Assembly: GCA_022457155.1 (NCBI GenBank)
Contig: JAJGOT010000309.1
Coordinates: 124,001-188,000 of the forward strand
Direction: 5' to 3'
From: Cladopsammia gracilis
Taxonomy: Eukaryota > Cnidaria > Anthozoa > Scleractinia > Dendrophylliidae
Length of the DNA stretch: 64,000 nucleotides
Of this stretch, positions 1-64,000 are shown one piece after another. Within the stretch, counting starts at the first letter, position 1. The number at the start of each line of letters is the position of its first letter. The position numbers were made by a program, and so were the translations under genes. Below the pieces are notes generated by a model. The model was not told the origin of the DNA. It worked only from the letters and a program-made list of their open reading frames with translations, and ran no database searches.

Positions 1-312
1 ACATTACAATACCCTCGTCACATTCCCCTTGCCTTAGTCCTCGAATAATCAAAAAGCACAAACTGGAAGATGTATGTAAAACAGTGTATAGAATATCAAT
101 TACTTAATAGAGTTACCATTCTTGTAAATCGTATTTCTTGACATTGCCACATGGCAATGTTATTTGCAATTCCCTTTGGGAATTCGAGATAGTTATATTG
201 CTCGTTTCCACGAGGTTCACCCACTTGACGCCATCAGTTACAAGCTCACTTCCCACCCGCTCCCCGCTCGCTATTATTCAATCAATTCAATTCAATTCAA
301 TTCAATCAATCA

Positions 313-346
<34 letters not shown>

Positions 347-720
347 TTATACCCTTATGTAGCTCTTCCTTAACCTCCAGGGAAGTTATTAGACTAACAC
401 GCACTTGGTTTGGAGAACATGTTTCCGGGCTTTTTGTTTTATACAGTGTTGATGATACTTATTGTAAAATGAATATTGTCTTGATTCGCACGAAATTAAA
501 TAAAGCTTGTACGACTGGTCGGCCTCTCCCTATACAGTTTTATTCATTTAGCAAGTCATAGACATGTATTCTATTCGGCTGAACGTAGTGAACGAGAATA
601 GAATACCGTGATATTTTAACGTGTATCAATAAAGTTTGCATTACATGACAATACCCTCGTCACATTCCCCTTGCCTTAGTCCTCGAATAATCAAATAGCA
701 CAAACTGGAAGACAAAATAG
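1..720. repeat. Pair of ~72-bp direct repeats flanking a gene-free block
   Basis: Bases 1-72 and about 646-718 are near-identical (ACCCTCGTCACATTCCCC... to ...CACAAACTGGAAGA). The 570 bp between them has no coding signal beyond a microsatellite. The motif reappears inverted near 8870-8950. This may be the end of a dispersed element, or a tandem duplication of one. Confidence 0.6.
274..346. repeat. AATTC/AATC microsatellite
   Basis: Short runs of TTCAA change into about eight AATC units. The open frames across it are repeat artefacts. Confidence 0.85.
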
Positions 721-1477
721 GTCTTAACATGGAAAACACACTGACAGCAGTCATTATTTTTAGCTTAGCTAAAAGAGACGACTTCGTCAATCTTATTTCT
801 ACATAATAAATCTGCCGGGTCGCGACAAAAAAGCGAAATTTTGATAATTAACATTATTCGATGGAATCGTACCTTGATTTAGGTTTCGAGTCTTCGATCA
901 ATAATGTATCACGTCTCGTGAACCTGAATATTTTCCCTTGAAAATCTACTCCATTAATCTTCGAAAGATGAAGGCGGACAGTTGGGCCATGGCGAGAACA
1001 GGTGGAGTACTTTTCATACATGTTTTTTCTCTCTCTCTCCTTCTACTCACAACGAATCAACGATCTCAATGCAAATTGGGCAAAAGAAAAACATGGGTAG
1101 TTTCTTGGTGTTGCGGATGGTGTGATAACCAAATGACGTAAAACAAAAGATTCAAAAGACACTGAACAATACTCACACCACAACACGAAAGCTAACCAAC
1201 AATGGCTTCCGCAAAACAAAGAAACACCCAAAACATATTTACCATCTTGCTTAGTCACATGAAAATCCCACTGAGGCCTTGTGGAATCATTCTGTTTTGC
1301 ATTTGAAATGAACAGAATGTTCCTCTTCGGAAAATAAATAATCGTGTTTTGATTTTGAAAACCTCACAAGGTGGAAAATAAGCATATTATTGACCTGTCC
1401 CTCGGGGATATGTGATATATTCCCCTCGTGGTGTATATCACATATCCACGAGGGACAGATCAATAACCCTCACTTAT
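721..1477. repeat. Dispersed repeat, left copy, ending in a fold-back
   Basis: This block is matched in inverted orientation by about 8213-8890. For example, the GAAAGATGAAGGCG...TTGGGCCATGGCGAG region near 965-995 is the reverse complement of about 8580-8620. Its end, 1387-1477, is a hairpin: TTGACCTGTCCCTCG on the left pairs with CGAGGGACAGATCAA on the right. No coding signal is seen. It is probably a non-autonomous element. Confidence 0.6.
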
Positions 1478-1797
1478 TTATCCATGACGAGGTCTGGTAT
1501 CAATATATATATATTTTTTTAAATCACCCTTCATTACATTATACGATAGCAAAAACATATTCCTAACAAATTTCTAACTTGTGATATAGCGAAGCAAATT
1601 TTATAGCACAGAGGATGTTTGTTTTATCATGATTGTATAGTTAATATAAAAAGTTGTAGGAAAAGTGCATTTCGACTAAATAAAGTTTAATTTATCTGAA
1701 ATAAACTTAAATTACTCACTTTTCAGTAGTCCTGTGTCTTTTCTGGTCGTTTCTACCCGGAAAACAATGCATTCGATTCTTAAACAGCCAGCATTCA

Positions 1798-2148
1798 TAA
1801 AGTCTTGGTAACCAAGCGTATTTTTTTGAATCCGAGGCGCGGACGCTAAACACTCGGTGTTAACTGATAATAGACAAATTCGGCTAACGCATTGTTGTAC
1901 CCAATTTCAACCTTTTGGGATTAGAACTCTTTGTTCGTCATATTTCCATATCAATGAAGCATTGACATGGAAATTATATGGAAATAATAATATAAATATA
2001 ATACAAAGGATCTTATTCCCAGAAGGTCTGAATTGGGTACAACAATGCGTTAGCCGAATTTGTCTTTTGCTTTCTTTAAGTCTTGGTAACCAAGCGGTTT
2101 TCTTTTTCGAACCCGAGGCGCGGGCGCTATGCACTAGGTGTTGACTGG
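1798..2148. repeat. ~70-bp direct repeats flanking a MITE
   Basis: About 1798-1868 and 2078-2148 are diverged direct copies (TCTTGGTAACCAAGCG ... GAGGCGCGG/GCGCT ... GGTGTTRACTG). They bracket the palindromic element at 1872-2065. They are far longer than a normal target duplication, so they are either part of a composite element or a separate duplication. Confidence 0.6.
1872..2065. mobile_element. MITE with long terminal inverted repeats
   Basis: The left arm starts AGACAAATTCGGCTAACGC and the right arm ends with its reverse complement. The inverted repeat extends, with mismatches, through most of the 194 bp. No ORF is present. It is a non-autonomous DNA transposon or fold-back element. 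Confidence 0.75.
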
Positions 2149-2152
2149 TCAA

Positions 2153-2465
2153 GCCCAAATCATACCGTCCAGAAGGACGTGGGACACCTTATTGAGACTT
2201 ATATAATGGAGTAACTGATTAGCTTTCAGTTGAGGTTAGGGGAGCAGTTTAGGACTAAGCAACCCGAGAATCTAGGTGATACAGTGGTACGGTAGGCTAT
2301 GTAAGCCTAAGCCTAGCTGAGGTCACAGGTTCAATCCTGAGTGGGGATTTTAGATTTTCTTTTTTACACTTAAAAATTTATTGAAAATAAAATCTAAGTG
2401 TCGACATTACGTTATATAAGTTTCAATAAGGTGTCCGACGTCCTTCTGGACGGAATGATTTAGGC
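2153..2465. mobile_element. TIR element containing a tRNA-like segment
   Basis: Arms at about 2157-2206 and 2412-2461 are inverted copies (AAATCAT.CCGTCCAGAAGG and so on, about 50 bp with few mismatches). Between them, 2273-2347 has a B-box-like GGTTCAATCCT and an A-box-like TAGGTGATACAGTGG, so the core may be tRNA-derived. The anticodon arm is not convincing. No protein is encoded. Confidence 0.65.
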
Positions 2466-2985
2466 ACAACCGTGTTGACTCATAAAACCCACTGGGTAGG
2501 AAACAAATCGAACCATCTCCATATATGGAAGCAAATGGTGGCCAGTCCTGGGCGGTCTAAAGTGGAACAAAATTGGAACTAAGTTGGCGCGAGAAACCTG
2601 GAAACCAAGTAGTCCGGGGGTTTCCTAGGTGGAGCAAAGTGACAGTTTTGATTTTCCGAAAATATTTTTGGGGAGTTTAAGGATTACTTCACTTCAAAAA
2701 GGAATTCGCGCTATTTTAAACTGCGTTCCAGTAGTTTCAATTTGTTTAGTTTGTCTGCTGTTATGTGAATGGATTGTGTCCAGGAGCTGAATTTGTACGA
2801 ATGGCTTTAAACTTCAAACAGAGGAAGGAAACTTAACCGTCGTATGTTCACTTTCTCCCCAAAACCTATAATTTTATCATTTGACGTTGTTGTGTTGCAG
2901 GGAAAGGCAAAGAAATGTAGCAAAATGCAAAAGGCACGTGCATAGGCATTGTTTCTGCTAATTAACAATTATTGGATGAGGTTGA
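2466..2985. other. Gene-free; 2720-2960 is a decayed copy of the spacer sequence
   Basis: About 2720-2960 aligns by eye with 28050-28257 and 38690-38825 (shared landmarks TTTGTTTAGTTTGTCT, TTAACCGTCGT, TCTCCCCAAAACCTAT). It is therefore a remnant of the same duplicated spacer. The rest shows nothing recognisable. Confidence 0.5.
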
Positions 2986-3090
2986 GCATGATAGCGATAA
3001 TTATCAAGGCCAAAGTTTGTGTTATCTGCCGAAGCCGAAGGCTGAGGCGGATAACACAAACTGAGGCCTTGATAATTATCGCTATCATGC
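2986..3090. mobile_element. Short fold-back MITE
   Basis: GCATGATAGCGATAATTATC at the left is mirrored by its exact reverse complement at 3071-3090. The arms continue (GTTTGTGTTATC / GATAACACAAAC) around a short GAAGCCGAAGGCTGAG centre. Overlapping open frames on both strands are the palindrome read twice. Confidence 0.8.
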
Positions 3091-3207
3091 GAAAACCGAA
3101 TCCAGTAATTGTTTTATTATGCATATTCCTGAGCTGCACTTGTAAAGACAAGAGCGCGCACAAAAAAGTGATCAATGCACAGCAGTCAACTTGTAAGTAA
3201 ACAACTT

Positions 3208-3289
3208 ACGTCACTTCTGCATGCGTAAAACTATTGTCTGTAGGTATGACGTCACTTCTGCATGCATAAAACTATTGTCTGTAGGTATG
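3208..3289. repeat. 41-bp tandem duplication
   Basis: Two adjacent copies (3208-3248 and 3249-3289) share ACGTCACTTCTGCATGC...CTGTAGGTATG, with one mismatch seen. Confidence 0.85.
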
Positions 3290-4289
3290 ACGTAACAGAA
3301 ACAGCAAGCAATAATTAGCTGCGTGCTTATAGCCAATCAAAATCGAGCTAGTGACACCAATGTATAATAATAAAACTTATTGTACTGATGTGCCATTTTC
3401 GCTGCCTTCGCCGTCGTAGTTGCTTTTAGTTGTTGCTTGTTTGTTTATTAGGGAACTTAAAATTAAAAAGTCCCTAACAAACAAACAAAGAACTACGCGA
3501 AAAGGCCATTACTCTATGGAGAAGTTGGACAATTTGGGTTAAGAACAATATATTTTTTAACCTTTTCTTTCATTTGTGGTATTGTAACTTGAGCGAAAAC
3601 TGCAAAGTCCGTTATCAAGCTTATTTAGTCTATTTACTTTTGAACAGTGTTAAAGCGTGGATGAAACAGCCTAAATGCAACAAAGCGGCAAAGAAAACGA
3701 GACAACAGACCTAGATGCAGAAAAAGTCATGCGGATTTTTAATTCTGTCCTTTAAAAATAGGGAAGGAACATCTTCCGGTGACATTTTCGCCTCAATCAT
3801 CCCAGTTGTAAGCTCTGGGGCTCGGATTCGGGGTTTCGGGTTTGGGGTTTGGTAAAGCGGAGGGCGAGAGCTTGCAACGATGTCTCAGAAATTTGAATGC
3901 CGCCCCAAATACTTCCAGTGGCTCCCCGCTGTCCGAACTGTCAGAATTTGTCCAATCAGCGCAAACCGGAACCGAGCGTTGATGTAAACAAAGATGAAAA
4001 ATAAAAATAGTGTTGGTGACGCAACACACTTTTTGACAGCCAGACTGTCCGCTTCTAAGAATTCTCTGTTTTTTTAGTATCTTTTTAACAAAATTAAAAT
4101 TAAGTTTTTCCAAACTCTCTGCTTTCACTAGTCTGAAAGTGTTTCTTTTTAAATGCGTGTTTATAATTCTGTGCCGATAGCGAGATGTTTATATTGAAAA
4201 GGTTTCAAATTACTTTCGGACTTCGGTGAGCGAACGAATGCAAGAATAAATCAACTAAAACGTCACCGGCCAAAACACTAGAGCCCTTT
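3290..4289. other. Gene-free stretch
   Basis: It contains a small hairpin around a TTAGGGAACTTAAAATTAAAAAGTCC core (about 3443-3490). A 111-codon minus-strand open frame at 3793-4128 has no recognisable domain, and its end is low-complexity PNPKPETPNPSP. Nothing here supports a gene call. Confidence 0.4.
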
Positions 4290-4550
4290 CGATAGCCGTT
4301 GAAATGGCTGGAAATCTTTTATCTAAACAGATACTAATAATAACATTAACCGATCAAACGGCTGAATATTTTTTTCCCAACGGATAACCCTAGCCGTTCG
4401 AATGGCTGAGGATGTTTTATGAACGGCTAGTAGCAGCCGCTCGAACGGCTGAATATTTTTTTCAGTTAATGGCTAATCATGGCCGTTCGAACGGCCTCCT
4501 ACCGTTCCTGAACGGCTGATGAACGGGAACGACTCGAACGGAAAGCCCTT
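4290..4550. repeat. Degenerate AACGGCT/AGCCGTT repeat cluster
   Basis: AACGGCT and its reverse complement AGCCGTT recur many times, often followed by GAATATTTTTTT. It looks like a decayed satellite or a fold-back interior. Confidence 0.65.
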
Positions 4551-4556
4551 AGTATC

Positions 4557-4925
4557 AGGGGTGGCGAATGGTACCTTCAAAATCGCGGGTCTCGGAAAAT
4601 TTTGGTCCAGTCTCGAAATCTCGGCAGTTTTTGTTTTAAGTCTCAAAGTCTCGTTTGGCTGGTTCTTTTTCTGTCTCGGAGTCTCGGATTTTTTTCCTTA
4701 AGGTCTCGGAGTCTCGGATACTTTTGCCAAGCATTCTCGTTCTTCATCCTTGTTTGTTGTTTCATAGGTGAATCGGATATTTTTGGCACTAAGTCTTGGG
4801 CTCGGTTTTTTCCCGCATTGGGTCTCGAGCTCGGATTTTATAACGTAGCTGCGGTCGTGGTCTCGGATTTTGAAACAAGGGTCTCGGCGTCTCGGCGAGT
4901 CTCGGATTTACCATTCGCCACCCCT
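4557..4925. mobile_element. Non-autonomous DNA transposon with 17-bp TIR
   Basis: TIRs are AGGGGTGGCGAATGGTA at 4557 and its exact reverse complement ending at 4925. AGTATC flanks both ends (4551-4556 and 4926-4931), a 6-bp target duplication. The interior is a degenerate GGTCTCGGA repeat. The TIR start resembles hAT-type ends, but the duplication is 6 bp rather than 8, so the superfamily is left open. Confidence 0.8.
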
Positions 4926-4931
4926 AGTATC

Positions 4932-5365
4932 GTTTTCGCGTGAGAGGTCACAAATGCTGGTCGATAATTTTCTCGGCTGATCCAAAACAGACTGAAACTT
5001 CGCCGATCTTAACTCTTCATTGGAGACACCGGCAACAGAAGCCGCAGACGTTCCAATACTTCTGGCTTCTGCTACCTGGTCGTCGATGATGCTTTGTAAC
5101 GGACAGACAACCAACACTGTTTGATGCTGCCTCGTTTCAATATTTGCAGCCGCGGCAGCAAACAGTTGAAATATTAATATAAAGCTTTTGCCATAGCCCG
5201 TAGGCAAAACAGCGAGGACATCGCTACCTTTAATTAGTGCTTCAACTGCTTGACGTTGCTCGGGTTTCAATTCCACAGGAAACTTCAGATATTTAGAAAA
5301 ATTCTTGTTAATTTTTCTTATAAATTTGCGAAAATTGTTTAATGATATTATTGGTTACACCTATT
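4932..5365 (-). pseudogene. RecQ/DEAD-like helicase N-terminal fragment
   Basis: The minus-strand frame from about 5276 down reads LKPEQRQAVEALIKGSDVL, then AVLPTGYGKS (Walker A) and VLVVCPLQSIIDDQ (motif Ia region). This is the first part of a RecQ-type SF2 helicase domain. The frame stays open upstream to about 5365 without a clear start. After motif Ia the similarity fades, and the DEAH box and all later motifs are missing. The 369-bp element at 4557-4925 lies immediately downstream. RecQ-like fragments are often mobile or multicopy in cnidarian genomes. I read it as a truncated pseudogene; an exon of a larger gene is less likely. Confidence 0.6.
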
Positions 5366-5948
5366 GTATCTTACCATGTGGTTTACATTTAAATTTTATA
5401 TCCAGAATCAAAAGATATATTGAACCACATTGTAACACTTCTGAATAGACAGCAAGGATATACTTCTGAAAAAGTTTGCAGACTCTAGGAGTACAAGAGG
5501 GAACCAATGAGAAGCAAACCCCATGATCACTTGTAAGACTACGCGTGTCTCGCGCTTTTCACCGGTTACTTGCTGCGCCTCTGTTTGTTAGCGAGACAAC
5601 AATTCAGTAGCGGATCTGTAGGAAAGGGATCTTCCTTATTCGGAAAAGGAAACAAGGCCGGAACACCTCTCCGCGTCCCCTTCCCATTTCGTATAACATC
5701 AGTATATATAAACATACCAAAATATTGATCCCTCAGACGAGACATTTGCTCCGGGCGTATGCGCTATTGTTTTTGCTTTTGGATTTCTATTGTTTTGGCT
5801 TTTGTTTTAGTTTTAAGAACGGTATGCATAACTAATGAAGGGGGTTATACGAAAATCTTTCCGATATCAATACTATCTTACTTGTTTATGTAACCTTCAA
5901 GCGGGGTTTCCTTGATATAGCCGTGATTCTTTCCTTCTGATTTCCCTC
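5366..5948. other. Gene-free; 5540-5700 is a repeat shared with the spacers
   Basis: About 5540-5700 recurs at 52815-52980 and 61740-61910 (landmarks CACCGGTTACTTGCT, GCGCCTCTGTTTGTT, AAACAAGGCCG, TTCCCATTTCGTATAAC). No coding signal is seen. Confidence 0.55.
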
Positions 5949-5956
5949 GTTCTTAC

Positions 5957-6041
5957 CGCTAGGCCATGCACTGACAGACGAGCAAGCGAATGTAAGCACG
6001 ATGCCGACAAAAGGAAGCCAAAATGCACTCAGTCGAAGCAT
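5957..6041 (-). CDS. Candidate signal-peptide first exon (orphan)
   Basis: An ATG at 6041 opens MLRLSAFWLPFVGIVLTFAC, followed by SSVSA-W. This is a short basic start, a hydrophobic core and a small-x-small cleavage site. The frame meets GCG|GTAAGA at 5957/5956, a strong 5' splice site, after 85 coding bases (phase 1). An in-frame upstream ATG at 6107 would add 22 residues. No following exon was recognised at lower coordinates, where a helicase fragment and repeats lie. It could be the first exon of a secreted or membrane protein, a stranded exon from an old duplication, or chance. Confidence 0.3.
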
Positions 6042-6799
6042 CGTGCGGCTGAAAAGTGCAAAATGACGGCGGTTTATTCTCTCAAACCAAAGCAAATTTC
6101 CCACCAAAATGTTTACTAGATTCCATTGTGCCGGTTAAAATGAGTTAGAACAGGATACAACGCTTAAAGCGATGGTCGAACTCCGACAAGCCTTTATACG
6201 AAATTGCTCACTTTAAGGTCAAAATGACGGTACTTTTTGAAAATTATCAAACTATTTTAATGCTTCAAGATAAAATAATAACCATAGTACTGGAATCCGA
6301 GTGTGGATTCCAGAAAAGTAACTTAGAATTGCGCGAAATTTTGATTTTTTTTTTTTTTTCAAAAAATGACCTTTTTGCTATGATTTTAGGGTCAAATTGG
6401 GAGCCTGGTGACGAGTGAAAATACTATATAAGTAAATGCCACCCAATTTTTTGCCATGTCAGTGAAATACTTAATAGGATTTCTCCCACCGTGAAAAAAT
6501 CATATCTAGACGCATGTGAAGATATTAATTTTATCTTCATTGTGAAAGAGCGAGCTAAAAGATGATGGTCTATAGTCGAAACATCTAACGATCGTCCTCG
6601 GAAATCTTCGGACACCTTCGACAATCATCGGAAACTTTCGGAAAATGATCTGAAACGTTCGTAGAACCTTGTTAAAGTATTCGGATAATTTTCCAAAATT
6701 TTTGGAAATCTTCGGAAAATCTTCGTAATTAATGTCATTTATATAATAAACAAAATAACACGTCGCAGCTTGGAGATATGAAATTGCTCTTATCTTGTT
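6042..6799. other. Gene-free; 6590-6799 resembles the 3' flank of the receptor genes
   Basis: From about 6590 the sequence matches 17290-17470 in outline (TCGGAAA runs, then GAGATATGAAATTGCTCTT and CAATATCTCACTC). This suggests the decayed downstream flank of a fifth receptor unit. The rest shows nothing. Confidence 0.4.
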
Positions 6800-6932
6800 C
6801 AACTCAATATCTCACTCGTTCGCTCGATATCGAGTCGATATCTCACTCGTCAGCTCGATATCGACTCGATATCTCACACGTTCGCTCGATATCAAGTCGA
6901 TATCTCACTCGTTCGCTCGATATCGAGTCGAA
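6800..6932. repeat. 31-bp tandem repeat, about four units
   Basis: The unit is GATATCTCACTCGTTCGCTC plus GATATCGAGTC. It expands a CAATATCTCACTC motif that is single-copy at 17461, 42090 and 55424. Confidence 0.85.
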
Positions 6933-6949
6933 CATCTCTACGCACCCTT

Positions 6950-7215
6950 GTATTACCTTCTTTATTACATCCATTTTGAAATCACTGGTGATCCTTGCAA
7001 TCTGATTGGCTCTCAGCAGTGCGATTTATTCCCGAATCGCACCATTTTTTGCTCAAAATCGCATCTTTTTCTCAGCAGTGCGATTTATTCCCAAATCGCA
7101 CTATTTTTTCCTCTAAATCTCATCTACAAGGCGCATCAATATTGGTACTGACTAAAATCCTGTATTTGGGCGATTAAATTGTGCGATTACAAAATGGATG
7201 TAATAAAGTAGTAAT
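6950..7215. mobile_element. Fold-back element with an internal 66-bp duplication
   Basis: CTTTATTACATCCATTTTG near 6960 is mirrored by CAAAATGGATGTAATAAAG near 7192-7210. Inside, CTCAGCAGTGCGATTTATTC occurs twice, at about 7012 and 7072. No coding role is seen. Confidence 0.6.
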
Positions 7216-8060
7216 TGAACTTTGTGCTGTGCAATTTTGGTCTGAAATCAAACTTGTGGTTTCAAATCGAACTCGCGCTGAGCGCTCGTTCGATTTTGAA
7301 ATCACACGTATCATTTCAGACCAAATTGCACTCCACTCATTTTCCTGAATTACCATTATATGTAGCATCCAAATTCATTAAATGAATCCTTCAAAATAAC
7401 GACCAATATTACAAATTAGCCTGTAAGATAATTAATCAACATGGGATTCACAATAATGGTCTAAATAGTAGAATTCATATAAGCAGGTTATATATTAAAG
7501 TCACATCCAGAAGTTACCGTAGGCGTGAATTTTCCCATATGTACAAACCTTTCATTGTCTTTACGATTTTTACTTTTCAGTTTTGATTTACAAACTAAAG
7601 AAACTCCTGAAATTATAAATTTTTTAGGGTAACAAAACGTACTGTTTTTGGTGCGAGGCTGGAGAGAAGAGAAGAAAGAAAACTGAGCGGAAAGTCTGTG
7701 GGAGGCACGAAAACAAAAAGGAGAGGGAGTGAGATTTCCAAGCTGGCGGGGAACGGAAGAAATGGAAAAAAATCATTTTTCAACGTTAACGAAGTTTACT
7801 AATTTGCAATAGGAAAACTGCAAATAGACAGGTAGCTACCTGGGAAGTGCGACTCCCGAGAAGGCCAGACTACAAAGAAAGGAGCAGAATCAGAGAATAA
7901 AAGGTACAAACAAGTGACTGTATTTTTGCAACGGACCACCGTAACGAAATAGAAGCACAGGATCCTGTAGTAAAGGATCTAATCAGCTTTAAAATAATGA
8001 AACGATTTGATAAAAAAGCAAGGCTGATAAACAATATGGAAACGACTATATTTGTAAAAT
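7216..8060. other. Gene-free; partly decayed receptor 3' flank
   Basis: About 7780-7920 parallels 42115-42225 and 55440-55550 (CAACGTT..CGAAGTTTA, TTTGCAATAGG, AGAATCAGAGAATAAAAGG). It therefore belongs to the oldest duplicated unit. No gene was found. Confidence 0.45.
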
Positions 8061-8068
8061 ATCCAATA

Positions 8069-8097
8069 TTTCGAAAGGCACAGCCTTTCTTCTTCAG
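8069..8097 (-). ncRNA. Hammerhead-ribozyme-like core (Penelope-type)
   Basis: On the minus strand: CTGAAGA (matches CUGANGA), then GAAAGGC-TGT-GCCTTTC (a perfect 7-bp stem II), then GAAA. These are the invariant hammerhead blocks in the right order and spacing. Hammerhead motifs are known in the terminal repeats of Penelope-like retroelements, and such fragments occur elsewhere in this window. Stems I and III were not resolved, so activity is unproven. Confidence 0.45.
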
Positions 8098-8212
8098 GGT
8101 CTTACAGATAATGACTCGTAAGGAAAAAAACGTTATAATTTTAAATATGAAAGGGGCGGGGGATTAAATATGATACTACATGTATAACAACATAAACTAT
8201 AGGTATGTAAGG

Positions 8213-8332
8213 GTTATTGACCTGTCCTCGGGAATATGTGATATATTCCCCTCGTGGCATACCCGAGGGTGTAGCCCGAGGGAACGCCACGAGGGGGATA
8301 TATCACATATCCCCGAGGGACAGGTCAATAAC
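8213..8332. mobile_element. Fold-back MITE related to 1387-1477
   Basis: GTTATTGACCTGTCCTCGGG at the left is mirrored by CCCGAGGGACAGGTCAATAAC at the right. The centre holds a second small inverted repeat (ACCCGAGGGTGTAGCCCGAGGG). Confidence 0.75.
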
Positions 8333-8904
8333 ATGCTTATTTTTTACCTTGTGAGGTGTTCTAAAACAAAGAAACTATTAAGTTTTCGGAGAGTAACATT
8401 CCATTCAATTCAAATGCAAAAAAGCATGATTCCGCAAGGCCGCATTGGGATCACGGCACATGACGAAGCGAGACGGTAAACATGTTTTGCTTTTGCCAAA
8501 TTTGTATCACGGAGCACGTTGCTTCGTTATGAGTAGAAGGAGGGAGAGAGAGAAGAAAATGTATGAACAGTACTCGTGGTCTCGCCATGGCCCAACTTCT
8601 CGCCTTCATCTTTCGTAGATCAATGGAGTGGTTGCGGTGTGTTTTCCAATGGAAATCGGCGGAAGCATATTCAGGTTCAAGCGTAAAACGAGGCGTCATA
8701 CATTATTGAAGAGCCAAAACCTGAATCGAGGTACGATACCATCGAATAATGTTATTAACATTTCGCTTTTTGGTTGCGACCAGCAAGTTAATTACGTATG
8801 AAAAAGATTGATGAAGTTGTGTTTTTATGTAAACAAAAACATATTGACCGATGCTAGAGTGTTTTCCTTGTTATGCCCTATTTTGTCTTCCCGTTTGTGT
8901 TATT
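8333..8904. repeat. Inverted copy of the 721-1310 repeat
   Basis: The block matches 721-1310 in reverse complement, including CTCGCCATGGCCCAA at about 8580 and the strand-swapped CAAACTGGAAGACAAAATAG near 8880. The two copies lie about 7 kb apart. Confidence 0.6.
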
Positions 8905-9040
8905 CTATAATGAGGGGAAAAAGTCGAGGGGACTAAGGCGAGGGGAATATGCCGAGGGGAATATGTCGAGTGGAATATGTCGGGGGAATATGTTGGGGGG
9001 AATATGTTCGGAGGAACATGACGAGGGGAATATATAATCC
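8905..9040. repeat. Minisatellite based on CGAGGGGAATATGT
   Basis: At least seven imperfect units of about 13-18 bp (CGAGGGGAATATG / CGGGGGAATATGT variants). The open frame across it is a repeat artefact. Confidence 0.75.
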
Positions 9041-9569
9041 TTTGTTTTGCTATTGTTATCAGCTATTGTTTTCAGCCCCGCCTCTCCCCTGTTACAATCA
9101 AAGCCGCACCCAGCTTTTCAGACACTGTAATGAACAGGGTTATGTGATATATTCCCCTGAAAAGAAAAAAGAAAACTGGGCTTGGTGTAAAATAAGTACG
9201 GCCGGCCTAGCACGCTCAAGGTGCCCGCATTGATTTTAAGGTCATTCAATTTTGGAAAATATTCTACAGTCGACCGATGAATTCATTGCTAGGTGGGTAT
9301 TACCTGTTAGTATATACTGAAACAGTGGATAGCATTGTTGGCGCGTTCTGATTGGCTACTAAAACTCGGAATAGCAAGTGCTATTCACCTCCCAGCAATT
9401 TGCGCGCGAAAATTGTAATCGTTCACAGGAATAAATGAGTTAAAAAGCATCATTTTCGTTATATTATCTCACTGTTTCAGTTTATACTAAATATAGTTGT
9501 TAATTATGAAAAACGATTAGAAAAGAAGAAAAAAAAAGAAAATTCCAAGGGATGTTCGTCTCCAGCGCA
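9041..9569. other. Relic of receptor 3' flank
   Basis: About 9190-9300 parallels 17585-17625 with 17945-18010, and 42235-42340 (CTCAAGGTRCCCG.ATTGATTT, AATTTTGGAAAA, CGACCG.TGA). About 9300-9500 is an insertion without coding signal. Confidence 0.5.
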
Positions 9570-9700
9570 TCACTCTGTGGAAGTTGTTCCTGCAATGCTA
9601 CTCAACTGGGTGCCAATGTTGTTCAAGATCTCGGTGTCTTGTGGTTCTCTCGCCGGTGCAACACTCAGTGTTGGGTAGCAGCATATCATTGTTCTTATAG
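9570..9700 (-). pseudogene. Relic of a fifth GPCR copy (C-terminal tail only)
   Basis: The minus strand reads VAPAREPQDTEILNNIGTQL followed by SSIAGTTSTE and a TGA. This matches the tail of copy B residue by residue, including the stop position. Just upstream, an indel breaks the ICCNSTSFA segment. Beyond about 9700 the sequence leaves the gene, so TM6-TM7 and all earlier exons are absent. It shows that the array once extended further left. Confidence 0.8.
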
Positions 9701-10389
9701 CCCTAATGCATTGTGGCATCAGTACTGATGGCAATCACAAGCTAATCTGGTCAGTTAAGTTTAACAACTACAAAATACCTTGCTACTTCATTTTCCACAC
9801 AAAGCTCACCTGACAAAACTAATGTCAAACTTAAACAAACGCCGACCTTCAATAAAACGGACGCAGTGAACTTAAAAAACGAATGCGATCTTAAAAAAAA
9901 ATGTTGAACTTGCAAAACGAATGTCAAACTTAAACAAACGCCGATCTTCAATAAAACGGACATTGAACTTGAAAAACGATTGCGATCCTAAAAAAAAAAA
10001 CAAATGTAGAACTTGTAAAACGAATGCCAAACTTAAACAAACTTCGACCTTAAAAATGAACGTCCAGTATTAACAAAACTAATGTTGAACTTCAAGAGTC
10101 TGACCCACCCAGTTTGCATTGCGCGCTTCTCTTATTGTTATGATACGGCTCTATTCCATATTTGGGCAAGCATATCACCTCTTGCACGAGTGAATTTCTC
10201 ATCTACATTCGGGAGCCCTGAAAATGGCGGATGAACCAACGAAGGCGCGCAATGCAAACAGATTCTTTAAAAAACGAACGTCCGGCATGAACAAAACCAA
10301 TGTTGAACTTGGAAAACGAATGGTAGATTTGAACAAAACGAATGTTGAAAAAAATGAAAGACAAATTGCATTTTGATGAGAAAAACGCG
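9701..10389. repeat. Minisatellite of ACTTAAAAAACGAATG-type units
   Basis: Between 9800 and 10090, and again at 10265-10350, motifs such as AAACGAATGTTGAACTT and CTTAAACAAACGCCGA recur, with a higher-order period of about 100 bp (9820 and 9925). About 10100-10260 is unrelated and shows nothing. No gene was found. Confidence 0.65.
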
Positions 10390-12594
10390 CCATATTAGCC
10401 ATTTTGCAGAACATTCGAAGGAATCGTGGGTTGTGAGAGGTTTATTATCGACTGAAAGGAGCTACGCTATTAGAAGAAACGCGATTATAAACGTTATCTT
10501 TTCATGCTATCGTCGAACGTAAACAGCTTTCACTCGATAAAGACCGAAGATTGAAACATCAGGCTCAATATGTCAGTGACGTTATTCAGTGTACAATGTT
10601 TCAAGCTAACGAAGAAAACTTTCTCTAGGCTAACGAAAACAGCTATTGAGACAAAAGGCAAGCAAATTACTTTTGACAATAGCTTCAACTAGGCGTTTTG
10701 CCTCGACGGCGACCTGTAACTTGTCTTCGATACATTCCACTTCTTCGCACGCGTGTGTTTGAGCCACTTCGTAATTTCGCTCGGACTTGCTGTATGATTT
10801 CCCTTTCTCATTTGACATATGGTAATAAAACACTAGAAAGAAGTCAGCAGATGGGTGTGCAGAGCTGTTAAGTTTTTAAGACTCTTAAAAGAGTCAACTT
10901 AAACACGTGAAGTTCGAATTAACTTATAACAAATAGAGGGAAATAGTCACGAAGAATACAATATGATCGGATTCATTTTAGTTTATACTTTTTTTGATAT
11001 GTTTTTTTTTTTTTACCAGAGGTGCTCAGTTCACTTAACGCTGGGTTGAATAGGTGTATGTTTAGTGAGATAAAGATAATTTTAATAAGCCCAAGAATAC
11101 AGTCGCCTATCAAACTTTCTGCCGACGGCATTGGGACACTTTTAGCTGGCCTTTTCAAATACTCGGCATTACAAAAAATATAGAATAGCTTAGATCAACG
11201 TGAAAGACGGCTTTCCGCGAGGTTCGTCTTGAACTATTGAGAATGAGCGAGTCTGTTGCTCAACAAGTGATGTTCTCATGTTAGAATTTTCCAAGTGTAA
11301 TAAGCTATTTGACAGGAAACCCTAGCCTTTTTATCAATACTCTGCGCGAGGGTTTCTAGCAAGCACGATGTGCTTGGAGGATTCGACCGAGTCAGTTTAA
11401 ATTCACCACTACGACTGTCTGCTTTCCTTCTAAAATATCCTCTAACACTTTCTCGTTACACTGGTCCTTTCACCACAATGCTCAGTTTTAAACGTTAAAA
11501 AAATTGTCAAAATATTCTTACCAGTATTTGTATTTTGATGCTTCTCTGTTTATATACAGGACGTTTCTCCGCGTACAGTGATTAAAAATGATATCAAGAA
11601 TATACATTAAGATATTTGTACGAGTGATAATTTAGCGTATCAGACGTCTATTATATGAAAGCTGGGTGCAGATGGTTGATTCTAATTCTAATTCTCAATC
11701 TTCCGTTTGTGATAGCATCTAAAATGTTAGAAAACATACCATTTACGTCACGTTAATTTCTTACCAAAAGTTTTTTTTTTTATAAATATAAGGCAGATTA
11801 AAGCTCAGTTTTAACTACAAGGTAATATACATAAGGAAAAATACATAACAATTTTCACACGTTTTAAACACGTTCTTTATCGAGTATATAGGACCTAGAG
11901 CTTCAATTGTAGACAGCAGTTATTGAGAAGGTTGTAAAAATGCATAGCATAAGTGCTGAATTGCATCGATGCTCTGTTAACGTTAAATAATGATTATCTA
12001 TCAATCTTCAGAGTCGTCCCCACTCCCCCTTTCAAATGTTGGGATCTCAGTTAACAATTTCGCATTAAAAACGTCCAGTTATAACCAACATTGTAAAAAG
12101 GGGAAGGGAGATCGAGAAAGAATTGAATGGTAAAAACTGCCAATCTTCCCTACACTTTTGTCTATGACTGTAAGTTAAACTGTTTTTAAAGCAGAGAATG
12201 TCGCTTTTTAATAAATTTTAACTTTGCCTCATTACACTAAAATTATTATCATAAATAAATTATAAGATCTTTAGAAAAATACTCTCAATCGCACGTCATA
12301 CAACAGGTGTTTATTGCGTACTTCTGTTATTGTTAAATCGCCGCCTAGAGGCCCTCATGCTAAAGTGTTATAAGCACTTACTTCGGTGAAAATGGCATCG
12401 ATCTTTTAAAGCTATTTTTAAACGTTCCCCTGCTAATCGACTGAAAGCGAGTTTGGAAAGCAACCTGTCAACCGCTACGGTTTTGTAATAATTCACATAG
12501 ATCGCAAAAAATGCGTTTCTGTACAGCAGACATCCTTCAATTTTCTGTCACAAATGAATATTGCTATCACAACTGGTTAGCTTTTATTTGCCAG
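10390..12594. other. Spacer upstream of unit A, no gene
   Basis: About 10390-10900 pairs with 24360-24835, and 11930-12300 pairs with 24850-25185. A 67-codon minus-strand frame at 10630-10833 (MFYYHMSNEKGKSYSKSERN...) is partly conserved at 24526-24720. There the frame shifts after ACEEV, so conservation is at the DNA level rather than clearly coding. About 10900-11930 holds nothing recognisable. Confidence 0.5.
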
Positions 12595-12596
12595 CT

Positions 12597-13286
12597 CTAA
12601 AATTTCTTAAGCACTTTGAAACGCTTTAGCAGGTCCTGAGGCATTGTCCCGTGCATGTTCTTGTAGTGTTTGGCAATGGAAGATGATTGTTGTTTATGTC
12701 CTTTCACACGATTATGTAAATGTCCGCGTGTGTAACCTACATAACCTGCATCACACAGGTCACATTGAAAACCATAAACAACACACTGCTGATTTACAAT
12801 TGGTGGCTTTGTTTCCATCACATTTAGTTCTTGCTCAATTTTTCGGCTCACAAACACAGGCTGGATGGTGGTGTGCACTTTTAGGCTCAGATCCTTAAGT
12901 TGTTTCCTCACAATATCCGCTGAGATTTGGTCTTTAAAAGGTAAAACCGCTCGAATCGTGTCATCTGTCTCTTGAAATGATGATAAAGGCTGCTGCTGGT
13001 CGCAAACCTTCGAGTCAACGAAACTTTTGATGGTAGAATTAACAAAATGTTTAGGATATTTCAACCGCGAGAATACTGTTTTCAAACGGTCACATTCGTC
13101 GGATATAATATAGATAAAGCGTTTCAAAGTGCTTAAGAAATGCAGAAACAAATTTGACTGCTTAGTGTACGAAATGCTTTTTATAAGAACTTTAAAGCCA
13201 AATCTCAACGTGCAATCAGACTCCATTCGTTCGAAAGTATTCTTATAATCTTCGCACCCTCTTATGTTATTCTTCGCGCGCGCCAA
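12597..13286 (-). mobile_element. Penelope-like retroelement, C-terminal ORF fragment with GIY-YIG region
   Basis: This is a 229-residue open frame. Residues 40-90 (FLHFLSTLKRFIYIISDECD.. KYPKHFVNSTIKSF) look like the post-RT connector. Residues 110-165 (LPFKDQISADIVRKQLKDLS) are the segment ahead of the endonuclease. YGFQCDLCDAGYVGYTRGHL with R.KGHK then gives a zinc-knuckle-like Cys pair and the Y-V-G half of a GIY-YIG nuclease fold. The reverse transcriptase and the end of the nuclease are missing. Sister spacers (26140-26570 and 35410-35930) contain ordinary spacer at this point, so the element and an associated deletion are specific to this unit. It is a dead 5'- and 3'-truncated copy. 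Confidence 0.75.
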
Positions 13287-13320
13287 AACCTGTAATTTGA
13301 ATGATCTTTTTATATTTTCC

Positions 13321-13355
13321 TTGATAATGGAGTCATGACTACTCCGAAACGTCGG
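13321..13355 (+). ncRNA. Degenerate hammerhead-like motif beside the Penelope-like fragment
   Basis: TTGATAAT, then GGAGT (13329-13333) pairing with ACTCC (13341-13345), then GAAA (13346-13349) and CGTC. The layout is that of the minimal hammerheads in Penelope-like elements, where GAAAC-GTC gives a two-base-pair stem III. The CUGANGA block is imperfect (TTGATAA), so this copy is probably inactive. Confidence 0.3.
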
Positions 13356-13400
13356 ATTTTATCGTTCGTTTTTACAGTTTTATGTTTTAAGAAATCTCTT

Positions 13401-13444
<44 letters not shown>

Positions 13445-13445
13445 T
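13401..13445. repeat. (TAA)n microsatellite
   Basis: About 14 uninterrupted TAA units. Confidence 0.95.
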
Positions 13446-13630
13446 TATTGGTGCGTTTCGTGGTTTTTGAGTGGCGATCTCGTGAATTTACGCAATTTTC
13501 CATTCTGGCCACGCGGCTTTGACTGTTTTTGACTGTTGTGTGCTCTAAAAAATAATTTTGTTTTAACCCATTTCCAAAAAGTAACTAACTTCCCGGCCGG
13601 AAATGCAGTGGACCGCTTTTATAAAGAGGC
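13446..13630. other. Spacer segment, target of the LINE
   Basis: The sequence is paralogous to 26572-26735 and 35932-36118 (GGCCACGC.GCTTTGACTG, TTGTTTTAACCCATTT). Open frames that run from here into the LINE are chimeric. Confidence 0.6.
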
Positions 13631-13644
13631 AACACTAATAAAAA

Positions 13645-14281
13645 TGATTGACTCGCCTTTATGTACCTTTTGCAAACGAGAAATGGAATCCATTGAACAT
13701 TTATTGTTTTATTGTGATGCGACGGAGACTTTTTGGGAAGCTTTTTGCTCATGGCTTGGTAAATGTGAAGTTATACTACAACCATTTACAATAACTGATA
13801 TTTTGTTTGGAGTCTTCAACACGGATGATGATTTCATTATTTTAAACCATCTGATATTGACAGCTAAATTGTTTATCTATAAGTGTAAGTTGAATAATGT
13901 GCATCCTTCTATAAGAGTTTTTAAAGCCAAGATTAAGGCTGTATATCAAGTGGAGAAAACAATAGCAAGTAGGCGGAATAAATTAACTAAACACTTCAAG
14001 AAATGGGAGAAGCTTGTGCCATTTGTTAGCTCATAGTTGGGGTGTCTCGCATGTGTGTCCCTCTATCTTTTTTGTTTTACTGATGTCTATATTCACCGTT
14101 TTTTAGTGTTGTAGAGTGTGTATTGATTGATTTATGATAGTGCATAGTATTGTCTTTTTGTAACTGGTAGTTTTTTGAGCTGTAATTTACTAGTGTAATT
14201 TGTTGTAATATTGTAATTTGTAGTTGTGTATTTATTACTTAAGTTGGGAAAAACTAATAAAAGTTAATAAATTACAAAAAA
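13645..14281 (+). mobile_element. 5'-truncated LINE with zf-RVT C-terminus and 14-bp target duplication
   Basis: It encodes MIDSPLCTFCKREMESIEHL, then LFYCDATETFWEAF. This is the C-x2-C...H...C zinc-binding end of a non-LTR retrotransposon ORF2, and the frame runs to a stop at 14036. A 240-bp 3' UTR ends in AATAAA-like sequence and an A run. AACACTAATAAAAA stands exactly at both borders (13631-13644 and 14282-14295). Empty sites are present in both sister spacers (about 26727 and 36115). The upstream part of the open frame (from 13536) is spacer, not LINE. Confidence 0.85.
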
Positions 14282-14295
14282 AACACTAATAAAAA

Positions 14296-16027
14296 CTATT
14301 ATTTTAATTATTTAACATTTTAACACAGTGTTTAAAATTACTGAGCATAGAAATTCCCCTTGCGACCACGCGAAATAAATTTGCCATTTTCCACGAACCT
14401 CCAAAACCTAACCCAGCCGCCCGCCTCATGAAAACAGTTCGATTTTTCCTGCCTCAGCCCAGGAAGCGTTCTCCTTTGTCGAATGCAATAAACGAAATAA
14501 CACCTAAACAACTGAAATTTTCACTTGACTGCAACTGTAATCCACTTTCATCTTAGTAATCCTGCACTTTATCCCCAAAATACGTGTTCTGTTTTGCTGT
14601 ATTAGAGTCGGCGATGGTGAACGAGGAGCGAGAGTTTGAACTCTCGTTTATTCTTTTTCCCGTTTGCCTTTGGCTTTAGAATTACAAGAATTATTTTAAA
14701 TTTATTACAAAATATTACAAGATAGGCTAAGCTTAGTAGGTGCCTGAGAGATATACGATGATAACTTGTTCGTGAAGTTTCTCCAAATCTAAAAAGGAGT
14801 TACATGTAACTAGCACAAGAGATAATTATGGATGTGAGGACAGAAGCTGTTATTGTCACCTCGTATGTGAGATACACCTGATTGAATAAACGTCTTATAA
14901 ACCATGAGTAATACAATAACAAACAACAACTGGGAAGTAGAAAAACTTCTTGTTTTCTCAGATAAATTACACATAATTATAATACAGTATGCAAAAAATC
15001 ATCCCCTGAATCTTTTAAGAAGGAATAGATTATAATAATTATAACACAGTATGCACAAAATTATTCTCTGAATCTTTTAGGAAGGAATGGATTAAATATT
15101 GATAAATGAAATGTTGACAGGCCTTATTTGTCCTGCTTCCAGAATAGTCCATTTTACAGTTGTGTGTTTGGTGACCTTGTCTTTGAGTGGAAGCGAGGCT
15201 GGAGGTGACCATACAAACCTTTTTGTCTTTCATATGTTAATAATGCTGTTCTCATGCTAACTAGGTAAATTTACATCTGAAAAGCTCCAAGGTCTGTAAC
15301 TTGAACCTCGCTTCCACTCAAAGGCCAGGACACTAATAAGACAACTGTAAAATGGTCTATGTTATATTCCATCGTTTCTATCGTTTGTGGTTCATGTTTT
15401 TTACCGACAACGTTTCTTCAATTCGGTGTATACCTTATTGCAGAAACGTTGTAATAGAAAACACAAAAAAACAAATAGGAATTAATTACCAAGCTTAATG
15501 ATATTCGCAGAGGTATTTTTTTTCGTATAACATGACATTACAACATTTCTTCCAAACAAATTTCTATCAGATAAATTAATTCTTTTCTCAGGAATGAATA
15601 TTTTTTAATTCTTAACAATTTCTCTTCTTGCATCGTCTGTGAATACCATTAAGGTAATTAATCCCAATTTGGTATTTTTTTGTTAGCATATTTTTGCACG
15701 TATCGTAATTGCCCGTATAATGATTTTTAGGGAGAACTCATGCAAGCAGTGGAAAACAAGGAAGCATTAAACAACTGTAGGTTGCAGTTGGTTTAAGGGG
15801 GAAATCTGGTGAGAAAGATCTTTCGAGCCTTTTCAAAGATATAACTCGCGAGTGAAAACTGTAGTTGAAAGCTCTTACGCAAATAGAAACTGATATAAAA
15901 CAATTAACCTTTTAAACTGAAATGGTGATTTCAAGGTCGTTTCGTCTTCCAAATTCTAGTGTTTATTACCTCTTCAAATCATCTTATATCTGTAATTTTA
16001 ATTAATATTAAAAAGGTAATACATTTT
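14296..16027. other. Spacer continuation, no gene
   Basis: It aligns by landmarks with 26735-28840 and 36130-39060: GAGTCGGCGATGGTG, CAGAAGCTGTTATTGTCA, CACAGTATGCAC, GCAAGCAGTGGAAAAC. Two short inverted segments near 15130-15360 (AATGGACTATTCTGG region against CAACTGTAAAATGG) may be fold-back debris. No coding signal is seen. Confidence 0.55.
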
Positions 16028-16096
<69 letters not shown>

Positions 16097-16120
16097 CACT
16101 ACTACTACTATTACTACTAC
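16028..16120. repeat. (TAC)n microsatellite
   Basis: About 30 TAC units with two interruptions. Confidence 0.95.
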
Positions 16121-16394
16121 TGATTGTAACAAATTGTTCGTTTGATAAGTATATCATTACAGCAATTGCCAAATGTTCTTTGCAAAACTTTTCTTATATG
16201 AAAAGAGTTACCAATAATAAATGAACATAATCATACTAAAGTTAGAACTACAAGTTGCAACTTGACGAAGTAATATTTAAGTTACCATACGACTTAATTG
16301 CTGGAAACGAACCAAATATAAAGATAGCTAAGGAAGCCAAAGTTTCGTATGCTTAATTTATAAAACTCCAAAAGCCCTTTCTAAAAGTACCTTT

Positions 16395-16705
16395 TTAGCG
16401 AGTAAAAACTACAAAACATATAGTATGTTTTAAGTCCAGAGTTCTTTCAAGTTTCTAAATATTCTACATGTTTCTTTTTGAACCTAATTGCAAATAATAC
16501 CATTCTTACGCTAAAACTCTCTTTTCTGCATGATTTTATACCTCGCAGTCTTACCGAATTTCTAGTAGTTGAAACCGTTGAACTGAAAATCCTTATTTTA
16601 CGTGACTTAAAAATAGAACCTTACTAATTAATAGTTAGAGGTAGGGACTGCTCGTCTCCAAGCGTAACAATGTAATGGTTTTCTTTTTTCTAATACATTA
16701 GCAAC
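16395..16705. other. Inverted segment relative to the sister spacer
   Basis: This segment is the reverse complement of parts of about 40510-41140: ACCTAATTGCAAATA against TATTTGTAATTAGGT, and CGTTGAACTGAAAATCCT against AGGATTTTCAGTTCAGCG. The flanks on both sides stay collinear. One unit has undergone a small inversion; the C copy also contains an extra fold-back (40749-40848). Confidence 0.6.
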
Positions 16706-18016
16706 TCTTTACTCAGTCACATAAATCCAGTCAATTTTCCATGACAATCACATTCTTTTTCTCAACATGTTTTATATTATACTGATACTACGTAGACCAC
16801 TTGACGCGCCAACGACATGATAGAGCCCAAACTGAAACGCAAACTTAATATAACAACCAGCGCGAACGCCAGTTGATTATGAAGTGTATTTCACGTGGTG
16901 ATGATAAAACTGGCAACATTAAACTGACGGACGTATTTTCAATTTCAACTGTCTACCTGGCAACGTTCTTCACGAAGCGAAGTAATTTACTTATAAGGCC
17001 TTCATATCAAGCAAAATCTTTGGGATTCGATTGGTGTGATGTCTTCTCCTTACAGCAAATCGGATTTTAGACCCCTGTCCTGAACCGTAAACCGTTAAAA
17101 CTGAGTTATGGACCTGATTATACGTAGGTCGCATGATCTTACACTATTTTTCTTTATTTGATTTTAGCCCGTATGAATATTCAGTTAAAATGAGAACGAT
17201 ACGATATCAAAGTAAAAGTTTTCGACGCAATTGTGGTGTCCTTCTATTTAAGCGGATGATAAGCTTGACGTGTAATCTTTTGGTTTGATAAAGTTCTTCC
17301 TAGAAATCGGAAACATTCATACAACCTCGGATCAGTATTGGGAGAATTTTCCAAAATCTTTGCAAATCTTTGCTTTTAAAAAAATTCGTAATTGATGCCG
17401 TTTACAAACAAAACAATACGTCACTGCTTTGAGATATGAATTTGCTCTTCTCGTGTTGAACTCAATATCTCACTCACTTCAGTTTTTCAACTTTAACGCA
17501 GTTTAATAAACCGCAAATGGACGGAAGCTACCAGGAAGGAGAACAGGCTACCAAGGAAGGAGCGAAGTTTAGTACAGTAGGCCCACCCCGCTCAAGGTAC
17601 CCGTATTGATTTCAAGGTCACTCATTATCTTTATCGCGCCAACGACATGGTATTTCAGATTCTTTGCCTATTGCTCATTGCCAACGACATGGTATTTCAG
17701 ATTCTTTGCCTATTGCTCATTGTCACGCGCTGTGATGATGGCCAATTGGCAAAGTGTATTTTGGTAGATAAGTGGCATTCGCGCGGTTTTTCTATCTTTT
17801 TGCCGCTACACCGTGCCCACCAGACCCAACCAGGTCGAAACAGCTGTCCACGGTTGCATTTTGGCTTTTAGTTTGGGCTCTATCATGTCGTTGTCGCGTT
17901 AAATGTTCTACGTGGTATCAGCCTTTGCGTCTTATTCTATTCAATTGTGGACTGCAATTTTGGAAAAAACAAAATGTATAATCGACCGCTGATATCATGC
18001 TAGATAGGTATTATAT
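16706..18016. other. 3' flank of receptor A
   Basis: It is paralogous to 41145-42420 and 54640-55735. A piece carrying GGACAGCTGTTTCGACCTGG in the sister units lies here in inverted orientation (about 17820-17890), with its 5' part left at about 16815. AACGACATGGTATTTCAGATTC is duplicated at about 17640 and 17683. No gene. Confidence 0.5.
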
Positions 18017-18022
18017 TTTATT
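18017..18022 (-). promoter_or_regulatory. Possible poly(A) signal of receptor A
   Basis: AATAAA on the minus strand about 90 bp past the stop codon at 18111. Confidence 0.4.
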
Positions 18023-18110
18023 AAAAAAAGAGAAAAAAAAAAGAAAAATCCGAGGGGTGTTCGACTCCAGCGCATCACTCTGTGGAAGTTGTCCCTGCTG
18101 TGTTGCTCGA

Positions 18111-21100
18111 CTAGGTGCCAATGTTGTTCATCATCTCGATGTCTTGTTGTTCTCTCAAAGGTGCAAGCCTTGTAACTGTTGCAGAGGAAGTTGAATTGCA
18201 GGATATCATTCTCTTCATCTTCTCTCTAAATCGTTGGTTTATCAGGGCGTATGCATAAGGATTGACAGCGGCGCTAAACATGATCACTGTATGGCCAATA
18301 GTGATGACATAAGGGCCAAGTTTGATGGAGCCAACTTCATTGTCTAAAATGTGGACTATTGCGTCTGTGCCCCAAGAGATAACAAAAATGGCACTGATGG
18401 TCACAACCATCAAGGTAACTCTCTTCCGCACCTTCAACACACCCTGCGGTACATAAAATGGTACTGTAAATAACTTTAAGGATTTGTAGGCAAAATAATG
18501 CATTTAAATCACCACGTCGCTCGGTTGCGTTACGTTGCGTTACGAGTGATACGATGATTTGAGTGTTTTAACCCTCTGACAGACATGTACACGCAAACTT
18601 ATACCCCCACCGTGGTACAAAGGGTTGGGATTGCTGCCTTGAGTTTTTGCGGTGTAACAATACATCGGAAATATTTCACATCTGTATCGTAAAGACTTTT
18701 GTTCTTGGGCCATCGTAGCTTGATGAGAAATAGAACACAAACCGCGGTAAAAAACATATTGAACTTATTCATTTTTGATAAAACTTGACGTTTCGTATGC
18801 TACTACATACATTTTCAAAAGTGACCGTTACAATGTTAAAAACTATACTGGACACCACTGGACACAACATCAAGTGGGATTATTTTGATGTCTTAGTGTC
18901 GGGCAAAACTGATTTCCACTGTAAAATCAAAGAAACATTGTTTATACAAGAACTGAAGCCAGCTTTTAATGCAAACGTCAGTAGCGAGAAGCTGATGCTT
19001 TATTAATTAGCTGTTTCTTTTTATAGATCAACTGTTAAGTTTTGTACTTAATCTCGGTCCCAGTCCCTTTTTACTACTATATAGTATAGCTTTTAAGTAA
19101 CACCTTTCTGCATTCCGTGCATTTGGGTTATCTACTTCTTACACGGATTGTGACTTAACACTGTAACGGTCACTTTTGAAAATGTATGTAGTAGCATACG
19201 AAACGTCAAGTTTTACCAAAAATGAGTAAGTTCAATATGTTTATCACCGCGGTTTATGTTCCATTTTACATCTAATAGATAGCCTGTGATGTGCTCTACA
19301 AGCTAACGTAAATATTATGGGCTATGGCGCTGCTGGGGTCCGTGACGTCATCCAAAATGGCAGCCAAAATCGCCGCCATCTTGGATTTAAAATAGATTTC
19401 ACAAAAATTCAACTTTATCGGAAAAATGCAAAATTTACAAAACATTTTTATTAGAGCTGTAAAATGTGCTTTTGGTAGCGTTTTATATTTTTTACCGAAA
19501 AAAGTGAAAGACAGGCAGTTATATTCATAAATTGCTTGACCTCATGCTAGTTATGACATCATATCTCGTTACTATAGCAACTGATGGTCTGATGATCGTC
19601 GAACTTTACAAAAATGTGTGTAAAGTATAAAAAACAGCTACTGAAGACGACATATGCTAAAGATAAATGCTCTTGAAAAAATATCGGAGAATAACCTTAA
19701 GGAGGTCTTATGTCCGGGGACTAAAATGTTTATATGTACCCATCAAATCTAACCTTCAAAGCAACCCCCACGATTTCAACTTTTGAAATTTAGTTCGTTC
19801 AAATTCCAATCATCCAGGCCAAATTGTACTAGGCGATCAAATGCCCCTACCTCCGAGAAATAAATTAACATCCACACCACATTTTTTAATACAATACGTC
19901 TTTTAGATTTTTCAGGGTAATTCGACGATAACATTACAACAGCAACAACAACAACAATTTTTATTTTACCCAGACCCTACAATAATTATTTGCAATTTTG
20001 AATAGGAAAATAATAGAGGTAGTGGCTGCCGGAAATAACCTTTTAGTTAAAAATTCCAGGCAGCCAGTTAACAGGAAAGAGATATTACTTGAATCAACAA
20101 TAGTTTTGACAATACATTTCGGTTGGTTTCTACGTGATTTTGATATACATGACTGATGATTTGGTATACAAAGAAAATAGAATGTGGTATGAATATTAAT
20201 TTTGTCTGTTGTATCAAATTCACCGGTTCATAAAAAGGCTGAAATTAAAGCTGCCTGTCGCCGTTCCCGGAAGCTAGGGCCGTGCGGCCAAAACTGAGGA
20301 TTTTCATACCTGTTGTTGATGGGTGAGTATAATATCATCATTACGCTTAAACCACAAGGTATATATCACCCTGGAGTATACCACAACCAGCAGTGTAGAG
20401 GCAAAGCAACCGTAGACATAATACACAATGAAAACAACCTGCTTCGTCCACTTCTCAGAATAAAGGCAGGAGTTGCGTTTCTTTACGAAATATTTATCCA
20501 GAAATGCCGGGAATCGGACAATCATTCCGACTATCCAAGAAACAGGAATAATTACCTAGAAAAAATATTTAATGCTCAGGAAAGTGAGTCACACATACTT
20601 CAAGCTAACAGAACGCTGACACTGACCTCACTTAGTTTAAAGGAGTGTACATGTTGAAAAAGCCTGAACGCTGCCTGATGGAAGAGTTTAAAGTGTGATA
20701 CAGGTGTGTATGCGTATGACTGTGTGTATGTTAGAGAGAGTAAGAAAGTTCAAAGCGCCACAGTTTGCACAGTAAAGTTGTCCTAATAAAAAAACAACTT
20801 GCTAACAACATCACAGTTTTGGGTTGTAGTTGTTGTTACCAAAAAACGTCAAGCTTAAAGTGAGTGTGATGTGTGTGTATGGAAGAGAGACTAATTAAGA
20901 AAGTTGAAAGCACCCCAGTTTGCACAGCAGGGTTGTCCTAATAAACAAATACTTCACACCTGTCCTAAACTATTTCACAGTTTAGGATTGTTGTTGTTTT
21001 TACTATAAAAAGCATTGTCTAGCTTTCGGCTGCTCAGCTGTCAGGTGAGTCGCACACCAGTTTTGCTAGTCTTGTCAAAGTTGGTATAATCCTTTCTTCT

Positions 21101-23876
21101 TGAAAAGTAGGGTTGTACGACGACTCGTCTAGTGATCTGTCGGCTTCCTATAGGTTGTTGTCTGAATTTTGTAGTTATTACGTCTTACTAAGGTAGTTAG
21201 AAAAGGGAATTTTACCATTCTCTTTGTCCAACCTAACTGAAACTGTAGTTCAGTTTTAGTTCTTTAAGGCGGTTCACAAAAGGCGTAAAAAAAAGACTTC
21301 GTGGACAGCGGTAAATTTCATTTAGACTCATAGTCGTTGCATTTAATTCTCGCATAATTCATCAGAATTAAATTCGGCGATTGCAAGACAATAGGTTACT
21401 GATTGGCAATTTTACAAACAGAGAGCTTAGTAACAGACCTTCAGCTTGCGCATGGTCAGTTTTCCTTTGTTTCCATAGGGATATACCACGGCGAAGTATC
21501 GTTCAATGGCGATGGTAATCAGAATAAATACTGAAGCATACGCTCCAACCCACGCTACGTTTTCTCCTGTAAGCAGTGTACATAATACTCTTCCAGTCAC
21601 CCCCTCTGGGTGGCTAACATTGTGACTCAAGACAATCGGTGGTATCGAAAATGTTGAATACATGATGTCCGTTACTGCCAGGTTCACAAGTAGATAATTT
21701 ATGGGAATTCTACGGATAAATTAAACGGAAACGTATTATTTATGAAAAATTCGATTCATTTTATAACGTACTAGCATTATCTTTGTATTTGATTATTTCT
21801 CCTAATCACCACACGTTTTCGCGACAAATAAAGAATGGTGTCTGTAATTTGGAGACGACTCAAAAGCAATGAAGAGCCTCGAACTACAATAGAACGTAAT
21901 GCACACTTGAACATTTTTACTACATTTCTACAAAAGTCATCGTTGTGATTAATTTTTTTCTTCAGTTTTCACAATGAAAGTTGCTTGTAAGAAATTATTA
22001 CTACATGAGCGGGAGTGTTGTATCGGCCTTTACAATCACGAGGCGCAGCCGAGTGAATGTATAGTGCCGATACAACAGTAAACAACAACTTGTGAAATTC
22101 ACATTCACATGTAAATTAGAAACAACTCACTAGTGAGTTGTATCTGGATTACAGGGTAACCATGTAATTGGAATGGCTCATTTCTATTTGTTAGTACCCT
22201 TATGAATTATTAATGAATTTTACAAGTTTATTTGCTTGTAAAGAAAAATGAAAAGCATTATTGCTCTGTTCTCCGTTTTTCAGTATCAACTTGAAATGAA
22301 ATAAGTTTTATCCCACTCCATTCTGATACGTATTACTTTAATCCTTCCCTGCTGCCTCCATTGCTATTTCATCGCAAGGTTACACCCCAGTTCAGTGATA
22401 CCCTGTTTAAACAGTCATTGTCAAGGGAAACAACACGATAGGATCGAGAAACCAGGGCTCGTACTACCGAACGTCAGCCTTTGTCGTCAGATTGTTTGCA
22501 AATTTGTTTTTCCCTGCATTTTTTCGCGGTTTGCTGCTCAGGACAGGGATACTAATTAAGGGATACTCAGAAGACGCTATAGTGGAAAAAGAAGAGCTTT
22601 CAGGGATAAAATCTTGCTTCGAGGAACTCCATACGTTTTTAGCAATGTGCGGCAATAGTTCTTGTTCGGATTTCAGAACCGAAGATCCAGAGTTTTAAAG
22701 AATTTCCAAGCAACCGAGTGACTTAAATGTAAAAGTAATTACATTTTTCGATGGCAATTTATGTTGATATCAATTTGTGATTGACTTTTTCTTTGTGTTC
22801 CCGTTAATTTAGGAGAAAATGTTTACAAAACGTGCTCAAATTCAGTCTTGTTGATATTTTGAATTTCATCGAGGACAGCTCGGCCTCGATGCGCTATAAA
22901 GGTACGCGTTTTGCTTTTAATCATAAACTAATAGATATTTGAATATTAATCATAAACTAATAGATATTTGAATAAAATTTTTTAAAAGAAGAGTTTGTTG
23001 TCCTTTTTTATGTGTTTGTTCATTCATTACATAAGTGAAAAGCGATTTTATGTAAACAAAACGAGACTTAGGTTTTGCAGTTCTAACTTCGTTCACTCGC
23101 GTCGCCTTATGCAACGCTGTTTGAGTATTTTTTTTGCAACTTTGATTTCCAAATCAGTTTCTCGGGCAATTTTTGATACGGAACAGGTGTATTTCATTCG
23201 GAAATTAGTCATACCAGTTATTCTAGACCGAGAAAAAGTTGTTTTGTGAACTTTTGTACCTCATATCTCTACAGTCATGAATAGGTACAGGTACTAAGAA
23301 ACCACTTTATATAAGTCATACCTGACATATCTCTACAGTCATGAACAGGTACAGATACATTAGAAACTCACTCTACTTTATATATCTCATATCTCTACAG
23401 TCATGAATAGGTACAGCTACTCAGAAAAACTAACACTACTTTATGTACCTCATATCTCTACAGTCATGAATAGGTACAGCTACTTAGAAACACTAACACT
23501 TCTTTATATACCTCATATCTCAACAGAAATGAATAGGTACAGCTACTTAGAAACACTAACACTACTTTATGTACCTCATATCTCTACAGTCGTGAATAGG
23601 TACAGGTACTTAGAAACACTAACACTACTTTATATACCTCATATCTCAACAGAAATGAATAGGTACAGCTACTTAGAAACACTAACACTACTTTATGTAC
23701 CTCATATCTCTACAGTCGTGAATAGGTACAGCTGCTTAGAAACATTAACACTACTTTCTGTACCTCATATCTCGATTTTTCATCACGACAGCACAAACAA
23801 AACAGTTTCCCATAATGCACGCTATGATGAATATTGACGTCACTGTTGTTATGGCAATATCAGCTGACGTAGACAT
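18111..23876 (-). CDS. Class A GPCR, neuropeptide-receptor-like, copy A (4 exons)
   Basis: Exons on the minus strand: 23764-23876, 21439-21709, 20310-20555 and 18111-18443, joined in phases 2, 0 and 0 to 320 residues. All borders are GT/AG. The start ATG at 23876 is supported by an in-frame TGA just upstream, after an acceptor-like TTTCCATTTAG, so a 5' UTR exon is likely. TM1 has GN (C-I-M-G-N-C) and TM2 has NLAVTD. ECL1 has an N-x-S sequon and RVLC. TM3 ends AIERYFAV. TM4 is IIPVSWIVG, ECL2 has RNSC, TM5 ends YSRVIYTLWFKR, and TM7 is VNPYAY. The tail has one Cys before N-S-T. TM6 reads FVISWGTD: it keeps the toggle Trp but has Thr in place of the Pro of CWxP. It is a plasma-membrane receptor of unknown ligand. 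Intron 3 carries a 1.16-kb insertion. A shares LLTGEN with B. Confidence 0.82.
18733..19262 (+). mobile_element. Penelope-like remnant with ~95-bp inverted ends, in intron 3 of copy A
   Basis: The arms at 18735-18833 and 19163-19262 are inverted near-identical repeats (ACCGCGGT..., AAACATATTGAACTTA, GACGTTTCGTATGCTACTAC). Between them the plus strand reads HNIKWDYFDVLVSGKTDFHC followed by KIKETLFIQELKPAFN, with a stop at about 19006. This matches the last part of the GIY-YIG endonuclease of Penelope-like elements. Each arm holds GTATG-loop-CATAC-GAAAC-GTC, a hammerhead-like layout. Penelope elements can carry inverted terminal repeats, which fits. It lies antisense to the receptor. Confidence 0.65.
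19263..19728. mobile_element. Remnant of another repeat in intron 3 of copy A
   Basis: GGGTCCGTGACGTCATC.AAAATGG near 19335 recurs inverted at 50280-50370. The block ATATCTCGTTACTATAGCAAC...AAAAATATCGGAGAATAACCTTAA recurs at 60090-60220. Sequence homologous to the other introns resumes at about 19728. Confidence 0.55.
23256..23775. repeat. 63-bp minisatellite in intron 1 of copy A, abutting exon 1
   Basis: About eight units, beginning (plus strand) TACCTCATATCTCTACAGTC, then ATGAATAGGTACAGSTACTTAG. On the gene strand each unit contains ATATGAG|GTAC, the same bases as the exon-1 end and donor at 23764/23763. Because 63 is a multiple of 3, the plus strand stays open as a 21-residue repeat, which I take as an artefact. 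Confidence 0.9.
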
Positions 23877-24015
23877 AACTGAAACGTATCAGTGATATTC
23901 TCGTTATCTAAATGGAAAAGAAACAATTTAAAGAATAAATGTCATGAAATTGTGCGGGTCAGTAATTTTTTTATTATTTATTTCGATTTTTTTATATAAT
24001 GGAAACAATTAGCGC

Positions 24016-24345
24016 CCCCTTCCGAAACTTCAAGAATATTAAAGCTATGGCTATGAAACTTGGAGGTTTTATAGTGCATCCAAAACTGTCTAAGATAAAG
24101 TAGGTCACATGACGTCATATGACGTGGGAATTGCTTAATCATTCGGAATGGCCTCCATCTTGGATCCGCCATCTTGGAGCCGCCATCTTGGATCCGCCAT
24201 CTCAAAATTAATCAAAATCACAAGAAATATGTTAATACGATGTTAATTTGCAAATTTTACTGCAAGAAAGTTAAACATTCTCCGGTTAAACATTAATTTA
24301 TGCCGAAAATACGAAAATGTGTCCCAAAGATTCAAAATTTGAAGA
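24016..24345. mobile_element. Insertion upstream of copy A with CCATCTTGGATCCG repeats
   Basis: Sequence collinear with the other genes' upstream regions ends at about 24015. CGCCATCTTGGATCCGCCAT motifs at 24150-24200 recur at about 44588-44615 inside the piggyBac-like element of copy C, suggesting a related or shared repeat. Only a fragment is recognisable. Confidence 0.45.
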
Positions 24346-27300
24346 TTACACCGTTAGCCCTTTTACAGAACAGTTGAAGGAATCGTGGGTTGGTTGAAGT
24401 TTATTATCGACTGAAAAGAGCTAACTGCGGAAAAAGATTAGAACATCTGCCATTCAGGCTCAATAATATGTCATTGACGTTATTGTATACAATGTTTCAA
24501 GCTAACGCAGAAACCTTTCTCCAGACTAAAGAAAACACCCACTTAGGCAAGGGGCAATTACTTTTGACAATAGCTTCAGGGCGTTTTGCCTCGACGGAGA
24601 CTTGTAACTAGTCTTCGAGTTCACTTCTTCGCACGCGCGTGTTTGAGCCATTTCGTAATTTCGCTCGGACGTGCTGTATGATTTCCCTTTCTCATTTGAT
24701 ATAATATGATAATAAAACACTAGAAAGAAGACAGCACATGGGTGTGCAGAGCTGTTAAGCTTAAAAAAGAGTCAAATCAAACACGTGAAGTTGAAATGAA
24801 CTTAGAACAAATAAAAATATAAAGAGAAATAGTCACGAATTAGCATACAATATCATAGCATAAGTGCTGAATTGCATCCATGCTCTGCTAACGTTAAATA
24901 ATGATCATCTATCAATCTTCAGAGTCGTCCCCACTCCTCATTTCAAATGTTGAGATCTCAGTTAACAATGTCGCATTAAAAATGTCCAGTTATAACCAAC
25001 ATTGTAAAAAGGGGAGGGAAGAGAAAGAATTGAATGGTAAAAACTGCCAATCTTTCCAACTCTTTTATGTCGCTTTTAATAAATAACCTTGCCACGTCAC
25101 ACTAAAGTTATTATCATAAATAAATTACTAGTTCTTTTGAAAAATAATCCGCTCAATCGCACATTTAAATACAACAGGTGTTGCTTGCGTGTTATTGCTG
25201 CGCCTCTGTTTGTTGGCGAGATTATAATTCAGTATTATTACATACTTGAACTGTTGTGTGTTTGTAAACTTGGACTTTTAATTTTTTTTCTCGAATATTT
25301 GACGATATTCTGATCTTTTACACATAATTATACGGTGTTCTCTCATATTAAAAGTTTTAATTATTTTTTCTTTGTTTCAAAGTGGCGGCTGACTTATGAT
25401 AAGATAGTTCTTCCTGTGTATTTTTTCAATATTTTTAAGTTAAACTTTAAATTCCTTTTTCACTGGATAAACTTCAGCCTTTTAATGTTCTACTGAGGCG
25501 ACAATGAAGCATTTTCTCCGAATCTTGTATTAAAATAAACCAATCTGACATAAAGTCCAAATTGGCAAGATAGTCAAGACGCCCGCAATATTCAGGGAAA
25601 TAATAATTAAAATAATTATTATATATATATAAAATTATAATAATAATAGATAGAACCAGGGGTCAATTTAATAAAACTTTTACAAGTGTAGCTGTTGTTT
25701 TCAACCTTTGAAACAATGACAACTCTTGTAAATTACACTTGTAAAAGTTTTATTAAATTGACCCTAGAATAGCTCACAAAGGCATTAGTTCATCATAAGG
25801 CTCCAACTTTTACCCCATGTGCTAAAAATCGAACACATCCATTCTTAAGTTACTGTTCAACGCCAACACGCAGTTACTAGTTAATCTCGTCTTTTATCCT
25901 CGCTTTGAAAGCTGGAAAGATTACATCGTCGAGTCACTCAGCTCAAGCCTACTTGCGCGCACAAAATTCCCTTGGTGTAGAAGAAGATGAGCTGATATGC
26001 CTCTGTTTTTGTCCCACTTTTTCATTTCCTTTGTTGATTTTGCAACGTATTTATAAACCCATCGCGCAAACATCCTTCGTTTTTCTGTCACAAATGAATA
26101 TTGCTATCACAGCTGGTTACCTTTCATTTGCCAGTTCTATAATAAAATAAGTTTTCTATTCAATTTTGTTTTACAGGTTGTGACACTCCAACTTGAATGA
26201 CCAAGGTCATGGTTGTCGATTTCAATGTTTTTGTTCATCACAGCTCCCTGATCAAGCTGAATAAATTAATCGTCCAATTTTATGCCTAACACAAACAAAA
26301 CATTTTTGTTTTTAAACGTCATTAAAGGAAAAAATACGAAATCTAAGAATTTAGAAAGTTTTTGCTAAAACTCTATTTTCATAATTTAATTTGTATAATA
26401 TTATTCATGAATTTATTCCTGAAGCAACCAAAGGTCGGCGCTTTACTACTAAAAATGCCTGTATTTCGCATGTTTTCGGAAACTGAAGTTCATGAACCTC
26501 CATTTCAAAATATATCAAAATTAACATGCGTTTCACACCTTTGAAGGAACACTTAACCTTGAAACAACAATAATTTATTGTTGCGTTTCGTGTTTTTTGA
26601 ACAGCGATCTCGTGAATTTGTGCAATTTTCAATTCTGGCCACGCCGCTTTGACTGTTTTTGACTGTTGTGAGCTCTAAAAAAAATATGTTTTAACCCATT
26701 TCCAAAAAGTAACTAAGTTATAGAGGCAACAAAAAACCTATTATTTTATTTAACTTTTTAAAACAGTGTTTAAATTACCGAGCGTAGAAATTCCCGGCGC
26801 GACCACGCGAAATAAGTTTGCCATTTTTCACTAACCACTCGCCTGCCTCATGGAAACGCTCGATATTTTGTTCTGTCTAAGCCCAGGAAGCGTTCTCCTT
26901 TGTCGAACGCAATGAACACAATAAAGCTAAACAGCTTGAATGCAACTTCCATCTTAGCAATCCTGCACTTTTTTTCCCAAAATACTTGTTCTGTTTTGTT
27001 CTGTTAGAGTCGGCGATGGTGTATGAAGAGCGAGAGTTTGAACTCTCGTTAATTCTTGTGCCCGTTTGGCCTGGGATCTACAATTACAAGAATTATTTTA
27101 AAATTATTCTAGCTATTACAAGGTCGGTTAAGCTTAGTAGTAGGTACCTGAAAGATATACGGTGATAATTTGTCCGTGAGGTTTCTCCAAATCTAAAAAG
27201 GATAATTAACTAGCACAAGAGGTAATTATGGATGCAAGGACAGAAGCTGTTATTGTCACCTCGTATGTGGCATACACCTGATTGAATAAACGTCTTATAA

Positions 27301-28257
27301 ACCATGAGTAATACGACCGAAGGGTTTTCTGGGAAGTAGAAAAAACTTCTTGTTTTCTCAGATAAAATCACAAAATGCAGTATGCACACAGTATGCACGA
27401 AATCATTCTCTGACTCTTTAAGGAAAGAATAAATTATAATGATTATAACACAGTATGCACAAAATCAACCTCTGAATCCTTTAGAAAGGAATAGATTAAA
27501 TACTTATAAATGAAATGTTAACAGGCTTTACATGTCCTGCTTCCAGAATTCCATCGAGTCATATCGCTTTTGGTGCATGTTTTTTACCAACGTTTCTTCA
27601 ATTACGTATATACCTTATCGGCAGAAACGTTGTAATAGAAAACACAAAATGCCAAATAGGAGTTTATTATCTTAATGATATTCGGTTTTTTTTTTCGCAT
27701 AATATGACTTTTCAACAGATATTTCTTCCAAACAAATTTCTATCAGATAAATTAATTCCTATTTTTTTTTTTTGTATTTTAATGACGTTTCTCCAATAGG
27801 TGTAAATCCACATATTCCAAATGTTTAATTTGAGGTTAGACATATTCAAGTATTATAAACATGCATTTTTTTAAACCTTTAATGGTGAAACAGAAAAAGG
27901 TTTAATTATCATATAAATATTACTGTATTGTTTTGCTTAACTTTTGTAGTCAACGTTTGATGTTTTATGGTCCACTTATTGGGGAGCTTTAGCAACCACG
28001 ACGGTAACGCCAAGGAAAACGTCATCGAAATTACTTTGTAATTGTTCCAATTTGTTTAATTTGTCTAATGTGACTGAATTGTCAAGGAACTGAATTCGTA
28101 GGGACGGCTTTCAAGTTCAAATAGAGAAGGGAAAATTAACCGTCGTCTGTTCACGTTCTCCACAAAACCTATCATTTAGAGTTCTCTTTGCAGAGAACGA
28201 CAAGGAAATGTACCAAAATGTACAACGCACGTACAGAGGTATTGTTTTCGCTCATTA
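24346..28257. other. Spacer between A and B, no gene
   Basis: It is paralogous to 10390-16020 and 35200-39060. It preserves the empty sites of the LINE (about 26727) and of the 687-bp element (about 27250). Conserved blocks such as GTCACAAATGAATATTGCTATCAC (about 26089) also occur at 12545 and 35370. No open frame has a recognisable domain. Confidence 0.55.
25657..25766. mobile_element. Short MITE with ~31-bp TIR
   Basis: AGGGGTCAATTTAATAAAAC at the left is mirrored by GTTTTATTAAATTGACCCT at the right, and the pairing continues through CTTTTACAAGTGTA. TAGAA lies outside both ends as a possible target duplication. Confidence 0.8.
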
Positions 28258-29180
28258 AGGCCCCGTCCACACTAGTGCGTTTCTGAGAACCTCCGTTTTT
28301 GATTCCCAGAAAACGGATAAAAAGATTTGCGTCCACACTAGGAGATGAAAAACGATGATCTAAAGATGCGTTTTCATCGCCAGGCTCTGCTCGGACGTGT
28401 TTCTGCTGTTTGCAGCTGCCGATATTACTTTATCTGTATAAAGTAATATGTGTAAGTAAATAATATGACGTAATTTAGCTTTAATTTGTAAGTAGTTGTA
28501 ATTGTGTGTACTTTTCGTGGCTCTCTTACGGTTTGGTAATCAAATAGGCCAATTTCGAGGCTTAGCGAAACAAAACAAAAGAAATTGCTTATTCAGCCCT
28601 CTCTCTCTAGCTCTCTTATTACCCTAATCATATCGAAATGATCATATTCAGGGCTAAACAACTGAAAAATCATGCAATGTTGTGGCGTTTGTTTTTTGAA
28701 ATGTGTTTGAAGTCGCAAGTGGGTATTGTGAGTCAGTGTAAGTTATCGGAGATGGATTTCTTTGTTAGCAGATTTTTGCATATAATTGCCCATATAATGA
28801 TTTTAAGGGAGAACTCATGCAAGCAGTGGAAAACAAGGGGTGACCCTATTCCGCGGAATGACGGAATGACAGAATGGAATGGCAGAATGGCATGGCGGAA
28901 TGGCGGAATGGCGGAATGGCGGAATATTATAAAACACGGAATGGCGGAATAATTCTAAAACATGGAATGGCGGAATATTCTAAAACACAGGATGGCTGAA
29001 TATTCTAAAACACGATTATCGATACGATCAGGGCGCGAAAAATTATCCTTTTTCGTGCCCTGATAAGATGCCCTGATAAGATCTTTCATCCTCCTGGTGC
29101 CTTAATATCGCAGGCTCACTTTCCCACATTCAGAGAAGTACGGCAGCATGGAGGAAGACGACGGTAAGTGTTGCAATTGC
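28258..29180. mobile_element. MITE end and GGAATGGC minisatellite inserted in spacer
   Basis: GGCCCCGTCCACACTAGTGC at 28258 is a typical inverted-repeat end of a widespread invertebrate MITE type. A matching right end was not found. The spacer resumes at about 28640-28835. From 28840 to 29015, GGAATGGC units alternate with TATTCTAAAACA. At 29148-29165 an ATGGAGGAAGACGACG|GTAAGT looks like a tiny first exon, but nothing follows it. Confidence 0.5.
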
Positions 29181-29286
29181 TTTGGAACTTTACAGCCATG
29201 CTCCGTCACGCGTGACCAGTATTTTTGAAAATTTGAATGGAGTTTTCAAGTTTACGCGTCGGTTTTGTAAATCCATTGGTCGTTTT

Positions 29287-29440
29287 TATACTAGAGACGC
29301 ATTATCCGTCCAAACGAATAATGCGTCTGTCATGTTATGCGTCTAGTATAAAGACGGGACGAACAACTTGAGACGCATTATCTGTCTGGACGAACTTGGG
29401 CAAACATTTGTAGTTCGTCTGGTTATGCGTCTCTAGTATA
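29287..29440. mobile_element. 154-bp MITE, TIR TATACTAGAGACGCAT
   Basis: Perfect 16-bp inverted ends. Internal GACGCATTAT and GACGAAC motifs repeat. Confidence 0.8.
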
Positions 29441-30120
29441 ATTATAATTATAATTGCGGTCATTTTGTTGTTTTTGTGAAAAGACATTTTGCGGTTAAAT
29501 CACGGGCAATCCAAAGTGACAGGCCCATCTTGCCTGCTCGGGTAAACAATCAGAACACATGATTCACTTCATTCTGTTCTCTTGCGTAGCCAGCCATGTG
29601 ATAAACCCTCTCTCTCGTTTTACTTCAGTTACCTGTAGTGGAACGAAGTATGCATTCTACCGGGTGACTGTTCAAAGGCTGTACAACTACTCTTTGCAAG
29701 CACAAAGTTTAATCTCAACTTACATTTCTCTTCACGTCAGGTCCTTCGGTCTCCTAGCCTTCATAAAGTTACAACTTTCGTCTTCTAGTTTTCATCTCCT
29801 AATCTTTCTTCTAACTTGCTCTTGTTTACAAGTTACAACTTTCGTCTTCTAGTTTTCATCTTCTTAGCTTTCTTCTAACTTGCTCTAGTTTACAGTGCTC
29901 TTTTTATTTGCTTCTTTAGGGTTAATTGTGTGCTCTTGATACATAATTTGTGACTACTTTGATTGATTGTGATATATTGTTCGTTTGATAAGCATATCAT
30001 TACAGCAATTGCTTAATGTTCTTTGCAAAGCGTTTTTCACATGAAAAGAGTTATCAACAATAAATGAACATAATCATACTAAAGTTAGAACTACAAGTTA
30101 CAATTTGGCGAAGTAACATA
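29441..30120. other. Spacer with a ~60-bp tandem repeat, no gene
   Basis: GTTACAACTTTCGTCTTCTAG...CTTGCTCT units occur about twice here (29767-29895), three times at 39925-40110 and twice at 53667-53795. The flanks are paralogous to 39600-40320 and 53330-53800. Confidence 0.6.
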
Positions 30121-30465
30121 TAAACACGAAGTTTCGGTATAAAAGCCTTATTTCCTCCCCCATAAAGGGTGTGAAATGTAAATTAAGGCGTCTTTCAGTC
30201 ACAAAACCTGGTTAACTTGCGTGTCCTTTAAATATAATTTGCTTCAAAAATCTAATTAAACCAAGATTTTACCTAAGCAAAAAAAGAAAGAAATAGAAGT
30301 TCTTCTGATATAACTTTCATAAAGTGTTTCCAAATTGTGTTAGAGATGGTTTTCGTAACGACGCATGTTTTATGTCAGTTGTTAATGCTTCAGTGGCTGG
30401 TTGATTGACGACTGGAGGTGAGAATGGCCAGGCCAGGCTCCTTTTATACCCGAACTTCGTGTTTA
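30121..30465. mobile_element. ~345-bp MITE in spacer AB
   Basis: The TIRs are AAACACGAAGTTTCGGTAT and, inverted, ATACCCGAACTTCGTGTTT. Units A (about 16270) and C (about 40330) show the uninterrupted TAATATTTAAGT target. Confidence 0.75.
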
Positions 30466-30499
30466 AGTTACTATACGTTTTCATAACTAGAAATTACAG

Positions 30500-30840
30500 T
30501 TGATAGTTTGGTTTATAGTGATGCGCTTAAATATGCGCTTTTAATCTAAATTAGTTGATTTAATTTTTTGTTTTTACTGGTTTTTATGTGCCTAATTTTT
30601 AATTAGTTTTTACCTTTTTACAATAGATGTAATTTTAATTAGTTTTTACCTTTTTAACAATAGATGTAAAGCGCTTAGAACTGATAATGAATATGTGCTA
30701 TATAAGTGTTTCTGGTACTTTGTAAATTTTTGGCGTACCACTGAGTCACTTGATTTAATTTGCAACACTTCCTGCATGCCAGCTATCAAAATAAAACTGG
30801 CAACATTACACTGACGAAGGGGGTGTTTGTCTCCAGCGAA
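30500..30840. mobile_element. Retroposon 3' tail and truncated 3' flank of copy B
   Basis: GATGTAAAGCGCTTAGAACT followed by GTGCTATATAAGTG (30663-30712) is the kind of 3' end seen in CR1/L2-type LINEs and the SINEs that use them. Just before it, TTTTAATTAGTTTTTACC is duplicated. Most of the 3' flank found beside A, C and D is missing here; only about 80 bp precede the stop codon of B. Confidence 0.45.
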
Positions 30841-33800
30841 TCACTCTGTGGAAGTTTGTCCTGCTTTGTTGCTCGACTGGGTGCCAATGTTGTTCACCAT
30901 CTCGATGTCTTGTGGTTCTCTCTCCAGTGCAACCCTTGTTGCAAAGGAAGTTGAATTGCAGCATACCATTCTCTTCATTTTCTCTCTGAATCGTTGGTTT
31001 ATCAGAGCGTATGCATAAGGATTGACAGCGAAGTTGAACGTGACTACCACATGGGCAATAGTGATGACATAAGGACCGAATATGATGCCAACTTCATTCT
31101 CTAAAATGTGGACTATTACGTCTATTTCATAAGATATTACAAAAATGGCACTGATGGTCACAACCATCAAGGTAACTCTCTTCCGCATCTTCAACACACC
31201 CTAGGTACATAAAAATGGTAATGTTAGTATTAAGGTTTTCTTGGTAAAATAACGCACTTTAATTACCACGCCGCTCGATTGCGTTATGAGTGATACGATG
31301 ATTTGAGTGTTTTAAGGTGTTTATATGTAACCAATAAATCTAACCTTACGGGCAACCCCCCCTGAATTTCAACTTAATCCAGGCCAAATTAATATTGGTC
31401 AAATGGCCCATCAAAGGCTCATACTAGGCGATCAAATGCCCCTACTTGCAGGAAACAGACTAACTTCTACACCATATTTTCTATTACAATACGTTTTTTT
31501 AGATTTTTCAGGGTAATTAGACAACCACATCACAACAACAACATTAACAACAGTGTTTATTTTACCCCGGACCCTACAATCATTATTTACAATTTTAAAT
31601 AGGAAAAAATAATAGTGGTACTGGCTACCCGGAAAAGTTAAAAATTCCGGTTAACAGGAAAGACATATTACTTAAATCAACAATGGTTTTGACAATACAT
31701 TTCGGTTGGTTTCTTCGTTATTTTTATATATATGATTGGTGGTTTGGTATAAAAAAGAATAGAATGTGGAATGCATCTACTCTGTTGTTTCAAAATAATT
31801 CATGCGTTAATAAAAAAAACCTGAAAATAAAGCCGCATCTCACCGCTCCCGACAGCTAGGGGCGTGCAGCCAAAAGTGAGGATTTTCATACCTGTTGTTG
31901 ATGGGTGAGTATAATATCATCATTACGCTTAAACCACAAGGTATATATGACCCTGGAGTATACCACAACCAGCAGAATACACATAAAGGAACTGAACATA
32001 TAATACACAGTCCAAACAGCCTGCTTCTCAGTGTTAACACAGGAGTTGCGTTTCTTCACGAAATCGATATCCAGGAATCCCGGTAATACGACAATTGGTC
32101 CGACTATCCAAGAAGCAGGAATGATCACCTGGAATTAAAATATGCAATCCCCTTGAAAGGGAGTCAAACATGCTGAAGCTAATAGGATACTGACGCTAAG
32201 ACCTCACTTAGTTGAAAAGCGGGTTGAAAAAGCCTGAATTGAACGCTGACTGATGTAAGAGTTTAAAGTGAGATACGTGTGACTCAGTGCGCATGTGTAT
32301 GTAAGTTAGAGAGAGTAAGAATGTTGAAAGTGCCAAAGTTTGCATAGTTGATTTGAACTAATATGTTTTACACATTTTCATAACCATTTCACAGTTTTCG
32401 GTTGCATTTATTTTTACTAAAACCGTTTAAAAGCTTCTCTGTTTTGGAGGCAGCGTGGCCGAGTGGTTAGGGCGCCGGACTTGAAATCCGAAGGTCCAGG
32501 GTTCAAGTCCCACTCTGACCACTTGATGGAGTTGTTTCACGGTAGACCCGAGTTCAACTCCTTGCCCACTCCTGTAACATAACCAATTGATCTGCCTCTT
32601 GCCAGTTGGGATTTTTAACATGTTATGTACAATTTCAATGCTCCGCCCCACTAGCACTTGTGTTATAAACACTGCCGAGGGTAAATAAGGGTTATTTGTT
32701 CGTTTGTTTTTGTTTTGGCTGCTTTTGTACTGTCCCTGTGTCAATTAATATTTAATAGTCCTTTCTTCTTGAAAAGTAGGGTTGTACGATGACTGGTCTA
32801 GTCATTTCTCGGTTTCCTGTAGATTGATTTCTATATTTCGTAGTCGTTGCGGCTTACTAAAGTAATCTAGGAAAGGAATTTTACCATTCTCTTTGTCAAC
32901 GTAATAAACTGTAGGACCGTTTTAGTTCTTTGAGGCGCTTCACAAAAAACGTCAAAAACGTCCTTGTGGACAGCGGTAAATTCCATTTAGACTTAAATCG
33001 TTGCATTAATTTAAAAAACGACCTCGCATAATTCGCCAAAAATTAAATTCGGCGATTGTTCGACATTAAATTTGGCCAGTTTTACCAATTGAAACTTCAA
33101 AAATATCAAAGAACAGTCTTATTGTATTTGTTGGAAGACAAGGTTACTAACTGGAAATTTTACAAACAAATATACCGGTCATATTAGAGAGCTTAGCTTA
33201 ATACCAAAGTAACAGACCTTCAACTTGCGCATGGTCAGTTTTCCTTTGTTTCCATAGGGATATGCCACGGCGAAGTATCGTTCAATGGCGATGGCAGCCA
33301 GAGTAAAGGCTGAAGCATCCGCTCCAATCCAAGATAAGTTTTCTCCTGTTAGCAGTGTACACAATACTCTCCCAGTCACTCCCTCTGGGTGGCTAACATT
33401 GTGGCTCAACAAAATCGGCGGTATCGTAAAAGTTGAGTACATGATATCCGCTACTGCCAGGTTCACAAGTAGATAATTTATGGGAATTCTGCGAATAGAT
33501 TTAACAGAAACCTATTTAATTTATTACTCGTGCCGGTACGACAACGAGTTAAGATTGCCCTCCGTTTTTCTCCTTGTTTCCCTCCGTGTTTTCGTATCTA
33601 CTTTTGTGCATTGCGTTAGATCTGGGTAGGAAAATACGCACACATGCACTGCGAGAAATTTTGAGTCCACGGTACATGGGATTCGGTGTAATCGGCGTCT
33701 TTTTCCAAGCAAAAGCGAAACAAATTTGGGTTTTATTGTTTGTTGCTGTTTACTCGTGACGGATACGGCAACGAGGTAAAGTTTTCCCTCCGTTTTTCAT

Positions 33801-34669
33801 TTTATTCTTTTTGTTTTCGTCTCTTATTTGTGCATCGCATTAGGTAAGGGTACGAGAAGATATATTACTTAAATCAACAATTGTTTGGACAATACATTTC
33901 GGTTGGTTTCTCCCTGATTTTAATTTATGTGATTGGTGGTTTGGTATACAAAGAGAATAGAATGCGGAATGGATTTACTCTGTTGTTTCAAAATAATTCA
34001 GGGCGGAAACTAAGGCCGTGCAGCCAAAACTGAGGGTTTTCATACCTGTTGTTGATGGGTGAGTACAATGTCATCATTGTGCTTAAACCACAAGGTATAT
34101 ATGACCCTTGAGTATATACCACAACCAGTAGGATACACGTAAACACTACTTTATGTACCTCATATCTCTACAGTCATGAATAGGTACAGGTACTTATACT
34201 AGAAACATTTATGCTACTGTACTTTATGTACCTCGTATCTCTACATTCATGAATAGGTACAGGTACCTAGAAATACTAACACTACTTTATGTACCTCATA
34301 TCTCTACAGTCATGAATAGGTACAGGTACGTAGAAACACTAACACTACTTTATATACATCATATCTCTACAGTCATGAATAGGTACAGGTACTTAGAAAC
34401 ACTGACACTACTTTATGTACCTCATATCTCTACAGTCATGAATAGGTACAGGTACTTATATTAGAAACATTAACAGTACTTTATGTACCTCATATCTCTA
34501 CAGTCATGAATAGGTACAGGTACTTATATTAGAAACATTAACAGTACTTTATGTACCTCATATCTCGATTTCTTATCACGACGGCACAAACAAAACAGTT
34601 TCCCACAATGCATGCAACAATGAGGATGGAATTTACTGTTGTTATGGCAATATCCGCTGACATAGACAT
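30841..34669 (-). CDS. Class A GPCR, neuropeptide-receptor-like, copy B (4 exons)
   Basis: Exons: 34557-34669, 33218-33488, 31892-32128 and 30841-31200, giving 326 residues. As in A, an in-frame TGA precedes the ATG. TM1 contains ACIVGNCFV and TM2 NLAVAD. ECL1 has the N-x-S sequon and LLTGEN. TM3 ends AIERYFAV, ECL2 has RNSC, TM5 has YSRVIYTLWFKR, and TM7 is VNPYAY with CCNSTSF after it. TM6 reads FVISYEID: Tyr replaces the toggle Trp and there is no Pro. Exon 3 is 79 codons rather than 82, losing three residues in ECL2/TM5. Intron 1 carries a pseudo-exon fragment and the minisatellite; intron 2 carries a SINE. The exon-4 acceptor is CTAG. Expression is not shown, but no inactivating change is seen. 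Confidence 0.8.
32446..32745 (+). mobile_element. tRNA-Ser(UGA)-derived SINE in intron 2 of copy B
   Basis: The head at 32449-32525 has an A box (TGGCCGAGTGGTT), an anticodon stem GGA/TCC enclosing CTTGAAA (anticodon TGA), and a B box GGTTCAAGTCC at 32500-32510. The variable arm is shorter than in a real tRNA-Ser and there is no 3' acceptor pairing, so it is a SINE rather than a tRNA gene. The body runs to about 32745. The other three genes lack it. Confidence 0.75.
33500..34045. other. Insertion in intron 1 of copy B with an internal duplication
   Basis: ACTCGTG(A)CGG.TACG(A)CAACGAG...CCTCCGTTTTTC occurs at about 33525 and 33762. From about 33860 to 34045 the sequence is a second copy of receptor intron 3 (compare 31660-31890). 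Confidence 0.55.
34046..34138 (-). pseudogene. Ectopic fragment of GPCR exon 3
   Basis: This is the 3' end of exon 3 (VVVYS...IYTLWFK...LTHQQQ and the GTATG donor), together with about 190 bp of adjoining intron 3. It lies inside intron 1 of B, next to the minisatellite. A 2-bp insertion (TATATAC for TATAC) shifts the frame. It comes from another copy or a lost gene. Confidence 0.75.
34139..34570. repeat. 63-bp minisatellite in intron 1 of copy B
   Basis: About six units of the same family as 23256-23775. Some units are lengthened by TTATAYTAGAAACATTA variants. It abuts the exon-1 donor at 34556/34557. Confidence 0.9.
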
Positions 34670-34828
34670 AGCTGAAGGGTATCAGTGATATTCTCGTTAT
34701 CTAAATGGAAAAGAAAAAATAAAAGAATTAATGTCTGGCATAAACTTCTGCGGCTCAGTAATAATTTTATCAAGTAATGGGATTCTTTCGTTAATGGAAA
34801 TAATAAGTTCCCGTAAACTGTTTTTTTA

Positions 34829-34860
34829 GTCGTGCCTTGGCTAAGAGCCAAGGCGACGAC
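34829..34860. repeat. Small perfect hairpin
   Basis: AGTCGTGCCTTGGCT-AAG-AGCCAAGGCGACGACT, about 160 bp upstream of the start of copy B. The equivalent place in D differs. It could be a deleted MITE. Confidence 0.6.
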
Positions 34861-36695
34861 TATATAAACTGGGCAGATAAAAAGTCCGGATTTTCAAGTG
34901 GTTTATAGCCTGAGACGAAGTGCTAAAGACGTCATATCAGTTGATATAGCAACTTCAAGCTCATAGAGGATTTATTTATTTACAACATAATAAAAAGGAT
35001 AAGGACGAAACGAGCTTTTAAGTAAAAGGAACTAACATTATTGCCGGGTTTGGCGAGAGTTCCGTTCGATAACGATTTCGTTTTCTTTCTATTCGAGCAA
35101 CAGATAAATGGAAGTATTAAGTTGACCATTCATGCACGAGTGATTGCGAAAGACTGATTAAAGGTTTCAAAATACGTACAGTGTAGTAAATTTTACATCG
35201 TCGGATCGCTCCGCTCAAACTTGATTACGCGCACAAAATTCCCTTGATGTAGAAGAAGATGAGCTGATATTATGTCTCTGTCTTTGTCACACTTTTTCAT
35301 TTCCTTTGTTGATTTTGCAGCGTGTATTTAATTAAAAACCCATCGCGCAAACATCCTTCATTTTCCTGTCACAAATCAATATTGCTATCACAGCTGGTTG
35401 CCTTTCATTTGCCAGTTCTATATTAAATAAAAATAAGTTTTCTATTCTCTATTCAAGTTTTTTTTTACAGGTTGTGACACTCCAACTTGAATGACAAAGG
35501 TCATGGTTGTCGATTTCAATGTTTTTGTTCATCACAGCGCCCTGTTCAAGCTGACTAAATTAATCGTCAAATTTTATACCTAAGACAAACAGCACATTTT
35601 TATTTTCAACGTTGTTAAAAGAAAAAATGCGAAAGCTAAGAATTTAGAAAGCTTTTGCTAAAACTCTAGCAGTCAATAGGTTAAATAATTTTTGTAATTT
35701 AATTCGCACAATTTTCCTGACTTTTTTCCTGAAGCATCCAAAGATCGACGGTTTACTACTTAGAATAGTGAAACCCCCCAAAAAACGCCTGTATTTCGCA
35801 TGTTTACGGAAACGCGATCAAACGGGTGCTAGTTCATGAACCTCCAATTGAAGACATATCAAAATTAACATGCGTTTCACACCTTTATATAATTAAAGGA
35901 ACACTTAACGTTGAAACAATACTAATTTATTGTTGCGTTTCGTGGTTTTTGAGCAGTGATCTCGTGAATTTGTGCATTTATGAAATTATGAATTTTTCCA
36001 TTCTGGCCACGCTGTTTTTGACTGTTGTGAGCTCTAAAAAATATTTTGTTTTAACCCATTTACAAAAAGGAACTAACTTCCCCACCCGAAATGCAATGGA
36101 CCGCTTTTACAGAGGCAACATAAAACCTATTATTTTATTTAACTTTTTCGAAGCAGTGTTTTTTTTTAACAACAAAATCTTTATTAGTTAGTTATTATAG
36201 AATTTATAATACTGGCCTGCAGGTTTAAAATTACCAAGCGAAAAATTCCAGGCGCGACCACATATAATACATTTGCCATTTTCCACGAATCTCCAAACGC
36301 TAACCCACCCGCCTTCCTCATCATGAAAACAGATCGATTTTTCCTGCCTCAGCCCAGGAAGCGTTCTCCTTTGTCGAACGCAGTAAACACTATAACAGCT
36401 TAACAACGTTAAGTTTTACTTGAATGCAACTGTTATCCACTTTCATCTTAGTAATCCTGCACTTTATCCCCAAAATACTTGTTCTGTTTTGCTCTATAAC
36501 AGTCGGCGATGGTGAATGAAGAGCCCTGAACCTTGGAATTACAAGAATTATTTAAAATTATTACAAGCTAAGCTAACCTTAGTAGGTACCTGAGAGATAT
36601 ACGGTGATAACTTGTCCGTGAGGTTTCTCCAAATCTAAAAAGGATAATTAACTAGCACAAGAGATAATTTTGGATATAAAGACAGAAGCTGTTAT
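34861..36695. other. Spacer between B and C, first part, no gene
   Basis: From about 35190 it is paralogous to 25880-27245 (ATTCCCTTG.TGTAGAAGAAGATGAGC, TGTGACACTCCAACTTGAATGAC). No domain is recognised in any frame. Confidence 0.55.
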
Positions 36696-37382
36696 CTCAA
36701 GCAGTTTAAGGCCTGGGTTTAAAGTGTGATCGGAAAATATGGTTGACACTTAATATCTTCACCGAGAAAATCTAGATCAAAATGAAATTTTCCCTGAATG
36801 TTAATCTTGATGTTTTCTTTTCCCTTAACGCAAAAATTTGGTCACGTGACATGTCACGTGATCAAAATTTTAAAATTACCTAAATCGGCGAATTGGTAGC
36901 GAATTTTCTTTGTATAGTTAAATAAATTAACTTTTCCGATGGAGGTTTAAAATATTTAACCTTCTACGTTTGGAATGATTGTCCTCAAGTCTTGAAATTA
37001 CAGTTACAAATAATTATAGGTTGAATTTTGGACTGAAAAATGACCTTTGTCCTCATAATTTTTTTTTTAAGAGATTAATAGACACTCATTCCAAACGTGA
37101 AGGGCTGGAGATATTTAATCTGCATCAGAAAAGCATTTTTATTTGATGTTTTCTCTTAAACCCGTCACCAATTCGTCAAATATTTGCTATTTTAAGAAAA
37201 ATGGCCACGTGACATGTCACGTGACCTATGCCAAAGCTTATTATACTTAAAAATGTTAAGGACGATAATATCTTTCTATGTGCCAAATTTCGATTCACTT
37301 TCATTCCGTTTGTAAAAAGTTATTGCGAATAAACGGTGTTTTCCTGGTCAAAGCCCTTGAGCCAGGCCTCAAACTACTTGAG
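36696..37382. mobile_element. 687-bp TIR element with CACGTGACATGTCACGTGA motifs
   Basis: The TIRs are CTCAAGCAGTTTAAGGCCTGG and, inverted, CCAGGCCTCAAACTACTTGAG. AT stands on both sides. The empty site GCTGTTATTGTCACCTCG is intact at about 14850 and 27250. Internally, GTCACGTGACATGTCACGTGA occurs near 36841-36860 and again near 37203-37225, within a long imperfect inverted repeat. No ORF, so non-autonomous. Confidence 0.8.
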
Positions 37383-37937
37383 ATTGTCATCTCGTATGTG
37401 ACATACACCGGATTGAAAAAACGAGGTATTAACCATGAGTAATACGACCGAAAGGTTTCCTGGGAAGTAGAAAAACCTTGTTTTCTCAGATAAATTACAC
37501 ATAATTATAACACAGTATGCACCAAATCATCCTCAGAATCTTTTAGGAATGAATAGATTAAATACATATAATTATAACACAGTATGCACCAAATCATCCT
37601 CTGAATCTTTTAGTAAGGAATAGATTAAATACACATAATTATAGCACAGTATGCACCAAATCATCCTCTGAATCTTTTAGTAAGGAATAGATTAAATACA
37701 CATAAATTACACATAACTATAACACCGAGTATGTACAAAATCATTCTCTGAATCTTTTAGGAAGGAATAGATTATAATAATTATAACACAGTATGCACAA
37801 AATCAACCTCTTAATCTTTTAGGAATTAATAGATTAAACACTGATAAATGAAATGTTAACAGACCTTATTTGTCCAGCTTCAAGAATTCCATAGTGTCAT
37901 ATCGTTTGTGGTTCATGTTTTTTACCGACGTTTCTTC
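37383..37937. repeat. Spacer with ~60-bp tandem repeats
   Basis: ATAATTATAACACAGTATGC...AATCTTTTAG.AAGGAATAGATTAAATAC repeats about five times (37497-37850). Only one or two units are present at 15030-15100 and 27385-27500. Confidence 0.75.
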
Positions 37938-38105
37938 AATAGACCAATTCCGATATATTAAAATTCATACTTGGCTCGGAGGCTTAAGGGAATAAAACAA
38001 AAGAAATCACATCGAGGTTCAGGGATGAATAATTAATTTGTTTTGTTTTATTCCCTTAAGCCTGGGAGCCAAGTATGAATTTAAATATATTGGAATTGGT
38101 CTATT
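37938..38105. mobile_element. 168-bp MITE with ~65-bp TIR
   Basis: AATAGACCAATTCC...TTCATACTTGGCTC at the left is mirrored on the right. The uninterrupted target CTTCAATT is seen at about 15416 and 27597. Confidence 0.85.
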
Positions 38106-38114
38106 AGGTGTATA

Positions 38115-38452
38115 GATGGTTTTCACTCACGTCACCTTCAGTCCTGTGGGACTCAAATGACAAAGGCCATGGCGGCCATGTTGGTGCACATAACAGGGTG
38201 TCAGTAAAACGCGGGGTCTGGGCCGGGGTCGCGGTAGGATTAGGTCTAGGATTAAATATGGGATTAGACCCTAATCCTATACCTAATCCTTACCCTATGC
38301 CTAATCCCATATCTAATCCTAGACCTAATCTTACCCCGACCCCGGCCCCGACCCCGCGTTTTATTGACACCCCAAATAACAAAAGAAGTTCATTAAAATT
38401 ATTATCTAGGTGTGAACTAACATGGCCGCCGTGACGTAACGTAAAAACCGCC
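38115..38452. mobile_element. MITE with a second fold-back nested inside
   Basis: The outer ends are GATGGTTTTCACTCACGTCA and the inverse of GGCGGTTTTTACGTTACGTC, with TATA duplicated outside (38111-38114, 38453-38456). Nested at 38196-38373 is a hairpin with arms of about 80 bp (GGGTGTCAGTAAAACGCGGGG...). The centre repeats GGATTAGG/CCTAATCC. The 108-codon frame across it is an artefact. Confidence 0.8.
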
Positions 38453-38456
38453 TATA

Positions 38457-40494
38457 CGTTATTGCAGAAACGTTGTAATAGAAAACACAAAATGCCAAAT
38501 AGGAATTAATTACCTTAATAATATTCGCAGAGATATTTTTTTATTTCTTAACAATTTCTCTTCTTACAACGTCTGTGAATATTTCTGTATCGATTTTGCT
38601 TAACTTTTGTAGTCAACGTTTGATGTTTTATGGTCCACTTATTGGTCAGCTTTAGCAACCACGACGGCAACGCCAAGGAAAGCGTCATCGAAATTACTTT
38701 GTAATTGTTCGACCAATTTGTTTAATTTGTCTAATGTGTCTGAATTGTCAAGGACCTGAATTCGTAGGAATTCGTAGGAAATGTACCAAAATGTGCAACG
38801 CATGTGCAGAGGCACTGTTTTCGCTCATTAAGGTGATGTTACACGGGACGATTCGTAATTAACGACAGGTATGTTACACGAAACAACTCATAAAATTCGT
38901 ATTTTTTTCGTTGCAAGGTTTTGAAACTGATTGAAAAAAACTTTTCAACGCAAAAATTGCGAAGAAAACCGTCCGCGCACCCATGGACTAAGTTATCGGA
39001 GTTAGATTTCCCATATAACGATTTTGATGGAGAACTCATGCAAGCAGTGGAAAACAATGAAACATTAAACGACTGTTGGTTGCAGGTGGTTTAAGGGGAA
39101 AATCTGGTGAGATTTTAGACAAATATTTCGAGTCTTTTCAAAGACATAACTCGAGAGTGATAACTGTAGTTTAAAGCTGATATGCACATAACAACTTAGA
39201 TATAATAATATCCTTTTAAGTTGAAATGATGATTTCAAGGTTGTTTCCTTTTCCAAATATCTTTTTTCCAAGAGCATAACTTTAGGTGGGATCATATACA
39301 GACAATTTCGTATGCACGTATCGCGTAACCTCGCCTTCATTGTTATAAAAGTGTAATGTAAATGGTTATTTGTATATATGTTTATAGATAATTGAAATTG
39401 AAACACAGAGGTACGGTTGAATAATAATTGCCATCGAAGTATAAATATCTCAAATTAAATGTAACTTGAGATTACCACAATACAATTAGATATATGGGTT
39501 GCTGACTAAACGTGAGGGCAAGATGGCTGGATTTTGGCCAAGTTGTTTTCTCTTCTTTTGCGTGAGCTAAATATTGTGCTCGCAGAAAAACTAACACTGA
39601 TGTCGTTAATTTTAGTTCGGTCATTTTGATGTTTTTGTGAAAAGACATTTTGCAGTTAAACACGGGCATTAATCCAGAGTGACAGACCCATCTTGCCTGC
39701 TCGGGTAGCCAATTAGAACAAAGGATTCACTTCATTCTGTTCTCTCAAGTAGCCAGTCATGTGATAAACCCTCCCACTCATTTTACTTCAGTTACCTGTA
39801 GTGGAACGAAGTATACGTTCTACCGAGGAACTACAACTTAACTGTACAACTTAACTCTTTGCAAGCAAAAGTTTAATCTCAACTTACATTTCTCTTAACT
39901 TCAGTCTTCTAACCTTCATGAAGTTACAACTTTCGTCTTCTAGTTTTCATCTCCTAAGCTTTCTTATAACTTGCTCTTGTTTACAAGTTACAACTTTCGT
40001 CTTCTAGTTTTCATCTTCTTAGCTTTCTTTTAACTTGCTCTAGTTTACAAGTTACAACTTTCGTCTTCTAGTTTTCATCTTCTTAGCTTTCTTCCAACTT
40101 GCTGTAGTTTACAGTGCTCTTTTTATTTGCTTCTTTAGGGTTAATTGTGTCTACATAATTTATGACTACTTTGATTGATTGTGATATATTGTTCGTTTGA
40201 TAAGCATATCATTACAGCAATTGCTAAATGTTCTTTGCAAAACTTTTCTCATATGAAAAGAGTTATCAATAATAAATGAACGTAATCATACTAAAGTTAG
40301 AACTACAAGTTACAACTTGGCGAATTAATATTTAAGTCACCATATCTTTTCATAACTAAAAATTACAGTTGATAGTTTGGTTTATAGTAAAAAAAAAGGC
40401 AAAACCCTCTATTCGATATTTTAGTTTGACTTAATTGCGGGAAACGAACTAAAGTTAAAGACAGCTAGGGAAGTTACCTAAAGATGCTTAAGCT
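38457..40494. other. Spacer between B and C, continued, no gene
   Basis: It is collinear with 27930-30120 but lacks the 28258-29180 insertion. The ~60-bp TTACAACTTTCGTCTTCTAG repeat has three units at 39925-40110. No coding signal is seen. Confidence 0.55.
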
Positions 40495-41140
40495 TCTTAA
40501 GAGCTAATGCATTAGAAAAAAGAAAACCATTGTCAAGTTTGGAGACGAGCTGTTCCGTCCTCTAGCTAACTATTAATTAGGAAGAATACATGTTTACGTC
40601 ACGTAAAATATAGGATTTTCAGTTCAGCGGTTTTCAACTGCTAGAAATTCGGTAAGACTGCAAGGTATAAAATAAAGGAGATTTTTGGTATATACTTCAT
40701 GGTAGTTTTAATTTATGCACGTCAAAGAATCCGGCACTTACTTAGGGCTAAAAACTTATTTTAAAATGGTTAGCTTTTATTTACTGTTATGGATATCACT
40801 ACCCATAACAGTAAATAAAAGCTAACCATTTTAAAATGAGTTTTTAGGATCCCTATATGATAGGATCCCTATATGGTGTGTTACAATGAAGTATATACCA
40901 GATTTTTAGCATAAGAATGGGTATTGCCCTCCCCTTGGTTTTTTAAGAGTTGTTTACGCCAAATTCCTAATTACCTAATATAAAATATTGGTCTCATTAC
41001 TTAGGGAAGTCCCATGTCATTGCATATTTGTAATTAGGTTCAAAACGAAACTCTAGAATATCTAGAAGCTTGAAAGAACTCTAGATTTGAAACACACTTC
41101 ATGTTTTGTAGTTTTAACTCGCTGAAAAGCTACAACTCTT
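40495..41140. other. Segment inverted relative to unit A, with a long hairpin
   Basis: Counterpart of 16395-16705 in opposite orientation. It contains a near-perfect hairpin at 40749-40848 (TTATTTTAAAATGGTTAGC / GCTAACCATTTTAAAATGA, about 45-bp arms), bounded by GGTATATACTTCAT and ATGAAGTATATACC (about 40688-40900), so a MITE has inserted here. Confidence 0.6.
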
Positions 41141-42427
41141 TACTCACATAATTAAATCCACTCAATTTCCATGACAATCACATTCTTTTTCTCATATGTT
41201 TTTCTGCATTTAATCTTATATTCGATCACTTTAGGTAAATACTTTTAGTTTTATTAACTTAAAAAAGGGGGTGTTTTATCACTCGGTAATTAAAAAATGT
41301 CATTTCCTTCGTTCCTACTACGTTCATTTAATTTTGAGCCAATTTCGTGCATTAGCCCAAAATGAGGGGGTGGTCTATTTTCTAGGGCTTTTGTCGTCAC
41401 TAACAAACTGAAATTTTGATTGTGCAAATTTATTCATTCAAACATTTGTTCCTTTATTCGTTTAATGAAATGAAAATTAGGTAACATGACCAGTCAGGGG
41501 TAAATTGAGAAGGAACACTTCTGCGCTTGGTAAAGTTGAAATCATTGAAAAGAAAAGTTGCCTTTTGACTTGTCTTGTACCAGAAGAGTTTCTATAATTT
41601 TGTTAGAAAATCATTCCGATTTAGTTCTAGCCATATCGAGTCAATTGAGCTAATTTGCAATTACATTCCTTCATGCCACGACGTGAAAGAGCCCAAACTG
41701 AAAGCCAAAATGCAACCATGGACAGCTGTTTCGACCTGGTGGTCAGCACGTTGTAGCAGCAATCTTAATATAACAACCAGCACGAACACCAATTGCCTAT
41801 AAAGTGTATTGCACGTGGTGATGATAAATCTGGCAACATTAAACTGACGAATTTTCGATTTCAACTGTCTAACTGGCAACGTTCTCCACGAAGCAAAGTA
41901 ATTTACTTATATGCCTTCCTACCAAGCAAAATCTTTGGGATCCGATTGTTGTGATGCCTTCTCCTTATAATAAACCGGGTTTTCAAAATCTTTGTAAGTC
42001 TTCGGAAAATTGCTTAAAACTTCTTTATTAATTCCGTTTAGAAACAAAACAATACGTCGCTGCTTTGAGAGATGAAATTGCTCTTCTCGTGTTAACCCCA
42101 ATATCTCACACACTTTTTTCAACGTTTACTGAACGCAGTTTAATAATTTGCGACGTAAAAGCCAAAAATAGACGGAAGCTTCCCGGAAAGAGGCCAGGGT
42201 ACTAAGAATCAGCGAATAAAAGGTTTGTACAGTAGGCCCAACCCGCTAATGGTACCCGTATTGATTTCAAGGTCATTCACATTGTCGACTACAATTTTGG
42301 AAAAGATTCTATATTCGACCGCTGATATCGTGTTAAATGTTAAATGTATTAAATGTTATGAAAAAAAGAAGTAAAATATTAGGAAAAAAAAAAAGAAAAA
42401 TCCGAGAGGGTGTTCGTCTCCAGCGCA
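41141..42427. other. 3' flank of receptor C, no gene
   Basis: It is closely paralogous to 54270-55740. The minus-strand frames in both places (MPVRQLKSKIRQFNVA...) are not backed by any known domain. Confidence 0.55.
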
Positions 42428-45400
42428 TCACCCTACGGAAGTATTTCCTGCTTTGTTGCTCGACTGGGTGTAAATGTTGTTTACCATCTCGATGTCTGTC
42501 ATGTCTTGTGGTTCTCTCGCCGGTACAACCCTTGTTGCAAAGGAAGTTGAACTGCAGCATATCATTCTCTTCATCTTCTTTCTAAATCGTTGGTTTATGA
42601 GGGCGTATGCATAAGGATTGGCTGCGGAGTTGAACATGATCATTGTATGGACAATGGGAATGACATAAGTATCGGGATTGATGGAGCCAACGTGATCTTC
42701 TAAGATGTGAAGTATTACGTCTGATCCATAAGATATCACAAAAATGGCACTGATGGTCACAACCATCAAGGTAACTCTCTTCCGCACCTTCAACACACCC
42801 TGTGTACATAAAAATTGTAATATTAAGGATTTGTTGGTAAAATGGCGCACATTAATCACCACGCCACTCGATTCCGTTATGAGAGATAACTTAAAGATGA
42901 TTTGAGTGTTTTAAGGTATCTACCCATACTTCCGGGAATTTCAACTTTTGAAATTTAGTTCGTTTAAATTCTCTTCATCCAGGCCAAATTAATATTTTCA
43001 AATGAACCACTTAAGGCTCATACTAGTCGATCAAATGGCCTACCTCCAGGGAACAGATAAACTTCTGCGCCACGTTTTTAATACTGTACGTCTTTTTTTG
43101 TCGTTTTCAGGGTAATTGGACAATCACATCACAACAACGACAACAATCTATATTTTAACCCAGACCCTACAATAAGTATTAACAATTTGGAATAGGAAAA
43201 TATATAATAGAGGTACTGGCTACCCGAATAATAAATAATAACCACCACTGCCGGCTGCTAGGGGCGTGCGGCCAAAACTGGGGATTTTCATACCTGTTGT
43301 TGATGGGTGAGTACAAAAGCATCATTACGCTTAAACCACAAGGTATATATGACCCTGGAGTATACCACAACCAGCAGGATACACCCATTGAAACCACAGA
43401 CATGATTCAGAATGTCACCAATTTGCCTCGTCCACTTCTCAGAATAAAGGCAGGAGTTGCTTTCCTTCACGAATTTCATATCCAGGAATGCCGGGAATTG
43501 GACAATCAGTCCGACTATCCAAGAAACAGGAATAATTATCTAGAAAAAAATGTGTAATTTTCATGAAAGAGAGTCACACATACTTGAAGCTAACAGAACG
43601 CTGAAAAAGCCTGAACGCCGCCTGATGTAAGAGTTTAAAATGCGATGCGGGTGTGTGTGTATGTCTTTGTGTGTATGCTAGAGAGATTACGACAGTTGAA
43701 AGCGCCACAGTTTGTTCAGTAGAGTTGTCCTAATAAACAAAATACTTTACAATTTGCCTAAGCTATTTCACAGTTTCGGGCTGTAGTTGATTTTACTACA
43801 AACGCGTTGTCAAGCTTAAAGTGTTATGTGTGTTTATGTAAGAGAGACTAAGTTGAAAGTTGAAAGCGCCCCAGACAGCAGGTTTCTCGTAATAAACAAA
43901 TATTTCACACCTGGCCTAAACTATTTCACAGTTTCGGTTTGTGGCTGTTTTAACTAAAAACGTTGTCTTATTTTCGGCTGCTCTGCTGTCAGGTTCGTCG
44001 CACACCAGTTGCGCAAAGTTGGTATAATCCTCTCTTATTGAAAAATAGGATTGTACGACGACTGGTCTAGTAATTTTTCGGTTTCCTGTAGATTGTTGTT
44101 TGTGTTTTGTAGTCGTTACGGCTTACTAAGATAGTCTAGTCTACTAAGATAGTCTACAGGAAGGAATTTTAGCATTCTCTTTGTCCAATTTAACTGAAAC
44201 TGTAGGTCAGTTTAAGTTCTTTAACCCTATTCAGACTGGGCTTTTTTAGGCAATCTATGACTGGGGGGGGGGGGCTCCTCGGACCCCCCTTCATATCTCT
44301 GGAACCAGTAAGGCTAGGACCATGAAATTTTCACACAATGTTAACCTCCATACAAGGAAACCTCACACCCAGTTTTGACCTGCCACACCCAATTATGACG
44401 TCACAACGACGTTATGTTTGTATTTCCGACGTTTCTTTGATATTTTTCCATCCAGATACTTAAAATATCAAATATAACTGTAAAATCATGTCTTTAATAT
44501 TAAAACATAATTAATACAAACAAGGACACACTTGTAAAGCAAGAAAAAGAAAAAAAAAGGCGATAAAACTATAATTTTGAAATTATTATCCGCCATCTTG
44601 GATCCGCCATCTTGGATTTCCTTTTTTTTCGTTTAAATTAAAATTTAAAAAATATCTAAAAGAGAAAAGGGTCAGAATGTATAAAACACGTATCAAACTA
44701 ATGTCTATTATCCAAACAATGAACTTAGAAGCGTTATTTAATAAATAGTACAACATTTTCTCTATAAGTAAAAGAGAGCAAAAATTTGCCTACCCCTCCC
44801 CCCAAAATATTTGATGTTAAAAATTTTTGATGTCTTTCAAGAACTAGTCACAAGAAAAAACTATTCTAACAAGAAAATGCACTATAAGTCAAAGAACAAG
44901 ATCTTAAAATAAAAAATTCACCATATTTTAATATTTTGAAAACCTATGTGTCAAAAACCGGTTGCCATGGCAACATGGTTAATCACACTGACATGTTATG
45001 CATACCAAAATGTCCCTAGATAAATTCTAGGGAAAGTCAGAAAATTTCAGCCTTATAGCTACTTCGGTGTAAGAGTTATCACAATTTTACTGGAGGGGGG
45101 GTTCGAAAAGCCCCCCCCCCCCCCCCCCCCAGTCTGAATAGGGTTAAGGCGGTTCACAAAAGGCGTCAAAAACGTCTTAGTTTGTGGACAGCGGTAAATT
45201 CCATTTAGACTCATAGTCGTTGCATTTAATTCCAAAAGAAACCTCGAATAATAGGTCAGAATTAAATTCGGCGATTGTACGACATTAAATTTGTCCACTT
45301 GTACCAATTAAAACTTCAAAAATATCAAAGAACAGTCTTAGTATATTTGTTGGAAGACAAGGTTACTAACTGGCAATTTTACAAACAAATCATTATACCG

Positions 45401-48400
45401 GTCGTATTATATTTTTTAGAGAGCTTAGTTTAATACCAAAGTAACAGACCTTCAGCTTGCGCATGGTCAGTTTTCCTTTGTTTCCATGGGGATATGCCAC
45501 AGCAAAGTATCGTTCAATGGCGATGACAATCAGAGTAACGACCGCAGTAGACGCTCCAACCCATGCTACGTTTCCTCTTGTTAGCAGTACACACAATACT
45601 TTTCCAGTCACCCCCTCTGGGTGGCTAACATTGTGGCTCAAAATAATCGGCGGTATCATAAATGTTGAGTAAATGATGTCCGCCACTGCCAGGTTCACAA
45701 GTAGATAATTTATGGGAATCCTGCAGATAAATTGAGCAGAAACGTATCATTTACGAAAAGTTCGATCCATTTTGTATAAATATATCTGGCACACTAGCGA
45801 AGCAAATTGATTATCTTTATATCTAAGTATTGCTCCTATAATCACCACACTTTGTATTTGCGACAATACAAGCTAGCCTGCAAACTGGAGAACAATGAAT
45901 GGCAGTCATTTTTTTCCATTCTACAAAAGTCGTCGTCGCTGATTAAATTCTACCTCGCATTTGCATACAATCGAAGGTCACGTGAGATAGGAAGCATATG
46001 ATAGCCGAGCTCAGTGCAAGTTTGCTGTCCCAGCAATTCAGTCGAGTAACTTCTAGCCGAACTGTCGTCGAGTTTCGTTACACAATATCACATCTCACGA
46101 TGTATCTTCACGGGAGGAGTAGACACTATGGACTCCGCGAATGAAACGGATTTGTTGGCAATAGACGAGGAGGACCTCTCTTCCGAAACATCCGGAGCAG
46201 AACGACACGGTGCTTCTCGTAACATGGCGGCCGACACGAACCTCTCGGTGTCGCCCACTGACGTTAAGCTCCTTTCGTCAGCGATCCTGAGCCTAACAAA
46301 GAGACTTGATAAACTCGAGGAAAACTCTCCGAAGGGGAAAGGAAAACGCAAGGCCAAACGACCGAGCGATGATCGAGAACATCAAAACAGCGTTCCCGCC
46401 AAAAAACATGTGAAAGACAGCTTGAGCTCCTCGAGCGAACAACCTAATTCCGTGAACCACCAAACCAGCGTTCCTGTCATACAGCCCTCCAGAGACAACG
46501 GACACTCCTCGAGTGACCGAAATGGCTCAGAAAATGAGGAAGACATTCAGGTTCTCATGGAAAAAGTTGCGGGCGAAGACAGCCATGGCGAAAGCGAGGA
46601 CGAAGATGAAATCCTGGCAGACATACAGAAAGTGTACGAGTCGGAAGACAACTGGCAAAATACATACAAAACCCACAACTTACCAAGCTCCATAATAAAA
46701 TGTTTCGCAGCCGCTTGCCGGATAAAGGGCTGAAAGAAAAGCTTGCGCGCCAAACCAGACCGGAAAACTGCGATGCCGTTAAACCTACAAGGGTAAATCC
46801 AGGCATCTGGCGCAAGCTTTGTGAGTCAATAAATAAGAGGGACCTATAGCTATTCAAAGTTCAGCAAGCCCTTATTAAGGTCATAATTCCTGTCGCCCGT
46901 TTGACTGATCTGTCCATGACAGAGAAAAAAGGTCTTCATCAAGAGGGCGTCAAACAGATAAAACAATTTGGGCTTGAAGCCTTATCGCTGATGACTCGTG
47001 TGATTTATGAGCTCAATATGCAACGTAAGCAATTAATGAAACAAAATATTGGCCAGGACTATGTTTCACTCTGTTCCCCTCATGTGCCTTTCACGGATTT
47101 GCTGTTTGGTGATGACCTTCAAAAGCAGTTGAAGGACATAGGGGACGTGAATAAAATTGGGGCCAAAGTCCAAACCTTCAAAGGATCCCAACGACAAGCC
47201 TCAGGGTATGGCTACAGCAGTAACTCCAAAGGATCTTTTCCTACAACAGAAACCAGCCAAAAAAACTCCAAGGACCAAACGTACAGACCCTGGCGACACA
47301 AGGAATCTCAGAAGATAAACTCCAACAACATGCGGACATCACAGTAGTCCACACAGCTATCACGGTAAATGCCATCTCAACTTTTGTTTCTGGAAACATA
47401 GCTAATTATTTGTCTAGTTGGAGATCCATTACCTCAGACCGAAGCATCCTTGAGATTGTCTCTGGCTATTGTATTGAATTTGACAGTATGCCATGCAAAT
47501 CTACTGTACCTCATATAGCGTTCTCGAAAGGTGATGAAAGTATTATTGCTGGAGAGTTATCTACACTTCTTGAGAAAGGAGTAATTCACAAAACGTTACA
47601 TTGGGACACAGAATACATTTCCACAATCTTTACTCGATCCAAGAAAGATGGGTCTCATAGACGCATCCTAAACCTAAAACATTTAAATGAGTATGTCACA
47701 TATCAACACATGGGAGTAGATGTTGCCGCAGTGAGCACTGGTCCAAAGGTCATCGGCGAATACGTTAACAGGTAAGTCTCGTTTAATTTTTCAATCTCCC
47801 TTCAGTTTTATCGTGAAAGTTTCTTGTAATTTTATTTGCTTGAAACGTTTTTCCAATTTTTTCCTGTCCTATGTTTTTCAATATCACCTTGAAATAAAAT
47901 ACGTTTTATCGCACCCCATTCTGATATGTATTACTTTAGCCGATTTAATCCTTCCCTGTTGCCTCCATTGCTATTACATCGCTAGGTTACCCCCCAGTTC
48001 AGGGATACCATGTTTAAACACATTGTCTAGGGAAACAACACGATATCATCGAGAGACCAGGGCTCGAACTACCGAATATCAGCCGCACCTCCACAATCCT
48101 GAGAAGGTACAGCTGCATAGAAATACTAACACTACTTCATGTACGGCATATCCCTACAGTCATGAATAAGTAAAGCTACTTAGAAACACTAAACACTACT
48201 TTATGTACCTCATATCCCTACAGTCATGAAAAGGTACAGGTACTTAGAAACACTAACACTACTTTATATACCTCATATCTCTACAGTCATGAATAGGTAC
48301 AGGTACCCAGAAACACTAACACTGCTTTACACACCTCATATCTCTACAGTCATGAATAAGTACAGTTACTTAGAAACACTAACACTACTTTATATCTCTA

Positions 48401-48694
48401 CATTTATGAAAAGGTACAGCTACTTAGAAACACTACAATACTTTATATACCTCATATCTCTACAGTCATGAATAGGTACAGCTACTTAGAAACACTAACA
48501 CTACTTTATATGCCCCATATCTCTACAGTCATGGATATTTACAGGTACTTATACTAGAAACATCAACAGTATTTTATGTACCTCATGTCTCGATTTCTCA
48601 TCACGACAGCACAAACAAAACAGTTTCCCACAATGCATGCAATGATCAGGATGGAATTTACTGTTGTTATGGCAATATCCGCTGACATGGACAT
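42428..48694 (-). CDS. Class A GPCR, neuropeptide-receptor-like, copy C (4 exons)
   Basis: Exons: 48582-48694, 45450-45720, 43294-43539 and 42428-42799, giving 333 residues. Here the frame upstream of the ATG is open back to the TTTCCATTTAG acceptor (RSEEYHEYPSV), so an earlier start in an upstream exon cannot be excluded for this copy. TM1 GNCFV, TM2 NLAVAD, LLTRGN in ECL1/TM3, AIERYFAV, IIIPVSWIVG, SNSC in ECL2, YSRVIYTLWFKR, and ANPYAY in TM7. TM6 is FVISYGSD: Tyr at the toggle and no Pro. The tail has ICCSSTSF and QDMTDIEM, shared in part with D. Intron 1 (2861 bp) holds a DIRS fragment and the minisatellite; intron 2 (1910 bp) holds a piggyBac-like element. A LINE sits about 150 bp upstream of the start. 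The coding sequence is undamaged. Confidence 0.8.
44225..45143. mobile_element. piggyBac-like non-autonomous element, TTAA duplication
   Basis: TTAA flanks both ends (44221-44224, 45144-45147). The TIR is CCCTATTCAGACTGGG, exactly inverted at the right end. The empty site TTCTTTAAGGCGGTTC is present in copy A (about 21262), and a near match is in D (about 57311). G runs (about 44266-44276) and a C run of about 22 (45109-45130) lie just inside the ends. No transposase frame is present. It lies in intron 2 of copy C. Confidence 0.88.
45950..47798 (+). mobile_element. DIRS-like retrotransposon fragment in intron 1 of copy C
   Basis: ORF1-like region: 46128-46733 encodes an acidic/Ser-rich 201-residue N-terminus (MDSANETDLLAIDEEDLSSE...). 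A frameshift near 46700 moves the continuation (RLPDKGLKEKLARQTRPENC) into another frame, and a stop lies at 46848. 46901-47347 continues the gag-like C-terminus. The RT start follows at 47380-47720: SSWRSITSD, IEFDSMPCKS, LLEKGVIHK, RSKKDGSHRRILNLKHLNEY. This is the DIRS-type RT N-terminus. The rest of RT, RNase H and the tyrosine recombinase are absent. The last 80 bp (to about 47798) are unassigned and contain AACAG|GTAAGT. Copy D shows the uninterrupted site at about 58115. It lies antisense to the receptor. Confidence 0.78.
48090..48590. repeat. 63-bp minisatellite in intron 1 of copy C
   Basis: About eight units with more variation than in A. One is shortened near 48395. It abuts the exon-1 donor at 48581/48582. 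The gene-strand ATATGAG|GTA motif recurs through the array. Confidence 0.9.
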
Positions 48695-48841
48695 AACTGA
48701 AGGGTACTCGTGATATTCTTCTGATCTAAATGGAAAAGAAACAGTTAAAAGGATTAACCTCTGGTATGAAATTGTGGGGGTCTGTAATATTTTTATCATT
48801 TATTGGCCATGGATTCTTTTATTAATGGAAATAATAAGCTC

Positions 48842-49920
48842 CCCAATTCAACAAACTTTCTATATCCAAATGTAATTTCTTGTTTGATGCCTTATTTGCC
48901 CCCGTTCTTCTATACAGCTCGGAGGTATGGGGAGCATATGATAGCCTCAATCTCAAAAAATGGGAGAAAGACCCCATTGAGCGTTTTCACTCACAGTTTT
49001 ACAAATCATACCTTGGTCTAAACAGAAGAGCACCAAACGTCGCTGCACGAAATGAAACTGGAAGACTCCCTCCCAAATTAAAAATCTTCTCTAATATAAT
49101 AAAGTTTTGGCTTCACCTACTAAAGCTTCCGAGCTCAAGCGTTGCAGGACAATGCCTTCAAATATCAACCCAATTGGAAGACTCTGGAAAAAAATCCTTC
49201 ATGCTTACAATGTATGATATGCTGAAACAATATAGTCTTAGTTTTCACTACGACTTCCGAGCTATGATTGATGCTAACGGGGATGAACTAAGAATTAAAC
49301 AGTACCGATCCAAAGTAATTGAAAACTTTAAAAATGACTTAAAAATTCATTAATATGAGATGATCAAATGTAACAAGAAACTTACATTTTACTCTATATT
49401 CAAAACAGATGAAATTACCTCTAACTTACTTGAACTCATTACAAACCAGAAACATCGGCGGGCAGTAGCAAAACTTAGGGCAGGTAATCATAACCTAAGA
49501 ATTGAAACTAAAAGACATTCCATCCCTAAACTCCCTGAGAATCTGAGAATCTGTAAATACTGCAGCTCAAATGAAGTTGAAAACGAAGCACACTTCATCT
49601 TATTTTGCAATAAATATGACACAATTAGAAATTCTCTCAGTGGTGGAAGATATCATTAGCAAATATCCCGAATTCGATTATTTAAATCCTAATAACAAAA
49701 TTGTTTTTCTCTTTAATAGCACCGATGCTTTCATTTGTAAAAGATCAGGTCACTTCATTTACGAAGCTTTTTCATTTAGAAATGAACCATTAGTTACAAG
49801 AATTGTAAATTAACCGATTTTGCTACTTTAATTTTATACTTATGTTTTTGTTTTTATATGCAATACCATTTGTTATTGGGAATGCAAATAAACTGTTGTT
49901 GTTGTTGTTGTTGTTGTTGT
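48842..49920 (+). mobile_element. 5'-truncated LINE immediately upstream of copy C
   Basis: The frame reads APVLLYSSEVWGAYDS, YLGLNRRAPNVAARNETGR, then (after a stop at 49351) LRAGNHNLRIETKRH and CKYCSSNEVENEAHFILFCN. This is the post-RT region and CCHC-like end of a non-LTR retrotransposon. A second frameshift near 49650 leads to VEDIISKYPEFDYLNPNNKI. The 3' end is (GTT)n at 49897-49920. Copies B and D have ordinary upstream sequence here, so the insertion belongs to C and replaced about 45 bp. Confidence 0.82.
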
Positions 49921-52900
49921 TAATTCACTGAAAACATAACTGAAGATAACTAACGAAAATAACTTATTAACAGTTTGGGCAAGAGACCAATCTACACTTA
50001 ATACGTCCGCTTTTTTTTAAAGTGTACCTTATCCCAAAATTGTGTTTTCGCTTAATCAACTCTATGTACGTTGAAAAGTTGAATCGTTAAATATCTCTTG
50101 TTTTTAACATTGCGTTAGTGAATTATAGAGGTTTGAATTTACAAAATGTTAATAAAATGACGTCAAATCAAGACAACTACTTGTTTCCACCTCCAGGGAA
50201 TATTTTTTTTTTACATATCAGTTGACTATTAACAGTTTTTATTTAGTGTTTCTTAAATTGTTTCTTAAAAATTAGCAATTCAAGATGGCTGCCATCTTGA
50301 CGACCATTTTAGATGATGTCACGGACCCCCAGCAGCGACCCAACCCATAATATTTACCTTATCTTGTAGAGCACATCGGTTGGGGTATATGTTTGCGTGT
50401 ACGTCCGAGAGTTAAGCTTATTATTGTTTATATTCGTTTACAACAAATTAGTTATTGTTATCGCTGGATTCACTTTGTTATTGTTACGAAACGCATTCGT
50501 AACAAAGCATTACGTCACTAAGTTTACAGCTGATGGAAGGAGTGAATGAGTGAATTGAGCCACCGTTGCCGATAACTCGTTCATTACGCATGCGCTTATT
50601 CACGGGTTAAAAACAACAACAAAAAAAAAAAACGTTTATAGTCCCAACTCGGCAATACACAGTTTCTCGACAATTTCAACTGCAATTTAATTTCACTCCT
50701 GTTTCAAATTGTGCAAACAATTTCAACGGCAATAATCCCAAAAAAGTAAAAATTGGCACTACAATGTGTATTCGTTTGATTTCTCTTATGCACTTAAAAA
50801 ATTTAAATTATATTATAGTAATATATAATTAATAAGTTTGGAATAAAAAGTATTTTCATATCTATAATGCCTATTTCTCCTACTAAATACAAATGTTCTT
50901 TTCATTTTATCAAATCGTCAAATTAAGGTCCTTAACTTGCACAAAATGATGTGAGGTTTATTATGCAATGTTGAAACATTGAACTTCTCGATCGCTTAGG
51001 AGCTATTAACGCGATACTAGAAGGGAATAACAACTCATTCTCTGTGTAACCAAAATGATGGAAAGAAACATCAGTTTCGTTCTAATTTAAGAGCAAAACG
51101 TGAGTTTCACTTAAAATGTTAATGATACCCCCATGCATCCACAAGAATATTTTTATTCTAATAATAAGCCTTATTCGCTAAACGGTTTACCTCTCTGTTT
51201 CCGTCTGAGTATCTAAAACACCTTTTGTTTGAAAAGCAGTGAGCCCATAAATCACTGAAGTGAAAATAGGGCTTATGCTCCAAAACATAGAGAACGAAAT
51301 GTCGTCCTTACCAAATACGTCGCGTAAAATTTGTGCTTTTAAAATTCAGTAGGTTGACTTGAAGGCATCAACTGATTAAGACTCACGAATTAGCACTTTC
51401 TACCAGTAAAGCGGCATTCACTTATTGAAAGAAGAAGCTGTCTACATGTTTGACACAGGACAGGTAAAACTGTCAAACCTTTTCTTGTCGTATCACATTT
51501 ATGACATGTTATGCGGGTATGAGCTGACATCAAGGAGAATGTCAGCAATATTTAAAGAGAAAGACTTCTTCATATAACGGAAATAACTGTACGGAACGTG
51601 GTTTTGAACTTTTCTTGCCCAACTATGATCTTTATGCCTTATAGTTTTTATCAGAATTATTTTTTTTTACTTTCGAGAGTGATGATAGCGTTGTTGTTGT
51701 TGTTGTTATTTAAAATGGGTAACCTAGTAGTAATATTTCTTTTCACCCTTGGGCTTTCTTCAGAATTTCTGCCTCTCCTTTAATCAATACTCGTCCCTGT
51801 TGCAAGCAACATACTTCTTTAATATTCGTGGACACTTATAGCTTCGTCTTCGAAGACACATACTGATTATTTTCGGAAACGAATCGCTCATATTTAGCGA
51901 CAATCAGATCCCGTTATACTTTGAAATTTAGCAGCCGTATCTTTACCTGCTAAACCAAACAAAACTTGGTGACATTGGTTGTTTAAAGCGGTGAAATTAA
52001 AACGTTGGTTTTGTTGATGTAGTCGTCATAGGACTTCAACATTTGACTGAAATTCAACCGGAAGTAAAACCTAATGCGTAGAACGTAAGCTTTTTAATCC
52101 CTTTACAGCGGCCAACTTTTGTTCCATATCAACTCAGTTGTTAAATCCAAATTTCCGTGTTTCATTCCCCACCCGACTTAGCACCACCGTTTCTAGTAAA
52201 TAATCCTGGAAATTGACGGTCTTCTTTGGCTTTTTTGAGCCATTCTTGCCTCCAAATCCGACAGCTTATTCTCTGAAACCATATGTCACCAATTTCTCAT
52301 GGAACGAAATAGATCCTGAGAATTAATCGAGTTCTTCGCCAAAATTGTTTTTCACAACGCTTTCCGACGAACTGTAAAATAATTTTACAGTGAGTACGTC
52401 TCCAAATCGTTTTCATTCAGTGACTTCTTTCGCTGTTGTCCACGATATCCGTTGCGAATATGATGTCCGTCACGAGACAACTCGACATGTCTCACACGTG
52501 AAACCGCTTTCTGGAATCACAGGTTGATTTTTTAAACTGAGTAATGGCGGCCGGGTTTTCGACGGTTTTCGGCCAGCTATTTTTAGATTCAGTAAGCTTA
52601 TATCGTTGTAAATTATAGCGATTTATGTAATAATGAACTCATTGGATAAACTGAAGTAAAGAAAAGTCGAAAAGAAAAACAAAAATTTTGGTCCCCCTGC
52701 TAATTGACCGAAAATGAGTATGGAAAGCAACCTGTCAACCGCTACGGTTTTCTAATAAATCACACATATCGCAAAAAAAGCGTTTCTGTACAGCATAGAA
52801 ACGTTCAGTGCAGTGAAGACTACGCGTGTTTCCCGCCCTTTTCACCGGTTACTTGCTTCGCCTCTGTTTGTTGGCGAGATTACAATTCAGTAGGAGATCT

Positions 52901-53811
52901 CCAAGAGAGGGACGGTTCCTTATTCTGAAAAAGAAACAAGGCCGAAGCACCTCTCCGTGCCCCTTCCCATTTCGTATAACATTATTATATAAACTTCAGT
53001 GAAATACTTATGATTTCTTCCACAACGAAAAAATCATATGTTGACGCATGTGAAGATTTCAATCTCCCCACTCCACCCGTTTTTCCCCGATTTTTGTAAA
53101 AGCATTAATTTTCAGCACATGCCATCCTCAGTAGCTGTTCGTTTATCCCTGAGACTTAAACAACAAGTTTACATTTTGATAGCGAGTTTTTATACCATGC
53201 TGATGATCTTATTAGAAACTTTTTTAACAAGTTAGCCAATTCAATTCACGTGCACGCGTCCTCGCGAAGTTGGGCACGATTAAATGTAATCTTGTCGCTT
53301 CGTGTTTCTTCTTCTTTTGCGTGAGCTAAATAGTGTGCTCGCAGAAAAACTGTGATGTTCATTTTAGTGCGGTCATTTTGTTGTTTTTGTGAAAAGACAT
53401 TTTGCGGTTAAATCACGGGCAATCAAAGTGACAGGCCCATCTTGCCTGCTCGGGTAGCCAATCAGAACACAGGATTCACTTCATTCTGCTCTCTTGCGTA
53501 GCCAGCCATGTGATAAACCCTCCCACTCGTTTTACTTCAGTTACCTGTAGTGGAACGAAGTATGCATTCTACCGGGTGACTATTCAAAGGCTGTACAACT
53601 ACTCTTTCAAGCACAAAGTTTAATCTCAACTTACATTTCTCTTTACTACAGTCTTCTAGCCTTCATGAAGTTACAACTTTCGTCTTCTAGTTTTCATCTC
53701 CTTAGTTTTCTTCTAACTCGCTCTTGTTTACAAGTTACAACTTTCGTCTTCTAGTTTTCATCTCCTTAGCTTTCTTCTAACTTGCTCTTGTTTTCAGCCT
53801 TGCCCTTATAT
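49921..53811. other. Upstream region of C and spacer to D, no gene
   Basis: 49921-51560 is closely paralogous to 58925-60010 upstream of D (TAAGTTTGGAATAAAAAGTA, AAAGCGGCATTC.CTTATTGAAAGAAGAAGC, GACATCAAGGAGAATGTCAGCA). It is the best place to look for a shared promoter. 50280-50370 is an inverted copy of a repeat also seen near 19335. 52085-53240 matches 61087-62160. Nothing here has coding support. Confidence 0.5.
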
Positions 53812-54265
53812 TAAGGCGTATAATTTATGTTCTACTGATTTTCTTTTTGAAAAACGCTCTGCGGAACTGATTAATTACTTAGTAAAACGAGGATACAGCC
53901 GCTGTTTCCTAAAAAGTGGAATTCGACACGTCCATTCCATCCCTCGCTGTAATCTTCTTACCGAGCCAAAACAACAAAAGAAAGCCTCCGACCGAACACC
54001 TTTCGTAATCACCTTCAATCCAGCTATTTGTAATCCCTCTTCTGCTGTACGAAAACACCTTAACATTCTTCAATCGTCCACCCGCTGCAAAGAAATTTTT
54101 CCTTCACCACCTGTCGTGGCTTATATATAGGAGAAGTGCAAGCCTTCGTGACCTCCTGGTTCATACAAAATTATTAGGAAACCAACCAGCGAGAGAGATC
54201 AGATAGTGCCTCCAGCAGGAGCTTACAGATGCAACCACCCATGCTGTTTGACCTGTCAGTTTATT
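53812..54265 (+). pseudogene. Penelope-like element fragment
   Basis: The plus-strand frame reads KAYNLCSTDFLFEKRSAEL, INYLVKRGYSR, RTPFVITFNPAICNPSS, VRKHLNILQSS and FPSPPVVAYI, then a TAG. A +1 shift resumes FRRSASLRDLLVHTKL and GAYRCNHPCCLTCQ. This is the region between the RT and the GIY-YIG nuclease of Penelope-like elements. No ATG opens it and the nuclease is missing, so it is a dead fragment. It is not the same piece as 12597-13286. Confidence 0.72.
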
Positions 54266-55742
54266 TACTTAAGGAAAAGGGGTTTTGTCACTTGGAAATC
54301 AAAAAATGTTATTTCCTACGTTCCCACTAAATGTTCATTATTTTAAGCCAATTTCGTGCATTAGGCTTGTTACATACCCAAAATGAGGAGGTGGTCTATT
54401 TTCTAGGGCTTTTGTCACTAACAAACTGAAATTTTGATTGTGCGAATTTATTCATTTAAACATTTGTTCCTTTATTCGTTTAATGAAATGAAAATTAGGT
54501 TAGTTTATACATGACCCGTCAGGGGTAAATTGAGAAGGAACACTTCTGCGCTTGGTAAGTTGAAATAATTGAAAAGAAAGTTGCCTTTTTGACTCGTCTG
54601 ATACCAGAAGAGTTTCTATAATTTTGTTAGAAAACTTTCCGATTTAGTTCTAGTCACACCGAGTCATTGACCTAATTTGTAACAATTACATTCTTGCATG
54701 CCACGACGTGAAAGAGCCCAAACTGAAAGCCAAAATGCAACCATGGACAGCTGTTTCGACCTGGTGGTCAGCACGTTGTAGCAGCAATCTTAATATAACA
54801 ACTAGCACGAACGCCAATTGCCTATAAAGTGTATTGATAAATGTGGCAACATTAAACTGACGAATTTTCGATTTCAACTGTCTAACTGGCAAAGTTCTCC
54901 ACGAAGCGAAGTAATTTACTTATAAGGCCTTCCTACCAAGCAAAATCTTTGGGATCCGATTGTTGTGATGCCTTCTCCTTACAATAAACCGGGTTTAAGA
55001 CCCCAGCCCTAAACCGTAAACCGTATAATTACAAACGATAGAAAGTTATAGAACCGATTATACGTAGGTCACATGATTTTACACTTTTTTTTCTTGATTA
55101 TAGCCCGTATAAATAAACTCATTCAGTTAAAATGAGAACGACACGCGGTCAAAGTAAAAGGTCTCGACACAATTGTGGTGTCTTTCTATTTAAGCGGACG
55201 ATAATTTTGTGTAATCTTTAGTTTTCATTGAAAAAGTTCTTTCCAGGAAATTTTCGGAATATGATCGGAAATATTCGTACAACCTTCAAACAGTTTTCGG
55301 AGAATTTTTCAAATCTTTGCAAGTCTTTGGAAAATTGCTTAAAACTTCTTTATTAATGCCGTTTACAAATAAAAGATACGTCGCTGCTTTGAGAGATGAA
55401 ATTGCTCTTCTCGTGTTCAACTCAATATCTCACTCACTTTTTTCAACGTTTACTGAAAGCAGTTTAATAATTTGCGACGTAAAAGCCAAAAACAGACGGA
55501 AGCTACCAGAAAAGAGGCCAGGGTACTAAGAATCAGTGAATAAAAGGTTTGTACAGTAGGCCCAACCCGCTAACGGTACCCGTATTGATTTCAAGGTCAT
55601 TCACATGTCGACTGCAATTTTGGAAAATATTCTATATTCGACCCCTAATGTCGTGCTAAATGGGTATTAAATGTTATGGAAAAAAAGATGTAAAATATTA
55701 GAAAAAAAAGAAAAATTTGAGGGGGTGTTCGTCTCCAGCGCA
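54266..55742. other. 3' flank of receptor D, no gene
   Basis: It is collinear with 41270-42427 and partly with 16800-18110. 55020-55320 also matches 17090-17350, which is absent from the C flank. Confidence 0.55.
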
Positions 55743-58700
55743 TCACCCTACGGAAGTATTTCCTGCTTTGTTGCTCGACTGGGTGCAAACGATGTCTGTC
55801 ATGTCTTGTGGTTCACTCGCTGGTGCAACCCTAGTTGCAAAGGAAGTTGAATTGCAGCATATCATTTTCTTCATCTTCTCTCTAAATCGTTGGTTTATCA
55901 GGGCGTATGCATAAGGATTGACAGAGGAGTTGAACATGATCATGGTATGGGCAATGGGAATGACATAAGTATCGAGTTTGATGGAGCCAACGTGTTCTTC
56001 TAAGATGTGAAGTATTACGTCTGTTCCATAAGATATCACAAAAATGGCACTGATGGTCACAACCATCAAGGTAACTCTCTTCCGCACCTTCAACACACCC
56101 TGTGTGAATTAAAATGGTACATGATATTGTAATTAAGGATTTGTTGGTAAAATTACGCACATTAATCAACATGCCACTCGATTCCGTTATGAGTGATAAC
56201 TTAAAGATGATTTGAGTGTTTTAAGGTATTTTAATCTACCGATCAAATCTAACCCCAAGAGCAACCTCCCGGATTTCAACTTTTGAAATTTAGTTCGTTC
56301 AAATTCTCTTCATCCAGGCCAAATTAATATTGTTCAAATGACCCACTCAAGATTCTTACTAGGTGATCAAATGCCCCTACCTCCAGGCGGAACAGATTAA
56401 CTTATACACCACATTTTTAATACAATAGGCCTTTTAGATTTTTCAGGGTAATTTAAAAATCACATCACAACAACAAGAATCTATATTTTACCCCAGACAC
56501 TACAATAAGTATTTACAATTTTGAATATGAAAAATATATAATAGAGGTACTGGCTACCTGAATAATAAATAATATAACCACCGCTCCCGGCAGCTAGGGT
56601 ATGGCCAAAACTGAGGATTTTCTTACCTGTTGTTGATGGGTGAGTACAGTATCAACATTACGCTTAAACCACAAGGTATATATGACCCTGGAGTATACCA
56701 CAACCAGCAGTGTAGACGAAAAGAAACCGTAGACATAATACACAATCCAAACAACCTGTGTCGTCCACTTCTCAGAAAACTTGCAGGAGTTGCGTTTCTT
56801 CACGAAATATTTATCCAGGAATGCCGGTAATCGGACAATCAGTCCGACTATCCAAGAAACAGGAATAATTACCTAGAAAAAATATGTAATTTTTATAAAA
56901 GAGAGTCAAACATACTTGAAGCTAACAGAACGCTGACGCTAAAATCTCACTTTGGTTAGTTGAAAGGCGTGTTGAAAAAGCGTGAACGTTGACTGATGTA
57001 AGAGTTTAAAGTGTGATGCGGGTGTGCGTGTGTGTATGTCTCTGTGTGTATCCTAGAGAGAGTAAGCCAGTTGCAAGCGCCACAGTTTGTACAGTAGAGT
57101 TGTCCTAATAAACAAAATATTTGACAACTTGCCTAAGCTATTTCCCAGTTTCGGGTTGTACGACGACTGGTCTAGTAATCTGCCGGTTTTCTGTAGATTG
57201 TTGTCTGTATTTTGTTGTCGTTACGACTTACTAAGATAGTCTAGAGGAATGAATTTTGCGACAGCCATTATCTTTGTCCAACCTAACTGAAACTGCAGGT
57301 CAGTTTAAGTTCTTTTAGGCGGTCCACAAAAGCTGTCAAAAACGTCTTCGTGGACAGCGGTAAATTTCAGTTAGACTCATAGTCGTTGCATTTAATTAAA
57401 AAAGAAACCTCGTATAATTGGTCAGAATTAAATTCGGCGATTGTACGACATTAAATTTGTCCACTTGTACCAATTAAAACTTCAAAAATATAAAAGAACA
57501 CTCTTAGTATATTTGTTGGAAGACAAGGTTACTAACTGGCAATTTTACAAACAAATCATTATACTGGTCATATTATATATTTTAGAGAGCTTAGTTTAAT
57601 ACCAAAGCAACAGACCTTCAGCTTGCGCATGGTCAGTTTTCCTTTGTTTCCATAGGGATATGCCACAGCAAAGTAACGTTCAATGGCGATGACAATCAGA
57701 GAAGCAACTGCAGTATACGCTCCAACCCACGCTACGTTTCCTCTTGTTAGCAGTACACACAATACTCTTCCAGTCACCCCCTCTGGGTGGCTAACATTGT
57801 GGCTCAAAATAATCGGTGGTATCATAAATGTTGAGTAAATAATGTCCGCTACTGCCAGGTTCACAAGTAGATAATTTATGGGAATTCTGCAGATAAATTG
57901 AACATAAACGCATTATTTATGAAAAATTCTATCCATTTTGTATAAATGTGTCTAGCACACTACGAAAGCAAAATGATTATCTTTATATCTAATTATTGCT
58001 GCTATAAGCACCACACGTTGTATTTGCGACAATACAAGCTCGCCTGCAAACAGCTGGAGACCACTGAATGGCAGTCATTTTTTTAGTACATTCTGCAAAA
58101 GTCGTCGTCGCTGATTAAATTTTCCTTCAGTTTTCATCGCGAAAGTTGCTTGTAAGTTTATTTGCTTGAAATGTTTTTCCAAGTTTTTCCTGTTCTATGT
58201 TTTTACAATATCACCTTGAAATAATGTGATACGTATTACTTTAGCCGATTAAATCCTTCCCTGCTGCCTCCATTGCTATTACATCGCAAGGTTACACCGC
58301 AGTTCAGGGATACCCTGTTTATGCACGTTGTCTAGGGAAACAGCAAGATAGGATCGAGAGACGAGGGCTCGAACTAGTAGGTACAGCTACTTAGTAATAC
58401 TAACACTGCTTTATATACCTCATCTCTACAGTCATGAACAGGTACAACTGCTTAGAAACACTAACACTACTGTCTGTACCACATATCTCTACAGTCACGA
58501 ATAGGTATAGGTATCTAGAAACACTAGGCACTACTTTATGTACCGTCATGAAACTTTATGTACGGACCCCATATCTCTAACGTCATAAATAGGTACAGGC
58601 ACTTACACTAGAAAAACAGTTTACTTTATGTACCTCATATCTCGATTTCTCATCACGACAGCACAAACAAAACAGTTACCCACAATGCATGCAATGATTA

Positions 58701-58746
58701 GGATGGAATTTACTGTTGTTATGGCAATATCAGCTGACACAAACAT
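55743..58746 (-). CDS. Class A GPCR, neuropeptide-receptor-like, copy D (4 exons)
   Basis: Exons: 58634-58746, 57616-57886, 56627-56872 and 55743-56099, giving 328 residues. It has the most compact introns (747, 743 and 527 bp) and no recognised transposon inside them, so it is the best reference for the ancestral layout. MFVSAD precedes TM1 (IIACIVGNCFV). Then NLAVAD, LLTRGN, AIERYFAV, PVSWIVG, RNSC, YSRVIYTLWFKR, and VNPYAY with ICCNSTSF. TM6 is FVISYGTD: Tyr at the toggle and no Pro. The exon-3 donor is GTAAGA, stronger than GTATGA in the others. Upstream of the ATG the exon is shorter by deletion than in A-C. It groups with C (LLTRGN, QDMTDI). Confidence 0.85.
58375..58640. repeat. 63-bp minisatellite in intron 1 of copy D
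   Basis: About four degenerate units, the shortest array of the four. It abuts the exon-1 donor at 58633/58634. Confidence 0.85.
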
Positions 58747-60060
58747 AGTAATATTCTTCTTATCTAAATGAAAAAGAAACAATTAAAAAGATTAACGTCT
58801 GGTATGAAATTGTACGGGTCAGTAATATTTTTATCATTTATTGGCCATGGATTCTTTTATTAATGGAAATAATGAGTTTCCGTAAGCTGTTTTTTTTTTC
58901 GCAGTTTCCTTCCGCGACTACTATTTAATTCACTGAAAACATGACTGAAGACAGCTGACGAAAATAACGTGTTAACAGTTTGGGCAAGAGACCAATCGAC
59001 AGCTAATTAACACGTCCGCTAAGTATTTGTGAGAAAATTTGTAGAAAATGTCCTTATTTACTATAAAATACTATGCTATTTATCCTGAGAACGTTTAAAG
59101 GTTTTAATTTACAAAAGAAAAAAAATAACGTTTACAGTCCCGTCTCGGCCTGTGCTCATAATTAAAATTTGACGTTATATAGTGTAGAAAGATTTAATAA
59201 TGCAATACACAGTTTCTCAACAACTTCAACGGCAATTTCAATTTCAGTTTCAAATTGTGCAAACAATTTTAACGGCAATAATCCCAAACAAGTAAAAATT
59301 GGCACTACAATGTGTATTCGTTTGTTTTCTCTTATATGCGGTTAAAAAATTTAAACAATATTATAGTAATATATAATTAATAAGTTTGGAATAAAAAGTA
59401 TTTCCATATCTATAATGCCCATTTCTCCTACTAAACAATGTTGTTTTCATTTTTAAAATCCTCAAATTAAAGTCTTCAACTTGCACTAAATGGCGTGAGA
59501 TTTATTATGCAATGTTGAAACATTGATACATCAATTTCGTTCTAATTTAAGAGCAAAACGTGAGTTTCAGTTAAAATGCTAACGATCTCCCCGTGCATCC
59601 ACAAGAATAATTTTTTATTCTAATAAGCCTTATTCGTTAAACGGTTTACCTCTCTGTTTCCGTCTGAGTATCTAAAACAGCTTTTGTTTGAAAAGCAGCG
59701 AATCCTTAAATCATTAAAGTGAAAATAGGGCTGATGCTCCAAAAAATAGAGAAAGAAATGTCGTTCTTACCAAATACGTCGCGTAAAATTTTTGCTTTTA
59801 AAATTTCAGTAGGTTGACTTGAAGGCATCAACTGATTAAGACTCACGTATTAGCACTTTCACCAGTAAAGCGGCATTCGCTTATTGAAAGAAGAAGCTGT
59901 CTACATCTTTGACACAGGACAGGGAAAACTGTCAAACCTTTTCTTGTCGTATCACATTTATGACATGTTATGCAGGTATTAGCTGACATCAAGGAGAATG
60001 TCAGCAGTATTTAATGAAAAAGGCTGAAAAAAGGTGAAAACACGCTTTTTTATTCAAAAA
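58747..60060. other. Upstream region of receptor D
   Basis: From 58925 it is collinear with 49921-51600 upstream of copy C. No upstream exon was identified, although TTTCATTTAG at the exon-1 border suggests one. Confidence 0.5.
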
Positions 60061-60243
60061 TAGGTTGACGTCATGTTACTTATGAAGTCATATCTCGTTA
60101 CCATAGCAACCGGTTGTGGCCAAACTTTACCAAATGTGTATCAAGGATAAACGAACAGCTACTGAAAACGGCATGTGCTAATCTTTAATGTTCTTGAAAA
60201 TATCGGAGAAAAACCTTAACGGGGGGGGGGGGGGGGGGGGGGG
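60061..60243. mobile_element. Repeat fragment ending in a G run
   Basis: The sequence is the same family as 19545-19715 in intron 3 of copy A (TCATATCTCGTTAC.ATAGCAAC, AACAGCTACTGAA, AATATCGGAGA). It ends in a run of about 23 G at 60221-60243. Confidence 0.6.
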
Positions 60244-61601
60244 CGTGGCAACCACTCCACCCCCTGGACGTCCGAGGGTTTAGGTCAGATACGCAGTTGT
60301 AACAGTTTTCAAAAATATAAAATATCAGCAAGACCACAGCGACAAACCGTTGAGTGGTGCCGGATCTCCCAGTTGTAGACCTGGATCAGTACAATAATTA
60401 CTTGTATAAAATCAGAAAACGGCAAACTGATCCTTACGGCAACAGTTTTCGCTCGGAACGTCTCGGCTTGACGTCTTGACATGTGATATTTTCTCTTATT
60501 TTAAAAGGGGACCGGTTATATGAGACATATCCAAGTGTTTTATAAAACGACTGACACTTAAACCTTATGGTACTCATATTCTAAAAAAAATAATGTTATA
60601 GGGCAAAGCAAAAGTGACGACTTTTTTTAACATTTTTGGAAGAGTGAGATGTGCAAAATATCGTAGTATTCATATTGTTGTAAAATGTGGTTTCAACTAT
60701 TCCTGAGTCGGCGCTTACATCCTAAATTGTAATCATCTTCATGAAGGCTACTTCCCAGTGTTCAAGTGAAAACAGTGGCACTCTTAAATAATTGGTCACG
60801 CGGGTAGTTTGCCGAAAATATAACATGATCCATCTTGTTAGCTGAAAGACACATAGTCTTTTAATTACAATAATGTATGAACTAAAGCCGACAAAACATT
60901 GCATGATACACATTAGTATTATTAAAAGTATAAAACACCAACCTCAATAATCTATACAACAGTTGAAAACAGCTTTAAACCTGAAAATGATAACAGATTA
61001 CAATTTATATCTCGGGCCAAAGGCACCGAGTTAAACTGGAAGTTCCGGGGTGTCGGAATGCTCAGACGAAGGCTGGAACTCGAAACGTAAGCTTTTTAAC
61101 CCCTTTACAGCGGCCAACTTTTGTTCCTTATCAACCCAGTTGTTAAATCCAAATTTTCGTGTTTCACTCCCCACCCTTCGGCTTCTTGAGCCATTCTTGC
61201 CTCCAAATCCAACAGCTTATTCTCTGAAACCATATGTCACCAAATTCTCATGAAACGAAATATATAGATCCTGAGAATTAATCGAGTTCTTCTCCAAAAT
61301 TGTCCTTCACAACGCTTTCTAACGAACTGGAAAATTATTTTATGGTGAAGACGTCTCCAAATCGTTTTCATTCAGTGACTTCTTTCGCTGTTGTCCACGA
61401 TCTTCGTTGCGAATATGACGTCACGAGAAGTCACGGGCTTGACTTTTTAAACTGAGTAATGGCGGCCGGGTTTTCGACGGTTTTCGGCCACCTATTTCTA
61501 GATTCAGTAAGCTTATATCGTTCTAAATTATAGCGATTTATGTAACAATGAACTCATTGGATAAACTGAAGTAAAAAAAAGTCGAAAAGAAAACCAAACC
61601 C
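60244..61601. other. Gene-free stretch; second half is a spacer paralog
   Basis: 60244-61060 shows nothing recognisable. CAGACGAAGGCTGGAACTCG with AAACGT at 61063-61088 resembles Penelope-end sequence. 61087-61600 pairs with 52085-52680, including a GC-rich ATGGCGGCCGGG patch at about 61457 and 52543. Confidence 0.45.
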
Positions 61602-61628
61602 CATATATATATATATATATATATATAA
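61602..61628. repeat. (AT)n microsatellite
   Basis: About 13 AT units. The paralogous site near 52690 has CCCCCTGCTA instead. Confidence 0.9.
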
Positions 61629-62161
61629 TTGACTGAAAATGAGTTTGGAAAGCAACCTGTCAACCGCTACGGTTTTCTAATAATTCACACATATCGCAAA
61701 TGAACGTTTCTGTACAGCATAGAAACGTTCAGTGCAGCGTAGACTACGCGTGTGCCCCGCCGCCCTTTTCACCGGTTACTTGCTTCGCCTCTGTTTGTTG
61801 GCGAGATTACAATTCAGTAGGAGATCTCCAAGAGAGGGACCTTCCTTATTCTGAAAAAGAAACAAGGCCGGAGCACCTCTCCGTGCCCCTTCTCATTTCG
61901 TATAACATCATTATATAAACTTCAGTGAAATACTCATGATTTCTCCCACCACGAAAAAATCCTATGTTGACGCATGTGAAGATGTCAATCCTTCCCACCA
62001 CACCCTTTTTTTAAGAGCATTCATTTAATTTTCAGCACACGCCGTCTTCAGTAGCTGTTCGTTTATCCCTGAGACTTAAACAACAAGTTTACATTTTGAT
62101 AGCGTGTTTTTATAACATGCTGATGATCTTACCAAAACTTTTTTTACAAGTTAGCCAATTC
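61629..62161. other. Spacer paralog, no gene
   Basis: It is collinear with 52695-53235. Part also matches 12430-12535 and 5540-5700. Confidence 0.55.
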
Positions 62162-62366
62162 AATAGGCCATTTCCGAGTTGTCTTTAGCCTCTCTATCAA
62201 AGCGAGGCTAGGTGCGAAACCTTTCATATGAAAATGAGTTTTCATTCATATGTAAATAAGTTTTGTTTGCATGTGAATGAAAACTCATTTTCATATGAAA
62301 GGTTTAGCACCTAGCCTCGCTTTGATAGAGAGGCTAAAGATAAAGACAACTCGGAAATGGCCTATT
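62162..62366. mobile_element. 205-bp fold-back MITE with ~85-bp TIR
   Basis: AATAGGCCATTTCCGAGTTG at the left is exactly inverted at the right. Pairing continues through CTCTCTATCAAAGCGAGGCT and CATATGAAAATGAG. The sister site at about 53238 is uninterrupted. Confidence 0.88.
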
Positions 62367-63526
62367 GACTGGACGCGTCCTCGCAAAGTTGATAGATAAA
62401 TGTTTAATATTCACTTTATTGCTTCTCACATATCCTCAGTCACAGAAATTATTATAAGAAATAGCCGGTGATATCGTGGAAACTTGTAAAAAAGTTTTTC
62501 GGATGCTCACGGTTTACTCGAATATTTGGTGACATTTCAGATATCATTATACAGCGTTCTCATATTAAAAGTCGGTCGCCGGATCAGTAATAAAAGTCAA
62601 TACATCGAAATGAAAATCAAAGTGCCATTTTGGGCTATCTGGTGTGACTTTCACACTTCATACAATGTTGTGGCGTTTGTTAAAGTGATGTGTTTGAAAT
62701 CGCAAGTGGGTATTGTGAGTCAGTGTAAGTTTGTCGGAGTTGGATTTCTTTGTTAGCATATTTTTGCATGTAATTGCTCGTATAATGATTTTGAAGGAGA
62801 ACTCATGCAAGCAGTGGAAAACAAGGAAACATTAAAACGACTGTACGTTGTAGGTGGTTTAAAGGGGAAATCTAGTGAGATTTAATATAAATATTTCGAT
62901 CCTTTTCAAAGACATACTGTAACACGCTAGTGAAAACTGTAATTGAAAGCTCTTGGGCAAATAGAAACTGATACAAAATAATTAAACTATTAAACTGAAA
63001 TGGTGATTTCAAGATTGGTTCCTCTTCCAAATACCTTATTCCAAGAGATAACTTTGAAATCAGCTAATACTGTACACACTTAATTCATAAGCGTAACTTT
63101 AGGTGTGATATGCAGGCAATTTCGTATGCACTTATCGCGATGTTTATAGATAATTAAAATTGAAACACTGAGGTACGGTTGAATAATTTTGGCCATTAAA
63201 GTATAAATATCTTAAATCAAATGTGACTTGAGATTAACAAAATACAGTTGGATATATGGGTTACTGACTAAGCGTGAGATCAAGATGGCTAGATTTTGGC
63301 CAAGTTGTTTTCCCTTCTCAGTTACGTGAGCTAAATAGTGTGCTCGCAGAAAAACTAACATGTTAATTTAAGTGCGGTCATTTTGTTGTTTTTGTGAAAA
63401 GGCATCTTGCGGTTAAATCACGGGCAATCCAAAGTGACAGGCCCATCTTGCCTGCTCGAAGGCAATCAGAACACAGGATTCACTTCATTCTGCTCTTTCG
63501 CCTAGCATGTGATAAACCCTCTCACT
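62367..63526. other. Spacer paralog, no gene
   Basis: It is collinear with 28640-28830 and 39000-39760 (GCAAGCAGTGGAAAACAA, CTTGCCTGCTCG, ATGTGATAAACCCTC). No coding signal. Confidence 0.55.
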
Positions 63527-64000
63527 CTCTGGAAGAACGCAAGTAACAACGATTAATGGGTGTCAATCTCAAGTTATTGGTGTTCCTCAGGGGTCGGTGC
63601 TAGGCCCCACCCTGTTTTCCATCTTCTGTAATGACCTGCCCAATATTACTGAGGGATTAGATGGTGACCCACAGCTTCACATGTACGCAGACAATACCAC
63701 CGTTTATGTCTCGGCTCCGACTTATGATCTGGTGGCTTCCAAGTTGAATGATGTCCTAGCGAGGTTGTATACATGGTGTTGCGAGAATTATCTCACTCCA
63801 CATCCTACTAAGACGGAATATATGTTGTTCAGTGGACGCGGGCAACTGACTGGGCCAAAACAAGCTATTGGGATGGGTGACTGTGTTATTGAAGAGGTTG
63901 TTTCTTCTAGATGCCTAGGTGTCCAGATAGACAATGCTCTTAAATGGGATCATCATGTATCGGATCTGGCGAAGTCGTTTAGGCAGAAGTTGAACTTACT
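63527..64000 (+). mobile_element. LINE reverse transcriptase, partial, runs off the window
   Basis: The frame is open to the window end: RTQVTTING, VIGVPQGSVLGPTLFSIFCN, then MYADNTTVYVSAP, NYLTPHPTKTEYMLF and SSRCLGVQIDNALKWDHHV. These are RT motifs B and C and the start of the thumb of a non-LTR retrotransposon. The catalytic YADD reads YADN (AAT at 63693-63695, one base from GAT), which should abolish polymerase activity. Spacer sequence stops after AAACCCTCTCACTC, marking the 5' truncation. Confidence 0.82.

Follow-up and report, generated by a model that had tools for sequence, protein, structure and literature searches.

Receptor genes and the repeats at their TM1 donors

The window (the whole 64,000-nucleotide stretch of DNA analyzed, part of contig C951 in the 878-Mb Cladopsammia gracilis assembly that we searched) carries four tandem class A GPCR genes on its minus strand (Table 1). 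With splice sites read from the DNA, as all exon borders here were, the open frame is intact in each of the four genes and runs to 320–333 aa. Assignment to the rhodopsin-like class comes from a domain scan of gene 4, which covered the whole Pfam 7tm_1 profile (1–260 of 260, E 9.7e-33), and genes 1–3 have their exon structure in common with gene 4. The closest database proteins to gene 4 are QRFP/NPFF-like receptors of stony corals, the best two at 57% and 60% identity, and rhodopsin-like GPCRs with large tandem expansions are reported in corals (PMC10236652). The exon that the earlier note called exon 1 stands as the first coding (TM1) exon, but it is perhaps not the first exon of the gene, given a 3'-splice-site-like motif, TTTCTTTTCCATTTAG, located about 130–151 nt upstream of the donor. 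This motif was found with at most six mismatches in all 46 loci tested, and its AG was intact in 41 of them. At the locus L010, which has 15 units, the corresponding motif reads TTTAT and not TTTAG, so that this gene may be impaired or take another site.

Table 1. Features of the window, in window coordinates. A slash or a semicolon separates several places of one feature.
Feature	Position	Strand	Remarks
GPCR gene 1	18111..23907	-	four coding exons, open frame 320 aa
Gene 1 first coding (TM1) exon	23764..23907	-	predicted from 3'-splice-site-like motif and donor
Gene 1 array	23250..23773	-	about 8.3 units of 63 nt; exon part 23764-23773; real donor GT 23762-23763
Antisense open frame in gene 1 array	23364..23837	+	157 aa, 21-aa repeats
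GPCR gene 2	30841..34700	-	open frame 326 aa
Gene 2 first coding (TM1) exon	34557..34700	-	predicted
Gene 2 array	34132..34566	-	about 6.4 units; exon end 34557; first two units identical, 68 nt each
Copy of gene 2 exon 3 end	34010..34116		92% copy, source 31856-31962; in intron 1, just past the gene 2 array
GPCR gene 3	42428..48725	-	open frame 333 aa
Gene 3 first coding (TM1) exon	48582..48725	-	predicted
Gene 3 array	48089..48591	-	about 8 units; exon end 48582; bounded by the post-unit flank of single-copy paralogs
GPCR gene 4	55743..58763	-	open frame 328 aa; Pfam 7tm_1
Gene 4 first coding (TM1) exon	58634..58763	-	predicted
Gene 4 array	58378..58643	-	3-4 units; two blocks, 58566-58643 and 58378-58549; exon end 58634
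Second minisatellite	29766..29894; 39921..40113; 53668..53793		64-bp unit, 2-3 copies
Third, related minisatellite	14973..15105; 27386..27509; 37488..37838		62-67-bp unit with AACACAGTATGCA
DEAD-box helicase piece	4908..5354	-	E 1.4e-12
zf-RVT match	13533..14036	+	under its curated cut-off
tRNA match	32449..32520	+	33.9 bits

An array of 63-nt units runs through the TM1 donor of every window gene. TRF reported 61–63-bp units at 23250–23773 (8.3 copies), 34142–34566 (6.4), 48105–48551 (7.2), and 58378–58544 (2.7), a period that places the four arrays among minisatellites (tandem units of roughly 10–100 bp). By wraparound alignment of the unit, the exon-side ends of the arrays lie at 23773, 34566, 48591, and 58643, and genes 1–4 hold 8, 6, 8, and 3 nearly full units, respectively, plus partial ones. 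Both methods bear out the earlier note in having a 63-nt array meet exon 1 in all four genes, and its counts of 8, 6, 8, and 4 units are right to about one unit. The donor lies inside each array, and the start is found within the exon: in four of four window genes the array begins 10 nt before the donor (GAGATATGAG/GTACAT, with the slash marking the junction), and the first copy consists of GAGATATGAG of the exon and about 53 nt of the intron.

In the 14 arrayed genes described below, the exon tail agrees with the consensus unit at positions -10 to -1 in 14 of 14 genes, the count being 13 of 14 at -7 and at -6. Farther into the exon, agreement was observed in all 14 genes at -12, in none at -11, in four at -16, and in none elsewhere out to -20. 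As a control for chance, we examined the 3562 gene-strand GT sites of the window that lie outside the arrays, and none agreed with the unit tail at as many as 11 of 12 positions. The units therefore share the sequence of the exon end and donor far more closely than chance would give, as had been claimed.

The window holds other repeated or open sequences near these genes. The copied end of gene 2 exon 3 includes LTHQQQ and the exon 3 donor. The second minisatellite lies downstream of the last exon in genes 2, 3, and 4, apparently within the duplicated gene module, while the third is found between GPCR genes. The antisense frame of the gene 1 array was considered as a coding sequence and rejected as a by-product; the 157-aa frame gave no Pfam match, and the open plus strand of the arrays is explained by the consensus unit, which has one antisense frame free of stops.

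Distribution of the arrays across the gene family

The earlier note described a feature of four genes. It is present in all four but is wider, a feature of the gene family, with arrays in at least 14 genes of the C. gracilis genome. A search of the genome with the unit gave at least 162 matches, and a search with exon 1 plus the junction gave at least 40 places, all 40 listed being read. These 40 comprise 12 arrayed genes (11 on C951 and one on C1207) and 28 single-copy paralogs (on C247, C587, C984, and C308); together with L020 and L021 on C1298, which came from the unit search, 14 arrayed genes have exon 1 in view. Copy number across the paralogs is one in the 28 genes and about 2–31 in the 14.

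Nearly full units number 31 at L009, 15 at L010, 7 at L011, 13 at L012, 2 at L013, 3 at L015, 4 at L016, 8 at L017, 5 at L020, and 6 at L021. The array starts at exon position -10 in 13 of the 14 arrayed genes, and at L011 its recognizable part begins at +52. The first unit is degenerate in one arrayed gene. Three more loci, L014 (5 units), L018 (11 units), and L019 (4 units), have exon 2 of the family, with exon 1 not in the stretch read; from their order and orientation, L014 and L018 probably represent the distal halves of the arrays at L015 and L017.

The wide variation in unit number among paralogs, the interruption of several arrays by unrelated sequence, and the presence of large single-copy clusters as well could be read in favor of some other role in the intron or the genome, with an incidental match to the donor; the arrays might, for instance, be hot spots of recombination or conversion that help the cluster expand. 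However, the 28 single-copy paralogs on their four contigs multiplied without an array, and we consider such a role very unlikely.

Five dispersed loci, L022–L026, carry a frame-broken TM1 exon with one or two units. They are near-identical, and after the units they have the same CAGGGGCGGAT-type sequence, which by eye looks like the end of a mobile element.

Searching with the antisense frame of gene 1 also retrieved three predicted proteins, P0121–P0123 (E 7.9e-26, 1.1e-22, and 4.2e-18, among the best 7992 candidates scored), at 69–74% identity over 39–53% of the query. By eye, each shows two to three antisense units and then a stretch like the antisense TM1 exon, so that the exon-array join exists on other contigs too, with short arrays. 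With the same query, P0124 (E 5.2e-5) has units without the antisense TM1 exon. When P0121 was used as query, P0121–P0123 and one weak match were returned. Judging from identity only, P0121–P0123 probably come from a different species.

Probable origin from the exon-intron junction and later growth

The single-copy paralogs indicate what the site may have looked like before an array was present. In all 28, the exon ends in GAGATATGAG, the donor is the same, and one unit-like stretch stands at the start of the intron. This stretch reaches GGATTGTG after 72–81 nt, with GAGG usually next, and no array was found within the 0.7–1.6 kb scanned in these genes. The TM1-exon donor and the start of exon 2 are the same in arrayed and single-copy genes, where both were found. 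In gene 3, L011, L012, and L016 the array passes directly into the flank that follows the unit in single-copy genes. Later parts of this flank stand at the array end in gene 4, L014, and L018, the flank appears only farther downstream in gene 1, L010, and L013, and it was not found in the scanned part of gene 2, L009, L015, L017, L020, and L021. Where the flank is in place, the array takes up the site of one unit. The exon end and donor of the single-copy genes and the flank closing 4 of 14 arrays thus fit a founder tandem duplication that included the last 10 nt of the exon. RDMR was observed at the exon end in 8 of the 12 coral homologs read, which argues that this exon end belongs to the receptor. 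Furthermore, in 9 of 11 genes the first unit is nearer to the single-copy form than the internal units are on average, the opposite being true of gene 4 and L017; L011, L020, and L021, which have no full first unit, were left out of this test.

Trees were built from the genes with exon 2 in the stretch read, which excludes L009, L010, L015, and others. In the DNA tree, which has no firm root, the arrayed genes of C951 and C1207 stand apart (98/96) and the two arrayed genes of C1298 fall among the single-copy genes. In the protein tree, which includes five outgroup coral protein pieces, the ingroup is mostly unresolved and the arrayed genes form no well-supported group; its bootstrap had not converged, and this tree has no firm root either. 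Neither tree thus proves the direction, which we infer to have been from single copy to array.

A pre-existing minisatellite or mobile element could instead have inserted at the donor, in which case the likeness to the exon end would be insertion microhomology, and five dispersed two-unit copies on other contigs might be taken to point that way. However, L022–L026 have their own frame-broken TM1 exon by the units, as gene copies would, the single-copy paralogs carry the unit once and in place, and the exon match is 10 of 10 nt in register. Among the matches listed, no unit array clearly without a nearby TM1 exon could be demonstrated. Insertion is in our judgment highly improbable. An origin of the arrays from the junction is strongly favored by the sequence, and the family is apparently a clear case of an exon-intron boundary seeding a minisatellite.

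We propose a short tandem duplication that crossed from the TM1 exon into intron 1, taking in the final 10 nt of the former and about 53 nt of the latter. A GAG present both at exon position -10 and some 75 nt farther down, in the intron, may have mediated it. Duplication from the exonic GAG to the one that follows GGATTGTG would account for the array joint, CTGTA/GAGATATGAG. This seed would then have become a minisatellite, enlarged mainly by internal copying and spread by duplication within the gene family.

Agreement among internal units is 0.912 when they share an array (12 genes) and 0.894 when they come from different genes (91 pairs), while first units agree at 0.876 with their own internal units (11 genes) and at 0.867 with one another (55 pairs). 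Alternating two-unit patterns were observed in gene 1 and L009, and units 1 and 2 are identical only in gene 2 of the 11 genes tested. Since internal units are more alike than the first unit is to them, and given the alternation and the identical first pair in gene 2 only, most growth looks internal. Growth by repeated duplication of the junction, as proposed in the earlier note, would then describe the founder event and perhaps one later event, but not most of the enlargement.

Look-alike donors and their possible use

Of the 138 internal junctions, GT is kept in 121 and AG/GT in 109. We calculated pairing energies with the U1 5' end; the 121 GT-keeping junctions have a mean of -5.67 kcal/mol, compared with -5.7 for the usual real donor and with values between -4.9 and -11.0 for the remaining donors of the window genes. 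Pairing of this kind hardly tells the first donor from the decoys, which differ from it mainly in position, and the serial donor look-alikes that had been predicted to derive from the junction are indeed present. Ten of the 14 arrayed genes and 27 of the 28 single-copy genes share GAGGTACAT as their real donor. At L017/L018 on C1207, the real donor is GAG/GTAAAG and most units have CAG/GTATAT, and both pair with U1 better than usual (-6.9 for the first donor, with decoy means of -6.65 and -7.39), which could hint at one case of compensation.

An in-frame stop begins 2–17 nt into the intron at all 47 exon-1 loci, including the five broken and the single-copy genes. This stop precedes every decoy, and use of a decoy would therefore truncate the receptor to a stub of about 40 aa. 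The donor columns of the unit are conserved at 0.92, 0.96, 0.96, and 0.92, against a unit mean of 0.944 and a median of 0.965. Among 62 dinucleotides with a median intact fraction of 0.912, GT stands at 0.876 and ranks 16th lowest; AGGT ranks 20th lowest of 63 four-base windows. These ranks indicate neither clear preservation nor clear purging of the decoy donors.

One explanation for this arrangement is a copy-number rheostat, in which decoys compete for U1 and divert transcripts to unproductive, stop-containing mRNAs, so that a longer array means less receptor and the unproductive share could be under splicing-factor control. The AG/GT junctions with pairing like that of the real donor, the stop directly after the first donor in every gene, and the stronger-than-usual donor and decoys of L017/L018 are all consistent with it, as is the report that SRSF1 and hnRNP A1 can shift the choice among competing donors (PMC5585400). 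In regulated unproductive splicing, use of the alternative sites would likewise bring in a premature stop, as predicted from the sequence at 47 of 47 loci. However, the stops occur in single-copy genes too and are thus not an adaptation to the array, the alternative sites are not conserved beyond their neighbors, and the sharing of one first donor by most arrayed and nearly all single-copy genes argues against general compensation. We regard the rheostat as unlikely. The stricter proposal that the array at the TM1 donor sets receptor dose heritably through its length, with each unit adding an equal donor behind a stop and output falling with copies, appears more doubtful. The suggestion in the earlier note that array length tunes splicing of the TM1 exon accordingly finds no support, with stops within 17 nt at every locus and decoys showing no extra conservation.

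The AG/GT units could also be recursive or dual-specific sites, with the intron removed unit by unit, GAG/GTACAT regenerated each time, and the mRNA unchanged. That 109 of 138 junctions are AG/GT would allow this, and AGGT arrays in human UBC are reported to act as dual-specific sites (PMC10809524), but the 15 nt ending in the unit AG contain 5 pyrimidines, compared with 9–12 at five acceptors of these genes, and we find recursive removal scarcely credible. RNA hairpins hiding the donors were considered as well and rejected. Within the unit, TGTACC is able to pair with GGTACA, and in 20 of 21 genes, all except L017, the 9 nt of the real donor are less accessible than their intron is on average. 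Shuffling, however, gave values as low as the observed one or lower in 6 to 64 of 100 introns for each of 14 genes, and z was -0.81 and -0.34 for two unit variants and -0.88 for one single-copy piece.

We favor, at a probability of roughly two in three, a minisatellite derived from the junction, with the first donor used and any decoy use amounting to low-level waste. Every unit has a copy of the weak real donor (GAG/GTACAT), and the first donor alone adjoins the open exon, the others standing behind the in-frame stop; for this reason the receptor is most likely made with the first donor. Transcripts spliced at a decoy, if there are any, would probably be cleared by nonsense-mediated decay. 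Most likely, the minisatellite is neutral or mildly costly. The decoys may not be wholly passive: their U1 pairing equals that of the real donor, and in human 6.9% of AGGTs are reported to be supported as 5' splice sites by more than 10 reads (PMC10809524), which makes low-level use of some decoys plausible. Nothing in the sequence itself points to such use.

Older work on duplicated 5' splice sites exists, and Zhuo et al. in 2007 are said to have described introns arising from tandem arrays. Our literature search, outside which most subscription journals lay, recognized no donor-spanning minisatellite in corals, and we do not claim absence. Human paralogs are already known to have tandem repeats at exon-intron boundaries, and the variable repeats of segmentally duplicated human genes are the closest described kind (PMC2812944): these are boundary-crossing minisatellites whose copy number varies among recent paralogs and which are thought to alter splicing. 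They average 30 bp by four units, with transcripts reported to support new introns or retained repeats, whereas the coral arrays have a 63-nt unit in up to about 31 copies, lie on the donor side, and are known here from DNA. The dual-specific array of polyubiquitin UBC likewise has one AGGT per tandem unit, but its units are coding monomers (PMC10809524), whereas all three sense frames of the coral consensus unit contain stops and few pyrimidines precede its AG. A review describes how boundary-crossing tandem duplication copies splice signals, with AGGT central to the standard model (PMC3443670); for the coral genes we propose no new intron, but that an existing intron was lengthened as the duplication went on to form an extended array. 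Tandem alternative 5' splice sites are also serial competing donors, one of which may give a premature stop, but the set reported as enriched has extensions of a few nucleotides (PMC2423196), as opposed to coral donors every 63 nt or so, up to about 31. The intronic minisatellite CeRep25B of C. elegans is enriched near alternatively spliced regions; its abstract (PMC4039745) does not state an origin in an exon-intron junction, unlike that proposed for the coral arrays. The long, donor-side, family-wide form is a variant that we did not meet in the literature searched.

If dose control by array length were true, a whole coral receptor cluster would be graded by the length of a minisatellite. 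The paralogs in any case form a natural series, in which an almost constant exon is followed by an almost constant donor in anything from one copy to about 31. With this series, one tissue sample would be enough to test how the cell settles on the first 5' splice site when many equal ones follow.
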